Translations under genes and position numbers: made by a program
The notes under the pieces: model-generated
The model's input: only the letters and a program-made list of their open reading frames with translations
The model's database searches: none
What the model was told of the DNA's origin: nothing
Origin: Tetramitus jugosus
Taxonomy: Eukaryota > Heterolobosea > Eutetramitea > Acrasida > Vahlkampfiidae
Assembly: GCA_937625935.1 (NCBI GenBank)
Contig: OW569359.1
Coordinates: 62,001-126,000, forward strand
Length of the DNA stretch: 64,000 bases
Direction of reading: 5' to 3'
Shown: positions 1 through 64,000 of the stretch, piece by piece
How the letters are laid out: each line of letters opens with the position of its first letter
Numbering within the stretch: the stretch's first letter is position 1

Positions 1-223
1 TAATAACTCAACCAACATCTATTAATATTGTGGGATTACATTCTCTGGACTTGGAAAAGAGATCGTTAAACGGTTTCCTGTGCCCTCAATCAACACCAAA
101 TTCATCTGAGCACATTGATCTCTCATATTCCAACAGACATGGCACAGCTTTCTCATCAGGAAAGAGTTTGTATACGATGAACAATCAACCAATGTCCACT
201 TTACTAAAGTGTTTTTTATCCAA
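1..223. repeat. Duplicated 3' flank of F-box/SPRY gene
   Basis: No gene is seen here. From about 140 onward the sequence resembles about 2430-2512, the region 3' of the second F-box/SPRY copy: a shared stretch around TTTCTCATC, an AACCAATGT word, and a nearly identical block ending AAGTGTTTTTTAT just before each stop codon. The duplication that made the two minus-strand copies therefore included 3' UTR sequence. Confidence 0.5.
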
Positions 224-1234
224 CTAAACTTGAAGAGTGGATGGGTGCTTCGATCGGATGGACACTCTCTGACGACCAATAACGGAAATTGCAGGATAAT
301 ACACGATATCTTGTGTTGGAATGTCTGATATGGTCATGAAATACTTGTTGTTCTTGAAGAGATACATCTTTGCTGTGTTTGAATTGCTCAAATTCTTCAA
401 ATCGAATTTGATTGCAATCGAATCACCTGAACTGAACTTGAAACCTTCGCCATACAGAATTGATCTGTCATCGAGCTGAAAGGAGTGTTCTCTGTGAACA
501 GAATGTTCGCCAATGTTATAACTAATGCCTTGACTGCTGGAACCAATAATCTTGTCAGGCCCTGCTTCAGTGAATGGATACGTGCTTCTCTCGATCCCAA
601 CAAAAATTCGATAAAAATTGAAACTTCCATTGTCATGTTCATCCAGAATGTATTCCCAACCATGAATCACTCCCATCTCCAATTTTCTATTGGCTCTCAT
701 TGTGCCCCACTTGCTCACTCTTTCATACGATATTGTCCTGTCATTGTTGTGCATCTTAATGTCAGTATCCGGTGTTCGCGCATTGGCATCCCATTTGATC
801 AAATTTGAACGCACCAATTCACTCCACATGTTTGGTGGTGATGATGATGAGTCACCATCATCACTGGCATTAGACTGGTCTTGTTTGACTTGCAATTCTT
901 GCTTGAATGACTCGAGGGCGTCCTTGTTGTTAAGTCCCAGATGATTGGCCATCATTTTCCATACATGTTCATCTGCTTCAGCACTCCACACCAAGAATTC
1001 ACCGTGCTTGCAACTCAATGAGATTGAATAGAGGTCTTTCCCGCTCAAGAAGGTTAAAATGAACATTTGCAGATCACAGGACAACAATTCATAAATATTT
1101 TGGGTCAATTGTTCCTCATCAGCTGCTGCATCATGCAGTGGTTCTTCTTGTTGTGGTATCTCAAGAGAATCAATATTTGGGTTGCTTGTTGTGGTTGAAC
1201 TTGTTGGTAGAGGGATGATGTCGCTGTTGTTCAT
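224..1234 (-). CDS. F-box and SPRY domain protein, copy 1
   Basis: A 336-residue protein. After a low-complexity acidic start, residues about 42-95 form an F-box-like helix set (ELLSCDLQMFILTFLSGKDL, then a conserved SCKHGEFLVW). The C-terminal half, about 170-330, reads as a SPRY/B30.2 beta-sandwich, with GWEYILDE, FSSGDSIAIKFDL and a YYPAISVIGRQRVSI tail. By family knowledge such proteins act as substrate adaptors of SCF ubiquitin ligases, with SPRY as the binding module. Two close paralogues lie within 3.3 kb, and the last 100 or so residues are nearly identical among them, which suggests recent duplication or gene conversion. The start is the ATG at 1234; no intron is needed. F-box assignment is by pattern only. 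Confidence 0.75.
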   Translation of the reverse strand: MNNSDIIPLPTSSTTTSNPNIDSLEIPQQEEPLHDAAADEEQLTQNIYELLSCDLQMFILTFLSGKDLYSISLSCKHGEFLVWSAEADEHVWKMMANHLGLNNKDALESFKQELQVKQDQSNASDDGDSSSSPPNMWSELVRSNLIKWDANARTPDTDIKMHNNDRTISYERVSKWGTMRANRKLEMGVIHGWEYILDEHDNGSFNFYRIFVGIERSTYPFTEAGPDKIIGSSSQGISYNIGEHSVHREHSFQLDDRSILYGEGFKFSSGDSIAIKFDLKNLSNSNTAKMYLFKNNKYFMTISDIPTQDIVYYPAISVIGRQRVSIRSKHPSTLQV

Positions 1235-1255
1235 ATTCTATGTTGCTTTCTTTTT

Positions 1256-1540
1256 TCAGGGAATGTACCACTGAAAACTCCAACAAGCAGAGTGGTAAAA
1301 TTTGTTCGAGATGTGGCTGAAAAATCCTTCAAACAGCACTATCATTGTGTCTTGTGCTGGCTTTTCTTCGCTATCAACCTGCTGGTTCATTGGAACATGA
1401 TTGTTATCATCAGAAGGAGACTCGGCTCCTAGTGTAGGGAGAGGAGCTTGGCGCCCTAGTATTTTGAACTCGTTAGAAGATCGATTAATATCCAAAATCG
1501 TTCCTGAGCCATGTTGGGAAAGCAACTGCTCCACCTTCAT
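1256..1540 (-). CDS. Hypothetical small protein or orphan exon
   Basis: A 94-codon open frame starting MKVEQLLSQH and containing an acidic, Ser/Asp-rich stretch. It lies between the start of the first F-box gene and the rhodanese gene. Composition up to about residue 70 looks coding-like, but I recognise no domain. It ends 22 bases before the ATG of the F-box gene on the same strand, so it could be a separate gene, a leftover 5' exon, or chance. Nothing else supports it. Confidence 0.25.
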   Translation of the reverse strand: MKVEQLLSQHGSGTILDINRSSNEFKILGRQAPLPTLGAESPSDDNNHVPMNQQVDSEEKPAQDTMIVLFEGFFSHISNKFYHSACWSFQWYIP

Positions 1541-1876
1541 CCATCAAGCCATAAAACATGACACAGCTCGTCATCGTAATAAAGAGAAAACCAAAAGCAC
1601 AAGAAGAAAAAGGCCAAAACTCCTCCAAGATAACCAGCATGCGTCGTACCCAATGCAATTACCATCTGAGTACTCGTTGACCTGGCAGAACCTCACCCAA
1701 AGCAAACAACTCTGTAAATCGGAGAAACCCATTTTTGTTCCTCTGTGATAACGGTGACCTGCGGTAACGGTTGGAACTTTTTCACCATGTGCGCGGGTAT
1801 GAGCGGGATGACGTCGGAAAACAAAGCTCCAATAAAACCTTGGCCATTTTCCAAAACAACCATACTCAAAGCAACC

Positions 1877-2278
1877 ATGGCAGATACCACTACTGATCAG
1901 GCTCAACCAACAATTACCAACAAGGAAGAAATCCAAACCTTTATCGACAACCAAGAATCTGGTGGATATACTCTTCTTGATGTAAGAACTCCCCAGGAAG
2001 CGAACTCAAAGGAAAAGCCAATGTTACCTACGGCCCACAACGTGCCAATCACCGAACTGAATGAAGCTCTCGAAATGTCCAATGAAGATTTCAAGAAGAA
2101 GTACGGATTTGACAAACCTGAACCCAACACTGTTGTCATTACTTACTGCCAAGCAGGTGGTCGTGCTTCTCGTGCTGCCAATGCCTTGGTTCAAAAGCAG
2201 TACAAGAATGTATTGTGTTACGCTGGCAGCACAAATGATTGGTATGGATTTCCTGCAGATCATCACTTGAATGTATAG
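1877..2278 (+). CDS. Rhodanese-domain sulfurtransferase
   Basis: A single-domain rhodanese of 133 residues using the ATG at 1877 (MADTTTDQAQ). The frame is open further upstream, but that part is not domain-like. Residues about 15-130 hold the fold: a LLDVRTPQEAN motif near the start, then YCQAGGRASRAANAL, in which Cys91 is the predicted persulfide-carrying active-site cysteine, and a C-terminal CYAGSTNDWYG motif. The family moves sulfane sulfur to cyanide or thiol acceptors; the substrate here is unknown. No targeting peptide is obvious with this start. It is convergent with the second F-box gene. Confidence 0.85.
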   Translation: MADTTTDQAQPTITNKEEIQTFIDNQESGGYTLLDVRTPQEANSKEKPMLPTAHNVPITELNEALEMSNEDFKKKYGFDKPEPNTVVITYCQAGGRASRAANALVQKQYKNVLCYAGSTNDWYGFPADHHLNV

Positions 2279-2512
2279 TACACCACACACGCATGTAATC
2301 ACCATAGGGAACAAAGGTTCAAATAAACACTGTACTTGCAATTTATGCCAAATCCAACTCTTCAGCTGATCCCACAACAATCATAGATGTGGACTATCTC
2401 CACAAATCGGACGTTCGAGTCCAAAAGATTGGGCACCTTTCTCATCGACAGAGTTTTTGTACAACGTTCAATAATAAACCAATGTTAATTTAACTAAGTG
2501 TTTTTTATTCCA

Positions 2513-3481
2513 CTAAACTTGAAGAGTGGATGGGTGCTTCGATCGGATGGACACTCTCTGACGACCAATAACGGAAATGGCAGGATAATACACGATATCT
2601 TGTGTTGGAATGTCTGATATGGTCATGAAATACTTGTTGTTCTTGAAGAGATACATCTTTGCTGTGTTTGAATTGCTCAAATTCTTCAAATCGAATTTGA
2701 TTGCAATCGAATCACCTGAACTGAACTTGAAACCCTCATCAAACAGAATTGATCTGTCATCGAGCTGATAGGAGTGCTCTCTGTGAACAGAATGTTCGCC
2801 AATGTTATAACCAATGCCTTGACTGCTGTAGCCAATAATCTTGTCAGGCGCTGCTTCAGTGAATGCATACGTGCTTCTCTCTATTCCAACAAAAATTCGA
2901 TAAGTATTGAAACCTCCATTGTCATGTTCATCCAGAATGTATTCCCAACCATGAATCACTCCCATCTTCAATTTTCTATTGGCTCTTATTGTGTCCCACT
3001 TGCTCACTCTTTCACACGATATTGTCCTGTCATTGTTGTGCATCTTAATGTCAGTATCCGGTGTTCGCGTACTGGCATCCCATTTGATCAAATTTGAACG
3101 CACCAACTCTCTCCACATGTTTGGTGGTGATGATGATGAGTCACCAACATCAACCTGGTCTTGTCTGCCTTGCAATTCTTGCTTGAATGACTGGATGGTG
3201 TACTCGTTGTCAAGTCCCAGATGACTGGCCATCATTTTCCACACATATCCATCTGCTTCAGCACTCCACACCAAGAATTCACCATGTTTGCAGCTCAATG
3301 AGATTGGATAGAGGTCTTTCATGCACAAGAAGGTTAAAATGAACATTTGCAGATCACAGGACAACAACTCAAATATGTTATGGGTCAATAATTCCTCATC
3401 AGCCGAGGCATCCAGTGGTTCTTGTTGTTGTGAGATCGGTAATGATAATTCAACAACCTCATGAGAATCAGATGAGTCCAT
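2513..3481 (-). CDS. F-box and SPRY domain protein, copy 2
   Basis: A 322-residue paralogue of the gene at 224-1234, with the same F-box-like part (LLSCDLQMFILTFLCMKDLY, residues about 35-85) and the same SPRY half. The C-terminal 110 residues match copy 1 almost exactly, while the N-terminal 35 residues and the linker around residues 100-130 differ. It is divergent from the third copy, whose ATG lies 103 bp away, so the two probably share a promoter region. Role inferred from family: adaptor for a Cullin-RING ligase. Confidence 0.75.
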   Translation of the reverse strand: MDSSDSHEVVELSLPISQQQEPLDASADEELLTHNIFELLSCDLQMFILTFLCMKDLYPISLSCKHGEFLVWSAEADGYVWKMMASHLGLDNEYTIQSFKQELQGRQDQVDVGDSSSSPPNMWRELVRSNLIKWDASTRTPDTDIKMHNNDRTISCERVSKWDTIRANRKLKMGVIHGWEYILDEHDNGGFNTYRIFVGIERSTYAFTEAAPDKIIGYSSQGIGYNIGEHSVHREHSYQLDDRSILFDEGFKFSSGDSIAIKFDLKNLSNSNTAKMYLFKNNKYFMTISDIPTQDIVYYPAISVIGRQRVSIRSKHPSTLQV

Positions 3482-3584
3482 AGTATGTGTTCGTGACCTA
3501 GTGTTGTTTTTTTTGGTGTTTTGGAACTCTTTTTGAAATGACGTTTTGTCAAGTTCCTGGAAGTCGCGAAATAAAAAAGAAACA

Positions 3585-4475
3585 ATGGCTCATCCAAAGC
3601 AACAACAAGAGGTAGATGTATTGACCCAAAACATATTTGAATTGTTGTCCTGCGACTTGCAAATGTCCATTCTAACATTCTTGTGCATGAAAGACCTCTA
3701 TCCAATCTCATTGAGCTGCAAACATGGGGAATTCTTGGTGTGGAGTGCTGAAGCAGATGGATATGTGTGGAAAATGATGGCCAGTCATCTGGGACTCAAC
3801 AATGGAGAGAGAGAAGAATCAACTTTGTCTGGTGTCGACAAAACACCACCACCACCAAACAAATGGAGAGAATTGGTGCGTTCCAACTTGATGAAATGGG
3901 ATGCCAATACGCGAACATCATTGAATCAAATCAAGATGCACAACAATGACAGGACAATATCGTGTGAAAGAGTGAACAAGTGGTACACAATTCTAGCCAA
4001 TAGAAATCTTGACAAGGGAGTGGTTCATGGTTGGGAATACATTCTGGATGAATATGATGATAGTATTGGCAATTCCTATCGCATTTTCGTTGGGATAGAG
4101 AGAAGATTGGCATTCACTGGAGCAGCGCCTGACAAGATTATTGGCTACAGCAGTCAAGGCATTAGTTATAACATTGGCGAACATTCTGTTCACAGAGAAC
4201 ACTCCTATCAGCTCGATGACAGATCAATTCTGTTTGACGAAGGTTTCAAGTTCAGTTCAGGTGATTCGATTGCAATCAAATTCGATTTGAAGAATTTGAG
4301 CAATTCAAACACAGCAAAGATGTATCTCTTCAAGAACAACAAGTATTTCATGACCATATCAGACATTCCAACACAAGATATCGTGTATTATCCTGCCATT
4401 TCTTTAATCAATCGTCAGAGAGTATCCATTCGAATGAGATACCCATCCACTCTTGACATTGAGAACCAAGTTTAG
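3585..4475 (+). CDS. F-box and SPRY domain protein, copy 3
   Basis: A 296-residue paralogue on the opposite strand. The ATG at 3585 (MAHPKQQQEVD) is chosen because the further upstream part of the frame has no ATG. F-box-like residues about 15-65 (LLSCDLQMSILTFLCMKDLY) are followed by a shorter linker and a SPRY-like half. The block from about 4140 to 4420 nearly matches copies 1 and 2 as an inverted repeat. The last residues (STLDIENQV) differ from the STLQV end of the other copies. Confidence 0.75.
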   Translation: MAHPKQQQEVDVLTQNIFELLSCDLQMSILTFLCMKDLYPISLSCKHGEFLVWSAEADGYVWKMMASHLGLNNGEREESTLSGVDKTPPPPNKWRELVRSNLMKWDANTRTSLNQIKMHNNDRTISCERVNKWYTILANRNLDKGVVHGWEYILDEYDDSIGNSYRIFVGIERRLAFTGAAPDKIIGYSSQGISYNIGEHSVHREHSYQLDDRSILFDEGFKFSSGDSIAIKFDLKNLSNSNTAKMYLFKNNKYFMTISDIPTQDIVYYPAISLINRQRVSIRMRYPSTLDIENQV

Positions 4476-4823
4476 TCGCATAAAAAGAAATTTAGTAAGT
4501 GGGACATGGGTTGATTGTTCGTTGGATCAAAAGTTTCCCTTAATTTTCAGAATAGTAATTGATTCTCATTGATCGTGCAATCTTCCAAAACAACACCGTC
4601 AATGACTAACCATCTTTTCGTAAAAAGAACTGGACAACTCGGAGAAAACTGGCTCTTCCAAAAAAGTCTGAACCTATGCCATAACTACGTCGGAGATATA
4701 TATTTTCGAAGGATGTCCATCCTTCAAAATCTGAACAAAGTTTCCGGTCTGAGGGTAAGTGGATATGAGCTTGCAGGATTTTCTAAAAGTTGAAGGCTAT
4801 CCTCAAGAGAAAGCAAAACAAAC
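4476..4823. other. Intergenic, no gene seen
   Basis: About 350 bases between copy 3 of the F-box family and the transglutaminase-like gene. A short frame at 4569-4793 has no recognisable features. The stretch probably holds the 3' end of one gene and the promoter of the next. Confidence 0.4.
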
Positions 4824-5408
4824 ATGAGTGACTCCACATACACAAGGTACATCGATTTTAACTCTATTCCCCCCCTCATTCAACATTCTGGAACCGCAAA
4901 CTCCGTTGCTCACCAAAGTCAACTCTATGTGGTGAGCAACATCAAGTATGAGAGAGATGATGTTCAGTTTCGTCTCAAGGAGAAGTACCTGAAGGCCAGT
5001 GAAACACTGAGAACAAGGAAAGGAGATTGTGAGGATGGTGCCATCCTAATGGCTGCTATTATGCGCAAGAATGGAATTCCAGCTGATAGAGTTAGAGTAG
5101 TAGCTGGAGATGTTACTGGTGCAGGTCATGCCTACTGTATTTTTCTGGCTGACAGAGCAGATGGCAGTCAGCAATGGGAAATTCATGACTGGTGCTACTA
5201 TCCAGATCCAAAAACTACAACTGGAAAGAAGACGGTATGGCAAGAAAAGGGAGTTGGGCAGTACAAAAAACCTTGGTTTTGGTTCAACGACAAAGAGTTC
5301 CACTCCTACAACAACATCAACCATAATCCTCAATCAGTTGATGGCTCTGGAGCTGAGGATAAATACCCACTCACACTGACTCCCAATGGATGGAAATATA
5401 GAAAGTAA
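4824..5408 (+). CDS. Transglutaminase-like cysteine protease-fold protein
   Basis: A 194-residue protein with the transglutaminase-core signature. Cys69 sits in RKGDCEDGAILMAAI, followed by a GHAYCIF motif with the likely catalytic His and by WEIHDWCYYPDP, which supplies an acidic third position. This arrangement is seen in papain-like transglutaminase-superfamily proteins of bacteria and protists that act as peptidases or peptide cross-linkers; the substrate cannot be told. No signal peptide is seen, so a cytosolic location is likely. The start is the first ATG. The close match to bacterial-type TG-core proteins could reflect old transfer, but this is not testable here. Confidence 0.7.
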   Translation: MSDSTYTRYIDFNSIPPLIQHSGTANSVAHQSQLYVVSNIKYERDDVQFRLKEKYLKASETLRTRKGDCEDGAILMAAIMRKNGIPADRVRVVAGDVTGAGHAYCIFLADRADGSQQWEIHDWCYYPDPKTTTGKKTVWQEKGVGQYKKPWFWFNDKEFHSYNNINHNPQSVDGSGAEDKYPLTLTPNGWKYRK

Positions 5409-5512
5409 GACCTCTGAGGTAGGACATGAATCAAAATAAAATAATCTATTGCACATAAGAACTTCTCATTGTTCCTCATTTCGGAATGGTTAATTTGGGT
5501 GCAGTTTGGTTC

Positions 5513-6414
5513 TTAGAAAATGGTACGATCGTGCCGAGATTGCACCACACGATCAATGAGATGCCTCTGTGGTCCCAATGCACTCTGTACGATATATTCA
5601 GCATTAGGTCGATCATTTTGTACTATTCGTTGTTTGGCAGTTTCACTGTCCATTCCTGTTCTCATATGACGACGATGAACTCGCTCCATGGCTTCATCCA
5701 GATCAATCTCTATATACCACAGCTCATCAAAGCAATCCGTGCAGCTCTTCCATTTCCAAAACACTTGGGACTCGTCATCATCTCCACTGCAATCACCGAG
5801 ACAAAGGTAATTTCCCTCAGCTAAAATGAGTCTCACGTTCGAGTCAATCTCAATATCATGTTCTACAGGGTCACCAGCAGCATGATCAAACGAAGGAACA
5901 CGAACACTGTTCTTGAATGCCTCCGCTCTCACCTCACGCAACACTTGACACCACTTTTCACTGTTGAACGTGTAGGGAGAGCCTCGACGAGCAAACGCCA
6001 TCGTAGAATCGGAAAATTGCATCAATTCAGACTTGTAGTAATGAAAACCGTCCATTGGTAGCATTTGACAAAAGGAGAATAAACTACCCATTTCTTCTTC
6101 TTTGGCAACAACAGCAGAAGAGGAAGAAGACGACATCATTGCCTTATTAATCATGGTAACCAACTTTTCAACAGTACTTGTCTTTTATTCACAAAGCAAA
6201 AAGACAGATAACAAAGATGAAACAACCATAACACAAGATTGCAAACTTTAGCAAACAAGCAAAAGAACCAACAGAAACAACAGTAAATCAGTACCTTGCC
6301 ACTTCCAGGAGAACCACAAATGCCAATCACCAATCTTCTCTGGACATTGTTTGAAATATCATCCGAAATCAATGAGATGAGATAATCTGCCAACTCCTGA
6401 TACACGTTCTCCAT
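5513..6414 (-). CDS. P-loop nucleoside/sugar kinase-like protein (two exons)
   Basis: Exon 1 is 6414-6295 and exon 2 is 6181-5513, with a 113-nt GT-AG intron. This splice restores a full Walker A (GICGSPGSGKTS) split by the intron, giving 262 residues. Downstream MLPMDGFHYYKSEL is the substrate-side DGFH motif of the uridine kinase/phosphoribulokinase/pantothenate kinase superfamily, and LAEGNYLCLGD resembles its Walker B region. DEAMERVHRRHMRTGMDSETAKQRI is a lid-like Arg-rich segment, similar to yeast YFH7-type and fructose-kinase-like P-loop proteins. Function: ATP-dependent phosphorylation of a small metabolite, substrate unknown. Confidence 0.75.
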
Positions 6415-6607
6415 GATCGGCTTTTGTTGTTCAAAAACCAAAAACCAACAAACAAAAACTTGAACTTGTATTTCTACTCCAATTCTTGGCGCGAAATCTC
6501 CAATTGGAAACGACAGGGGGAAAAATCAAAAACAAAAGCCAAAAAGCTTTCACAACACTCACACGTGAACAACCACAGTAACAACAACAACAACACCAAT
6601 AAAAACC

Positions 6608-7858
6608 ATGTCATCAGAAAGACAAGGTCTCCTCAAATCCTTTTACATGTCAGACACAGACACCTCCCACAACAACACCACCACCTCTACTCTACAAAAA
6701 AGAGACCTCTATCTCAGTCAACAATACGACAAGGAAACAAAGCTCTCTCACATGTATCACTTGTGTCATCCCAGAACTCATCTCACACTGCTTGGTTTCA
6801 TCCTAGTGACCATTGTTTTTGTCATCTTTTCCATTGCACTCATCTGTAATTGGACTCATGTTCAAAACACGTTTATTCCATACAAGTATACTAGCTCTGG
6901 TATTCCACAAGTTGCTACATGGTTTACTCCACTTTGTCTATGCGTGTTCTTGTTGATTCACATGTGGACGGTTCTTGGTCCTGTTCAATCACTCTGTTTT
7001 TTGATTGTTTCTGTGGTGGGAAGCTTTGGAATGAACGAATTGTTGCAGATTCGGTTTCATGAAATTGCAAGAGTGACAAATATGGGTATTGTTGGTGAAT
7101 TGAGTCATTTTGGTGGTGGTGGTGCAATGAGAGAGAGTCATGTGAGTGAAGCATCATTGAACAAGGGCATGTTTGCAGTGACACAGGGACTCGTGCTCTA
7201 TTTGGCTCATTGCATGTCTGATACGATCATCTATGGTAGAATGTCAAAGCACAGAATGGATGAGAGTGATGGTAGAAGGCTCATGAGACCTCAATTGTTG
7301 TTCTTGCCCATTTTTGGAGGATTGATCGCATTCTGTATCGATGAAATTCTGTTTGGTCCCATGATGTACAATGGTGGAATCGTGTCATTTGATTTTTTGA
7401 ATCCAAAGGGATCTCGTGCGTCCTATTTTGGTATGACACTGTGGTATTTTGTGTTGGCGTCAGTGTTGAGAGTGGCGCTGTTGGCAGTGTATCTGTTGGC
7501 AGAGTTGGTACTGGATTGGTGCCTTGTTCTAGTGAGTCAAAAGTTGAATGAAGATCCGGATCAGACGAGATTTGGTGCCAATTTGATCTATAGTTTCTTT
7601 AGGCCTGCATACAGTCTCTATCGGATCAATGTGGAATGGATTGGCACGTTGGTCAACATTGGTCGCTTCTTGTTTGTCTATGTGTTCTTGTGGACGATTT
7701 GGATCTGTCTCGGTGTCATGTTCTCCACGGTTGTTGACCCATTTATATTGAGAGTCATTGGAACGATTGTGTTTGGTGGTGTCGGTATCTTGTCTGTTGC
7801 TGCCGTGTTCCGATTGGGCAGAGGAAAGGACGAAGAACCATTCAGAATCATCAACTAA
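6608..7858 (+). CDS. Multi-pass membrane protein, unknown function
   Basis: A 416-residue protein with a polar, Thr-rich cytosolic-looking start and about seven or eight hydrophobic segments (around residues 60-85, 100-120, 125-145, 195-215, 235-255, 270-310, 350-375, 385-405). I do not recognise a family. Short polar loops carry conserved-looking motifs such as NELLQIRFHEIAR and FCIDEILFGPMM. The C-terminus (RLGRGKDEEPFRIIN) is charged and probably cytosolic. Its start is about 190 bp from the start of the divergent kinase gene. Confidence 0.65.
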   Translation: MSSERQGLLKSFYMSDTDTSHNNTTTSTLQKRDLYLSQQYDKETKLSHMYHLCHPRTHLTLLGFILVTIVFVIFSIALICNWTHVQNTFIPYKYTSSGIPQVATWFTPLCLCVFLLIHMWTVLGPVQSLCFLIVSVVGSFGMNELLQIRFHEIARVTNMGIVGELSHFGGGGAMRESHVSEASLNKGMFAVTQGLVLYLAHCMSDTIIYGRMSKHRMDESDGRRLMRPQLLFLPIFGGLIAFCIDEILFGPMMYNGGIVSFDFLNPKGSRASYFGMTLWYFVLASVLRVALLAVYLLAELVLDWCLVLVSQKLNEDPDQTRFGANLIYSFFRPAYSLYRINVEWIGTLVNIGRFLFVYVFLWTIWICLGVMFSTVVDPFILRVIGTIVFGGVGILSVAAVFRLGRGKDEEPFRIIN

Positions 7859-7959
7859 ACAATCATGGTTACCTAAACTTAACTTATATTAACAATAATA
7901 CATAGTGCTTTTGTTATTATTCATCTGATCATTGACTATTCAGCGTTTTTTATTTCTTT

Positions 7960-10152
7960 TTAGTATTGACTTTCTTCACCGTCTCTCACACTTGGCAACT
8001 TCATGAGTTCTCTCATGAACATGGTAGCATAAGTGGACGATGGAAGAGTGAAACCAATGACAAGTGAGGTAAACTTGCCTGTGGTTGATTCTTCATCTAG
8101 CTTGAAATTCTTCAACTTTTCAGCATCAGTCACCAACAACTTCTGATCAAAGTTATCATGATGAACAATCTTCCATGTGACGTCTTGTGCCTTGGCAACC
8201 ATGTGACGATATGCACCATAGGATCCATTCTCTTCTTGATATCTCGTGAAATGATACTTTTCAATTCCGTCTTGTTTCATGAAATTGAAATAAGCATCTT
8301 CACCAAATTCATGCTGTGGATAGATGACTGATCCACCAGGAACCGTCATCACAACATCAAAGATGGTATAGTTTGGCAAATCTTCTTCGGTCAGTACCTT
8401 TGGTTCACCACGCTTCTTTGGTGCCAAAGAACTTTCGTCCTCTGCGCTGGCTGTTGTTGCGTCAGAGGAAGAAGCAGCGGCATCAGCTGGTTGCTCTTCC
8501 TCGACAATTGCGTCTTCCATGTTTGGTTGATCATCTTCTGCAAAGTCAGCATCACTGGCATCCATTAACACCAAATCACCAACAATGGGCTTATAACCAT
8601 ACTTGCGCACTCTTTCGCTCACCATGTGATTCCACACGTTGCTCTGGTACGCATGAATGAACATTGTCTTCAAATTCCTTGGCAATTTACCAAATGCAGA
8701 TGAATGATCCGTCACAGTGGACTTGGCATATCCAGTCAACAGTGCCTTCTCAATCGCCGAGTTTGTGAAACTCAATTTTTGCAATGCAGCGTTTGCGTCC
8801 TTGTCCACATAGAACTGATCAATCACTTCCTTGAGTCGATAGTTTCTGGAGCAACGAGATCGAAGCAACCTTGTCACCACTTGCTCCCAATCATTCTTCA
8901 ACACGTACTGTCCCAGTAAATGTGTTGGATTATCTGTCATGCCAAATCTCTGCATGCCAAAGTAGTTTATGAAACCAGTTTGTTGAATGGTTTCGACAGC
9001 CTTGGTGATGCTAGCGTCATCCACTTGATCATCTTGTTGAACGACTTTTCGAATCGCTAGATTGAATCGATTGCCTCTCAATTGACCCAACAGGAGCCTA
9101 TGATTGACAAACTTGTAGTTACCAACTTGAATACCACTGTGTGGAATCGAGTTCATGATTGACACCTTTTCTGGTGTGACCTTGAACGCTGTTACGAGTT
9201 GAGCAGTCACACCTCGCTTGTCCTTTGTTCCTGCCCATGTGAACAAGTTTGGTTTGACGCGAATGTGCTTTGCAATCGTGGACATTGCATTCGTCGTGTC
9301 ATAGTTCTCCTTGTAGAGGACAAACTGGAGAAAACTGGGTCGATCTCTTGGCCATGCGACACATCTAGGATCAAACAAGCTTCCACCAGAAACAGCAGCA
9401 CCACCATCTCTGTCACCACCTCTACTCTTTCCCTTTCTTCCCTTTTTTTTATTCTTCTTTGCATCTCTGCTGTTGCTCACATTGTTCAACAACAAATTCT
9501 TCAATCGATCATTTGTAAAATGATAACGCAATCGGACACAAGTTCCTCCGCCTTGTTTCTCCGACGGTGTGGTATCAGAAATGAGCACGTGACCAAAATG
9601 CGTTCGAATGACTTCGTGCATCCTCGTTCGCTTATTCTTATCCGTCTCCGCATCCAACACCAACGATGGAATATCTCCGACTGAAACCGTAGTTTGATTT
9701 TTCCCGCCAGTTTCTCCGCCTCCGCTCAACAAAGAAAGCAAATGTGCTTCCGATTCGGAATGGCGCTTCAAAAACGCTTCAAACTCCTCTGTTTTCGGTC
9801 CCTCTGCAATCAACTGTTCTTCGACAATCAATTTCAACCCTTGTTGCTCATTCTCTTGCTTCTCCTGCTCCGACAGAGCCTTTGCTTCCATTTTCATCTC
9901 ATCTGGAATGTGTTTCGATGTCAAATGAACCACGTGACCATCCATATCCACTTCATTGACCAAAAAATCAGCCACCTTGTGTTTCAATAGACCATAGAAT
10001 GGAGGAACTATTTCACGTGAGGATATGTACTCTGTGATACCGACACTTGATTCGACTTGACTTGAACTGGAAAAGTTGATGGGTGCTTGATTGAGTCTGA
10101 TTCTCTTGTTGTTGTTTTCTTCTTCTTCTTCTTCTCGAGATGTTCTCTTCAT
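7960..10152 (-). CDS. PUS7: tRNA pseudouridine synthase, TruD/PUS7 family
   Basis: A 730-residue protein starting at the ATG at 10152 (MKRTSREEEEE). The frame extends 22 codons upstream but only from a GTG. Catalytic Asp311 lies in TWAGTKDKRGVTAQ, the hallmark of TruD enzymes. FINYFGMQRFG and the KLPRNLKTMFIHAYQSNVWNH segment are further family motifs, and the end (SLVIGFTLPSSTYATMFMRELMK) is the typical TruD C-terminus. Insertions include a Lys-rich patch near residues 230-245 (KKNKKKGRKGKSRGG), likely nuclear targeting, and an acidic Ala/Ser-rich loop around 545-590. Family role: conversion of U to pseudouridine in tRNA, snRNA and mRNA. Confidence 0.93.
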   Translation of the reverse strand: MKRTSREEEEEENNNKRIRLNQAPINFSSSSQVESSVGITEYISSREIVPPFYGLLKHKVADFLVNEVDMDGHVVHLTSKHIPDEMKMEAKALSEQEKQENEQQGLKLIVEEQLIAEGPKTEEFEAFLKRHSESEAHLLSLLSGGGETGGKNQTTVSVGDIPSLVLDAETDKNKRTRMHEVIRTHFGHVLISDTTPSEKQGGGTCVRLRYHFTNDRLKNLLLNNVSNSRDAKKNKKKGRKGKSRGGDRDGGAAVSGGSLFDPRCVAWPRDRPSFLQFVLYKENYDTTNAMSTIAKHIRVKPNLFTWAGTKDKRGVTAQLVTAFKVTPEKVSIMNSIPHSGIQVGNYKFVNHRLLLGQLRGNRFNLAIRKVVQQDDQVDDASITKAVETIQQTGFINYFGMQRFGMTDNPTHLLGQYVLKNDWEQVVTRLLRSRCSRNYRLKEVIDQFYVDKDANAALQKLSFTNSAIEKALLTGYAKSTVTDHSSAFGKLPRNLKTMFIHAYQSNVWNHMVSERVRKYGYKPIVGDLVLMDASDADFAEDDQPNMEDAIVEEEQPADAAASSSDATTASAEDESSLAPKKRGEPKVLTEEDLPNYTIFDVVMTVPGGSVIYPQHEFGEDAYFNFMKQDGIEKYHFTRYQEENGSYGAYRHMVAKAQDVTWKIVHHDNFDQKLLVTDAEKLKNFKLDEESTTGKFTSLVIGFTLPSSTYATMFMRELMKLPSVRDGEESQY

Positions 10153-10408
10153 TGTTGATGGTATTGATAGTGTGATTGTTGATTTGTTGTGTTTGATTTT
10201 TTGATTCTTTGTTTTCACACAAAGATGGAAATTTGTCCGAATCGGCCAATTGTAGCGGAGTCTTGTTCAACTCCGTCAACTTCGAAAACAAGGGGAGGTC
10301 CGATGATGTCCATTGTTCTTGCGTCGAAATGTAAAAACGACATCAAAAACAACAACATTCTCAGCTGAGACACAAAACCCTACACAAAAAAAACAGCTCT
10401 AGCACAGA

Positions 10409-11980
10409 ATGACAACGACAATGGAATCCACTGGTCCATACGATATATCCATCAAACTGAGCATCGCAGGAGATGGAAGTTCAGGAAAAACTTGTCTGCT
10501 CAAACGGTTCATGGACCCAGATGACTACTTTGATCATTCGACGAGGCCGACTCTCGCTGTGGAAGTACTCTCCAAAATTGTCATGATTCCAAAAATGACA
10601 ATGGACACTGAACATGAAGAAACTGGTGATCATGATGGTAGTAGTAATGATAATAGTGGTGGTAATGTGCTGAGAATAAAGACAATTATATGGGACAATG
10701 CAAGTCAAGTCAGATTCCGTCACAATACCATCTCGTTGACCAAGCAGGCCGATGCAGTTTTATTGTGCTTGGATTTGGATGATTTGAAGAGGTTGATTGA
10801 ACAGGGATCTTCTTGTTTTGTTAGTTCTCAGTATGGTGATGATGATGGTGATGTTGTGGATGTGAATGACGATGATGATATTGACGATGGTGAAAATGAG
10901 AGTGAAAATGGAGATTTTGGTGGTGAAAATGTCTCTAGTGAGCTGAATGGATCATTTGTGAACAAGAAGAGCTCTTCTCAGGAGAGTACTGATCTGGATA
11001 CGAATACGAATACGAATAATACATATAGTGAGGATATTAGAACTCCATTGTCACCGTCATTGTCCATGCTTTCAAGTGGTGTGCTCACAAGATTGGAAAG
11101 AAAGCGACTGAGACATTTTTTTGCCGTGTTACGCAAGAATTGGTTGTCTGAGATCTTGTCTGATGACAAGGTGAAGATGGTGGCTGTTGTCGGTACAAAA
11201 ATGGATTTGATTGAACTGGTCAAGAACAGTGGTAGTGGTGGTGATCAAATTCCGACACCCACCAGTACCAGTAGTGATTTCTCAGCTCCAAACTACTGTG
11301 GTCCTATTCCTGCAACGACAGCAGTCAGTGTCATGTCCAAGTATTTGGAGTATTTGGATATATTGTGTGCAGAAGCGTATCCCAATGTGTGCTTCTCATT
11401 TACGGAAACGAGTGCGAAATTGAACTTGAATGTAACTGAACTGTTCCATTCGATTATTGTGAGAAGTTTGGAACGAAAGGAAGCTGAAATGTCACAGCCG
11501 ACTCCCGATGCAATGCGAAGTGATACAATGGATTCTCTGTTGCACTCCAACTCTCTGAACGACCTCTTGTCGTCTGATACGGTAGAATTGGAAGATTTGT
11601 TGTGTGATGAGATCATGTTCAAGGAAGAGGGATTTTTCACAAGATGGTCCAAGCGTCAGTGCAAACTGCAAAGAACAAAGTATGCGGATCCTCCGAGAAT
11701 CTGTCTCACTGTGACTGATCAAAGCAGCAAGAAGAAGGAACTAAAGTTTGATTTGTCGTTTGCAACCTATGCAGAGCACAAAAAATCATCTGGATTGAAG
11801 GTTACCACCAAATGCAGATGCAGAAAGGTGTTCTACATTACGGATGAGAAGCCATTGGTTGTGAACAAGTGGAAAACAAACTTTAAATCAAATGGGTTGA
11901 AGGAATCCGTACCAGATGAAAAATCGAGCTCTCTCATTGGAATATCTACTTCAGACGAAGTTGTGGGAGCACTCATGTAA
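10409..11980 (+). CDS. Ras-like GTPase fused to a PH-like domain
   Basis: A 523-residue protein. The P-loop AGDGSSGKTC is at residues about 20-29; a G4-like GTKMDL and a G5-like FTETSAKLN follow. The G3 motif is degenerate: WDNASQ in place of WDTAGQ. A long acidic, Asp/Asn/Ser-rich insertion splits the GTPase at about residues 145-215. After the GTPase, residues about 405-500 read as a pleckstrin-homology-like domain, with EGFFTRWSKRQCKL at its start and VVNKWKTNF as a C-terminal helix. Family inference: a signalling GTPase recruited to phosphoinositide membranes. No CAAX box, so the PH-like domain may replace lipidation. Confidence 0.7.
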   Translation: MTTTMESTGPYDISIKLSIAGDGSSGKTCLLKRFMDPDDYFDHSTRPTLAVEVLSKIVMIPKMTMDTEHEETGDHDGSSNDNSGGNVLRIKTIIWDNASQVRFRHNTISLTKQADAVLLCLDLDDLKRLIEQGSSCFVSSQYGDDDGDVVDVNDDDDIDDGENESENGDFGGENVSSELNGSFVNKKSSSQESTDLDTNTNTNNTYSEDIRTPLSPSLSMLSSGVLTRLERKRLRHFFAVLRKNWLSEILSDDKVKMVAVVGTKMDLIELVKNSGSGGDQIPTPTSTSSDFSAPNYCGPIPATTAVSVMSKYLEYLDILCAEAYPNVCFSFTETSAKLNLNVTELFHSIIVRSLERKEAEMSQPTPDAMRSDTMDSLLHSNSLNDLLSSDTVELEDLLCDEIMFKEEGFFTRWSKRQCKLQRTKYADPPRICLTVTDQSSKKKELKFDLSFATYAEHKKSSGLKVTTKCRCRKVFYITDEKPLVVNKWKTNFKSNGLKESVPDEKSSSLIGISTSDEVVGALM

Positions 11981-12296
11981 CAATAATAATTGCCACAAAA
12001 GCAATAAAAACAAATACAACGACGTTGAAATTTTTATTTCTCCGCTATAAAAATGTTGATAACTGTCACATTTTTATCGTTAGGCGGTTACTTTTTCGTT
12101 TCTAACAGTTTCCTTGTGGTGACTCGCTGTGAGGTGCCCCTCTTGCCGTGTGAATATAATTGCAATAAGAAATGCATACCTCAAAAAACAAAACAATAAA
12201 AAGGTAGTTCACTCGCACGCTTCCTTTCAAAACACAACCCAATAACGCCCTCGCCCTGTTGCACATCACTCTTGATCACTTGTCTTAAGAAGAAAC
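11981..12296. other. Intergenic, promoter side of the KIX-like gene
   Basis: No gene seen. The first 60 bases are the AT-rich 3' flank of the GTPase-PH gene. The rest holds AT-rich stretches and short pyrimidine runs just before the KIX-like gene. Confidence 0.3.
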
Positions 12297-13223
12297 ATGA
12301 CCGCCATCGCTACCAACGTAACGAAGCAAGAACAACCGCAAGAAGAGCAAGCACAACAGTTCAAAGCGCCCCAGAACATCAAACCAACGTCGTGGAGAGA
12401 TGAGATCTCTGAACACAAGAGAAAAAACTTGTTCAGCAACATGTAAGTTTATTATAGCTAACAACATTTGCTTATCTTTCTTAATCAACCAAGGAGCTAA
12501 CAGTTTTCTTTCAATATCTAATTGTTCTATAGTGTACTAGAACTTCAAAAGAGATGCACTGTCTTACCTCACTATTGTGACGAAGAATGCAAGCGCTCAA
12601 AGTGTAGAACAGATCTCGTGTACGAACAATATGCTTCAAAACTCATTAAGAAGAATTGGAAGACATCTGATTCTTGCCTTGAGTTCCTGAACCGTGTCAT
12701 GAGAGAAATAAAACAATTGGCAATCTCAGGTAGCTTACAGGAGATTCCAACTCACAATAGCACTTTGACCAAGAGCTCTAAAGTGAAAGCGGAAGACTCG
12801 CACGACGTTGTACATTTACTCCGAAAAGATTTCCAGTGCCTTTACAGACATTGTAAGGTGATGGAACGGAAATTAAAGCAAAGGGAACGCACAGAGCAAA
12901 TGATGTTGGATTTGATCGGAATTCTGAGGGAACAAGTCGCAGATCTTCAGAGTCGTGTGCCTGTGAGCGAGACTGTGAAGGTTGAAAAAACGAAAAAGAG
13001 AAGCTTTGATGAAGCTCATTTGGTGGGCGCCGATGAACAAGAAGTCGCTGACATGTGTGGCGGTAATGCTGAGATCTGCACATTCTCAGCCACTTCAAAC
13101 TCTCGCCATCTGAGCGATGAGATAATGGTGGGTCCGCCAAAGAAGAGAGCTCGAACGGCAACATCTGAACAACCAAAGTTGGGATTAGATAAGCAATTTG
13201 TAGAAGTGGATATCAACATGTAG
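12297..13223 (+). CDS. KIX-like domain protein (two exons)
   Basis: Exon 1 is 12297-12442 and exon 2 is 12533-13223 (90-nt GT-AG intron), 278 residues. Joining the exons gives SWRDEISEHKRKNLFSNIVL at about 31-50, followed by a Cys-rich turn and two helices ending LNRVMREIKQL. This resembles the three-helix KIX fold of CBP/p300 and Mediator MED15, with Trp at the start and a Lys-rich third helix region. Residues about 150-200 form a coiled coil (CKVMERKLKQRERTEQ), and PPKKRARTA near the end is a likely nuclear localisation signal. Inferred role: nuclear, transcription-factor-binding adaptor. The KIX call is by pattern only. Confidence 0.6.
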
Positions 13224-13589
13224 GACGTGTATTTGATACTATTTCACACATTAAAGAATCTTCATTTTGACTGGAAATGAACCATTTGTCTTCCTTGCCT
13301 TGTTTGAGTTAAATGCTATCCTTGCATACCATGGAGTATCGGAATTTTATTATTTTCCCCGAAATCTGTCATCAATGTCATCGGACTGATAGGTGCTGCC
13401 CATTGGAAGTAGGTGCCTTTCTTGTTGGGAGCCTTCAACGTCAAACTTTGACGCAAACTGTCATATTCTTTGGCCCTGAAAAAAAAACGACAAACAAACA
13501 AAAGTTACTGTTACCAACCAAAAAGATTCTTCTTCTTGAAACAACCAACAACAACTTTTCCATATATTAACAACAGTAATAATAAAAAA

Positions 13590-14667
13590 ATGACAACAAA
13601 GGGAGGATGCAAAGGTACGTTCACACAGCACATCATCTTCCTCAACGTATCAACTGTTTTTTTAACACACAACCTTTTTTTTGTTCTCTCAACAACAAAT
13701 GATGATTTTCTCTCTACTCTTGGTAATTGAATGAATAGTCGTAGCAGTTGGTGATGGTGCTGTCGGTAAGACTTGTTTGTTGATGGTGTATGTCAACAAT
13801 GAGTTCCCAAATGAATACGTACCTACTGTGTTTGAGAATTATGACACAAATATCAAATTCCAAGAAAATATTGTCAAATTGTCTCTGTGGGATACAGCTG
13901 GTCAGGTATGTTGTTAATTTTATCATTTTTGCCGTTGGTGTCGTAGTAGTCGGGGGATGTAGTTGTTGATGATGGGTTGGTCGATGTCGTTGTTGATGTG
14001 TCGCACATTATACAGCTACTGCGCCACAAAAGCTTTTTTTGTGGTTGGTGTGTCTGCTGCTGTAAATGTGAGTGTAGAAAAAATTGGCGCGCGAGAATAA
14101 GCTTTGACTTGCTATTGTTAATTGTGTATTAGCTTTTAGCTTTCGACCAGCACCCTTCAGTCCCTCCTCCTCCTCACAAACAAATGTTAGTTGATAATTT
14201 TTTCTAACCAAACAACATATATTTTTTCATGTATACAGGAAGAGTACGATAAATTGCGTTACTTGTCCTATCCAAACACCAACGTCTTCCTCGTGTGTTT
14301 CTCCGTTGTCAGCAAATCCTCATTCGATAACATCAAGCTCAAATGGTTAAAGGAGTTGCAAGAGTACAGCGCTGGCACACCAGTGATATTGGTGGGAACA
14401 AAGGTTGATTTGAGAGATGATGAGGCTTACTTGAGTCAGATATCAAAGGATGACATTGTCACAAAGGAGATGGGCGACCAATTGTGTTCAGAAATCAATG
14501 CAAGAGCATATATTGAAACATCTGCTAGATTGGCCACCAACGTGAGTCAAATTTTTGAGAAGGCTGTTGAAGTCAAATTCGCTGGCAATGGAGGCAACAG
14601 CACAACAAAGGCAACGAACAATGGTGCCAACGGTGGTTCAAACGGTGGTTGCTGCACTGTTCAATAG
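13590..14667 (+). CDS. Rho/Rac family small GTPase (three exons)
   Basis: Exons are 13590-13614, 13739-13905 and 14239-14667, giving 206 residues. All canonical motifs are present: GDGAVGKTC (P-loop), a VPTVFENY effector loop typical of Rho proteins, WDTAGQ spanning the end of exon 2, GTKVDL, and ETSAR. A Rho-type insert follows GTKVDL ([15 protein letters not shown]). A Gly/Asn/Thr-rich tail replaces the usual polybasic region, and the protein ends CCTVQ, a CAAX box (CTVQ). Family role: actin and membrane-dynamics switch, prenylated at the plasma membrane. The first exon is only 25 nt, and the intron splits the first beta strand. Confidence 0.93.
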
Positions 14668-15231
14668 ACTTGATTTTATTCAACGTTGTTGTACAAGAAC
14701 AACTCAATCAACAACAACAACAACAATAATAATAAGACACGGATTTTATATTTCTATAGGAATAATTGTACAATGAACAAGATAGTTGCCCTCCCACACC
14801 TCTACTATTGGCACACATGGAGCCTCTCTATTTATTTTTTTTATCGAGATGATTTCTTCGAATGAAAGAGCGAGACAAAAAGATGTGACGAACTGGACAA
14901 CAAAACTTGATTAAAATCACAAAACAATTTTTATAAGGAGCAACTGTTATTATCACCATCACCTACGTTATCTGCATTGTAGAACCAACTGGCTGTTTCC
15001 AGTTGCTCGCTTCACACGTGCTTTCCGAAGTTTCTTATGGGGGCATGCTATCCGTCTCCCTCTTCAATCGTTTTGCTGTTCCTTGACAGCCGTTGTAGCA
15101 TCTACAAATATGGATGTGAGAACTTGCCAAGAACGTTCGAATCCATTTGGCTGTCGGGATTATAAATTCGACAGAACTTCAACTTGGTTGGTTGAAGGAA
15201 CACAAGAAGGAACTGAATTACCAATCGAAAA
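14668..15231. other. Intergenic, 564 bp
   Basis: No gene supported. The first part, with CAACAACAACAA and ATAATAATAA runs, is the likely 3' UTR of the Rac-like gene. The last 200 bases should contain the promoter of the DUF4139-type gene. Confidence 0.3.
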
Positions 15232-17151
15232 ATGAGTGCACAACAACAATCGTCGATGACCTACAATGAACATGAGTTGGATCTGTACACAGACACAAAA
15301 ATCGAATCTGTCACACTCTTTCATGACCGAGCCATCATAAACCGAACCTTTTCAATTCCCCGTTCAAAGTTTTCAACGGCCGAACCCGCCAAAATTACAG
15401 TAAGAGCGCCAAAGACTTTTCTCAGAGATATTTTTGCGTCGACTCTGTGCTTTGACGTTTATCTTCACGCGAGTAACGATGATCATAGCTCTGTATCGAT
15501 CCTTGATCAATTCACGAAAGCTTACAGTGACCAAACAAACAAGGATGACATACATGATGAGAAACAGTACCTCAAGGAGCTAAAGCAGAAGCTAAAGACT
15601 GATGAAGAAGCTCAACTAAAGACAAAAATCACTGGTCTCAAGCATGGTGCATTGGAACAGGCAATGCAGCTAAGAAGAGCTATAGAGAGCAGAGATGGCA
15701 TGAATCAATCTGTTGTTCCTTTTTCACCAAGCTCTGTTACCTATGATGGTCACAAGGATCATGGCAATGATGATGGTGATGATGATACACAAGATACTAC
15801 TACTAACAAGCCACCATTTGTTGGAGGGCTGGTATCTGTCAATTCCTGGACTCACTTTTGTACATATCTAACAGAATTCTCTTCCAGTGTAGAGAAAACG
15901 GATCAACAAATCAATGAATTGAGAAAACAGTTGAAAACAGCGCAAAAAGAGCTAGATGAAGCAAACAAGAGATGGAGAGCATTGAAGGACAAGAGAATGG
16001 AACTGGTGAAGGAAGAATTGAACAAATCGAGACATGTGGTTCGATTTGGTGTTGTTTTAGAGGTATCCATCGATCCTAGTCAAGTGAATAACAACTCTAG
16101 TGACAACAAGGGAGATGAAATATTGTTCCATGTGCACTATCAAGCAAGAAACTGTGGATGGAAGCCCGTATATGATGTGAGACTGTTGTCCAATCAAAAG
16201 TGCTTGTGCATTGATTATTTTGCGTTGATCCAGCAAAAGACGGGTCAGGATTGGCGAGGATTGCGGTCACTGTATTTAACTACAGTTGATCCAACGCAAT
16301 CATCAGGACCAAGTTTCATTGAATCAAAATATTTGGTGGTGAGCGACAGTTCGAACGAAGGATTCCTTACCTCGGTGTTTAGAGTATTTGGTTCCAGAGA
16401 TCGCCATAATCATGATGCTCAAGCATGGGCTGAAAGTGCACCACAGGGCATTCAATCGAGCAGTAATCCAGCTCACTATTTGTTCAAAGTCAAAGCGATT
16501 ACCTCTGTTCCATCTGATGATAGCGAACACAAGGTCCTTTTGGAGAATTTAGAGTTCAGACAATATGAACAACGTCATCACTGTGTACCAAAGATAACAA
16601 CTGATGTGTATATGAGCCTAAAGATCACGAACAATAGCGCAATTCCTATCATGAAGGGAACAATGAACATGTTTGATGGTAATCATAACCTGGGTGGTTT
16701 CTACATGTCAAAATCAATCAATATTGGTGAAGAGTTCGAGCTCTATATGGGTGTTGATAGTGGCGTTCACCTAGAGTATCCGAATCCAAAGAGATTTAAT
16801 TCTGAAAAGGGAAAGACTTGGTTGAGTTGGAGCAAATACAAAAAGTGTCAGGTTGAGAGACGTATCATTGTTCGAAACAGTAAGGCTGAAGCAATCACTG
16901 TTCATGTGGAGGATCAGGTGCCAAAATCTGAAGTGAAGAACATTGCAATCGAGTTGTTACAACCATCGAAAGTGGAGCCAAAGAACAAAGTTGATCTGAC
17001 TTCGAGCAAGAAGGAGATTGTGTTCTTGAACGAAAAGGGCAATCTAGAATGGATCAATTGGGTCATCCAACCAAAACAAACAAAGCAATTCTCTATTCAG
17101 TACACTGTTGAGTGGTCTGAAGATATTCAACTGGATGCCAGCCTACTGTAA
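15232..17151 (+). CDS. DUF4139/DUF4140-type (mucoidy-inhibitor A-like) protein
   Basis: A 639-residue protein with no introns. Residues about 20-85 match the N-terminal DUF4140 pattern (IESVTLFHDRAIINRTF). A coiled-coil region follows (about 110-140 and 220-265, rich in Lys/Glu/Gln), then the DUF4139 beta-rich part from about 285: FHVHYQARNCGWKPVYDVRL, then late motifs FYMSKSINIGEEFELYMGVD and KCQVERRIIVRNS, and NLEWINWVIQPKQTKQFSIQYTVEW at the end. The family is widespread in bacteria, fungi and protists without a settled biochemical role. An acidic insertion at about 180-190 is lineage-specific low complexity. Confidence 0.8.
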   Translation: MSAQQQSSMTYNEHELDLYTDTKIESVTLFHDRAIINRTFSIPRSKFSTAEPAKITVRAPKTFLRDIFASTLCFDVYLHASNDDHSSVSILDQFTKAYSDQTNKDDIHDEKQYLKELKQKLKTDEEAQLKTKITGLKHGALEQAMQLRRAIESRDGMNQSVVPFSPSSVTYDGHKDHGNDDGDDDTQDTTTNKPPFVGGLVSVNSWTHFCTYLTEFSSSVEKTDQQINELRKQLKTAQKELDEANKRWRALKDKRMELVKEELNKSRHVVRFGVVLEVSIDPSQVNNNSSDNKGDEILFHVHYQARNCGWKPVYDVRLLSNQKCLCIDYFALIQQKTGQDWRGLRSLYLTTVDPTQSSGPSFIESKYLVVSDSSNEGFLTSVFRVFGSRDRHNHDAQAWAESAPQGIQSSSNPAHYLFKVKAITSVPSDDSEHKVLLENLEFRQYEQRHHCVPKITTDVYMSLKITNNSAIPIMKGTMNMFDGNHNLGGFYMSKSINIGEEFELYMGVDSGVHLEYPNPKRFNSEKGKTWLSWSKYKKCQVERRIIVRNSKAEAITVHVEDQVPKSEVKNIAIELLQPSKVEPKNKVDLTSSKKEIVFLNEKGNLEWINWVIQPKQTKQFSIQYTVEWSEDIQLDASLL

Positions 17152-17186
17152 ATAAAATAACAACAAAGTACTTGTAATGAATGTGT

Positions 17187-18353
17187 TTATTCACTGTCAA
17201 AGTACAGCTCTTCTGGTGGGTTCTCAGGCAACTCCAATCGACTCTTCACCTCGTAGTCATTAAACAGGAATTGTAAAAACTCTTGACTGACAGCTTCATT
17301 GCTACTATCGCTGTGACTTCCACAGTGAGTCAACGGAGAAGACGACGTGGACAATGATTCTTGCAACAGTTGTTCTCGTTGGTGAAAGTCCAACACCATT
17401 TGTTTCATGATCCGATCAGTCTCTCCAAAATCATTCCAATCCACTCTCCTGACAATTGTTCTGGGCAGTGAGGAATGACTTGGATGCCTCTTGTCCACCA
17501 CATCACCATTACTATTCTTATTATTCTTGTTGTTGTTGTCATGTTCATTGTTCAAATCGAGATGATGATCCAACAGTCTCTGATACTGTCTGTCCAATCC
17601 TTGCAAATAACTCAATGGTATCCCAGATTCACACTCTCTCATTCTGACACGATTGATCCTGTGCAAGCAAACATCTGGTTTCACATCCAAGTAGAGACAC
17701 AGATCAGGATAGGGCAAATCCTTCATCATTTGTCTTCTCATTTTCCAATAGTATTCCATGCCTTGTTTACTAATGTTTCCATCCTCAAAATTCTGTTCAG
17801 CAAACACCACATCAGAAAATATACTTCGATCCAGTATGACACCATTGGAAGATTGTAGTTCTTGTTGTTGGCAGGTGCTGTCATCTGACATCGGAGAATT
17901 GTGTCGGGAATACAACAGTCGGAGTGAACGAATGTAATGAGAGTAGCGGAGTCTGAGCATGTACAGTTGCATGGTCAGGGCATACTTTTTTGGTTGGGCA
18001 TAAAACTTTGACAGGTATGGATTGTCTAGTGCAGGCTCCAAAATGAGTTGATAATTTAGCTTTTGAGCCAATTGAGAGCTAAGGATGGATTTACCAGCAG
18101 AAATGTTACCCTCTACGATGACTAGTCTCTTTTTTGTTTGTTCTGTTTGTTGTGGTTGTGCATGAGTCATTTTATTGTATTGTTGTTGTTGTGGTTGTGT
18201 TGATGTTGTTAGTGAGTGATAATGATGAAAGCTTTGGAAGCGGTGGGAGGAGTTTGGTTGTTGTTGAGAATAAATAGATGGAGTGGTGGTGGTGATGAGT
18301 CGACTTGTTGATCTCAGAGTGATGCTGGTGGTTAATGTGTTATTGATTCTCAT
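17187..18353 (-). CDS. Deoxynucleoside kinase, probably organellar
   Basis: A 388-residue protein using the ATG at 18353. The P-loop VIVEGNISAGKS is typical of the dCK/dGK/TK2 family, followed by LILEPALDNPYL (substrate Glu), VILDRSIFSDVVFAE (DRS motif), LYLDVKPDVCLHRI and an Arg-rich lid (RVRMRECE). The N-terminal 50 residues are rich in Ser, Thr and Arg with almost no acids, which suggests a mitochondrial presequence. A Met nearer the P-loop (MTHAQPQQ) could give a cytosolic form. Role: phosphorylation of deoxyribonucleosides for dNTP salvage. The promoter is shared with the divergent gene at 18525. Confidence 0.88.
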   Translation of the reverse strand: MRINNTLTTSITLRSTSRLITTTTPSIYSQQQPNSSHRFQSFHHYHSLTTSTQPQQQQYNKMTHAQPQQTEQTKKRLVIVEGNISAGKSILSSQLAQKLNYQLILEPALDNPYLSKFYAQPKKYALTMQLYMLRLRYSHYIRSLRLLYSRHNSPMSDDSTCQQQELQSSNGVILDRSIFSDVVFAEQNFEDGNISKQGMEYYWKMRRQMMKDLPYPDLCLYLDVKPDVCLHRINRVRMRECESGIPLSYLQGLDRQYQRLLDHHLDLNNEHDNNNKNNKNSNGDVVDKRHPSHSSLPRTIVRRVDWNDFGETDRIMKQMVLDFHQREQLLQESLSTSSSPLTHCGSHSDSSNEAVSQEFLQFLFNDYEVKSRLELPENPPEELYFDSE

Positions 18354-18524
18354 TTGCTGCGCAGAAAGCCGTTCTGTCCTTCGGCAATTGTGTGTGGCCT
18401 GGGAGCTCCTCAGTTCGACAAATTTTGGGAACGTTAGCGGGTCGGGTATTTTTGTCATGAAAAATTTAACAGTAACAAAAAAGTGCGCCAATCTATTAAT
18501 CCAAGAGTTGATCCTGTCACTACG

Positions 18525-19262
18525 ATGGATCATGGCCACGATGACAACGGGAATCAATCTGTGCAGTATCAACAGTCTCAGGCGCTCATTTTCAGACTGA
18601 AAAGAAGGCATGATGAGTTGACCACAAAAGCTTCGTCCCATTTGCTGATCAATCATCACTTGCGACATCACATGCAAGCTTTGCTCACTCATCAAACATC
18701 CTCCCATGATGCATCTTTACTGCTGCAACAGACATTGCGAATGACCATGAAACAAATTCAAAATTCTCCCTTATTAAAAGAGGAAGAAGAAGGACAACAG
18801 AACAACAAAGACAGTGAGGATCAGAGCTCAATGAATCCAGTCACCAGAGAGAAGAATTACTATGAAAACAGGAGAACGGATCATGAAGAGCTTTTGCACA
18901 CTTTTCAAGAGCTCAATTCTGCTCATAGAACACAAACTCAAAAGTCAATAGAGTCAATCAAGAATCAAGGACTACTGCAAAGGTTGAATCAATTGGATGA
19001 ACAAATTTCGTTGGAAAGGGATGCGGCAATGATTGCTCATTCAAGAGAAAGGATAAGTGAGTTGGAGGAATCAGAGGAAGATATTGTTGCGGGCTCTAGT
19101 GTGGATGACTCTGAGGCAATAGAGAGAAAGGATACATCGATGAACGACATCAAGAAGAACAAGAAGGGAGTTCGATCACAGAAAAAGAAGCGAAAGAAGG
19201 GCACAAAGGGAGATGGATTGTCCATTGTTCCATTGCCAAATGGCTATTTTGTGGTTCAATAA
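18525..19262 (+). CDS. Coiled-coil protein with C-terminal basic patch, unknown
   Basis: A 245-residue protein starting at the ATG at 18525 (MDHGHDDNGN). Most of it is predicted helix or coiled coil (about 20-65 and 120-190, rich in Gln, Glu, Leu, Arg). An acidic stretch (SELEESEEDI) precedes a strongly basic patch (KKNKKGVRSQKKKRKKGTKG), a likely nuclear or nucleolar signal, and the protein ends SIVPLPNGYFVVQ. I do not recognise the family. It is divergent from the deoxynucleoside kinase and convergent with the membrane protein at 19356. Confidence 0.6.
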   Translation: MDHGHDDNGNQSVQYQQSQALIFRLKRRHDELTTKASSHLLINHHLRHHMQALLTHQTSSHDASLLLQQTLRMTMKQIQNSPLLKEEEEGQQNNKDSEDQSSMNPVTREKNYYENRRTDHEELLHTFQELNSAHRTQTQKSIESIKNQGLLQRLNQLDEQISLERDAAMIAHSRERISELEESEEDIVAGSSVDDSEAIERKDTSMNDIKKNKKGVRSQKKKRKKGTKGDGLSIVPLPNGYFVVQ

Positions 19263-19355
19263 TGGGTACTGTTGTGGTTGTATATACAATTTTATTTATG
19301 TACAAATTGGAGGTCAGCATGTAAAGAGAGGATAGAGAGAGATTTGGTCAGCTGG

Positions 19356-20597
19356 TTAGCTCTTTCTTATCTGCATGACATCTTTGTGCATGATACCTGA
19401 GTCGAAAGCAACAGAATGGAGGAAGACCAAGCGAATTGCTGTGCAGAGTAAAGGCACACACAGTTGCAAGTGAAATAGCAACACATTGGAGACCAACACT
19501 GAATTGCCAAGCATCACACCAATGACCCATAGATTGAAGAATAGATTGGCCTTTTGGATTCCCGTAACGAGTTGAACACTTGGATAGTAGATGAGAACGA
19601 GATAATTGAGGAGGACAAAGAACCACACCATCACACTCATCAACATCAAATTTTGATATGAGCTGATTCGAGAGTCAAAGTTACTCATCAATTGTGGGAG
19701 AATACAGAGAGTAATGATGATGGGCTCAACCATGAATAATTTCTTCCAAGTGGAGGGAATTTCATCATTTTCTTTGTAATGATGACCCGGTTCCAAGGTT
19801 GACAGCGACCGAATCTCCTTGACATCAGTATCCAAGCCTTTCTCCTTGAAGTCAGCTAAATATTCCTCTATTTGCTCGCTGGTTAATCCAAACATGCGAC
19901 TTTCAGAGTACTTCATGTAGAAGTCATACAGCGTACAGATAAGCAGTCGTCCAGGTACACCACTCATGAACTCTGCTCCTGCACATATTGGAAGCGCGAA
20001 AATTCCAGCAAGAAAGTAAGGATTCCTTTCGGCTTTGGGTCCAAATTTCTTGTCAGTATCGTCTGACGAGCTGAAGGACATTGGCGGAATCAAAGATTCT
20101 TCATTGTGCCCAAACACTCTTGCCAAGGTACCTACAAGCAAACCGGTGATGATCAATTCCCACCTAGTTGGCAAAAGGAAGGACAGTAAGAAAATGATTA
20201 TATAGATCACAGAGGCAGTTTTGGTGAACAGTCGATCTTCATCGGTGATAACACCCACTTCGTCCCTGGACAAATCTACTACTTGATATATCATTACAGA
20301 GAGCAGAATTACTGAGATGCCAACATGGAAATGATTGCCCAGAGCGAGCCAAAAGAAGGCATCGCTTAGAAAAGAGACATCATGCAACACCTTTGAGATA
20401 GGGCTAATGTGGTAGCATCTATAGATGAGATACTGAACCTTAAAATTTTGGCGACCAAGGTTATTCCTGAGGAACAGAACATCAGGAACCGAAATGATCT
20501 TGGCAATATCTTTCGGAATTATGGAGGCAGTGATGTAGATGGCAACACTTGTCATGACCAGGGCATAAAAGCACACGAGAATAGCAGTTTGAATCAT
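19356..20597 (-). CDS. Multi-pass membrane protein, 413-residue family, copy 1
   Basis: A 413-residue protein of unknown family with about eight hydrophobic segments; the first (MIQTAILVCFYALVMTSVAI) doubles as a signal anchor. Shared features with the two paralogues below include KIISVPDVLFLRNNLGRQNFK after TM1, LVGTLARVFGHNEESLIPP, a loop AGIFALPICAGAEFMSGVPG, and the C-terminal FHLQLCVPLLCTAIRLVFLHS. The 3' third of the gene is nearly identical at DNA level to the copies at 22294 and 25232-26146, while the 5' third diverges. This looks like a locally expanded family maintained by gene conversion. Function unknown. Confidence 0.75.
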   Translation of the reverse strand: MIQTAILVCFYALVMTSVAIYITASIIPKDIAKIISVPDVLFLRNNLGRQNFKVQYLIYRCYHISPISKVLHDVSFLSDAFFWLALGNHFHVGISVILLSVMIYQVVDLSRDEVGVITDEDRLFTKTASVIYIIIFLLSFLLPTRWELIITGLLVGTLARVFGHNEESLIPPMSFSSSDDTDKKFGPKAERNPYFLAGIFALPICAGAEFMSGVPGRLLICTLYDFYMKYSESRMFGLTSEQIEEYLADFKEKGLDTDVKEIRSLSTLEPGHHYKENDEIPSTWKKLFMVEPIIITLCILPQLMSNFDSRISSYQNLMLMSVMVWFFVLLNYLVLIYYPSVQLVTGIQKANLFFNLWVIGVMLGNSVLVSNVLLFHLQLCVPLLCTAIRLVFLHSVAFDSGIMHKDVMQIRKS

Positions 20598-21098
20598 CTG
20601 ATAGCTAGTTGTTGTTTAGGATGTCTTTTGAACTGATTGTTGTGATCTGGATGTTGCAACCTAAATTCTGATGAACATTTATAGTTCTTGTCAGGAATGC
20701 AGGATCCTTCGTTTCTGAACCAGTTCCTGCAAAAGCCTGAAGCAACAGCTCGCTGATAGAACTCGTTTACGCAAGACATCCCGCAATGTTCCCGGAGAAA
20801 AAAAAATTCCTTTTTCAGAATTTTCGTGTCCGTTCCAGAAATTTGAGGAATTGGTTCACAACCACAAATGCATTTGATCTTCTCTTCTCCGACTGTCCTT
20901 CAATTGATATCATCGCAACAGCGTGTTGCATTATCCCTTTCTATTGAAGCGTCCCAGCAGGTTATCTGTTGCTCAGCTGTTTTTTGTTAATACTCCAAGT
21001 CAATCCATATCATGCAGATCATGTAGTGGGTATCTAAAATCATAGAACAGTCAGAAGAGGTGAACAAGCAAGTAGAGAAGCATATGAGATTGTTTTTT
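20598..21098. promoter_or_regulatory. Upstream region with block shared by membrane-family copies 1 and 2
   Basis: The part at about 20680-20805 matches about 23675-23766, the region upstream of copy 2, around CCTTCGTTTC, a following GGTTCCTGC-like word, then ATCCCGC and a TCCCCGG/TTCCCGG word, with similar spacing from the two start codons. The block is probably a co-duplicated promoter or 5' UTR. The remainder shows no gene. Confidence 0.45.
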
Positions 21099-22112
21099 TT
21101 ACTTCTTTGGTGTGATGTCTACGCTCGCTGTGATTCTTAATTTACTCCTTTTGGTGAAAAGCTCGGTACTTCCAGAGAAGTAGAGAGTGCCTGGTAAGAC
21201 ATCATCAAGCAGTAGGGAGGAACTGATGGATGTCCCTTCACGAATATAGTCATATGCCTTCTGTTTGTAGTTGTGAGTAGTTGGATACTGCAACTCTGTG
21301 TTTGGAGAAGCATAGAGTCCACTGACCAGAGTATTGGTAAAGTCAACATTGACTGTGAATGTGATATTGACTCTAGATCGCTGATTAATGTTTGGAACCT
21401 TGAAGAACACGTATGGATTTTCTCCAGCAAGTTGATGATCTTCAATATCGACTGTAACAACAGGCTTGTCAAACACAACTACCTTGTTGTATGATCCTTC
21501 TGTTGTCACATACAAACGAAGATCACCTGGAGCATCCACTGTAAGGTAGAATGGAACATAGTAGGTGTTGGCTGGTTTCTGAAAGGCAAATGTTACATTC
21601 TGTCCAAATGCTTTCATCTCATAGTTGTGTTCACTCGGATTTCCAGATTTTGTGGACAGGTACATGCCGAATGGAGGAGCAGCACTGGATCCATTGTAGA
21701 ATGTCAGCGCTGCAATTTCAGTAAACTCTTCAAATGCCATCTCTAGGATCAAGTGTCTACTCTTTGAGGAAAGTTGAATGTTTTCTTGTGCTCCAAATGA
21801 CTCCAGGAAGAGGTAACTGGCATCTTTAGGTACATCAGAAGGCATGCAGAAGGTATTAACCGGTGAAGCCAACGGAAAATCAGTTGTGCATGCAACACAA
21901 GCTGTCATTCCATATTGATTGGTAATGGTATTTCCAGTACACTGATAAGTGTTATCATCACCAGGACAGTAATATCCACGATTACAATAAGCACATTCTC
22001 CTTTGAACCAAGGACGAGGCTGGTACCAGTATTGACCTTTTGGACATGTTGCTGTGCAGAGAGCTAGAGAGGCTAGTAACAACAATACAGTAAAAAACAC
22101 GATAGACTTCAT
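21099..22112 (-). CDS. Secreted Cys-rich/beta-sandwich protein
   Basis: A 337-residue protein with a clear signal peptide (MKSIVFFTVLLLLASLALCTA). The first 75 mature residues carry ten cysteines in a GCC2/GCC3 or ephrin-receptor-like spacing (CPKGQYWYQ, CAYCNRGYYCPGDD, CVACTTDFP). The rest, about 100-337, is beta-rich with repeated patterns such as YVPFYLTVDAPGDLRLYV and likely N-glycosylation sites (NVT, NIT). No membrane anchor is seen at the C-terminus, so the protein is probably secreted or peripherally bound. Exact function unknown. It sits between two copies of the 413-residue membrane family. Confidence 0.7.
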   Translation of the reverse strand: MKSIVFFTVLLLLASLALCTATCPKGQYWYQPRPWFKGECAYCNRGYYCPGDDNTYQCTGNTITNQYGMTACVACTTDFPLASPVNTFCMPSDVPKDASYLFLESFGAQENIQLSSKSRHLILEMAFEEFTEIAALTFYNGSSAAPPFGMYLSTKSGNPSEHNYEMKAFGQNVTFAFQKPANTYYVPFYLTVDAPGDLRLYVTTEGSYNKVVVFDKPVVTVDIEDHQLAGENPYVFFKVPNINQRSRVNITFTVNVDFTNTLVSGLYASPNTELQYPTTHNYKQKAYDYIREGTSISSSLLLDDVLPGTLYFSGSTELFTKRSKLRITASVDITPKK

Positions 22113-22293
22113 TCTGATTTGTTTTGTTGTTGGTCAACAAATCAGTTTGAGTTTCAAGTTCGTGGTTATCTTGACTCCGGAGTCGGTATCAGAACTCCAC
22201 TTTCGGAGTTGTGTGGTGACGTTGACAAAGTAATTCTAACCAAACTGTTTAATAAGGAAATAGTACGTAAGGAAGAGAGGTGGGTGTTGAAAA

Positions 22294-23607
22294 TTAGTTC
22301 TTTCTCATCTGCATAACATCGTCATGCATGATACCTGAATCGAAAGAAACAGAATGGAGGAAGACCAAGCGAATTGCTGTGCAGAGTAAAGGCACACACA
22401 GTTGCAAGTGAAACAGCAACACATTGGAGACCAACACCGGATTGCCAAGCATCACACCAATGACCCATAGATTGAAGAATAGATTGGCCTTTTGGATTCC
22501 CGTAACGAGTTGAACACTTGGATAGTAGATGAGAACGAGATAATTGAGGAGGACAAAGAACCACACCATCACACTCATCAACATATGGCTTTGATATGAG
22601 CTGATGTTGGAGTCAAAGTTACTCATCAATTGTGGGAGAATACAGAGAGTAATGATAATGGGCTCAACCATGAGTATTGTCTTCCAAGTGGAGGGAGTTT
22701 CATCATTTTCTTTGTAATGATGACAAGGTTCCGAGGATAGAGACTTGAGATAATCTATATCAGACTTCGAACCTTCCTTCTTGAAAAGATCAATATCTTG
22801 GTCGATTTGTTGGCTGGACCACCCAAAAATGCCACTTCTCCTGCCCTGGTCGTTGCGGTAGTGGTCGTATAGCACACAGATGGACAGTCGCCCAGGTACA
22901 CCACTCATGAACTCTGCTCCTGCACATATTGGAAGTGCAAAAATTCCAGCAAGAAAGTAAGGGCCTCTTTCGGCCTTGGATCCAAACTTATTATCAGTAG
23001 ATTTTAAGAAGCTGAAGGATCTTGGAGGAATCAAAGATTCCTCATTGTGTCCAAAAACTCTGGCAGAGGTGCCCACAAACAAACCGAAGATGATCACTAG
23101 TTCCCACCAGACTGGCATCATGGAAGAACATAGGAGAGATAGGAGGAAAAAGGTTGTATAGCTCACAATCGCAGTAATGGTGAACTCAAGATCCTTCTCA
23201 CGGTTACCCTTTCTTTCACAAAACAAAATGATTACTTGGAGGATCACAGCAAGCAGAGGTAATGTTGAGATTCCAAAACAGACGTAGTTGCCAAGAGTGA
23301 ACCAAGGGAGGAGGTAGTCGCCGAGAACAAACCAACAGAAGTAGTTGCTGAGAGAAAACCAACAGAATGTATCCGAGACAAAGGAGATATCATGAAACTT
23401 CTTGGAACAAGGGCTTTCATGGTAGGTTTTGTAGATTAGGTACTGAGCTTTGAAGTTTTGGAGACCAAAGTTCTTTCTGATGAACAGAACGTCAGGAACC
23501 GAGATGATTTTGGCAACATCATTGGATAAAATGGAAGAAGTGATATAGATGGCAACACTTGACATGACAAGAGCAGAAAAACACACGAGAATAACAGTTA
23601 GTATCAT
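22294..23607 (-). CDS. Multi-pass membrane protein, 413-residue family, copy 2
   Basis: A 437-residue paralogue starting at the ATG at 23607 (MILTVILVC), which aligns with the starts of the other copies; an ATG 63 bases further upstream is also in frame. It has an extra insertion after the third segment, a tandem-like run of FCWFSLSNYFCWFVLGDYLL and WFTLGNYVCF that looks like a duplicated transmembrane piece. The C-terminal third, ending MHDDVMQMRKN, is almost identical to copies 1 and 3. Function unknown. Confidence 0.75.
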   Translation of the reverse strand: MILTVILVCFSALVMSSVAIYITSSILSNDVAKIISVPDVLFIRKNFGLQNFKAQYLIYKTYHESPCSKKFHDISFVSDTFCWFSLSNYFCWFVLGDYLLPWFTLGNYVCFGISTLPLLAVILQVIILFCERKGNREKDLEFTITAIVSYTTFFLLSLLCSSMMPVWWELVIIFGLFVGTSARVFGHNEESLIPPRSFSFLKSTDNKFGSKAERGPYFLAGIFALPICAGAEFMSGVPGRLSICVLYDHYRNDQGRRSGIFGWSSQQIDQDIDLFKKEGSKSDIDYLKSLSSEPCHHYKENDETPSTWKTILMVEPIIITLCILPQLMSNFDSNISSYQSHMLMSVMVWFFVLLNYLVLIYYPSVQLVTGIQKANLFFNLWVIGVMLGNPVLVSNVLLFHLQLCVPLLCTAIRLVFLHSVSFDSGIMHDDVMQMRKN

Positions 23608-24009
23608 CTTATAGATTGGTTGGGTGTTTAGTTGTTTGTTGTGGTCTAGAGTTGAAAATGAAACCAGCATTTATTGTTCAGAAGTGCAGGACTTCCTTCG
23701 TTTCGGACCGGTTCCTGCGATCCTTAAAATGATTCGCATGATATCCCGCTATGTCCCCGGAAAAAAGAAGAAAAATCCGCAATACACAACACTCTGGTAC
23801 ACATTTCTGATCCGCTATTGATGTTGGAAACACCACTTTCAGAACCGTGGCACCTGTGAAAGTTTCCAATCTACCAGTACAAACCAAGGACTTTCCCAAT
23901 TCAGTAAAAGTGACCTCAACACGAAATCCCGAGATATCGATACACTCACCCATTTCATGACACATTTTCAACTACACCCTTCTATTCAAACTGAACTACT
24001 CTTCAAAAA
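23608..24009. promoter_or_regulatory. Divergent promoter between two membrane-protein families
   Basis: Lies between copy 2 of the 413-residue family (minus) and copy 1 of the 181-residue family (plus). The left part (about 23675-23766) resembles the upstream region of copy 1 at 20680-20805. No separate gene is supported; short frames here have no domain features. Confidence 0.4.
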
Positions 24010-24555
24010 ATGAAACCAATCATTCTTCAAGACCCTCAAAGTTTCTCAAACAGTACCACCTCTATTGTCCTTAACTTGGTTGCCATGACCATATTGGGTG
24101 TGGCGCTGTGCAAGGGTGTGCAAAAGATGAGTCACGAAGAATCATCATCCACTCTCAAAGGACGAGTTCCTTCCTTCTGGCTCAAAATATTCAAGCCTGA
24201 ATTGCCAATTGTTGGATTTACTGTTCTCTATTGGCTCTTCTTCGGAAACCATTTCCACATGACTTCATTTGGCAAAGAAATCAATGCAAATGATCAGTAC
24301 ACCCTGTCAATGCTGGCTGGAGTCACTCTATCCTATGTTGGATTCTTCTACTACGAGGTGCTCAAACAAGAACATCTGGGACTCATGGTAATGTTTCAAC
24401 GAGCTGCACTTATCAGCGACTTGGTCATCATCATTCTCACTCTGTTGAACCAAGGAATATTCGCTTCTCCCTTCATATTTCACACTCAGTTGTCAATGGC
24501 TGTCTTCTGGACAGTTGTTCGATTGGTTTTTCTGAAGTCATCTGTCAAGTCATGA
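24010..24555 (+). CDS. Four-TM membrane protein, 181-residue family, copy 1
   Basis: A 181-residue protein with four or five hydrophobic segments and a conserved cytosolic loop (LKGRVPSFWLKIFKPELPIV). A near-identical paralogue lies at 30919-31464, with the middle about 75 residues the same at protein level. The C-terminal part (FQRAALISDLVII and FHTQLSMAVFWTVVRLVFL) resembles in layout the C-terminal part of the 413-residue family (IQKANLFFNLWVI and FHLQLCVPLLCTAIRLVFL), so the two families may be distantly related. Function unknown. Confidence 0.7.
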   Translation: MKPIILQDPQSFSNSTTSIVLNLVAMTILGVALCKGVQKMSHEESSSTLKGRVPSFWLKIFKPELPIVGFTVLYWLFFGNHFHMTSFGKEINANDQYTLSMLAGVTLSYVGFFYYEVLKQEHLGLMVMFQRAALISDLVIIILTLLNQGIFASPFIFHTQLSMAVFWTVVRLVFLKSSVKS

Positions 24556-24905
24556 GCAAAGAACAAGAAGACACAACACAAACAAAATGAAATTTTATCA
24601 TGACAACACAAGACCAAATTGCATTCCAACTCCAAGTGTATGTTGTGGGATTTTCATCATTTCCTTCCTTGAAATTTTCGGTATTCATTACCGAATGAGG
24701 AAAACAAGGGTTACCCAAATTACTGCTCCTTCCCAAAAAGGATTTTTTCGTTTTGGTTGCGGATATCCTATGTATTGCATGTTAGTGATCAACCACCTTT
24801 CTTCCATTGACGTATTGATGCCGGGAAGTGGATGAAGCGAATCCTGCTTGAAGATAATTGCTCCGTAATTTCATTTTCAATCCCGGTCAGTTCAACACTG
24901 ACAAG
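24556..24905. other. Intergenic, upstream of frameshifted membrane copy 3
   Basis: No gene supported in these 350 bases. Short frames are present on both strands but lack composition or motifs. Confidence 0.3.
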
Positions 24906-26146
24906 ATGATTCAAACTGCTCTTCTCGTGTGTTTTTCTGCTCTGGTAATGACAAGTATTGCCATCTATATCACTTCTTCCATGTTATCCAAGGATGTTGC
25001 CAAGATCATCTCTGTTCCTGACGTTCTGTTCATCAGAAAGAATTTTGGTCTCCAAAACTTCAAGACGCAATACCTAATTTATAGAGCATACCACACTAGT
25101 CCTATCTCCAAGGTGTTGCATGATTTATCCTTCTTCTCTGATGTTTTCTGCTGGTATTCTCTTGGCAATTACATATCATTTGGAATCTCTGTATTGTCTC
25201 TGTTTGTGATGATAATCCAAGTCGTGGTGCTGTGTTGGGAAAGAAGGGGTACCCTATGAAGGATCTTCTGTTTTCCATTACCGTGGTTGTGATCTATTCA
25301 AGTATATTCTTTCTTTCTCTCCATTGGTTAATGAGATGGGAATTGATCATCATCAGTTTGCTAGTCGGTACCTTGGCCAGAGTGTTTGGCCACAACGAAG
25401 AGCCTTTTATTCCTCCAATGTCCTTCAGCTCGTCAGACAATACTGACAAGAAATTTGGACCCAAAGCCGAAAGGAATCCTTACTTTCTTGCTGGAATTTT
25501 CGCGCTTCCAATATGTGCAGGAGCAGAGTTCATGAGTGGTGTTCCCGGAAGACTGCTCATCTGCACTGTTTACGACTACTACACGAGGCACTTGGAAAGT
25601 GACATCTTCGGGTTAACCAGCCAACAAATCGAGGAAGATTTAACTGACTTCAAGGAGCAAGGTTTGAGCACGAAAGTTGATGAGATTGGGTGTCTATCCA
25701 CTTTGGAGCCTGGTCATCATTACAGATCGGATGATGAAATTTCCTCTTATTGGAAGGCGATGTTCATGGTTGAGCCCATTATCATTACTCTCTGTATTCT
25801 CCCACAATTGATGAGTAACTTTGACTCCAACATCAGCTCATATCAAAATTTGATGTTGTTGAGTGTGATGGTGTGGTTCTTTGTCCTCCTCAATTATCTC
25901 GTTCTCATCTACTATCCAAGTGTTCAACTCGTTACGGGAATCCAAAAGGCCAATCTATTCTTCAATCTATGGGTCATTGGTGTGATGCTTGGCAATTCAG
26001 TGTTGGTCTCCAATGTGTTGCTGTTTCACTTGCAACTGTGTGTGCCTCTACTCTGCACAGCAATTCGTTTGATTTTCCTCCATTCTGTTGCTTTCGATTC
26101 AGGTATCATGCACAAAGATGTCATGCAGATAAGAATAATCAACTAA
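24906..26146 (+). pseudogene. 413-residue membrane family, copy 3, frameshifted
   Basis: The first part is open from the ATG at 24906 (MIQTALLVCF) to a stop at 25259. The family sequence then continues in another frame from about 25240 to 26146. The shift falls in or next to the AAGAAGGGGTACC tract near 25241-25252, where the paralogues read ERKGNREKDL. Both halves are otherwise intact and very close to copy 1, including the shared 3' third, so the break is recent or a one-base assembly error. No GT-AG intron is needed to explain it. Topology and unknown function as for the other copies. Confidence 0.7.
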
Positions 26147-27194
26147 CAGCCGATCGGTTGTGGGAAGTCCATCGTGGTTGACCTGCGTTCCACCCGCATC
26201 TCAACCGGGGAAATCTTGTAATTAAAAGGCTCCTCCTTCCCATGTTGTATAAATTGACTGTTATGATTTCATGTCAAACAAAACTGTGAGATCCGAAGGT
26301 TTTACAGCAGGAGATACTGTTTATCAAGAAAGAATCTCTTCTCCAAGGAATCTTCTGTAATCGTTTCATCGTCAATGGATCATATTCTTGTTCGTCTGAT
26401 TCGTCAGTTACATAAGTACTGCTGTCTGGAATATTCTGGTTTAATGGATATCTCATTGTCTCCCAATACCCGTGTGTATATATCGCGGCCAAATCCACTA
26501 TGACCGACAATACTATTATTCAACTTTCCATAGTCAGGTGGTTTGAAGTAGCTATTATGCAATATCATAGCTGTCGAGTAAGGAACTACCTTTTCTTATG
26601 CTATTGGTGCAGTAAGTGTTTTGTTTGGAAACCAATTTAAAGCGTCGATAAATATTCCTTTTGACATCTCTGCTAGAAGATCATCCATCAAACTTAGTTG
26701 TTCTCCTGTTTTGTTTACCGCCAAACTTGAGATAAAACGATGCAAATGCTCTTAGCGAGTTAGTGTATGGTTTCCTTGATCCCAGATTAGGAGAAGAAAC
26801 AAGAGTTACTCCAACTGGTGTCAATCTGGGACGAAAGAATGTATCCTCATACAATAACTTGATAACATAACGAGAGATCAACCCTCCTCATAAATGACCA
26901 CATACACTAAACAGTATATTCCTGTATTTTGCGAGATGTAAATAGAAGAACGATCTTATTTCATCAAACAAGCGTTCTACCCAAATATCTATTCCACAAT
27001 CTGTCCCTCTCGCAGTGACAGCAGAGTTCAATATATGAACACCTGGAATAGCGTGATTCAATGCCAATCTAAGGGTTTCCATATGGTCTGGCGAAGCGAA
27101 GTTTCCATGAGCAAGGACTGTAAAGTAAGTGATCATTTGCGACCAACAGGTGTTTGATGTACAATATCTTGGAAATCCTGTTTTAATGTCTTCA
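26147..27194. other. Decayed or non-coding accessory stretch
   Basis: No intact gene. Three short minus-strand frames (27214-26888, 26881-26681, 26510-26274) follow each other with stops between them and have some protein-like composition (for example ILNSAVTARGTDCGIDIWVE). They lie directly downstream of an AP2-like frame on the same strand, so they may be the rest of a broken gene. Confidence 0.35.
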
Positions 27195-27419
27195 TTATCT
27201 ACAGATACACCCATACTCTATCTCTCGTTGTTTACACCATTGTATTGCTGCTTCAAATCCTTCGTTGGTGTTCGGAAAGCTTTTTGTTTTCCCTTCACGA
27301 CCGATTCTTGCAGACACATATGCTGATTTGTGTTTAGGTCTGACGACACATACACCTTTGACACCGCTGGTATTGTCACTGCGCATTCTTGTATTTGTGA
27401 CGTTTACGCTCTGAGGCAC
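27195..27419 (-). pseudogene. AP2-like DNA-binding domain remnant
   Basis: A 74-codon frame with the AP2 pattern found at the C-terminus of HNH endonucleases of phages and large DNA viruses, and in plant ERF proteins: RSDNTSGVKGVCV, then AYVSARIGREGKTKSFPNT, and a helix GFEAAIQWCKQRE. No HNH or other nuclease domain is seen next to it. Downstream on the same strand the frame shifts and stops accumulate to about 26274. It could be a decayed mobile endonuclease or viral-derived gene, or one exon of a gene I cannot assemble. Confidence 0.45.
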
Positions 27420-27469
27420 TCTAGCTGTGCATTTGTTTTACAGAGAAAATACCGCACAAATTAACAAAC

Positions 27470-27670
27470 ATGTCAACATCAATAATACTGAAAGTGTTAA
27501 TCCAACTCTGTTTGGTTACCATACTGTTCGTATATATATTCTCTTACAAACAACTATTGAATTTGCATGAATACCAGATCACAAGAGAAGCGACTTTGGA
27601 AGAACAGGAGACTATTTCACAGATTGTCTGTGATCTTACTATACTTCATCTGAATACAGAAAAGAGGTAA
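27470..27670 (+). CDS. Possible short membrane-anchored peptide
   Basis: A 66-codon frame with an ATG start and a strong hydrophobic first segment (VLIQLCLVTILFVYIFSY) followed by an acidic tail. It has no paralogue in the window and may be the start of a broken gene, since the following 450 bases contain no continuation I can support. Confidence 0.2.
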   Translation: MSTSIILKVLIQLCLVTILFVYIFSYKQLLNLHEYQITREATLEEQETISQIVCDLTILHLNTEKR

Positions 27671-28139
27671 CACATCAGCTCTATTCATCAACACGTTGAA
27701 TATTTTGGCAATGAATTTACGAAGAAATCTCGCGACACAATAATAGCAAAGATGTCTTTAGATTGTGTGTCTCGTTTCCAAGAAGTTACATTCGATGCAA
27801 CATATCTTTACAGCATGGATTAAGTCTGCATGGATATGCTCCGTACTTTTCAAGAATTGCTGGATCGATGGAAGTCTTTCTCAAACCATCTGTTCGATCT
27901 GAGTGAATTCCTGAATGACATTATTTGATACTGTAGACTGATATTTGGTAACAATTGCATGATTAACTTCTGGCAAAGTTGCAGTAAACACAGAACAAAC
28001 ATTCTCACAACAAACGAATGAACAAGATCACCAACAATGCCAGCTTCTTAGTATTGAGAATATAATCACTCTGGTAAAACAATAGTGGTGATGAGGTTGA
28101 TCCCATGCCAGAACTTTACGGTGGTGTATTTTGTGATAA
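27671..28139. other. Intergenic, no gene seen
   Basis: About 470 bases with many stops in all frames and no recognised motifs or repeats. Confidence 0.3.
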
Positions 28140-29021
28140 TTAGTTGAACTCAGCGTTCAGAGCTGAATCATCATCGCCCTTCAGAACATCGCTTAACACT
28201 ACATCAAGATCTTCAATAAATTGCTCATGTTCCTCCAATGTAGGTGCAAACTTCTTACCTGCAATGTTTCTTAAAGCAATTTCTACTTCTTCTTCACTCA
28301 ACTCCATAAGCAATGATTCGAGGTAGCTCGGTTCATAATTCACACCTGACTCAAGATGTTTCCTAATGTCGTTATATATAGATGGATGATATCTATACAT
28401 TAACTCAAAAACTTTGCTTCTAACACAGTAAACAGATGCCGCCAATTTTTCGTAATCAAGATGTTGGAGTGTCTCACTCACAGACGAATCAGAGATTGAT
28501 AATGAGCAGATCAAGTGGTTATCTTTTTCTGGAAATATAGATACATCAACTGCCAACTTGAGCACGCTCTCGCCAAACATGAACTCGTAAACGCGTCTCT
28601 GCACTTGAAACTCAGCCACTCTCGCCAATAAAGATATGTCTATAGGACAATAACTCTTTAACACTTCTAATGAATCGGCGTCGATCTTTCTATACTTAAT
28701 ACCCCTAAACATACTTTCAACATTATCCTTTAAGCCATATCTACCATTCACTTCTTTCAACCATATGTTATGCTCCTTCATCAATCGAAAATCTTCCGTG
28801 TCCAAAAAGTATTCAGTATAGGTATTAGTTGTTGGCTTGAGTGATAATAGAATCGAAATGAGCCAGTCAGGAAGACCAAACCTGTACTTTTGAATGGAGG
28901 AAGTGTTTGTAGTGGTTTCCCTTTGCTGACTAGTGATAGTGACGAAGTCATCCCAGCTTTTAGGAAGACTTGCTTTGGTGATTATGTGTTGAATTCGCAC
29001 GGGTTTGCTATGTCCTGCCAT
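28140..29021 (-). CDS. CYTH-like (thiamine triphosphatase-like) protein, tentative
   Basis: A 293-residue intact frame. Residues about 69-100 (YFLDTEDFRLMKEHNIWLKEVNGRYGLK) follow the CYTH pattern of an early DT motif, a Leu-rich helix and an alternating basic strand, as in thiamine triphosphatases. A later strand LAVDVSIFPEKDNHL and an acidic C-terminal half fit the tunnel fold loosely. The N-terminal ExExK signature is not present (PVRIQHIITK instead), so activity is doubtful. It could be an inactive relative or an unrelated helical protein. Confidence 0.45.
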   Translation of the reverse strand: MAGHSKPVRIQHIITKASLPKSWDDFVTITSQQRETTTNTSSIQKYRFGLPDWLISILLSLKPTTNTYTEYFLDTEDFRLMKEHNIWLKEVNGRYGLKDNVESMFRGIKYRKIDADSLEVLKSYCPIDISLLARVAEFQVQRRVYEFMFGESVLKLAVDVSIFPEKDNHLICSLSISDSSVSETLQHLDYEKLAASVYCVRSKVFELMYRYHPSIYNDIRKHLESGVNYEPSYLESLLMELSEEEVEIALRNIAGKKFAPTLEEHEQFIEDLDVVLSDVLKGDDDSALNAEFN

Positions 29022-29391
29022 TGTTGTTGTTTTTGTCCGTTACACAATTTTGATTGGCTAATTATGCATCATACGCTTCAACAGTTTGCTGCTGCGATTC
29101 AACATGGTTGTGCTCGTGGTACTATCTATGATGCTACTAGGACTACGAAGAAGAATTGACCCCTCCGGTATCAAGAGATTGATGATCGTTAGTAATTCCA
29201 AGTGCAACGTAAATAGTTCAGGATTGAATGAATTGGTTTCATACAATGATAATGAAAGGAATTGGAACAACTACAGGTTACTTCAGATTGGCAAAACAGA
29301 GCTGCAATTGGAAGCAGGAAGAATTCCAAAAGTCTACAACGGTGCTGAAGACGAGTTGCCGAGATTACTTTTAAGCTTTAAATCATACGTA

Positions 29392-30745
29392 TTTTTTTTT
29401 CCATACAACCATGCGCAAGCACACGATTGCTCATTTATTGACTTCAGCTGAAGCAGATTGTTGTGACTTCAGCTGAAGCACACGATTGCTCATTTATTGA
29501 CTTGTTTTGTGAGTGACTACCCGTAGGGCGTCATTCACTCTTCTTCTCGTGTTGTCCCCGACGGTGGACCACAGGTTGGAAGAATCACTCTGGTGAGTGG
29601 TTTGGTTGATGCCCTTCATCAAAGGGTGTAACCTTGTAGTAGGACCGTCAATGGACACAGAGCCATCTGTTGTTGGTTTCTTGTTTTGGGCCTTGTTGCT
29701 CATCAGATCACCCAGTGTGATCCTAGCACTCCTCTTCTTGTTGTCATTGAGTTGTGGACTTTGAATCTCCTTTTCGGAGTCGTCCACATCCACAATGACT
29801 GGTTCGTCCTCAGTCAAACCATACCTTTTGCGTGCAGCAGCCAGCTCCATTGCAGCAATTTCCTTTTTCACCCTGGCGAACACTGGAGAAGTGGCATTCA
29901 CTTGCTCCAGAATTCACCGGTTCTCCGTACTGAGCTGCACAACAGGCACTGATGGCAGTGGTGTTGCTACAGTCCTCTGTTCTAGTGGCTCCCATAGCTC
30001 AGTAGCAGTGCTTTGGGCAACTTCTTGTTCCGGTATTGGAACCGGTTTGTTGCCCACTTGACCCTTTGTCTTTCCCAATTCCTTGGTGAGTTCTGTGACC
30101 TGTCGACGCAGTCCGTCAACCACCGTCAGCAGCTCCTCGTACATCTTTGTCAACCTCTTGTTGACAGCATTGAGAGGATCATGTGGTCTCTTGACGTATC
30201 GAGTGACCGTGGCTTTTACCTTGTTCTTTCCACTGAGCACTGCTCGTGCATAGGTTTCATCACCCATGACCACGAATGCAGTGTCACGCTTCTTGAGCAC
30301 ACTGGCAACCTTCTCAGGCCCCAGTAGCTTCTTGATGTTGTCCACTGACATGTTCTTCATGTCATGAACGACCACCTTTCTTGTGCAATCGACACTGCGC
30401 TTGGGTGCAGCAGTGCTGTTGCCAGTCCTCCTCTCTTTGTTGAAGAACTCAACACACTCATAGATGCGGTCATCCTTGACCGTCCCCCATGCAACAAAGC
30501 GTTGCTGGCCTTTCCTCTTGATGACTTGGACTCGGTTGAGCCAGTCACCAAACTCCTCTCCTATCTTTCTTGCCAAAGATGACTGAGAGACACCACCATT
30601 ACCGTTGCCAGTAATGGCGACCTCTCTGTCACTTGGCGCAGAGCCTTTCCGTGCCGTGGTCACATAACGGTTATTGCCGTATTCCTTTAAGGCCACCAAT
30701 TTTGTTGAATCACCAAATATGTGATGCCGTTTTTTTGTGTTTTTG
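29392..30745 (-). mobile_element. Non-LTR retroelement copy A (ORF1-like), 5' truncated
   Basis: A minus-strand insertion. Its 3' end is marked by a T-run at about 29391-29400 (a poly(A) tail on the minus strand). It is flanked by AATCATACGTA at 29381-29391 and AATGATACGTA at 30746-30756, a 10/11 candidate target-site duplication. The 3' region carries a tandem duplication of about 59 nt including CACGATTGCTCATTTATTG. It is very close to the copy at 52283-53169 but longer at the 5' end. It ends about 30 bp before tRNA-Val, in the opposite orientation. Only an ORF1-like protein is encoded, with no reverse transcriptase. Confidence 0.8.
29494..30699 (-). pseudogene. ORF1-like RNA-binding protein of retroelement A, one stop
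   Basis: One reading frame of about 400 codons, open upstream to the element boundary without an ATG and broken once by TGA at 29914-29916 where copy B has CAA. Residues KVVVHDMKNMSVDNIKKLLG and TAFVVMGDETYARAVL resemble the beta-alpha-beta pattern of an RRM. A coiled coil follows (RLTKMYEELLTVVDGLRRQV), then a basic, Ser-rich tail. This layout fits ORF1 proteins of L1-type elements, which coat the RNA. No zinc knuckle is seen. Confidence 0.7.
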
Positions 30746-30785
30746 AATGATACGTAAATTAATGGTCCAGATCCGTAAAATATCA

Positions 30786-30859
30786 GCGGTTGTAGATCAG
30801 TTGGTTAGATCGTGAGCTTAACACGCTCAAGGTCGCCGGTTCGATCCCGGTCAATCGTA
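30786..30859 (+). tRNA. tRNA-Val (AAC)
   Basis: A 74-nt cloverleaf: acceptor GCGGTTG with CAATCGT (G-T closings at two positions), D stem GATC/GATC, anticodon stem TGAGC/GCTCA with loop TTAACAC giving anticodon AAC, and T arm GCCGG-TTCGATC-CCGGT. B-box GGTTCGATCCC is canonical. A Pol III terminator of six Ts follows at about 30864-30869. No intron. Confidence 0.95.
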
Positions 30860-30918
30860 CATGTTTTTTCATTTTAAGGAAAGTCTCTTAGTTTAATTAC
30901 TGTTTATTCAATGGCTTC

Positions 30919-31464
30919 TTAATACGTTGCGAACCACCACAAAAACTTCACTCGAACAACTGTCCAGAAAGCAGCCATTGACAACTGAGTGTGAAATATG
31001 AAGGGAGAAGCGAATATTCCTTGGTTCACCAAAGTGAGAATGATGATGACCACATCACCAAAAAGTGCAGCTCGTTGAAACATTACCATGAGTCCCAGAT
31101 GTTTTTGTTTGAGCACCTCGTAGTAGAAGAATCCAACATAGGATAGAGTGACTCCAGCCAGCATTGACAGGGTGTACTGATCATTTGCATTGATTTCTTT
31201 GCCAAATGAAGTCATGTGGAAATGGTTTCCGAAGAAGAGCCAATAGAGAACAGTAAATCCAACAATTGGCAATTCAGGCTTGAATATTTTGAGCCAGAAG
31301 GAAGGAACTCGTCCTTTGAGAGTGGATGGAGATTCAACCTTACTCTTCTTTTTCACACTATCGCAGAGGGACACACCCAACAGTATCATAGCAAAGAAGT
31401 TTAGGACAATAGAGACGGGGCTGTTTGAGAAATTGTGGAAGTCTTTAGAAATTACAGGATTCAT
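30919..31464 (-). CDS. Four-TM membrane protein, 181-residue family, copy 2
   Basis: A 181-residue paralogue of the gene at 24010-24555, with the same loop (GRVPSFWLKIFKPELPIV) and the same central three membrane segments. The N-terminal 40 residues and last 12 (VRVKFLWWFATY) differ. It starts 300 bp from the divergent ARL8-like gene and ends 60 bp past tRNA-Val. Function unknown. Confidence 0.7.
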   Translation of the reverse strand: MNPVISKDFHNFSNSPVSIVLNFFAMILLGVSLCDSVKKKSKVESPSTLKGRVPSFWLKIFKPELPIVGFTVLYWLFFGNHFHMTSFGKEINANDQYTLSMLAGVTLSYVGFFYYEVLKQKHLGLMVMFQRAALFGDVVIIILTLVNQGIFASPFIFHTQLSMAAFWTVVRVKFLWWFATY

Positions 31465-31758
31465 TATTGATAATTATTTATGTTAGAGTGTGTAGGACTG
31501 GTTTTGTGTCGTTTAGTTTGTTTTATGGAGCTACAGGTTGGCATGTTGATAAATGCTTTTATAGCCTTCCAGATTTCGGGAGGTCCCTCATTCTGAACTT
31601 TGTTTTGCAGGAGGTAAGTTGAACAACCACTTCCAGAGAACAGTTGACTTCTGACATCTTCTCGACACCCGACGGAAAAAACAGGAAAACAGGAACCGAA
31701 AAATCTCCGTTCACGAACACAAAAACACAAACAAAAAACGGAGAGAACGCAGCAGAAA

Positions 31759-32481
31759 ATGGGTGCTTGGCTATCGAAATTAACAGAATTATTTTCCTCC
31801 AAAAAATTGGAATTGTGTCTAGTCGGTCTAGAAAATGCCGGAAAAACAACATTGCTCAATGTTTTGGCCACTGGTCAATCCGTTGAGACTATTCCTACTG
31901 TTGGTCTCAATGTCAAAATGATATCAAAGGGTGGTGTAAAGATGAAGGGTATGTTGTTTTTTTACATGTATATTCACGAAGGTTGTGAATCTGTCTGATA
32001 TCACGACAAGAACAACAGTGATAGTCATGTGAAAGCTATCTTGTTTTTTTGTTTGCTTGTTGTTGTTGTTCAGTCATGTTTTTGACACTGTGATCTCACT
32101 GAATTGTTTTTTTTGGTTGTCGTAGTTTGGGATTTGGCGGGACAAGCACGGTTTAGGCGCGAATGGGTTCGGTATACAGCAAACAGTGATGTCGTGTTGT
32201 TCGTGGTGGATGCCTCTGATGCGAACACGAATCGGATTGCAATGGCGAAAAAAGAGTTGCATCAATTGTTGGAAGATGAAAATTTGAGTCAGACACCATT
32301 GCTCGTGATTTTGAACAAGGTTGACTTGGGCGCAAAATTCTCCAATAATGAAATTATTGGACTATTGAATTTGGATTATATTGATACGAGGAGGAATCCA
32401 TGGGCAATTGCTTCCATTTCTGCACTGAAGCAAACGAACATTAGTGATGTTGTCGATTGGTTGTTGAGTCATTCGAAGTAA
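31759..32481 (+). CDS. ARL8: ARL8-like small GTPase (two exons)
   Basis: Exons 31759-31948 and 32126-32481 (177-nt intron), 181 residues. ARF-family motifs: GLENAGKTT (P-loop), ETIPTVGLNVKMI (switch I), VWDLAGQARFRREW (switch II, spliced at V), NKVDL and ASISALKQ. GVKMKVWDLAGQ and IASISALKQTNISDVVDWLLSHSK resemble ARL8, the lysosome and organelle-positioning ARF. The start MGAWLSK has Gly2 and Ser6, fitting N-myristoylation, whereas typical animal ARL8 lacks Gly2. The exact ARL subfamily is inferred. Confidence 0.8.
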
Positions 32482-32831
32482 CAAAGCAATCACAATTCTC
32501 GTTGTGTGAATGAAATCGAATGTGATTGTTTCATGTCTGCAATGCTATGAGGCAGCCAATACCTTTGCTGCGTATTTGAGTGGCTCTACATTGAATAATA
32601 ATTATTAGTTTGTGAAGAATATAGTGCAGCACACGGCCGTGTCACCCGTGAAGGAGCTCCTGCTGTAATTGTTCATAGCTTGTACAAGATATAAACACAA
32701 AATTTGTTGATGTGATATGAACAACGCAATCTATGTGATTTCTATGTTTGTTCGAGTGGATGAGTATTTACATTAGTGGTGACGAAGTCGAGTTACTTGT
32801 GTGTTCGAGACAAATCTCATGACTAATATGA
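32482..32831. other. Intergenic between convergent genes
   Basis: About 350 bases between the convergent ARL8-like gene and the basic protein at 32832. No gene seen; AT-rich with a short palindromic CACGGCCGTG at about 32632-32641. Confidence 0.3.
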
Positions 32832-33857
32832 TTATTGACTCGTTTTACTCTTTGGAGAGCGAGATGAGCTTTGAGACTTTAGAAATGGTTTAGAGGACTG
32901 AGGTTCAACAAGGTTAGAAACATGTTCCACTGCAAGTCTATAGTTGACAAAGTGCCGATAGGGTGTAAACTTCTTTTGAACTCTCTCAGGTGTCATCTTG
33001 TCGTAATTGTTTCTCATTATATTTCGCTTCCTCCGCAAGTAATCAATAGTAGGGTGCATATCAACCGGAAAGTTGTCCGGGTTGAGCAAGTTTTCATAAA
33101 TTTGATGCTCATAGCCGTACATTTGAGTTCGATCAAACTCCTTAAGAGATTGAACCATCGTGTCATTGATTTGTTTTTGAGAAAGTGGTCTCATTGAATT
33201 TTTTAGTACTCTTCCCCCAGTTTTGGGTCGAGGCTGTTGCTCCTCATTCAGGGTTGGTAACATCTTTGGCTTACTCGGTTGACTTCGTTGGGATGTTACC
33301 TTCGTCAGTGAGAGTTCTTTGGCGTTGGAGAATTGGTTTCGGACAGAATACTTTTGGAGTTCCTTCTTTTTGGATAAGATGAAAGGATCTGTTGCAGACT
33401 CGTGCATGCTCGCATTAACCACATCTTTATCTATCAAGGATCTCGTTACATGTTGAAGCTCTCTTCGGTGGCTGTATGAAGTGTTCACACATCGTGGGCT
33501 GTTGTACCTCCCACCAACAAAGAAACCATACTTATCTGACACTGAGGCGAGTCGATTGGCCTTTTCCATCGATCTACCAAGATCGAGCACATGCACTCCA
33601 TTCGGCGTCCGATTCGGCAACCGTTCCCAAGTGTAATCCTTCTTTGAAAGATGTTTTGGTTTGTGTGATTTATGATTCTTAGTGTTCTGTTGCTGCTTTT
33701 GGTCGTTTTTGCGAGTCTTTGCATCCATGGTGTAGTTGTTAAATATTGGCAAGGAGGATGGGTGAGTGAAGTGCTCATTATCTCCCCGTGCCAAATCTAA
33801 GCTCAAGGTCAGCTTGTTGGGAGAGTGCAACAGAGGTTTCACAGCTGGAGAAGACAT
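32832..33857 (-). CDS. Basic, largely disordered protein, unknown
   Basis: A 341-residue intronless frame, rich in Lys, Ser, Asn and Gln. Two better ordered stretches are YTWERLPNRTPNGVHVLDLGRSMEKANRL (about 75-103) and FTPYRHFVNYRLAVEHVSNLVEP (about 303-325). No signal peptide or membrane segment. I recognise no family. The basic Ser-rich C-terminus could bind nucleic acid or microtubules; this is speculation. Confidence 0.6.
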   Translation of the reverse strand: MSSPAVKPLLHSPNKLTLSLDLARGDNEHFTHPSSLPIFNNYTMDAKTRKNDQKQQQNTKNHKSHKPKHLSKKDYTWERLPNRTPNGVHVLDLGRSMEKANRLASVSDKYGFFVGGRYNSPRCVNTSYSHRRELQHVTRSLIDKDVVNASMHESATDPFILSKKKELQKYSVRNQFSNAKELSLTKVTSQRSQPSKPKMLPTLNEEQQPRPKTGGRVLKNSMRPLSQKQINDTMVQSLKEFDRTQMYGYEHQIYENLLNPDNFPVDMHPTIDYLRRKRNIMRNNYDKMTPERVQKKFTPYRHFVNYRLAVEHVSNLVEPQSSKPFLKSQSSSRSPKSKTSQ

Positions 33858-34204
33858 AGATTGTCGTATCTAATTGCTGAGACACAAAGAGCAATAATTC
33901 CGAAGGTGCGGAATTTTGTAATAATCTGCGGCTAAAAAACACGCGCCAAAATCTACGCGCCAAAAAAGTAAACCATCAACAAAAGAACAAGGCAACCACC
34001 AGAGCGTAACATAATCTTTGGTTCAACGTTTGTGTCTGCTAGCACGTCTCAACTCAGCACTGCTCTCTTTTTCTATTTGCTGATTGTAAGAAGACAACAG
34101 ATCAGCTGCTCTCCACCACCATATATCAAGTCCTAACCTTACGACTCACAACACCCACGAACAGTAATATATAAGCATAATTGCAACATCAAACCATTCA
34201 AACC
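33858..34204. promoter_or_regulatory. Divergent promoter upstream of the RB gene
   Basis: About 350 bases between the basic protein and the RB gene. It contains two close GCGCCAAAA words, CGCGCCAAAA at 33943-33951 and again near 33957-33965, which resemble the E2F/DP site (TTTSSCGC, here read on the minus strand). An E2F-like site upstream of a pocket-protein gene would be meaningful. This is inference from word matching only. Confidence 0.4.
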
Positions 34205-37180
34205 ATGAATCCAGACTCAACCAAACCCACAACCTCCACTAGCACAAGTGATGCACTAGACAGAGCACATTACACCATCCGTGATAAAGAGATGGTGTCT
34301 GGCTATTGTCAGAAGCTTGATGTCTCACAGAACATTGAGAGATTAGCTCATTATCTGTTCGAAAAGGTCAAAACGAAAAATAATGTATGTGTGGCATCGT
34401 CCCTTCATTCATCCATATGGAAATATTGTTCATTACTCACAATCCTATTCACTTGTTTTTCTCCCGTTGTGTCGTTTGTTGATTTTGATAGAATGAGAGA
34501 GAAGCTCTGAGAGAAAATCAATACTATGCTCTGTGTTCCATATTTATCGCCAGTCGTATCAACTACAAGCCAAATGCACAAAAACAAGACGAATATACTG
34601 ACATTATGCACAATATTGAAAAATTTGACTTGAGTATCAATGGACTGTCAATTGATCAAATACGGAGGATTGACACCTCGTTAGAGTAAGTCTATATTTC
34701 TGGTTTTTTGATTAACATTTCACACTTGTTGTTGTGTTTGTTTTTTGTTGGAAGAGATGATTGAAATTGTTAATCGCTTTTTGTTGTGGTCAAACAGGTT
34801 GGTTGAATTTTTAGAGATGCTAAACTCCATGATTGCATTGTTCAAGTTGGAAGACTCTGAACTATTTACACAATTGAAGATTGTACAGAAAAAGCTGATT
34901 ATTTTGGATTGTGTCTACAAGGAGTTTAGTGACTACTTTAAAGACCATTATGTCACGGGAGACAACTATCCATTTCAGACTCTAAAATCATCTTGCTGGA
35001 TGTTATTCTTGCTGTTAGGATATGAACCTGAAGTTAAATCCACTGATTTTGAGTCCATGTATCAGTTGTTGCAAGCCCTATTGTTGTTTTTGTGGGAACA
35101 CGTGCCACAAAATTTGAAAATTGTATCTGCTGATTCCGGTATGTTATTCATGCTCTGTTTATCTCTTCGTTTTTCCCGTTGGCCATTTCTCACACTCTAA
35201 ATTGACCAACTATTAGCTTCAATATTTAAGCTGTTTGGTATCAAGTCCGAATCGGTCAATTCCTCGCTCATCGATGTTCCTAAAAGATTAGTAACACAGT
35301 TGATGGAGAGCGAAGCCTTATCTGGTGAAACAATCGGCGATAATTTCCTAAAGCTTCCAGAATTGGAAGAAACATTTGCAAGAAAATATTTAACACTTTC
35401 TAATCCAATTGACTTTGATGGCCGGTTGTTCGACACAATCAATTCAATCAACACTCCTATTGGATCATCTAAAATGTTATTATCTGCACCAGTGTACCAG
35501 CTCAATCCACAGAAGATTAGAGATTTCATTGAACAAAATCCTGAGCTACGGTCACCATTACGATCACCTCGATCGACTTTCTATCAACCAAAATCAGTTA
35601 TGCACGCTACTTTGCACTCTATTCAACTGCTTTCAGTGAAAGTGGGTGCACAAAATGACGGTCCAGATGCAGAGTTGCAGCACTTTTTTAAATCGTGTGA
35701 TACTGACCAAACCGAAGCGATCACAAACAGGCTACAAAAGTTGATTGATATTATAGCACCTGCTCTACAACTGAATGAAGAGAAACAAAACATAAGAGCA
35801 AGCATGATCAAAAAGATATATTATCAAGTGTTAAAAGATATGCTCATCGGGGAGCAAAATAGACTACAGAAGAGTAATTTTACTGCCCTACTCTCAAATG
35901 AGGATTTCCACAAGTCACACGTTGTCTGTTCTGTTGAAGCCGTACTGTTTGCATACAACATGAAGGACACACTGGAATTTGAAGATATTTTGCGACTTAT
36001 TCAATTGGAACCGTTTGGCTTATCGGTAGTGATAGAGAGCTTTGTCAATCATGCAAGTTGGCTCAATAGCACATTCAGACGCCATTTCCGCTCCATCGAA
36101 GAAAAGTTGTTGGACAGCTTGGTTTGGGCCAGTGACTCATTCTATGAGAAGATAAAACAACACACCGAGAAAGAAGAAGTCCCACTTCCACACCCAGGCA
36201 CAGTAACACCAATGGCCAAGAAGAAACAAAGAGTGTTTAATGTGTATGATCAAGCCAACCAGCAGGAACAAAATCAACAAAAGAACTCTATTGCCGTCCA
36301 GTTATTCTTTAGGAAGGTGTATCAACTAGTGTCGCAACGAATAACTGATCTATGCAAGGAATTTAACCAAAAGGGTGAGCCAGTTGATGTCATATCATCT
36401 GATATCATGAAACAAATTTGGCACATTGTGTGGTACGTTTTGAACTCTCGTCACTCACTGATGCGCAACAGACACATAGATCATATGATCATGTGTGCAA
36501 TGTATGCTGTGTGCAACAAAGTGAACAAGATGAACTGGATATCATTCAAGGACACGATTCAAAACTATAGAACGATATGCGAAACCAATAGAAATATATC
36601 CCCTGTGGAAGCTGGGAAAATATTTGGACAAGTGCTACTCGATGGAACCAGGACAGGCGATATCGTTAAGTTTTATAACAACATCTTCATCCCTGAAGTG
36701 AAAGATTTCATTTTACAGTCATCGCCAAAGGCTGGAACCAATATTTACCTTCCTGATATGCCACAAGCAACTTCAGCCCTTCAATCTCCACAGCGTCAGC
36801 GAGTCTCCAAGTCTGCCAATGTATTTATATCACCCATGAGATCTCCAAGCAGCAAGCACAACCCTCTGCGATCACCTATGGCTCATTCGAATGCAAATGT
36901 TCTGAGCCTAACACCAAGAACCAAAGCTCTTTACTCGTTTAGGGAAGCTTGCACTGAGAAGTTGATTGGTCTTGATTCTGTCGATCGTTCTGTCAAGCGT
37001 GCTTTATCATTCACCGATCCTGAGAGTGAGAGTAGTTTGGAACCATCTAGCAAGTTCAGAAAACTGCGAGGACCGAGAAGGCAAATTGATTTTGGGCCAA
37101 TGAGCACAGATGAAGCAGATACAGCACCAGAGTCAACGACGACTCAATCCGATGATGAAACAAATGCTCAATCTGAATAG
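34205..37180 (+). CDS. Retinoblastoma-family pocket protein (four exons)
   Basis: Exons 34205-34384, 34492-34685, 34798-35138 and 35217-37180 join in frame to 892 residues. The first 240 residues match the RB N-terminal cyclin-like region. Pocket A spans about 360-545 (LEFEDILRLIQLEPFGLSVV) and pocket B about 595-700 (QLFFRKVYQLVSQRITDLC and HIDHMIMCAMYAVCNK). Many SP/TP sites, including RSPLRSPRSTF before pocket A and a cluster at about 755-810 (SPMRSPSSK, PLRSPM, TPRT), are typical CDK targets. Family role: represses E2F/DP at the G1/S transition. The ATG has no upstream in-frame rival. It ends 47 bp before the Fanzor element. Confidence 0.93.
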
Positions 37181-37226
37181 ATATTGAAGTATTTATTTCC
37201 ATATTCGAACCGTCATTGAATTGTCA

Positions 37227-37243
37227 TTAAGGTGGCGGTCTAC
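37227..37243 (+). repeat. Left terminal inverted repeat of Fanzor element
   Basis: TTAAGGTGGCGGTCTAC, the exact reverse complement of 39889-39905. The outer four bases TTAA (or the TA inside them) may be the duplicated target. Confidence 0.9.
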
Positions 37244-37887
37244 CAACTCCTCGTATAAATAGGGCTCCTCGTATAAAATGATTTTTGTTTGAGAAAAAAG
37301 AAGCAAGATGTGGGTCGATCAAAAAACATCAGAATCCATACACAAGTGTTGATCATCCACAATACTGTGAATTCTCGGTTACAAGCAACACTTTCGTGCT
37401 TTGTGATTTCTCTGCGGCGGAGGTTCGGGCTTCTTTATTTGGGCTAGTTGACAGGAACATTGAATCTCTCTGGAGAATACAAAAACACACTTGGATGATG
37501 AGTCATCCACACGTTGTCATTAAACAAGTTCTGAGTCAAAGATGCAATACTTGGTAGAGTTTCATATTGGAGTCTCCTCCAGTAGATGATTTCGGTTGTT
37601 GTGTGTATTGGTTCAGAGGATGGACGATGGACGTTTTCTTTCAAGACGCGAGATTGAACCACCACCCAAGAAGAAATAAAGCATTTGCCAAACGAGTAAC
37701 GTCATCTTTCTGTTGTCTAAATCTCAGTTTCCTCTAAGCTGCGGAATTGGTGCAGTTGTAAAAATTTCCGTTGAGACTGTCTTTACAACGGCAACGGCCA
37801 TCTACCTCGGTTTAAAAAGCGCTGTCTTTTTCGCTGTTTGATTCAACCCACACAACAAATACACCACACAACAAATACAATAACATT
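37244..37887 (+). promoter_or_regulatory. 5' non-coding part of Fanzor element
   Basis: About 640 bases with no supported gene. TATAAAT at 37254-37260, TATAAAA at 37272-37278, and a GGTTTAAAAAGCGC stretch near 37809-37822 are candidate core-promoter words. The last 40 bases repeat CACACAACAAATACA twice just before the start codon. Confidence 0.4.
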
Positions 37888-39816
37888 ATGCCACGAGGCG
37901 TACCTAAGGACGGCAAGAGAAAGAGAAAGAGAGAGACTGTCAAAAAGGATGAATACTCATCACATTACGTGGTCAAGGTCGGTCTGAAGTCTCTATTGTT
38001 GCATCATCCAACTCTGTTACCAATCATACAAACTCAAGCTCTGGAGATTACAAGGATTGCTCTTCGACTCACAAGATTTATAAACATATTTGTTTTGAGG
38101 CACTTGGAGAACAATTGTGATATCCCTCTCTTGAATCAAGGATTTATTCAACGAATCGGTTCAGTGTTGTTTGGACGCAAGTCGAAGACAAGAGACGATA
38201 ATGTCAACCTCATCAACGGGTCTGTCAACATGGATGACGTAATAATCAAGCTAAGGAAGATTTGTGAGAAGTTATCCAAATCCATCAATTACGTTGCAAA
38301 GTCTCTCAATGTCAATATTTCTAACATGCTCAAGTTCACATTGGAACAAAGACTGAGAAAGTATTTGAGAGTGAGGATGAATCAATTGCACAATGGTCAA
38401 TCAATACCAAGGTCTGAATACAGAAGAGTCGTAGAATACATCATCAGAAAGTTGACATTTGTCACTCCAGTTTATGATTTTGTCAAACTGCCTCCAAAGG
38501 AGTTGATAGAGACTATTCCTGTGTTGATCCAAGAGGTTCGAACACTTGTTGGTGCTGAAACCGATGAAGTGATTGATGAATCGTTTGTGAACAACAACAC
38601 CAATAACATGCTGAAGTTTTACTGGCATGCTCAACAGTTTCTGATTGGCAATGATACGAAATCATTTGCATTGTTGCCCTTGTCCCACTTTAAATGTAGA
38701 TGCATGGAGATAGGTACAACGGACCTGATAGACATGCTCCAACAGAAGAAGAAACCAGGAGTACAAAAGAAGGGTAATGTACAAGTTATTGAACCCATTG
38801 AATTGAAATACAATCTCAAGTGTTTGAATATCGGAACAAAGAAGATTCAAATCGACTCTATCAGAACTGACGGTATTCAGGCCTCTGTTGTTCTCAGACA
38901 TCAACTCGTTGGCAATCACAAGAACAATAAGGCAAGGGAATCCAAGGGCCAGAAAGAAGCAAAGAAGAGAAAGAAAGAAACAAGTATGAACGAAGGTGCT
39001 GAATATTTGGTTGGAATTGACCCGGGTATTGTTACGTTGGTGAGTTGTGCAGATTCAGATGGCAAGAAGTGGGAGTTTTCTAACAAACAATATAGACATC
39101 TGTCCCACCATTCAAAAAACTCCAAGCGATTGTTGAAATACAAAGCAGAATGGAACGAAATGAATGAGAAGAACTTGGATGAACTCCATAACTCAATCAA
39201 ACAGGCCGGTGTACCAACAAGTGGTCTGTTCCTTGAACACATCAATTCTGTAATGAAAGTCGAGGATGATTTGTTGAATTTTTATTGCACCCCAAAGGTG
39301 AAGAGACTGAATTGGGATAGCTATATAATGAGAGATAAGACGATTGCCAATGTTATGAATGACTTTCGAAAGAGAGCAAATGGAAGAACCATGTTAATTG
39401 GGATGGACAATGCTGGTTTTGGTCATTGTTACAAAGGACATGCTCCAACACCAAAAGGAAAGCTATTGAAAAAGTTGAATGAGAACTTCAAAGTGAAAAT
39501 GATCGACGAGTTCATGACAAGTCAGAAATGTCATCATTGCCATTCTCACATGAAGTCAGTCAAGCATAAGAGAATAGACAAGAATGGAACGTTGAATGTC
39601 TCTGTCGTCCGAGGAGTTAAACAGTGTGCAACCACTAAATGTTTAGTGACTCACAACAGAGACATCAATGCGGCCAAGAACATGCTCCATCTACTGAGAA
39701 CAGAAATGGATGGACAGTCACGTCCCGATGCCTTCAAGAGGAAGAAAAAGGTCGCAAAAGAATTAATCAAAATGGTGGAACACCTCCAAGGCTCACTCCA
39801 TCAAGCTGCTATGTAA
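37888..39816 (+). CDS. Fanzor, eukaryotic TnpB-like RNA-guided nuclease
   Basis: A 642-residue intact frame. The start MPRGVPKDGKRKRKRETVKK carries a nuclear localisation signal, absent from bacterial TnpB. RuvC residues: Asp378 in VGIDPGIVTL, Glu541 in MIDEFMTSQKC (the alternative glutamate position reported for Fanzors), and Asp592 in THNRDINAAKNM. GMDNAGFGHCYKGHAPTPKG at about 505-525 is the Fanzor-type RuvC-II region. A zinc-finger pair is present: C548-x2-C551 and C580-x4-C585. Residues 1-370 should be the RNA- and DNA-binding lobe. By family knowledge these proteins cut DNA guided by an RNA made from the element's end; activity of this copy is inferred from intact motifs. Confidence 0.92.
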   Translation: MPRGVPKDGKRKRKRETVKKDEYSSHYVVKVGLKSLLLHHPTLLPIIQTQALEITRIALRLTRFINIFVLRHLENNCDIPLLNQGFIQRIGSVLFGRKSKTRDDNVNLINGSVNMDDVIIKLRKICEKLSKSINYVAKSLNVNISNMLKFTLEQRLRKYLRVRMNQLHNGQSIPRSEYRRVVEYIIRKLTFVTPVYDFVKLPPKELIETIPVLIQEVRTLVGAETDEVIDESFVNNNTNNMLKFYWHAQQFLIGNDTKSFALLPLSHFKCRCMEIGTTDLIDMLQQKKKPGVQKKGNVQVIEPIELKYNLKCLNIGTKKIQIDSIRTDGIQASVVLRHQLVGNHKNNKARESKGQKEAKKRKKETSMNEGAEYLVGIDPGIVTLVSCADSDGKKWEFSNKQYRHLSHHSKNSKRLLKYKAEWNEMNEKNLDELHNSIKQAGVPTSGLFLEHINSVMKVEDDLLNFYCTPKVKRLNWDSYIMRDKTIANVMNDFRKRANGRTMLIGMDNAGFGHCYKGHAPTPKGKLLKKLNENFKVKMIDEFMTSQKCHHCHSHMKSVKHKRIDKNGTLNVSVVRGVKQCATTKCLVTHNRDINAAKNMLHLLRTEMDGQSRPDAFKRKKKVAKELIKMVEHLQGSLHQAAM

Positions 39817-39905
39817 ATCCCGATTATGTAGGAGCGTTAAGGTGTCTTATCGGGAAACCATAATTTTTTTATTATGGCTTGATCGACAGTAGACCGCCAC
39901 CTTAA
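39817..39905 (+). ncRNA. Candidate Fanzor guide-RNA (fRNA) scaffold at the element 3' end
   Basis: Between the stop codon and the right end are two perfect 7-bp stems: TCCCGAT (39818-39824) with ATCGGGA (39849-39855), and CCATAAT (39858-39864) with ATTATGG (39871-39877) around six Ts. A TTAAGGTG word at 39837-39844 repeats the start of the inverted repeat inside the first loop. In known Fanzors the guide scaffold lies at this end and the guide is the sequence just past the element. No expression evidence here; exact ends unknown. Confidence 0.5.
39889..39905 (-). repeat. Right terminal inverted repeat of Fanzor element
   Basis: GTAGACCGCCACCTTAA, the perfect reverse complement of the left end at 37227-37243. 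Confidence 0.9.
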
Positions 39906-40129
39906 ACCATGGTTCCAGAAAAGTCAACACAGCTGACGCACAGTGCCAAAAAAACACATGGAGGAACCTGTCAAGCAATGTGAAAGTTGTTGTCCAACAT
40001 TTCAGCATTGTCAGATCATCTCTCACCTCGGTCAGGTCTATGATTTTCATACGACAGAGGACATATTTCTGCTCGGAACAACCAAGAATGGATAAAGTGC
40101 ACTTTTTATTCGATAGTGTGTGGCTACAA

Positions 40130-40768
40130 TTACAACATAACTCTCTTTTGTTCAGATTGACTAGTGTGATCCTCAATGTCCGTCGAATCCCATGGATACA
40201 CGATCCATCTGTCCGATAGGTCCTCACCGCTTCTATAGTAGTCAATCTCATCATCAGAGTTATTGTTGGTGCCATGTGCAGCTACATCGTGTTGGAAGCC
40301 AATGGATTTCCAGTGACCATTGCATCTCTTACTCTTTTGCTTGTTGTGCACGACAAAGATACCGACCTTGCTTGGGTTCATCTTTCTGACTTGACTGACA
40401 CAGAATGCCAGTGTGGTTCGTGTATCGTCCACCTCATCCACAATCAGAACCGTTTTACCAGTAATGTCACCAGAGTCAATCCATTGAGTCATTTTCACGA
40501 CGTCTCCTGCCTGCTTTGTCTGATCATTGTATAACTCCAATGATACAGTCTTGATAGGCACTCCTAGATGTGTGCGCAACATTCGAGCGGGGATAAAGCC
40601 TCCGCCACCTATAGCCAGAATCAAATCTGGTTGAAATCCGTCTTGCTTGATCAGAGTGGCTGCGTTCTGGCATAGAACGTGAACCTGATTGTAGGAGCAG
40701 TGATATTTACCGCTGCTTTGCCCAGTAGGCGTAGTGGTGGTATTTGTTTCGACGTTGCAGGAGGACAT
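40130..40768 (-). CDS. Purine-type phosphoribosyltransferase
   Basis: A 212-residue protein from the ATG at 40768 (MSSCNVETN); the frame is open upstream only from a non-ATG codon. The PRPP-binding motif VLIVDEVDDTRTTL is clear, preceded by the PPi-loop region LILAIGGGGFIPARML. LGVPIKTVSLELYND fits yeast XPT1/HPT1-like xanthine or hypoxanthine phosphoribosyltransferases. Role: salvage of a purine base with PRPP to the nucleotide. It is divergent from GMP synthase, which acts on XMP in the same pathway. Base specificity cannot be told. Confidence 0.85.
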   Translation of the reverse strand: MSSCNVETNTTTTPTGQSSGKYHCSYNQVHVLCQNAATLIKQDGFQPDLILAIGGGGFIPARMLRTHLGVPIKTVSLELYNDQTKQAGDVVKMTQWIDSGDITGKTVLIVDEVDDTRTTLAFCVSQVRKMNPSKVGIFVVHNKQKSKRCNGHWKSIGFQHDVAAHGTNNNSDDEIDYYRSGEDLSDRWIVYPWDSTDIEDHTSQSEQKRVML

Positions 40769-41217
40769 GAGAAGGAGCGGGAGACCTGGAAGTGGCTTGT
40801 TTGACAAAATGGCTCTCTTATTATTAAGAAAGGGGTGTAGGTTGTGTTTTGGTTTTCTTGCCCATCCCCTCTAACCGAGAGTAAAATGCAAGCGCGCACA
40901 AAGAGTTAAATAGCTCTGAACCTGGCCAGGTTGACCGAGTTAAATTCCTCGGATTAATATGAGGTCCCCATTCAAGATTCACCGCCCTGGGTTCTTTCCA
41001 ATTTGTGAAATTTGAGCCAATCAAAATTGATCCGAGTCAACCACGCGAAATTGAAGGCAACTCTGTTTGAGTTTGAACTCACAGTATAAAAGGAATTGGA
41101 CTGCAAATTATGAGAAACGCTTGGGAGAGGTGGTGGAAAACAAAACAACTCCCACCCCACACATTAATACAATAACAATCAAGTCTGTTCAGACCCACGG
41201 AAAAATATCTACCAATA
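40769..41217. promoter_or_regulatory. Divergent promoter of the purine gene pair
   Basis: About 450 bases between the phosphoribosyltransferase and GMP synthase starts. It contains TATAAAAG at about 41085-41092, about 125 bp before the GMP synthase ATG, and no gene. Confidence 0.4.
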
Positions 41218-42831
41218 ATGGAATTCAAAATTGCCCACGAAAAAATTGTAATCATCGACTTTGGTTCACAATACACGCAACTCATTGCGCGAAGAGTCAG
41301 AGAACTCAATGTCTACTGTGAAATTTTCCCCTACGACAGCCTGCCAGAAGATTTCTATGAGCGCGAGCTATCCAAAGCTCACGGTGTGATTCTATCAGGT
41401 TCCCACGCCAGTGTACACGAGAGTAATGCTCCAAGGTTTGCTCATCTACAGAGACTGAGGCGCGAAAAGAAACCTCTGCTAGGAATTTGCTATGGTGCTC
41501 AACTGATTGCTTTCGAGAGTGGTCAAGCTGCTGTCGTTGCCACAGAGCACAGAGAATACGGTAGAGCTCATTTGCGTCTCTGTCCTGAAGCTCTCAACGA
41601 TCAAGAACCATTTGGTCAACTCCTGTTTGACTCCAGTCTCGATGATAGTGTCGTATGGATGAGTCATGGTGACTCCATTCTTCTCAATGAACCCTCCAAG
41701 ATTGAACAACAAAAAGAAGAAGGATCGATCGAAGTCATTGGCAAGACGGATTCGATTCCAGTGGCTGCATTCCACATTCGTGGTGAGCCAACATATGCTC
41801 TTCAATTCCATTGTGAAGTGACCCATACAGCATCAGGCATGCACATTCTATTCAACTTTTTGACAAAGGTTGCCAAGTGTTCTCAATCATGGACACCATC
41901 TCATTTCATTCAAGAGACTGTGGACAGATTGAGGAAGGAGATTGGTTCAGAAGATAGAGTTGTTCTTGCACTTTCAGGAGGTGTTGACTCCTCTGTCACA
42001 GCCATGATACTGAAGAAGGCAATCGGTGATAATTTGCACTGCATTTTCGTCAATAATGGTTTACTGAGATTGAATGAATTTGAACAAGTGTTGGAAGGTT
42101 ACAAGGAGATGGGACTCAATATCACTGGAGTCGATGCTACAGAACACTTTTATAGTGCTCTTGCTGGTGTATCTGATCCAGAATTGAAGAGAAAGGCAAT
42201 TGGACGCACGTTTATCGAGGTATTCGACAGAGAGGCCAACAGAATTCAAAATGTGAGCTATTTGGCACAAGGAACCATTTATCCTGATGTCGTAGAGTCT
42301 GTGGGAGGTGCTACCATCAAGTCACACCACAATGTTGGTGGTCTACCCGACACCGTGAAACTAAAGATTGTTGAGCCATTGAGACTGCTATTCAAGGACG
42401 AAGTGAGAAGAGTCGGTGCTCAGCTAGATATTCCTCAAGTCATCTTGAACAGACATCCGTTCCCTGGTCCTGGGCTCGCTATTCGTATCCTGTCTGATGT
42501 CACTGAACAAAAGGTGAGGACATTGCAACAAGTGGACGACATTTTCATTAACGGATTGAGAGAAGCAGGTCTATATGACCAAGTGTGGCAAGCTGGAGCA
42601 ATGTTGTTGCCTGTGAGCTCAGTTGGTGTTATGGGTGATGGTCGAACATATGAGAATGTGGTTGCCCTTCGAGCTGTCACTTCCATCGATGGAATGACTG
42701 CTGACTTTTCTCATTTGCCATTCGAGTTCTTGGGAAAGATCTCCAACGAAATCATAAATCAAGTCAGAGGAGTCAACAGAGTTGTCTATGACATTAGCTC
42801 TAAGCCTCCAGCAACTATTGAATGGGAGTAG
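41218..42831 (+). CDS. guaA: GMP synthase (glutamine-hydrolysing)
   Basis: A 537-residue protein with the full domain order. The class I glutamine amidotransferase part has Cys91 in [10 protein letters not shown] and His198/Glu200 in [10 protein letters not shown]; the usual Pro between them is Cys199 here. The ATP pyrophosphatase domain has the PP-loop SGGVDSS at 253-259, and the dimerisation domain ends with [18 protein letters not shown]. It converts XMP to GMP using glutamine and ATP. The length fits the short, bacterial-like class rather than the longer human type. No intron. Confidence 0.97.
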
Positions 42832-43128
42832 TGGATCTCTTCAGAAAGGAAAACAACATGGATGGTAAGGAAGGGTAGTTTGAGCTTAATTTTTCACAGG
42901 TGTGTACCCTGTAGAGAGGGAATTTGAATGGTGTGGAGAGGTCTAGGAAAGGTCTAATGTCTCTCATCAACATGCAATCAGATTTCTCCCAATAAGCGCA
43001 AATGGAATCATAACATAAAACTCTTGACTACATACAACCAGAGTTCACTCTGATATTTGTTCCGTATTTACAAGTATGTTCTTGACAAACAGGTAGTATC
43101 ATCTGCCTCTATCGATCTTCATCATCGT

Positions 43129-43740
43129 TTATAGAGAAGCCATACAGTAAGATACAAATGTACCTTGACCAGGTGGAGAAAAGGTTGGGCATACACTACC
43201 CTGGAATCCCCACAGATTACATAAATAAGGTAACTTATTGGGTCCACATCCTGGTGGTTGAAATGTAACAAAGTATGCATCACATGGATGACCTTCACAA
43301 CCTGCACCTTCAGATGAAGTAAATCTTGTTGTTCTACACAATTGACAGCATTCTGAAGGTGTAGAGACACATAAATTTTGTAATCGACATTGCGGGAGAC
43401 CTGGAAAGACAAGTAATGGTGCATCATTGGGACAAGTGGATACGCAATTACCTCCCACACATTTGGGTGCTTGTTGAGTACAACATGTGGCTTTATTTGT
43501 GCCCTGAGAACATGCATCAATATGGATGGCACCTGATTGAGCTGGTCCACATATGTAACATGGACCATATCCACGAGCAGCTTGAGAGGTACATTCACCT
43601 GCAGCGGAGGTGCGAAAAGTGTGGTGACAGAATTGGGCGCATTGGCTATTTCCTTGTGAATGTGCGGTACACATCAAACCGAGATCCACCACCACTACCA
43701 ATACAACTACCATCAAATACATGATTATTGCCTTCTTCAT
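43129..43740 (-). CDS. Secreted Cys-rich protein
   Basis: A 203-residue protein with a signal peptide or anchor (residues about 5-24, IIMYLMVVVLVVVVDLGLM) and more than 20 cysteines in the mature part, many in CxxC or CC pairs (CYICGP, CCTQQ, CCQLC). No known domain is recognised. The spacing suggests disulfide-bonded repeats, as in secreted cell-surface or cyst-coat proteins of protists; this is inference. Convergent with GMP synthase. Confidence 0.65.
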   Translation of the reverse strand: MKKAIIMYLMVVVLVVVVDLGLMCTAHSQGNSQCAQFCHHTFRTSAAGECTSQAARGYGPCYICGPAQSGAIHIDACSQGTNKATCCTQQAPKCVGGNCVSTCPNDAPLLVFPGLPQCRLQNLCVSTPSECCQLCRTTRFTSSEGAGCEGHPCDAYFVTFQPPGCGPNKLPYLCNLWGFQGSVCPTFSPPGQGTFVSYCMASL

Positions 43741-44257
43741 TCTTTTTGTGTGTCTTGTGTATGATCATTCTACTACCGTGTGTCAAGGTGAGGACACAGA
43801 ACCATTGGAAGTGCGATCTGACATTGAGTCCAAACCCCAAAAAAAGAACTCGCTTGAGAACTAATTTCAATTCATTGTGTGATAATAAACTGGAAATATT
43901 ACTATTAGTAAACAACAAGAGATCTCTTGTTGTAGTTGGTTGTGAAATGATCAGAATGAAAAACGATAACGCTAAAAGAAAGTGAAACAACGAATCCAAA
44001 AAAAATAAAAATAACTCAAAATTATCTTCTTGTTTCGGCCAAAAAATCTTGTTTGATTCCCAACAAAATCAAAAAAATCAACACTGAAAAAAAAAGGAAA
44101 CAACAAAGAAACGTCGTCATCAAGTTGCACCGTAACCCAGTGCGAACACTACTTTCTCCCACCACCACCTCACACATACACACCTTGATTGAGTGCGTAC
44201 CCCTATATGTGTTGTTTCAACTGTTGCTGTACTGCCTTTTTTCTCCAATATAAACAA
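43741..44257. promoter_or_regulatory. Divergent promoter region, 517 bp
   Basis: Between the secreted protein (minus) and the TMEM181-like gene (plus). Contains A-rich tracts (AAAAAAAATAAAAATAA at about 43999-44014) and no supported gene. Confidence 0.3.
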
Positions 44258-45815
44258 ATGAATCGATTAGCAAAAGCTTTGACACATAATCGCGACAGGC
44301 GATACAAACACCTGTTGGATGTGATGCCCATTTATGTTATCCCCATTTTTCTATTGCTATTTGCAATTGTTGTGGCTGGTGGTGTTGTAATTGCTGTTCT
44401 TGTTGGTCCACCTGTCTATGCCAAGGTGCACACTGAAATTATGAATCCCAAGGTTGTTGGGCCTTTTTTGGTAAGTGATCCATGTGCTCAGACAGTTTGT
44501 TTTGTCGATTTTCGCGCTTTTTTTTCTGGCACCAATTGCTGTTTGCTTACGATTTTGTCTTTTTTTAAAAAAATGATCAACAAATGTACAATAGCTTGGG
44601 CATCGAAACATTAGCTATTCACCAGAAGTTGGCTTCAATAACTTGAATCAAGAGATTACAGTGACTCTCACACTGAGAAATGCCATGTACTCTAGTATCG
44701 TTGGTGATGACAGCATGGGTCTCACAAAGAGTGATTTGCTCGTGACTGCACGACTCGAAGGCAAAGAACCCAAGAGCTCCAATTTCTCCTCCATTCACAA
44801 AATCTCCTCTCAATCAAAGGTCATGAGATGTCCACAGAGACAAGCATACTGTGATCCTATTGTTGTTGTGTATTTGACCTATGTGCCTTATAGTCAATTC
44901 AGAGTTCACATCTCATTGGACAATATGGGTGACTTGTATGAGAATGGAATGATGATGGACTATGCAAAGATTGAGTTTGGTTATGTGACTGACAAATTTT
45001 CGAGATTTGAGGTCGGATGGAGATACACTCTGCTGTTTATCATGATTCCGTTTGCAGTGTTCTTTGTGTTGTACACGTTTGTGAGACAACCGCTGAAATG
45101 GTGGACAACGGAGCAAAAATGGACTGCCATCCTGTTGCTCATTATTATTCTGTACAATAATCCGATTGTTGGATTCCAGTATGTGGTGGACACGTGGGTC
45201 ATTGCGTTCTTGAACACAGTGTTCGTTGCGACATTTATTTGCTATTTATTGTTCACTGTGATTGTGACAACGCATGCTGCGATTAAGCCTGTGGGAGAAC
45301 GAGGCATTTTCTTTTATTTGCCAAAGTTGGTGCTCATTGGTACGATTTGGTTGTTTGTCATTGTTTCGATTACCTATATTCGAGTCAAGGAGAAGAGCGA
45401 TCCATCGTATTCACTCACTGTGGCCAACAGCTTCTCCGCTTATGAAGTCTTGGCCATTATTGTTGGTATTGGAATTGTGCTCTATATTTTGAACATTTTG
45501 TACTATTTGTTGAGAGGTATTGGCTACTTTACAAAGATTGGTGGCATTCCATTGCAATTCAGAAGTAGAATCATTGTTGTCTGGTTGTTGACATTGACTA
45601 TTGTTATCGGAACGATTGTTGATGTGTTCCTCTATGTATTTAGAGAGACATGGAACAATTCTGCTCAATTCCTGTCATACTTTGTCCTGTACAACATGTA
45701 TGCCTTCATTTTGGGCATCTTCTATCTGCCAAGTTTCACTGAGAAGAGAATGGGCCAGGACGAGGATGATCAAGCCTTCATAGCAGAAGACGAGGAACTC
45801 AATCAGATGGAGTAA
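44258..45815 (+). CDS. TMEM181/Wntless-like seven-TM protein (two exons)
   Basis: Exons 44258-44470 and 44595-45815 (124-nt intron), 477 residues. One membrane segment near residues 25-55, a luminal domain of about 160 residues with a Cys pair (MRCPQRQAYCDP), then seven hydrophobic segments from about 235 to 450. The layout (N-terminal TM, beta-rich luminal part, seven-TM bundle) matches the Wntless/TMEM181/GOST class. The tail (EDDQAFIAEDEELNQME) is acidic. Family role: secretory-pathway or cell-surface cargo or receptor function. Substrate unknown. Confidence 0.75.
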
Positions 45816-45877
45816 GCACTGAACCATCATATCATCACATAACATAAACAATATTGATATAGAGTTATAAATCAATT

Positions 45878-46942
45878 TTACTCTTCTTCTTCATTCTCCT
45901 GCCCTGGTTTTTTCAAATCCTTTCTAACAACTTTCGTTGGTCCCGTCTCGTATCCCAACAGAGCACAATCCCGCACATACAATCCAATAAACTTCATATA
46001 CCACGCGGTCAACTGTTGAAGGTGAATATGGAAATCATCCGAGTTTGTTTCAATTTCCGAGCTCTCAAAATTCTTCACAGTGTCCCGAAGTGCGTCCTGC
46101 ATGATGCGCTGTGCCATATTCGACAATTCAGTCACACTCTTGTCCAAGTGCTTGGAACTCGCAAAACACACCTCTGTAGCTGCCTTGCCCACACCTACGT
46201 TCATCTCTAGGTCAATCATTACTTTTTTCTGATCTTTCGTCTCCACACAATACTTGTTCAACTTCACAGGAACATCACTGTTGTTCAAGAAGCCGTAGCC
46301 TTCGAAAATGGGTTTCACAAAACGTACTTGACCTGGTTCTAGCATCTCATTAAAGATTCCATTGTCAAAATCATGACTTCTGTACTTGCGAAAAACAATG
46401 AGATAACTGTCATCGGGGCACTTGATCAACCTGCGACGGAAAACACCATAAAAGAACATGAGACTCAGTGCACCACCTAGTATGGCACTTGCAACAAACT
46501 TGTTCTTGTCCACAAATTGATCCTCAACGAGCATTTCACTGGAGCTACAATTGTCATACTCTGTCTTGTTTGATCTGAGCCATGAGGACAAGGTTTGCTT
46601 TTTTGTTGTTGTCACCGATGATGATGATGATGACTCTAGAGCTTGACCTTGTTCTTGTTGATTGCTTTGCTCATCAGCAATCGTCTCATTCAAGGTCCTC
46701 CCAGTCAAAAGCTTCTTCTTGTAGGCATAAAAAGCGCGCGAAGGAAACGCTTGAGATTCTTGTCGCATTTTGGCGGTAAGCGCCAGAGAAATTCCGCCAA
46801 ACACACTGCCCAATACTCCGATAAAGACATAGCGGCCTCTCTTGGTTCGACTTTTAATTTCTTCTTCGATGATTTTGGCTTTCTTTGCTAGTTGTTCTGG
46901 TGTTTCTCGTTTGGCTTGTTCAGCCATGCGTTCAAACAACAT
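45878..46942 (-). CDS. Membrane protein with SPFH/band-7-like domain, tentative
   Basis: A 354-residue protein, ATG at 46942 (an alternative MAEQ start lies 15 bases on). Two hydrophobic segments, about 38-58 and 150-172, enclose a Ser/Thr/Gln-rich loop. After the second, CPDDSYLIVFRKY, EPGQVRFVKPIFEGY and VETKDQKKVMIDLEMNVGVG follow the beta-strand rhythm of SPFH proteins, with a helix (RIMQDALRDTVKNFESSEI) as in prohibitin/stomatin. A Pro/Lys-rich end follows. The SPFH call rests on pattern only. Likely an integral membrane scaffold protein. Confidence 0.5.
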   Translation of the reverse strand: MLFERMAEQAKRETPEQLAKKAKIIEEEIKSRTKRGRYVFIGVLGSVFGGISLALTAKMRQESQAFPSRAFYAYKKKLLTGRTLNETIADEQSNQQEQGQALESSSSSSVTTTKKQTLSSWLRSNKTEYDNCSSSEMLVEDQFVDKNKFVASAILGGALSLMFFYGVFRRRLIKCPDDSYLIVFRKYRSHDFDNGIFNEMLEPGQVRFVKPIFEGYGFLNNSDVPVKLNKYCVETKDQKKVMIDLEMNVGVGKAATEVCFASSKHLDKSVTELSNMAQRIMQDALRDTVKNFESSEIETNSDDFHIHLQQLTAWYMKFIGLYVRDCALLGYETGPTKVVRKDLKKPGQENEEEE

Positions 46943-47299
46943 GTTTTTTTAAGCTTTGATATGAAAAATGTGAATATAAGGAGGTTTAGAAGGGAGTTGT
47001 TGAATGGTGGTAGTGGTGGTGGAGATGATGAATTGATGCGTAGCTTGCGCGTGGCTAAACAAATGAATCGTGTTTTTTGGTTGGCTTTCTCTTGTCGGTT
47101 TTCACAGAAGATTTCGGTATTATTTTCGCCATTTGTTTTTCCACAACTTGTGCGGACAAAATCAAACCTCTTTGTTATTCCGGAAAGGTTGTTTGGGGTT
47201 GTTTTGGGGTTCTTCACAATAGAAGACTCATTAATTCTGGAACTATTGATATGACTTGTTGTCCACCTCACTTTTTGGAAACAAGTGTTATACATTAGC
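46943..47299. other. Intergenic, no gene seen
   Basis: Short frames on both strands without domain features. Contains the promoter of the SPFH-like gene and then a transition to retroelement-derived sequence. Confidence 0.3.
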
Positions 47300-47309
47300 C
47301 TTGATCTCA

Positions 47310-47990
47310 ACATTATCTGTCAACATTAGGTGAAGTTGGACCCGCGCTCGGTGTGAGTGCCATTACCTTGCACCAAATCGATTTCACTGAGCATGCTCCA
47401 AAGAACTGATTCTGAAGTTGCCAGTTCACTATGCTTGATCCACTTCCCTTCTTAACCAGTTGCTCCCTCACACAAATTCCAATCTTGACCAGCCTCTTGG
47501 CGACGTCAATCTGTTGAGACAGAGAGATTGCAATTCAAATTGTTCTTTCTTAATACAACCATTACCGTTGCTCACTTTATTGTTTATCTTTCTTTCAAAT
47601 AGTTTCTCTTATTCTCACTGTGCCGCTCGAAGATGCCCTTCTCTTTCCTTTCAGTGCCGCTCGAAGATGCATCCACAACTTCGTCAAGAGCTTCACTCTC
47701 AATGCTCATCATTCCCATCAGGAACTCCCGGCTGGTTCTTCTCAACGGTATTCTGACCACCTTTCGGTCTTTCACTCTCACATTGTCGAACCATATGTTG
47801 ATACAACAAGTATCAGCAACACCATCTTGATCATTTCATCTGCAACCGTCATAGCAAGGCATCTCCTGGCATAAACAGCTCTAGGACACCGTATTAAACA
47901 GTGGAGCACACGTTAAAGCTCTTGATTGCACCACACGCATTTGGCAGGATTTCGTAGGTGATGTAAAGAGCTCTGACAATTTCGAAACAA
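47310..47990 (-). mobile_element. LINE reverse-transcriptase C-terminal remnant near tRNA-Leu
   Basis: Minus-strand reading recovers, with stops and shifts, the zinc-binding end of a LINE ORF2: CVWCNQEL, then VLHCLIRCPRA, then DRKVVRIPLRRTSREFLMGMMSIESEA. These align with SWCQSEP, SVLHCLIRCPRA and GKVVRQPIKKSSRELLQGMMGIETDA of the remnant at 51494-53205. Further 3', around 47330-47530, another coherent minus-strand stretch (QIDVAKRLVKIGICVREQLV) may belong to the same element. The 5' edge is roughly 40-90 bp upstream of tRNA-Leu and antiparallel to it. Confidence 0.7.
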
Positions 47991-48032
47991 AATTTGAACA
48001 TGCAAGATTTTGAATCGGAACCCTATCGAAAT

Positions 48033-48112
48033 GGCGAGGTGGTCGAGTGGTCTAAGACGCTGTGTTAAGGCCGCAGTCCTTCGGGGCGCGGGTTCAAATC
48101 CCGCCCTCGTCA
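48033..48112 (+). tRNA. tRNA-Leu (AAG)
   Basis: An 80-nt class II tRNA: acceptor GGCGAGG with CCTCGTC, anticodon stem CTGTG/CGCAG with loop TTAAGGC giving anticodon AAG, a long variable arm (CCTTCGG core), and T arm GCGGG-TTCAAAT-CCCGC. B-box GGTTCAAATCC is canonical. A TTTT terminator follows at about 48115-48118. No intron. Confidence 0.95.
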
Positions 48113-48165
48113 ACGTTTTGCTCCCAATCTGAGATTTTTTGCGCGCACAAAAAACACAAAACACA

Positions 48166-49185
48166 ATGAAAACAGACAACAACATGGATCATGATCCAAC
48201 AACAACAACCACAACAAGATCCAGACGATCGTCCTCCTCCTCCAAAAACACCACCAACAAAACATCATCCTCACCACCACACCAACAACAACAACGAACC
48301 AGAGACACTGTCATTGTAAAACCCATTCTCTACGGTAACATTGCTCATCATCTAGGTAAAAAAGCCGACCCCACAAAAACTCACAAGTGGACCTGTTATA
48401 TCCGCGGTCTCAATGCTCAAGAAGACTTGTCTTTTATTCGAAAAGTAGTGTTCACGTTGCATGAGAGTTTTGCCAATCCGGTGAGAGAAGTTTTGCAACC
48501 ACCGTGGGAAGTTTCGGAACAAGGATGGGGAGAATTCGATATTCGTATACAAATCTATTTTCAGGATCAGTCGGAGAAACCTGTTGTGGTGGATCATTTG
48601 TTGACATTGTTTCCAAAGATTCAAGTCAATGCTGCAAGTGCTGCTGCTGCTGCTGCGAGTAGTAGTAGTAGTAGTACGACAAATACAGGAGGTGCTACTT
48701 CTGCTGCTTCGAATGCAATTGATGGTGGTGCGAGCAGCATTGGTATTGGTTCAGCAAGCGCGAGTGCTACAGGAGGTCCAATCATGGCCAATTTGGCGCC
48801 AAAAAAGATTTTAGTGACGGAGCATTATGAAGAGTTGTTGTTTGTGAATCCGAAACCGCAATTCTATGAACAATTGATGGCATGTTACACGACGGCTCCT
48901 GCTATTGACACAACAACGGCGACTACAGCGACGACGACGAATAGTGCTACGACAGATGCGATTGCACAGGCGAATATGCAGGGAAGTGCGAAAAAGAAGA
49001 GAAAAAAGGGAACATTTGCACTGTCGAATCAGTCTCAAGTCGAAATTTATGCACCAAAGATGGACGAGAAGAAGGATGTGGATTTATTGACGAGAACGTG
49101 CAAGGCACTCGATTTGAAAATCAATGAATTGAATGCAGAATTGGCCAAAAAGATGGAACAGCAACAGAATGCACTTCGGTCATAG
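48166..49185 (+). CDS. YEATS domain protein (YAF9/GAS41-like)
   Basis: A 339-residue protein starting at the ATG at 48166, 53 bp after tRNA-Leu. After a Thr/Ser/Gln-rich disordered start, the YEATS domain spans about 45-150: VKPILYGNIAHHLG, THKWTCYIRGLN, VVFTLHESFANPVREV, PWEVSEQGWGEFDIRIQIYF. A low-complexity Ala/Ser/Thr linker follows, then a Lys-rich patch (KKKRKKGT), and a C-terminal helix (LDLKINELNAELAKKMEQQQ), as in YAF9/GAS41. Family role: reader of acyl-lysine on histone tails in NuA4/SWR1 complexes. Confidence 0.9.
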   Translation: MKTDNNMDHDPTTTTTTRSRRSSSSSKNTTNKTSSSPPHQQQQRTRDTVIVKPILYGNIAHHLGKKADPTKTHKWTCYIRGLNAQEDLSFIRKVVFTLHESFANPVREVLQPPWEVSEQGWGEFDIRIQIYFQDQSEKPVVVDHLLTLFPKIQVNAASAAAAAASSSSSSTTNTGGATSAASNAIDGGASSIGIGSASASATGGPIMANLAPKKILVTEHYEELLFVNPKPQFYEQLMACYTTAPAIDTTTATTATTTNSATTDAIAQANMQGSAKKKRKKGTFALSNQSQVEIYAPKMDEKKDVDLLTRTCKALDLKINELNAELAKKMEQQQNALRS

Positions 49186-49447
49186 ATTGTATGATAATTC
49201 TGCAGCATATGATTTTTGATTTGATATTACATGGATCACAATGTAAAGTTTCTGCTGTACAAAACAATATGCACATCGTGTATACGCCCGTGTTACACAT
49301 GTCATCTCTCAAATTTACATGGCAGTTGTTTATTCAAATATATTCTCACGCCTGTGTCGTCAGATTCACATACATGCTTCACTCACTAGCTTGATCTCTC
49401 GATGTTTTCAACCCATTCTATCGTTCATTCTTAAGAATGCGCATCTT

Positions 49448-50405
49448 TTACACAAAATACAAGTTGACAAACAAATGCAACAAGTTGACCCGAAACACGA
49501 AACATGAGCCAATCCACAGAATGAACCATATGGCAATCACAGGGTACAAGAACAAATAATTCACAATCTTTGATGGCACCACAAACGGAACATCAATCAA
49601 TCCTCTCAGCGTCACATACAAATAAGCAGTCAATCCCAGCGCGACACTCGTATTGCCCAACAATACTCCGATCCACCCATGACTCAACAACACATGAATC
49701 GGCAGCAAAAAATAATTGAGCACATAAATGATGAGAAACAGTGGGAAAAATGAGTTGCAATGCACATCGAAACAATACAGCCACTCCATGTTCATCGTAT
49801 TACCCTCTAATCGCTCCAACATTTGCTCCAAACTTGCATTACTACTACTACTATTGATACTATGACTACTACTACTACTAATACTACTATTACTACTACT
49901 ATTACTATTGATATTATTGGTATTGGACAAGTAATGATTGGAAAGGTACCACACACCTGTCGTCACAAACAATCCAATCAACAAAAAATCCACAATGTAC
50001 ATGTACGATATCAATTTTAGGTATTTTGTGAGAGACAGTGTGGAATGAAAGGACAATGAATAGCACAAGCTCACTACAAGAACCATCAAGCTCTCAATGA
50101 GGAAAAATGAAGGGTCATCTCTCGCATAATGGCCCTTGATGGCTAATTTGTGTGTACCAACAATGTGTGGAAGGAATTACAGTGTCAATTTTTGGCGCCA
50201 AAAAATAAAATGAGATAAAAGAAAAACAAGAAACAAACGTACCATTTCGAGCTTTGGCCAATCGAAAGACACGTGAAGGGCTGTAGCATAGCTCTAACAT
50301 CTGATTGAAGGCCAATCGGAAATCAAGTGACCTTGGTTTCCATATTCTTTGAAGATATTGCTTGAATGGTTCAATAGAGGTCTGATGATGTTGCGGTAGC
50401 ATCAT
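49448..50405 (-). CDS. UNC50: UNC-50 family membrane protein (two exons)
   Basis: Exon 1 is 50405-50243 and exon 2 is 50142-49448 (100-nt GT-AG intron), 285 residues. Family motifs: SLDFRLAFNQMLELCYSPSRVFR, then GHYARDDPSFF at the splice junction, MEWLYCFDVHCNSFFPLFLI and GWIGVLLGNTSVALGLTAYLYVTLRG. Five hydrophobic segments. A Ser/Asn-only insertion of about 40 residues lies between TM2 and the EWLYCFDVH motif. Family role: Golgi/endosomal protein needed for trafficking of some cell-surface receptors. Confidence 0.92.
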
Positions 50406-50617
50406 TCGTGTGAGATGGTGTTGTTATGGTTGGTGATGTTGAGCACGTGTTTGTTTTTCTCTCGTTTTCGCGATCAAAAAAAAGTTATTCGAAGGGAACG
50501 GAAAAAATGTAGCGAACAGAGAAAGCTCTGCATGAGTGAAGGTTCTCGAGCAGTCTCCTACTTTGTAGCAAATAGGAGCAAGACGCAAAGTGACAAATCA
50601 CAATATTTTCACTGTAT

Positions 50618-51334
50618 TTATGGCAATTCGTCGTATGCTTCCATTGCATCACTCATAAAAACACAGTTTCTTCCCCACTTCCATGGAAGAGCCAATACCA
50701 CTATCTTCAGTAGCTCTGGATCTGTTAGCTTGCATTCGTCCAACTCCAAACGAGATCGAATGAATTGCAATGCATTCCTCGAGTATGAAAGAACATCATC
50801 TTCAAAATTAAGGACCCTCTTGATATCTTTTTGTGCTTTACTTTGAACCGATATATTCCATTGAGTGCTACATCCTTGGTCATCATAGGACCAATGTGTG
50901 ATCACAAGGCCCTCAATCTCAACTGTTGCGTTATAATTGCAGTGATAATCTGCTCTACTCATCTTGATATAGCTGTAGCTCACCTTTTGAAACACCTTGT
51001 CCCATATGAGTTGTTTCACTGTTTGGTTCAATCTCTTCATATCAATGTCAATTCCTCTGCCCCTATCAGACTTGTTCATCCACTTGTTCCATTCCCCTCT
51101 CTTCTTTTCGAGTTCACTCTGTAAAAGTGATTTGACATAGGCGGTTGCATTGTCATGGACTACATCCCAGAATACAAGGAAGAAGAAGAACAAGTCGATG
51201 ATGAAGATGAGGAAACATATGACGGCACGGATTAACTCACTTGGAAAGGTTTGTAACTTGTGTTCTCCATTTGGAGTTTGTTGCAATGACGTTGGTGGAT
51301 CAGTCACCAACGAACTTGTTCTTTTTCTCTTCAT
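50618..51334 (-). CDS. Single-pass membrane protein, unknown
   Basis: A 238-residue protein with a basic start (MKRKRTSS), one strong hydrophobic segment at about 36-57 (AVICFLIFIIDLFFFFLVFW), then a soluble domain with probable N-glycosylation sites (NAT, NQT, NYNAT, NIS) and four cysteines. The topology suggests a type II protein with an extracytoplasmic domain. I recognise no family. Confidence 0.6.
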   Translation of the reverse strand: MKRKRTSSLVTDPPTSLQQTPNGEHKLQTFPSELIRAVICFLIFIIDLFFFFLVFWDVVHDNATAYVKSLLQSELEKKRGEWNKWMNKSDRGRGIDIDMKRLNQTVKQLIWDKVFQKVSYSYIKMSRADYHCNYNATVEIEGLVITHWSYDDQGCSTQWNISVQSKAQKDIKRVLNFEDDVLSYSRNALQFIRSRLELDECKLTDPELLKIVVLALPWKWGRNCVFMSDAMEAYDELP

Positions 51335-52266
51335 GAAGAGTTGGATTTGTTGGTATTTGGGTTCTCTGAATTTCTCGAACTCTCTTTTGCCGCGAGACGA
51401 TTACTCTCGAAAAACGAACTGCTTCCCACTTGAACATTTTAACTCTAATTAAATATGTAATAAACGCTAACTAGGAATTCAATCTGAGATGGTTCAAATG
51501 TTCATACTTCTGTTGTTTGGGAAAGAAAATGGGACTGCAACTCGGAATAGAGCGCGATCCCACAAGCCACTTTGTGACTTTGGACAGTGAAGGCTTTCAA
51601 AAATGTGCTTGGAACTGCTTGGATATAAAATCTGGGTCTTCCATGTGTCTTTATAAAGAGGAAAACCATGTTTCTTCCAACACAAGAAAGTATGGGTTCC
51701 CCTTCATGAGAACTTCAAATCGCAAGTCCTCATTGATGGCATCCGTTTCTATGCCCATCATTCCTTGCAGCAGTTCACGGCTAGACTTTTTGATTGGTTG
51801 CCTCACAACCTTTCCTTCTTTCAGTCGCACCTCATCAAACCAAACATCGGCGTAGGCAGAGTCCGGGATTCCCATATTCTTGAGCTCATGCCTCACTTTC
51901 ACAGCCAATTGCCTTCTAATCATAATGGCCCTTGGACACCTGATCAAACAATGTAGCACACTTTCGGGCTCACTCTGACACCAGCTGCACATGATCTGTT
52001 CCTCACCAGTGTTGTATAGATATCGTACAACTTCTGCTGTGTGGAGTGTTCCACTGCGTACCTGTGCATGAAACCATTCCAGCTTCCTGTCTATACCATG
52101 GGGGTATTTGAGGAAGCTAAAATCTGCACCACTGTTATTTGCTGCCCTCTGTAGCCAACATCGCTCGTCTTCATCAATTCTTGCACTTCTTTCTTGATCA
52201 AACAGCGACTGTAGATGCGATCTACTTTCCACATGCAGATTCCTTTGTACAAGTCCGTCCGAGCCG

Positions 52267-52282
52267 TAGAGAAGGCGGAGAT
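52267..52282 (+). repeat. Target-site duplication, left copy
   Basis: TAGAGAAGGCGGAGAT, identical to 53170-53185. The last T could belong to the T-run that follows. Confidence 0.9.
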
Positions 52283-52321
52283 TTTTTTTTTTTTTTTTTT
52301 TTTTTTGTTCCATACAACCAT

Positions 52322-52344
52322 GTGTGCTTGCGCAGCAAGCACAC
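52322..52344. repeat. Perfect hairpin at the retroelement 3' end
   Basis: GTGTGCTTGC and GCAAGCACAC form a 10-bp stem around the loop GCA, 16 bases inside the poly(A) side. Copy A has only half of it (GCGCAAGCACAC). It could be the RNA element recognised by the reverse transcriptase. Confidence 0.6.
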
Positions 52345-52430
52345 GATTGCTCATTTATTGACTTGTTTTGTGAGTGACGACCCGTAGGGCGTCATTCGCT
52401 CTTCTTCTCTTGTTGTCCCCGACGGTGCAT

Positions 52431-53153
52431 CTACAGGTTGGAATAATCACTCTGGTGAGTGTTTTGGTTGATGCCCTTCATCAAAGAGCGTAGCCTTGTA
52501 GTAGGACCGTCGATGGACACAGAGACATCTGTTGTTTTTTTCTTGTTTTGGGCCTTGTTGCTCATCAGATCACCCAGTGTGATCCTGGCACTCCTCTTCT
52601 TGTTGTCATTGAGTTGTGGACTCTGTATCTCCTTTTCGGAGTCATCATCCACATCCACAATGACTGGTTCGTCCTCAGTCAAACCATACCTTTTGCGTGC
52701 AGCAGCCAGCGCCAATGCAGCAATTTCCTTTTTCACTCTGGCGAACACTGGAGAAGTGGCATTCACTCGCTCCAGAATTTGCCGGTTCTCAGCACTGAGC
52801 TGTACAACAGGCACTGATGGCAGTGGTGTTGCTACAGTCCTCTGTTCTTCTGCCTCCACTAACTCAGGAGTGGTCTCCATCCTAGCAGTGGCTTGGGCAA
52901 CTACTTGTTCCGGCATTGGTACCGGTTTGTTGCCCCCTTGACCCTTTGTCTTTCCTAATTCCTTGGTGAGTTCTGTGACCTGTCGACGCAGTCCGTCAAC
53001 CACCGTCAGCAGCTCCTCGTACATCTTGGTCAACCTCTTGTTGACAGCCTTGAGAGGATCATGTGGTCTCTCGACGTATCGAGTGACCGTGGCCTTTACC
53101 TTGTTCTCTCCACTGAGCACTGCTCGTGCATAGGTTTCGTCACCCATGACCAC
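52431..53153 (-). pseudogene. ORF1-like protein of retroelement B, truncated
   Basis: Corresponds to residues from MGDETYARAVL of copy A onward, with the coiled-coil (RLTKMYEELLTVVDGLRRQV) and the basic Ser-rich tail. It ends at a TAG where copy A reads TGG and continues 30 more codons, while copy A has a TGA where this copy reads CAA. The two copies together show the frame was once longer; neither is complete. Confidence 0.7.
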
Positions 53154-53169
53154 GAAAGCAGTGTCACGC

Positions 53170-53185
53170 TAGAGAAGGCGGAGAT
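53170..53185 (+). repeat. Target-site duplication, right copy
   Basis: Identical 16-bp copy of 52267-52282. Confidence 0.9.
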
Positions 53186-53207
53186 AGCTCGAAATTCAAC
53201 AATGAAT

Positions 53208-53328
53208 GTCTACGTTCATACAATGGTGGAACCACCTCTTCCCATTTCGAATAGAGAAGTTAAGCACCATCTGGCTGAGTTAGTATTGAGATAGGAGACT
53301 ACTCGAGAACCCTCAGTAATGTAGGCTT
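53208..53328 (+). rRNA. 5S ribosomal RNA
   Basis: About 121 nt. Helix I pairs GTCTAC at 53208 with GTAGGC at 53322-53327. The body follows the eukaryotic 5S order: CATAC near the start, CCCATTTCGAATAGAGAAGT, TTAAGC, the box-C-like GATAGGAGACTAC, and a closing GTAATGTAGGC. A TTTT terminator follows at 53328-53331. Only one copy is in the window, so 5S is dispersed here rather than in a visible tandem array. Retroelement DNA lies immediately upstream. Confidence 0.93.
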
Positions 53329-53614
53329 TTGCTCCAAACCAAATATGTTGTTGGTGAATACACAAAGGCAGTGGTTTTGGGTATTATTGGTCGTTGGTTG
53401 GTCTATGTACGGAATTTCAGAGAAGCCATCATCCTGAACACTTGATTCGAAAACTCATTGGTTATGTCACGAGGCTATCACAAAAGACGTCTGATGTTAG
53501 TTAGCTCTTGATGATTGTCAGCAAGTTTTTAATTAACTTTAACAAGTTATAGTTTTTTTTAGTTTCATGGAATGTTTGGTGAATGATTGATACAACGAAA
53601 GAAAAAACAACTAC

Positions 53615-56600
53615 ATGTCCCAGATCGCTATGATACCCTCGAGTAGCGATTACACTAACACCAACACGACATTATCCTCATTCAAAATCAATGGAGGAGT
53701 GGGTCTAACGTTACTGATCAACTCACTGATCAGTCTGTTACTTGTTGTCGTGTTCGCCACTTGTTTGCAACCGCGACTCTCCCTGTTCAACACGAAGAAA
53801 AAGTCTCATTTATACAGAAACATCTTGGAAAAGGATAATGTCAATGATGTTGAAACAGGAGAATCGAAGGACGACATGCGGCGACTGTATAGAGATGATG
53901 ACGATACGTTTGACCAATTATTACCATTAAGCAGTGTCAATGACACTGAAAGTAACGAGAGCTATTGGAAAAGAATGAAAATTTACTGTTGGGAATGTTT
54001 TCGCTTTCGAACTCAATTTCTTCTGTATTGCATCAAAACTCTCTTGTTCCCCAGTTATCGCAGCAGAGATCGGACCTACATGAGCAAGAAATTTGGTCGC
54101 GACATGGGTACTTACTTGTTTTTTGAGCAACAAATGATCTATGCAATGACGGTATGTGCTTTCATTGGATTTTCAATTCTATTGCCTGTTCATATCACTG
54201 GAACAGTGCCACAAGTGCTTGGATCATCGACAAATGACCAAGCAGATGTACTCTCTAGTTACAATCGAACCAAGATTGATACTCCTCTGCTCATCACGAG
54301 TATCAACATGAGAATTACGGAGCCAGATATCTTGTGTATTCATGTCATACTGTCCGTTGTCTTTGTGTTTGTATTCATCTATTTCATGGTGTGGCAGTTT
54401 CTGTTTGAACCACTGATTCATCGCATCCGGGTGTTCGACACAAATGTGGATGAAGAACAGAGCTTGCTCGACTCATCGCACCATAGTAAGGCTCTCTGGT
54501 TTACAAAGTTGCAGGAAGCAAATTATGCGAGACCAGTTCGATTTCATATGAATCTTGTTGGACTGTCTCTGGCAAGGAACGAGTTCAATGATGGTCAACC
54601 CACTAGGCAATCTCTCTCTTCTCCTTATGCTGTGTATATTTACAAGGTGCCAAGTTACAAGACCCAGCAGAGTTTTGTGCATGTCATTACAGCAGCATTG
54701 TTGAATATGCCCGATGGAGCAAGGTTGACCTCAAAGATTGCAAAAATTGTAGCGATACCCAACGTGAAGAAGAGATTGGACATGGAGGACAAAATGATTC
54801 ACTATCGTCTAAAGTTGGAACAAGTGAAGTCCATGAAGGAATCCCAACGTGAATACAATCCAATAGTGACTCTTTGTTGTCAACGAGATGCCTATGGGGA
54901 GAATGATGGCACAACATGGAAACTAAGGAAAAAGATTGATGCTGTAAAGTATTACAGCAAGCATATTGAGCTGTTAGAGCACGATATCAAACATTGGAAC
55001 TCTGGATACATGAATTCCTTCGTGAAAGGAGGAGAATCCAAGTATTCGGAACCTCTGCCTATCGAGGATGATGTGAAATCAAAGTATCTTCACGCGACTA
55101 AATGCAGTGGATGTGGTTTCGTGATCTTCCAGACAACTGAGGCTGCAAATGCGTTTGTGCAATACTATGAAGCAATTGGTATTGGTTTAACCCAGAAAAC
55201 GATCAAAAAGGGAGTGGACAACCATTGGACCAGTAAAATCAAACCACAAAGGAAGCTCGACAAAGAGCAAATGCAAAGAGAAGAACAGTTGAGTGATATA
55301 GATCCCAATGCTCCAAACGTAATTGACTCTGATAGTCAAACTATCATTGTCGACTTTAGAAAGGAATCGAAACGATGTTTGAAGGAATCAGATCACATGA
55401 ACCAACTCACATTTCCAACAATGGGAGTGAAACGAGTGAATTTTGAACCTGAGGATGTTGATTGGCTTGCTCTCTTCTCTAAACACAAGCTAAACAAGTA
55501 TCCGAGTGCCATCAAAAAGTTTTCCATCTATCTAACAATACTCGTACTGTTCGTGCTCTTTTCGTCGCCCTTGATTGCACTATCTGGCGCACAGACACTA
55601 ATTGGCCTGGATCTCATCAATATATCTAAATCATGGTTCGAGAGGCTAACTGGGACTTTGGGAACAATATTTTTTCAATACTTACCAACACTATTTGTGT
55701 TGGCTTGCACGGGTTTGTTGCCCATGTTGATCATTAAGTTGACCATGTTAACACCGCATATGACATACTCTGTCGTTCAAAGAGAAGTCATGAAACGAAC
55801 TTATGTGTATTTGATATTGAGTACTCTGATACTTCCAAGGTATATTCTATTGATTCTATCTGCTCTCTTAATTCTTAATCTAACTAACCTCATCACCACG
55901 TGTATCCATTATCAGTCTTTTGTTGACCTCAATACAGGGAGTAACTTCTTACTTGAATGACAAGCTTCCAGTTAAACAAGTATTTAGTCAGTTATTCCTC
56001 CCAGCATCTGGAAGCTTCTTCATCAACCTTATCCTTCAAAAAGCATTGCTGAAAAATACTTTGGATCTATATCGAATGGAAGATCTGATAGTCTATCTAT
56101 GGACTACAAGATTTACTTCACCCATATGGGACTTATTTGGAATCAGAAGATATTTGACACCAGTTCAGCGATTGAAAGCGGCCGAAGCAACTGCGCTCTA
56201 TGTCGAATACGAATACAGTTACATGCACTGGATTACAAGTATCTCACTTGCTTATAGCATGTTCTCTCCTATTGTACTATTGTGTGGTCTGCTGTACTTT
56301 ATCTACAAGTACTATGTGGACCGATACATCATATTGGACACCTATTCTCACAGAAGAGAAAACTCATTGTCAGGTGCAGCCTTTGGATTAAAATCAGATT
56401 ATATTGCACAACATCGAATGGCAGAGAGCAACATGGTGCTTGTCTTAGGTAACTTATTCATATTTTCGTTCTTCCAAGCAGCATTCTATGGTTCAAAGGT
56501 ACCTACTGACTCTCGATTCATTGTTCACACATCCGTAACAGGCCTTATGAGTTTCTCTCTCCTGATTCTCATACCTGCTACGAGATATGTCATGAAGAGA

Positions 56601-56744
56601 ATCAGAAGAACTCAAATTGAACTGAGCACTCGACCTAACGACGTCGAACAGCAAATTTCGAGCTCGATTGCAAAGAGGTGGTACGAACCATGTACCACAT
56701 ATGATTTTATCCCACCGATTCCCCAACCATGTTCTTCCGCATAG
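53615..56744 (+). CDS. OSCA/TMEM63 (CSC1-like) mechanosensitive channel (two exons)
   Basis: Exons 53615-55839 and 55916-56744 (76-nt GT-AG intron; this acceptor restores the frame), 1,017 residues. Family layout: TM0 at about 25-50, two TMs at 180-205 and 245-270, a long cytosolic domain to about 620 with the conserved SGCGFVIFQTTEAANAF and a later NFEPEDVDWLAL motif, then a bundle of about eight TMs with LPASGSFFINLILQKAL and YSPIVLL-like pore-region motifs. Family role: stretch- and osmotically gated cation channel of the plasma membrane or endomembranes. Confidence 0.92.
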
Positions 56745-56846
56745 GGGTATGGACACAATTACAAAACTACCCAACTGCTGTTAAAGCTTGAAAGTTTTTA
56801 TGATGCGTTAAAATAAATAAATGAAAGAGCAGGTTGTAACATACTC

Positions 56847-57923
56847 CTATGAAAACATGTCACCACCATAGGAAGCTCTTCGAATCAAGCTTCCATCTGC
56901 ACTTGCTCTCGGAGTACTCACAGCACTCGTTGTATTTAACTGCTGCAACCGAGCAAGATAAGTATCCTCTGTTCTACCAGAAGCACAACCACTATCGCCA
57001 CCACCATCTGTTGCTGATGCTACTGTATCACTACCACCACTGTTTCGAACAGCAGAGCTATAATAATGGTAACCACCGACAAACACATCAGACAAGTCAT
57101 GATCATAATTTAGTCTTCTTGTTGTCATCTCTGGTGTAGTCATTGTTGCATGGTACTCTGAGCCAGTGTTGTTCAAAGTGTTTGTCATTGTTCTTGTTGT
57201 TGTTGTTGTTGATCGATGCATATGAGGATGGGCATCAGGATGATGATCATTATTGTTGTTATTGTTGGTGCTGCTATAGCTATAGCTATCACTCTCAAAC
57301 GTCATTGCATCATCTTCAAAATCACCATCCTCATAATCATCCATTAAGCTGCCTGTGCCTATGTTCGAAGTGCCTGAAGGAGCTGTGCTGAGGTCAATGT
57401 TCATGCCAGCTCCTCCCAGTGATGCGCCACTGCCGTTTGACTCATATGTTTCGTGGTTGTCATCCGTATATTCTTCTTCGCCGTCATCTTCATCGTCATC
57501 AGCGTTATTGTAGTTGGATCCAACCACGATTCCCGCCATACTTTTCTCCGACTCGTGAATGGATTGGAGCAAATCTTTCCGATTGTCCAAAACGTTGAGA
57601 GATACCATGGAAGAAGAAATGGTAGAGATAGATGGCGTTCCCAACACCAATCCTACACTCTGATGATTATTTACATGTGAAAGAGAAGAGGCTTGATTAT
57701 TCCGAATAGACAAATAATTCTCCTCCAACAATCGGACTTGAGCATCCAAGAGTTGCGTTTCTGCATCGAGCTTGTGTGTCGTTGATGCAGAATGTCTACT
57801 CTGTTGATTGAGCCACATTCCGTGCACGGACTGACAGCTCACAGACTGATGGAACAACGAAGGAAGCATTTTTGGCACAAAACCGTGTAAGTATTTTTTG
57901 TTATTTCGCCAATCCTCCGACAT
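56847..57923 (-). CDS. Low-complexity protein, unknown
   Basis: A 358-residue frame from the ATG at 57923 (MSEDWRNN). A helical stretch near residues 50-75 (LDAETQLLDAQVRLLEENYLSI) is followed by Ser-, Asp/Glu- and Asn-rich disordered sequence with Thr runs. No membrane segment or domain is seen. It ends RASYGGDMFS. Function unknown. Confidence 0.55.
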   Translation of the reverse strand: MSEDWRNNKKYLHGFVPKMLPSLFHQSVSCQSVHGMWLNQQSRHSASTTHKLDAETQLLDAQVRLLEENYLSIRNNQASSLSHVNNHQSVGLVLGTPSISTISSSMVSLNVLDNRKDLLQSIHESEKSMAGIVVGSNYNNADDDEDDGEEEYTDDNHETYESNGSGASLGGAGMNIDLSTAPSGTSNIGTGSLMDDYEDGDFEDDAMTFESDSYSYSSTNNNNNNDHHPDAHPHMHRSTTTTTRTMTNTLNNTGSEYHATMTTPEMTTRRLNYDHDLSDVFVGGYHYYSSAVRNSGGSDTVASATDGGGDSGCASGRTEDTYLARLQQLNTTSAVSTPRASADGSLIRRASYGGDMFS

Positions 57924-58488
57924 GAACTGACAAGTGTCACTGGGCAAACAAGTACCGTGACGTCATGCTTGTGTGGCAGCACAAACCACTAACAGAACGG
58001 AAAATTTTGAAAACATCCGCAAAGTCTCCCAATCTTTCTTCCTTGCGTCTTGACTCACCTTCCAGTGTTGTACTGGTCCCTGCGTGTGCGACATTTGCCG
58101 TATCCCACTCCCACAAACGTCAGCAGCTCTCCAGCAAGCAAAACTCCACCTCATCCAACCAACACCAGAGGTCACCACTCTCATCACACAATCCGTTCTG
58201 GCCTCTTTTCCTCCAACAACACAACAACAGCGCATTCCATTATTCTCCCGTTGTGTCTGTCATCATCATTCCATCACCAAGTTTTTGCATTGCCCACCAA
58301 CCAAAACCGAACTCAACAACCAACCTGTCTGGAATCACTACACACAACACACCACCAGACAATCTGAACTCCTCCTTATCCGAACACTCATACTTATCCA
58401 TTATTTGAAGTGTACTCTATTTATACCAATTTGACCTCAACGAAAAACACTCGAAAAACAAGCAGAACAATAATATTACATCCTATCG
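57924..58488. promoter_or_regulatory. Divergent promoter region, 565 bp
   Basis: Between two low-complexity genes. Open plus-strand frames at 57965-58434 are Ser/Thr/Pro/His-rich, overlap one another in three frames and show no domain, so I treat them as chance in a C-rich stretch. TATTTATACC at about 58418-58427 is a possible TATA box for the gene at 58489. Confidence 0.3.
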
Positions 58489-59727
58489 ATGAAGAACCGT
58501 TTTGAGCTTTCGCCTTCACCGCCACCGACTGCCATTTCGCACCATCATCACCACCACCACCATGCTCAACAACAACAACACTCTCCACTAGTAGTCAACT
58601 CCCCACTCTCGCAACAACAATCATCATCACTCGCGCATCATCACAGTCAACAACAACAAGCGTCTCCCTTCATGTTCTCATCAATGAACACTGCCGCTCA
58701 CAGATCATCATCCATGTTCTCTCAACAACACAATCAACATCATCATCACAATAGTCATCATTATCCAAACTTTCAACCTTCCTTTGCCAATTATCATCAT
58801 CAACAACAATTGATGCAACAAATGATAAACAACAATAATCAAAACAATAACAACAACAACAACAATGGCAATCACTCTGCTACATCGTCATTTGTGGTGA
58901 TTGGTGGTCAACCATCCACTTTATCGACAACAACGAGTGTGATCCACCAACAAGGTCATCCCTTTGCAAGTAGTAGTAGTTCATTAGCCATGAATAACAA
59001 TAATAATAACATGATTACGAACACTGCGAATAGCAATAACACTGCTACAATGAACACAAGTGTGATCACTGCTACAGATTCTGTTGTAGCTCCTGGAATT
59101 GTCTCTGTTTCTGTTGCTAGTTCAGGTGCCAACAGTGCAAGCAACTCTCCTACATTGGCCATCGTAGCAAACACGACTGGTGTGTTAGCAAAGGAAGAAA
59201 AACAATACAAAAATGCATCAGAAATCGTCATGTTTTCTGTGTTGATGATCATGCAGTTTGTATTGTTTGTTGTATCGCAAGATTTTATGCCCAATTATTT
59301 TACGCCTGCTTCTGTGCTTTATTTGAGCAGCGCAACAGGAATCATTTATCATTTGGGTCGATTGAATTACAATGCCAACTCTGCTGAAAAGAGCGCGCCA
59401 ACAGAAACTCCTGCTGCAGAAGCGGATAAATTTATGATGTCATCTACAACGATGATTAATCATCGTTGGGCACTGAGAGCTACAATGAAAAGATTGAATC
59501 AAATTCGCGTTAGAATTTGGTGGATTAGCAACGCTGGATATTTAATGAGCTGCACGATGCTTCTATGCTCTTCGTTGCACCTCGTGACTACACACCCTGA
59601 GATTGTCGTTGATTTGTCAGTTGGAATTCCAATGATGTTTGTGAGCTTGCATGCACTGTTGTCTGCAGGTCTTTGCACCTATCTCTTGGAGTTTATTATT
59701 GGCGCATCATCAAAGATTACAATCTAA
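58489..59727 (+). CDS. His/Gln/Asn-rich protein with C-terminal TM domain
   Basis: A 412-residue protein. Residues 1-240 are disordered, with His8, Gln and Asn9 runs. From about 243 the composition changes to a membrane domain with four hydrophobic segments (IVMFSVLMIMQFVLFVV, VLYLSSATGIIYHLG, NAGYLMSCTMLLCSSLHLV, IPMMFVSLHALLSAGLCTYLLEF). No family recognised. The homopolymer runs come from CAT/CAA/AAC triplet repeats that may vary between strains. Confidence 0.6.
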   Translation: MKNRFELSPSPPPTAISHHHHHHHHAQQQQHSPLVVNSPLSQQQSSSLAHHHSQQQQASPFMFSSMNTAAHRSSSMFSQQHNQHHHHNSHHYPNFQPSFANYHHQQQLMQQMINNNNQNNNNNNNNGNHSATSSFVVIGGQPSTLSTTTSVIHQQGHPFASSSSSLAMNNNNNNMITNTANSNNTATMNTSVITATDSVVAPGIVSVSVASSGANSASNSPTLAIVANTTGVLAKEEKQYKNASEIVMFSVLMIMQFVLFVVSQDFMPNYFTPASVLYLSSATGIIYHLGRLNYNANSAEKSAPTETPAAEADKFMMSSTTMINHRWALRATMKRLNQIRVRIWWISNAGYLMSCTMLLCSSLHLVTTHPEIVVDLSVGIPMMFVSLHALLSAGLCTYLLEFIIGASSKITI

Positions 59728-60204
59728 AGCGACAGTGTAATTCACATGTAGCTGTGTGTTGCATCTATTGTCGTAGGACATTATATCTCCAATGATTTGT
59801 GCTTTGCTTGTTGCTGAGATGTCATTTTCGAAGCATAATCCGCATTTGCATTTTGGCAAAACATGCTGCTCTTGAATGTTCAACTTCTCACTTATTTCAA
59901 TTTGAAAACTCCAGGGAGTAATCGAATATGAGATTGTCAGCATTCAGAAGTGACATTAGGTCACGAGTAATTGGAGCAAACTGTTACCAGTGGACACTCT
60001 ATCCAGTAGAGAGACGAGTCTTACTTATGACATGTTCGAAGGTTTCATGTCAAAGGGACATTCAATAGAATAAATCTCTCTTGTCACAACTTTGAACTTC
60101 TTCAAACGATGTTGATTGCTTGACTGTAATTTTTCCGTTGCAGCGTTTTTTGGCGGGAAACAAACCTACAATTTCAAGCAGTTCTCCTTTCGTTTTCTCA
60201 AAGA
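59728..60204. other. Intergenic, 477 bp
   Basis: No gene supported. Contains the 3' flank of the His/Gln-rich gene and the promoter of MORN5. Confidence 0.3.
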
Positions 60205-60660
60205 ATGGAGTACACAAAATGTAAGTATGAAGGAGAGGTCATACATGGCCGTATGGAATCCAAGAATGCCACATTTCTGTTTAGCCCTGAAACTGGGATG
60301 AAGTATCAGGGAGAGATGAAAGATGGAATGTTTCATGGTAAAGGTGTCATTACCTTGAAGAATGGAGCTCGGATTGAAGGGGAATGGAAGGTTGGATTGC
60401 TCGTGTCTAGGCAGTACATTTACAGTGACGGTCTCGAATTTAATGAGCAGGTTGATGAGTGGGACTACTGCCAAGCAGGTAACGAACCGGATCGACGGTT
60501 CTATGAGGAGCGTATCAATGAAAAGAAACAAATGAGTAATCTGGAGGAGGATTGGGGATCAAAAACCTCTGAGAGTGGAGTGCAACCAGCCATACCAGAT
60601 GAACGTCAGATTGATACACTCAGCGACGAACTTCATAGAAAACATAACATCGCCATGTAA
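60205..60660 (+). CDS. MORN5: MORN repeat-containing protein 5 homologue
   Basis: A 151-residue protein with two or three MORN repeats: YEGEVIHGRMESKNATF, YQGEMKDGMFHGKGVITLKNG and IEGEWKVGLLVSRQYIYSDG. The following DEWDYCQAGNEPDRRFYEERI is characteristic of MORN5, which in animals is about this length. The C-terminal 40 residues are a polar extension. MORN5 is linked to cilia and sperm flagella, which fits an organism able to make flagella. Confidence 0.88.
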   Translation: MEYTKCKYEGEVIHGRMESKNATFLFSPETGMKYQGEMKDGMFHGKGVITLKNGARIEGEWKVGLLVSRQYIYSDGLEFNEQVDEWDYCQAGNEPDRRFYEERINEKKQMSNLEEDWGSKTSESGVQPAIPDERQIDTLSDELHRKHNIAM

Positions 60661-60707
60661 ACCACAACTGCCAATTTGGTGAGTGATAAGTGTACAAATT
60701 GAAGCAT

Positions 60708-62402
60708 TCAGAGTTTTAAAACTATTTTGCCAATGTTGGGATACTGTTCTACTCTTCTGTGCGCCTCTCGAACCTTCTCCAGTGGGAACGTATTAGCAAT
60801 CTTGATATCAATCGTATTCGAGTTCACTTGCTGAATCAATTGAGTCAGCATGTGAAGATACCGTCCTTGTTGTGCGCAAGATAAAACATAGCTCTGCTCA
60901 AACAAGAATGCAACTCTTCCATTCTTCATGTACAAATTCTTATAGTGAGCCATATTTAACTGACTAATAGGCGTTGTATAATAGTCGTCACTATTATCCT
61001 CACTATTACTCGACTGATATGAGGATTGATCGTCTTGGTTTGATGTCGGTCCAAACGGACAATGAGGCATCACAATTGTTCCATTCAATCCCAATATTGA
61101 TATAAAAGCATCGAGCATCGATACATCTTCATTGTTCGATCCTATGGTCCCATCCAACAACACTGCATCGACGCCCATTCCTCCTGTTTCTTGCATAATG
61201 TACTGCTCAATATTGTCAACATGTCTCGTGTCGATAATCACCAATGAGTTTGATGATTTCTTAATTGATGACGGATCACTCACATTAGTACCGTTGGAGA
61301 TATTAGTACCGACATGGCTTTCATCTTCATTCAACTCTCTATCGGCAGCGGTCATAAAATCACTCAAAATGTTATATTCGGCATCAGAGCTCACTGTCGC
61401 CCAAACATTCAAATTCAACAAAAGAGCCAATTGAACCGTGAAGCTCTGAATAGGATTGGCTCCATTCTGAACAAACAATGAACATCCTCTCTGTAAATGC
61501 TTACAATGGTCAAACAAGCAAGAGTAAGCCCTGATTCCACTCAATAAGCAGCTTGAAGCTTTTTCAAATGACATCTCTTCTGGAATTTTGACCACAAAGT
61601 GAGCATCAATTGTCACATAGTCGCTGTAACCGCCACCACCTCTTGAGAACAGATCACTCTCGCTATTGTGATCATCATCGTCATCATCACTATTGTCATT
61701 TTTGACCTTTTTGGCACTTTTCATCAAGTGAGAAGAAGCAGGAGGAGAAGAGGAATAAAACAGGTTGATTCGACTCTGTTCAACGAGACGTTCTCTCTGT
61801 CTCAATAGCTTTGCTTCTTCATCCGTTTCATCCTCCTGACTATCCTCACTGTCAAACGAGCTAGCACGTGCCACTTTGCGTCCATTGTGACTTTTTGGAG
61901 AGTGCACGGGCGGAGTGTTGCTTGGCGCCGTAGTGCGGTGCAGAATGTGGTGATCGAGCGGTAAAATTGCCGCCACATGATCTCCCAATTGAAACTTTTG
62001 CGACGCAATGTCGCTGCCAACAGAGACAACAACACCTGAAATTTCATATCCCATGACAAAGCCCAGCGTGTTGTTACTGTTATTGTTCCCTTGATTTTTG
62101 GGAGATGTGAGAAAGGAGAACATGCCCTTACGCACTTGAATATCAAGATGACTAACAGCACAAGACTTTACTTGAATGACAAGTTGATTGGCATTGTGGT
62201 GAAGGTGATCAACGGGAACATGATGACTCGAAGCTTTCTGGTGATGTTGCCATATCGATGATGATTTTTGGTGATCACCACCACTTTTGCTTGTGGAAGC
62301 AGAAGAAGCTTTTTTGATCTTGTTGTGGGTGCCGCTTCTGGAGCTAACATAGTGGAGTTGATCCACCGATCCATAAGCTTGCAAAATGACACTTCTTTGC
62401 AT
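60708..62402 (-). CDS. Quinone oxidoreductase-like protein (MDR family, CRYZL1-like)
   Basis: A 564-residue protein from the ATG at 62402 (MQRSVILQAYG). The GroES-like half has QVKSCAVSHLDIQVRKGMF and GYEISGVVVSVGSDI, the usual substrate-side motifs of zinc-free medium-chain reductases. The nucleotide half starts near IPEEMSFEKASSCLLSGIRAYSCLF. The expected glycine-rich turn is degenerate (VQNGANPIQSFTVQLALLLNLNVWATV), as in CRYZL1-type proteins. Low-complexity insertions at about 30-60 and 150-235 lengthen it well beyond the usual 320-350 residues. Enzyme activity uncertain. Confidence 0.75.
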   Translation of the reverse strand: MQRSVILQAYGSVDQLHYVSSRSGTHNKIKKASSASTSKSGGDHQKSSSIWQHHQKASSHHVPVDHLHHNANQLVIQVKSCAVSHLDIQVRKGMFSFLTSPKNQGNNNSNNTLGFVMGYEISGVVVSVGSDIASQKFQLGDHVAAILPLDHHILHRTTAPSNTPPVHSPKSHNGRKVARASSFDSEDSQEDETDEEAKLLRQRERLVEQSRINLFYSSSPPASSHLMKSAKKVKNDNSDDDDDDHNSESDLFSRGGGGYSDYVTIDAHFVVKIPEEMSFEKASSCLLSGIRAYSCLFDHCKHLQRGCSLFVQNGANPIQSFTVQLALLLNLNVWATVSSDAEYNILSDFMTAADRELNEDESHVGTNISNGTNVSDPSSIKKSSNSLVIIDTRHVDNIEQYIMQETGGMGVDAVLLDGTIGSNNEDVSMLDAFISILGLNGTIVMPHCPFGPTSNQDDQSSYQSSNSEDNSDDYYTTPISQLNMAHYKNLYMKNGRVAFLFEQSYVLSCAQQGRYLHMLTQLIQQVNSNTIDIKIANTFPLEKVREAHRRVEQYPNIGKIVLKL

Positions 62403-62818
62403 GTCTGTGTGAGCGGAAATTTTTCCAAAGAACTTTGCTGCCAAAGTTTGTGTGGGGTGCGCACTTCTTTTCTTATCGCTCCGTCACTTTTCAGTTCTCA
62501 GCAAAAGAAAGGATATGGAGCTACCCACCATGCAGCAGTAGATGATAGTTTCCAAGCCAGCCAACTATCCAACTGGGAGTGATCAGCTTAAAATTGTCGA
62601 GTCGTTTACGACCGGAAACAAATCGTTGGCTCTGAAATGGCAAACGATGTCAAGAAACTACCTAAAAACCCGCACCAAATCGTCACATGTCACAACTTTG
62701 ACCCAACAGGAAGAAAGTGCGTGCGACTGGGGTGGGCTTGGCAAGATCCTTGTGTGGGCTACTACTAGAAACAAAACTTTCGTGGGTGTGGGAGTTCGTC
62801 TTTCAAAACAAAATCGTC
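62403..62818. promoter_or_regulatory. Divergent promoter region, 416 bp
   Basis: Between the oxidoreductase (minus) and the secreted gene (plus). A frame at 62542-62898 is open but overlaps the start of the secreted gene in another frame and has no domain signs. Confidence 0.3.
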
Positions 62819-64000
62819 ATGTTATCGTCTATCCAAAGATTTTCAGTTCTCTTCTGGGGATTCTGCTGTTGTTCTCTGTTGGTGTTGTCATTGGTTAATG
62901 TGCTGGCTGTATCTCAGGTGGCAGCTGTTGCCACTAAAGGTTCGTTTGGAAACGTTCGATTTCCTTATCGCTCACACAGCTTTGGTATGACGGGTGAGAT
63001 CTCTTTTGATCTGTATAACCAATCATCCATCTTCATGAGTGGTCAGCCGCTCATTGAAATGTCTTTGGATCCTGCTCTCAACAATATTACCTCCGTGTTT
63101 TTAACAAAGTTTAACAACGAGTTGAACTCATACGAGTGGCTCGTATCATTCAACAAGGCTGACCATGTTAAAATTTATGGCGTAAAGGCAGTTGACTCTG
63201 AGAATGTCCTTGTCTTGGGTGTTTATTCGAAAAAGGTGGACATGTATGGCTTCAATGATTCCTCTGTGATTGATAATAACATGTTTCTGGCAAAGCATGG
63301 ACCTATGGGTCAAGTGATTTGGGCCGAGTCCTCATTCCGAGGCTCAGGTATAGTTCCAGGTGATATCAAGGTTGATGAGACGGATGGCTCTATTTTCGTT
63401 TCTGGTTACTTCTACGGTAGTGTCAATTTCACATCTACCTTCCAAGATCCATATTCCTCAAACAATAGATTGTTTGTGGCCAAGTTTTCTTCCACAGGAG
63501 AGTATGAATGGGTAGTCACTAGCAATGCTATCGATGGTACATTCATTGATACAAGTTCTGACGTAGTCTATATCGGAGGTTTATTTGGATTCGATGCTGA
63601 TTTTGGACAACATAGGTTGACAAGTAACACCAGCAACGTCAATGCCTTCGTTGGAATGTTGAACAAAACTGATGGTGAGTGGCTAGGAGTTGTCAGTCTC
63701 GCAGGTGATTATGACACTTATGTCAGGGGAATGATTGTAAACTCAGTGGGAAATGTGTATGTGGACTTACAATCATGGCCTGAAAAAGATAGAGCGGATA
63801 CAAAGTTGATTCGACTAAATAGCAATCTTGGTAACAGACAAGATTTGATTGAGAAAAAGAATCAAGTTCTATCATGGGAAAAATGTGGACTAGCTCTGGC
63901 ATCCAATGATAACGTTCTTCTGTTATCTGTTGCTAATTCTGACAAGGACCCTTCAGTTGGACCATATACTCAAACAACCACTTCTTATGATTCAAGTGGA
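62819..64000 (+). CDS. Secreted beta-propeller-like protein, 3' part outside window
   Basis: The frame is open from the ATG at 62819 to the window edge (394 codons, incomplete). A signal peptide is clear (hydrophobic FSVLFWGFCCCSLLVLSLVNVLA, cleavage near residue 30-40). The mature part shows repeats of the SBBP/beta-propeller type: FLTKFNNELNSYEWLVSF, FLAKHGPMGQVIWAESS, FVAKFSSTGEYEWVVTS, FVGMLNKTDGEWLGVVS, each followed by a strand such as IFVSGYFYG or VVYIGGLFG. Inferred: a cell-surface or secreted adhesion-type protein. Confidence 0.75.
   Translation, partial: MLSSIQRFSVLFWGFCCCSLLVLSLVNVLAVSQVAAVATKGSFGNVRFPYRSHSFGMTGEISFDLYNQSSIFMSGQPLIEMSLDPALNNITSVFLTKFNNELNSYEWLVSFNKADHVKIYGVKAVDSENVLVLGVYSKKVDMYGFNDSSVIDNNMFLAKHGPMGQVIWAESSFRGSGIVPGDIKVDETDGSIFVSGYFYGSVNFTSTFQDPYSSNNRLFVAKFSSTGEYEWVVTSNAIDGTFIDTSSDVVYIGGLFGFDADFGQHRLTSNTSNVNAFVGMLNKTDGEWLGVVSLAGDYDTYVRGMIVNSVGNVYVDLQSWPEKDRADTKLIRLNSNLGNRQDLIEKKNQVLSWEKCGLALASNDNVLLLSVANSDKDPSVGPYTQTTTSYDSSG

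Follow-up and report, generated by a model that had tools for sequence, protein, structure and literature searches.

LINE-type retrotransposons lie upstream of, and antiparallel to, tRNA and 5S rRNA genes in a probable heterolobosean genome

An earlier note on the 64-kb stretch of DNA analysed here (the window) had observed that all LINE-type insertions found in it occupy the minus strand, just upstream of three plus-strand genes transcribed by RNA polymerase III (Pol III). Addressed here is whether this placement is real, whether it extends past the window and what could bring it about. ARAGORN and Rfam (gathering threshold) identify three Pol III genes in the window, tRNA-Val, tRNA-Leu and 5S rRNA, all on the plus strand (Table 1). 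Using LINE proteins from other loci of the same genome as queries and E values up to 1e-3, tblastn found LINE protein similarity in five minus-strand places (29572-30714, 47269-47528, 47635-48017, 51696-52316 and 52434-53177); four of the five were also recovered with blastn, again on the minus strand. The described layout thus stands, and because the tblastn similarity is confined to these places, so does the statement that the 64 kb contain no further LINE sequence, at the sensitivity of tblastn with E up to 1e-3 and of blastn. The end of the window elements that points at the Pol III gene is the 5' end.

Table 1. Pol III genes and LINE-derived features in the window.
Feature	Position	Strand	Remarks
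Element A, ORF1-only LINE, 5' end toward tRNA-Val	29392-30741	-	88% to ORF1 of L027, residues 3-388
Element A, target-site duplication, 3' copy	29377-29391
Element A, poly(A) tail	29392-29400
Element A, 3'-terminal hairpin	29404-29430	-	arms GCAAY...GTTGT; directly before poly(A)
Element A, ORF1 reading frame	29572-30714	-	start codon apparently lost; one internal stop
Element A, target-site duplication, 5' copy	30742-30756		gene-side end 29 bp from tRNA-Val
tRNA-Val (AAC)	30786-30860	+	ARAGORN, Rfam; target gene of element A
LINE ORF2 remnant	47269-48017	-	tblastn 47269-47528 and 47635-48017; blastn 47667-47983
tRNA-Leu (AAG)	48032-48114	+	ARAGORN, Rfam; target gene
Older 5'-truncated LINE, ORF2 residues about 1050-1227	51696-52266	-	protein similarity
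Element B, target-site duplication, 3' copy	52267-52282
Element B, 5'-truncated ORF1-only element with poly(A)	52283-53169	-	between older remnant and 5S flank
Element B, target-site duplication, 5' copy	53170-53185		gene-side end 22 bp from 5S
Conserved 5S upstream box (-35 to -21)	53173-53187	+	profile of 20 5S upstreams
5S rRNA gene	53208-53327	+	Rfam; target gene of element B and older remnant

The earlier note had element A end about 30 bp before tRNA-Val; the gene-side end of its target-site duplication is 29 bp from the gene. The two copies of this 15-bp duplication match at 13 of 15 positions, a fit equalled in 1 of 2000 shuffles, and the 3'-terminal hairpin of the element is common to ORF2-bearing families. 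Element B is flanked by a perfect 16-bp duplication. Both elements carry ORF1 without ORF2 and are therefore not full LINEs. Judging by the layout, the older remnant seems to reach, with its 5' end, right up to the position where element B subsequently inserted. At tRNA-Leu the 5' end of the ORF2 remnant lies about 15-50 bp from the gene, and no duplication (exact match of at least 10 bp behind poly(A)) was found.

The placement of LINEs upstream of and antiparallel to Pol III genes is confirmed beyond the window. The earlier note had proposed comparing LINE ends with tRNA and 5S genes genome-wide for distance and orientation, and its expectation is upheld: among 48 copies whose flanks were examined (35 of 73 reverse transcriptase (RT) matches and 13 of 35 full-length ORF1-only matches), 35 have their 5' end toward an intact tRNA or 5S gene and are without exception antiparallel to it; of the rest, 10 are stacked, two face partial tRNA genes and one is unexplained. 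A random 5' end would fall antiparallel within 100 bp upstream of a Pol III gene with p=0.0045, an estimate that counts every first-look candidate as a Pol III gene and so assumes at most 2365 of them. For 35 of 48, log10 P is about -71 if each copy is taken as an independent event, an assumption that holds only in part; the 35 include L037, whose protein similarity begins 117 bp from the gene. The best 35 of the 73 RT matches comprise 23 copies head-to-head with an intact gene (22 tRNA, one 5S), all antiparallel, nine behind another LINE of the same direction, two facing partial tRNA genes and the unexplained one. In 22 of the 23 facing copies LINE similarity begins at a distance of 42-70 bp from the gene, and in the other (L037) at 117 bp. 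Eleven of the 13 ORF1-only copies face a tRNA gene, one faces 5S and one is stacked, with a gap to the gene of 35-46 bp in 11 of 12 (10 of 11 at tRNA genes; 39 bp at 5S) and of 5 bp in one (L092, at tRNA-Thr).

The same picture is obtained from the gene side. Upstream LINEs accompany 12 of 20 tRNA genes and 12 of 20 5S genes, and all 24 are antiparallel; on the downstream side, examined for the tRNA genes, one of the 20 has a LINE. On positions alone, 150 LINE matches and 104 Pol III genes listed give 11 pairs no more than 150 bp apart, and in all 11 the LINE is upstream and antiparallel. As for the exceptions, no Pol III gene and no LINE was found at the 5' end of L025, and the partial tRNA-Trp faced by L033 is a 14-nt match (E=0.014). 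Rfam at a permissive threshold returned a single sub-threshold match at eight gene-less loci (IMPDH, 26.5 bits versus a gathering score of 95.4). Two apparent counter-examples were rejected: tRNA-Gln lies between the 5S gene and the LINE within 500 bp downstream of it at C20:343428 (L084), and the LINE downstream of 5S at C20:69194 is, by its coordinates, the 3' end of L032, whose 5' end faces tRNA-Glu.

Target-site duplications locate the insertions more closely. The search for exact matches of at least 10 bp behind poly(A), with limits beside poly(A) uncertain by a few A, covered 21 genes and gave duplications of 11-21 bp at 15 of them (13 of 18 tRNA, two of three 5S); by the same criterion, none was found at the genes directly faced by L013 and L024. 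Taking the outer end of the duplication as the insertion, these 15 sites lie 38-61 bp upstream of the gene. At the 13 tRNA sites the inner end is 27-42 bp and the outer end 42-61 bp from the gene (outer median 48), and the 5S duplications span 22-38 and 33-49 bp upstream. Stacks reflect serial re-use of the same spot: the duplication is triplicated or overlapping in L018, L022 and L027, and the far end was seen in three of nine RT-copy stacks (L016/L019, L020/L014 and L031/L087).

Judged by their sequences, the elements belong with the APE-type non-LTR retrotransposons (LINEs), as indicated by an RT, an APE-type endonuclease, poly(A), variable duplications and 5' truncation (for example in L017, L019 and L022). 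The ORF2-bearing LINEs encode an ORF1 of 345-439 aa and an ORF2 of about 1280 aa, which combines an RT with an endonuclease of the APE type and carries a CCHC motif toward its C terminus. In three ORF2s Pfam reports RVT_1 at E 7e-29 to 5e-26, and Exo_endo_phos above the curated cut-off of 24.5 in one (35.4 bits) and below it in two (22.1 and 12.8). Invariant in all three are the CCHC residues and QEA, GDHN and DH, which we take to be the endonuclease signatures of ORF2. A search that scored the 8000 candidates sharing most words gave no named close relative of ORF2 among the best 120 of 298 matches, which are mostly unnamed distant relatives with a top identity of 28%. The endonuclease alone retrieved nothing below E 0.09 from solved structures. 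Three R2-named proteins rank first among solved RT relatives, and 8c8j, listed as RNA-directed DNA polymerase and presumably human L1 ORF2p, is sixth of six; a profile search of solved structures, in which 8c8j was absent, listed three chains of R2, two named 'reverse transcriptase-like protein' and one exonuclease. The label 'L1-like' used in the earlier note is provisional.

At least two ORF1-only families occur alongside the ORF2-bearing LINEs. A 3'-terminal arm pair is common to both kinds and present in 17 of 17 3' ends examined. In one ORF1-only family 34 of 35 full-length matches are free of stops, and dN/dS values for three pairs of ORF1-only ORF1s are 0.24, 0.24 and 0.48. Compared with the sampled ORF1s that are linked to an ORF2, these proteins show 29-39% identity and are a near copy of none. 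No Pfam family scored above cut-off for ORF1, and none of seven matches in a protein search was informatively named.

Taken together, we consider it very probable that target-primed reverse transcription places both the LINEs and the ORF1-only families at a nearly constant position just upstream of Pol III genes, to which the initiation complex steers them. An element protein would recognise this complex as the address, most likely through TFIIIB, as in TRE5-A. The gene-sense strand would be nicked first, about 22-42 bp upstream, the second nick would fall 11-21 bp farther out, and the duplication would rebuild the promoter-proximal flank. With this flank restored the same gene could be targeted again. 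The ORF1-only elements may be copied in trans by the ORF2 protein via the common 3' end.

A variant compatible with this explanation, to which we give a little less than an even chance, places the address in the ORF2 protein or RNA rather than in ORF1. The ORF1-only families must borrow ORF2, and every 3' end examined has the arm pair as a possible recognition site for ORF2, so that a targeted ORF2 would account for every copy. Against this, the TRE5-A ORF1 interacts with TFIIIB subunits (PMC5911963); the intact frames and dN/dS values of ORF1 show that this protein is important without showing that it does the targeting. Tentatively, and with some doubt, the ORF1-only elements might be regarded as an old self-maintained lineage whose single protein, under purifying selection, is an address tag that brings borrowed ORF2 to Pol III genes. 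On this view the two functions, targeting and copying, would be separable modules, and such an arrangement would have evolved twice, once in Discoba and once in Dictyostelium.

Direct reading of the DNA sequence upstream of the genes by the endonuclease, as in R2-type or Tx1-type site-specific LINEs, is very unlikely. The 5S upstreams do have a conserved box at -35 to -21, which the 5' copy of the element B duplication overlaps. However, no common motif was found at the 15 nick sites, which do not present one fixed site of the R2/Tx1 type; no position past -11 exceeds 0.6 bits in 20 tRNA upstreams; and many tRNA types as well as 5S are targeted at similar distances. Random insertion, with selection in a compact genome purging copies outside safe spots beside Pol III genes, is scarcely credible: the window does look gene-dense (47 stop-to-stop open frames of at least 150 aa in a mechanical list), but survival alone would not fix the outer end of the duplication at 38-61 bp in 15 sites, and neither the uniform orientation (35/35 direct cases; 24/24 on the gene side) nor the upstream bias (12 versus 1 of 20 tRNA genes) is explained. 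That the tRNA or 5S gene is a travelling part of the element, as its promoter or a composite SINE-like head, can practically be discarded: the gene usually adjoins the 5' end, but the duplication between gene and element puts the gene outside the inserted unit, one element family sits beside many tRNA types and 5S, and the flank between gene and element varies by site.

Targeting through the Pol III initiation complex, our preferred reading, bears on known systems. As the host looks heterolobosean, it would place TRE5-like targeting far from the dictyostelids. The host, a probable relative of the amoeboflagellate Naegleria, is placed by one protein, whose best named relative is from Willaertia magna (41%; Heterolobosea, Discoba), ahead of insects at 27%. 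The near-identical spot, the orientation, the 5S insertions and the ORF1-only companions in a probable heterolobosean point either to convergence within a few base pairs or to a far older origin. The elements offer a second system for identifying the element protein that recognises the Pol III complex, in a genome with such insertions close upstream of 12 of the 20 tRNA and 12 of the 20 5S genes sampled, and their stacks order insertions in time at single genes. The earlier note had taken an L1-like element at Pol III genes, 5S included, for a new instance; this does not hold for the targeting itself, for which Dictyostelium TRE5 is a precedent at 5S as well (PMC5911963, PMC5391098), but does hold for the lineage of the host and for how the ORF1-only partners are made up. 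No heterolobosean case in print was found in the literature searched, which was limited by licence.

TRE5-A of Dictyostelium discoideum lies 44-54 bp upstream of the tRNA gene in opposite orientation, its 5' end always toward the 5' end of the gene, and TRE5 lies 37-41 bp upstream of 5S (PMC5911963, PMC5391098); a review table places TRE5 under L1 (PMC5911963). All 35 directly facing copies among the 48 examined here share that orientation, and the distances overlap, the range here being somewhat wider (tRNA outer ends 42-61, median 48; 5S 38, 49 and 39 bp). TRE5-A.1 ORF2 combines an APE endonuclease, an RT and a zinc finger, and TRE5-A.2 is an ORF1-only companion moved in trans (PMC5911963, PMC5391098). 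ORF1-only copies with the common 3' end and an intact ORF1 are likewise present here, with putative movement in trans. Nevertheless, TRE5-A.2 is described as TRE5-A.1 minus ORF2, whereas the ORF1-only proteins here show the 29-39% identity given above. The host, moreover, is probably heterolobosean rather than dictyostelid, and the likeness is one of behaviour, not of established ORF2 sequence kinship. NLTR-B of Polysphondylium pallidum is also a non-LTR element, found 39-64 bp upstream of tRNA genes (PMC5911963), but it is described as carrying an RNase H domain (PMC5006619), which Pfam reported in none of the three ORF2s scanned here. The yeast elements Ty3 and Ty1 and dictyostelid DGLT-A similarly insert upstream of Pol III genes, Ty3 via TFIIIB (PMC5911963, PMC5006619), although they are LTR elements with an integrase and other distances, and DGLT-A occurs in either orientation. 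Finally, zebrafish Mutsu (5S) and Dewa (tRNA-Leu spacer) are non-LTR elements aimed at 5S and at a tRNA gene spacer; the paper on them describes target-specific non-LTR elements as recognising DNA sequence directly (PMC3706591), whereas the insertions reported here share a distance and not a sequence.

Three minus-strand LINE-type insertions, each a short way upstream of a Pol III gene on the plus strand, are found in the window by gene and element searches, in agreement with the earlier note, which had claimed that all LINEs here lie upstream of and antiparallel to Pol III genes. ARAGORN and Rfam (gathering threshold) gave no further Pol III genes in the 64 kb. With LINE protein and DNA queries taken from elsewhere in this genome, tblastn and blastn found no LINE sequence in the window outside the intervals tabulated below, and none on the plus strand.

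Pol III genes and LINE sequence in the window
Feature	Position	Strand	Method
tRNA-Val	30786-30860	+	ARAGORN + Rfam gathering threshold
tRNA-Leu	48032-48114	+	ARAGORN + Rfam gathering threshold
5S rRNA	53208-53327	+	ARAGORN / Rfam gathering threshold
LINE sequence	29572-30714	minus	tblastn/blastn
LINE sequence, two pieces	47269-48017	minus	tblastn/blastn
LINE sequence	51696-52316	minus	tblastn/blastn
LINE sequence	52434-53177	minus	tblastn/blastn

Element A, which faces tRNA-Val, and element B, which faces 5S, possess ORF1 and lack ORF2. The 3' UTR of element A contains a tandem duplication (window 29401-29500, around CAATAAATGAGCAATCGTGTGCTT) that is absent from four other 3' ends read of the ORF1-only family O1x. 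The window also encodes a TMEM181-like protein which, a nameless 100% match aside, has two relatives without informative names at 68% and 51%, then Willaertia magna (Heterolobosea, Discoba by taxonomy) at 41%; the next named are insects at 27%. By this one protein, the host looks heterolobosean.

The same placement is seen beyond the window. An RVT_1 profile search of the 26.35 Mb assembly, in which the window is G000:C16:62001-126000, yielded 73 hits, and flanks were taken for the best 35, with 10 kb per locus for the 20 top-ranked hits and 1.5-3.2 kb on the 5' side for ranks 21-35. In 23 of these 35 RT copies the 5' end directly faces an intact gene (22 tRNA, one 5S), always antiparallel, with 42-70 bp between the gene and the first LINE protein similarity in 22 of them and 117 bp in L037. 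Nine more are stacked behind another LINE of the same direction (L009, L012, L016, L020, L031, L038, L040 and L043 by protein match, L042 from a 3' end recognized by eye), and a tRNA is visible at the head of the stack for three of the nine (L016, L020 and L031, at L019, L014 and L087 respectively). Two face partial tRNA genes: at L029:630-665 an exact B box and the 3' half of the gene are recognizable by eye, and L033:2689-2702 gives a weak match to 14 nt of tRNA-Trp; here the target gene may have been lost after or during insertion. Only one copy, L025 (L025:5426; G000:C3 ~412,800), lacks both a Pol III gene and a LINE at its 5' end, which by eye adjoins an apparent host coding region. Across the 20 loci taken at 10 kb, 108 LINE segments (114 kb) have the same direction and five (448 bp, one patch in L024) the opposite one, overlapping loci being counted twice.

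The ORF1-only copies give the same result. The 5' ends (190-208 bp) of 13 of the 35 full-length O1x hits were taken: the 15 best-ranked minus three (a copy within L027 and two matched earlier by position), plus C20:342283, added as an apparent counter-example. Twelve directly face a gene in antiparallel orientation (11 tRNA, one 5S), at gaps of 5, 35, 39 (5S), 42, 42, 43, 43, 44, 44, 44, 44 and 46 bp, while the 13th (L094) is stacked, with a LINE 3' end in front (by eye). The element at 5 bp, beside tRNA-Thr (L092:1-190; G000:C24:421737-421926), lies far nearer than the other 11 measured.

Starting from the genes, the tRNA sample comprised the 20 top-scoring of the 53 nuclear tRNA genes listed; 10 further listings on C54 and C56 were excluded as probably mitochondrial. 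The tRNAs occupy identical positions on these two contigs (G000:C54 and C56), which are probably two copies of one mitochondrial genome. A LINE lies within 350 bp upstream of 12 of the 20 tRNA genes but within 350 bp downstream of only one (Fisher p=0.0004), and within 280 bp upstream of 12 of 20 5S genes (from 47 listed; upstream side only). All 24 upstream matches are antiparallel; the samples include the window's own 5S (L079) and one tRNA already counted from the element side (L047). When only the coordinates of the 150 LINE hits and 104 Pol III genes listed are compared, 11 pairs lie within 150 bp of each other, and in every one the LINE is upstream of the gene and antiparallel to it. Widening the limit to 500 bp gives 13 such pairs plus two with the LINE downstream of 5S. 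The latter two are not counter-examples: in the first a tRNA-Gln separates the LINE from the 5S gene, and the second hit marks the 3' end of a copy facing tRNA-Glu.

Target-site duplications (an exact match of at least 10 bp, with the second copy directly behind the poly(A) run) were found at 15 of 21 Pol III genes (13 of 18 tRNA, two of three 5S). They are 11-21 bp long, with limits beside the poly(A) uncertain by a few A. At tRNA genes they start, on the gene side, 27-42 bp upstream (median 31) and extend out to 42-61 bp (median 48); the 5S duplications lie 33-49 bp and 22-38 bp upstream. The exact-match search found none at the second tRNA of L010 and the 5S of L011, neither of which has a LINE against it, nor at L013, L024, the window tRNA-Leu and the window tRNA-Val, the last having a 13-of-15 match starting 29 bp out. 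The 15 nick sites have no motif in common. Upstream of tRNA genes, conservation stays at or below 0.6 bits at every position beyond -11, and in the 20 5S upstreams read there is little conservation beyond ~-37. Insertion distance therefore seems, from these sequences, to be dictated by whatever binds the gene and not by the sequence that is cut. The 5S upstreams have in common a box (~AAAANGCGGAAATAG, -35 to -21), which suggests an external Pol III promoter element. The 5S genes themselves are dispersed over many contigs, mostly singly, at no fewer than 51 places.

At L018, L022 and L027 the duplications are triplicated or overlapping, indicating that a later insertion used the same spot, between the gene and the element already there. 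The window 5S looks like another such re-use: element B separates an older truncated LINE from the 5S flank, and its 16-bp duplication overlaps the 5S upstream box, so that the box was restored.

In L010 both frames are intact, ORF1 with 372 aa and ORF2 with 1274 aa. All three ORF2s scanned score far above cut-off for RVT_1 and match Exo_endo_phos (one above cut-off, two under it), and two match zf-RVT, both under cut-off; identity among the three ORF2 families is 41-47%. An ORF1 search of the genome gave 111 hits, of which 78 are O1x (identity at least 79%) and 33 (at most 65%) include a second ORF1-only group, O1y. In L012 (L012:969-2012) the O1y ORF1 leads straight on to a 3' end with poly(A). 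O1y is ~50% identical to O1x (L012:969-2012, L044, L059 and others listed), and many listed copies have intact frames and a similar 3' end. Internal stops are absent from 34 of the 35 full-length O1x hits, and dN/dS is 0.24, 0.24 and 0.48 for three O1x pairs and 0.19 for O1x versus O1y, where dS is near-saturated. Since O1x is only 29-39% identical to the sampled ORF2-linked ORF1s, it did not arise by recent deletion from any of the ORF2-bearing families sampled. All 17 3' ends examined (12 ORF2-bearing, five O1x; some near-identical copies) carry the arm pair GCARY...GTTGT shortly 5' of the poly(A), paired in the minimum-energy fold of 15 (exceptions L010 and L022-O2b).

Other elements and genes were noted in passing. 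Close to contig ends (starts of G000:C3 and C17; ends of C9, C10 and C48) there are weak RVT_1 matches that resemble one another (profile 106-164) and possibly represent another, subtelomeric retroelement. A second RVT_1 class (profile ~63-205, near 70 bits; G000:C16:366236, C28:223019, C15:386571, C30:32495 and others) probably consists of other retroelements, because one member, L022:9213-9566, has no match to LINE proteins. ARAGORN reports tRNA-Cys with an apparent 13-base intron at L093:81-167; the gene at L024:2242-2329, called Ala, matches this tRNA-Cys at 100% over 85 bases.

Structurally, the insertions bear the marks of target-primed reverse transcription. The best-known parallel is TRE5-A of Dictyostelium, for which PMC5911963 and PMC5391098 describe upstream insertion with the 5' end toward the gene, at 44-54 bp from tRNA genes and 37-41 bp from 5S genes, an ORF1 that interacts with TBP, Brf1 and Bdp1, and loss of targeting upon B-box mutation. 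By analogy, TFIIIB may guide insertion upstream of Pol III genes in Tetramitus as well. A role of ORF1 as the address carrier is compatible with, though not proved by, the selection on ORF1 in the ORF1-only family. TRE targeting is termed unique to dictyostelids in a passage of PMC5006619, and our literature search found no heterolobosean report of such targeting. For Naegleria, passages from two genome papers break down repeat content by class (1.85% LINEs in N. fowleri) and do not mention target sites. The Tetramitus elements work like TRE5, a likeness of behaviour that may or may not go with kinship by descent.
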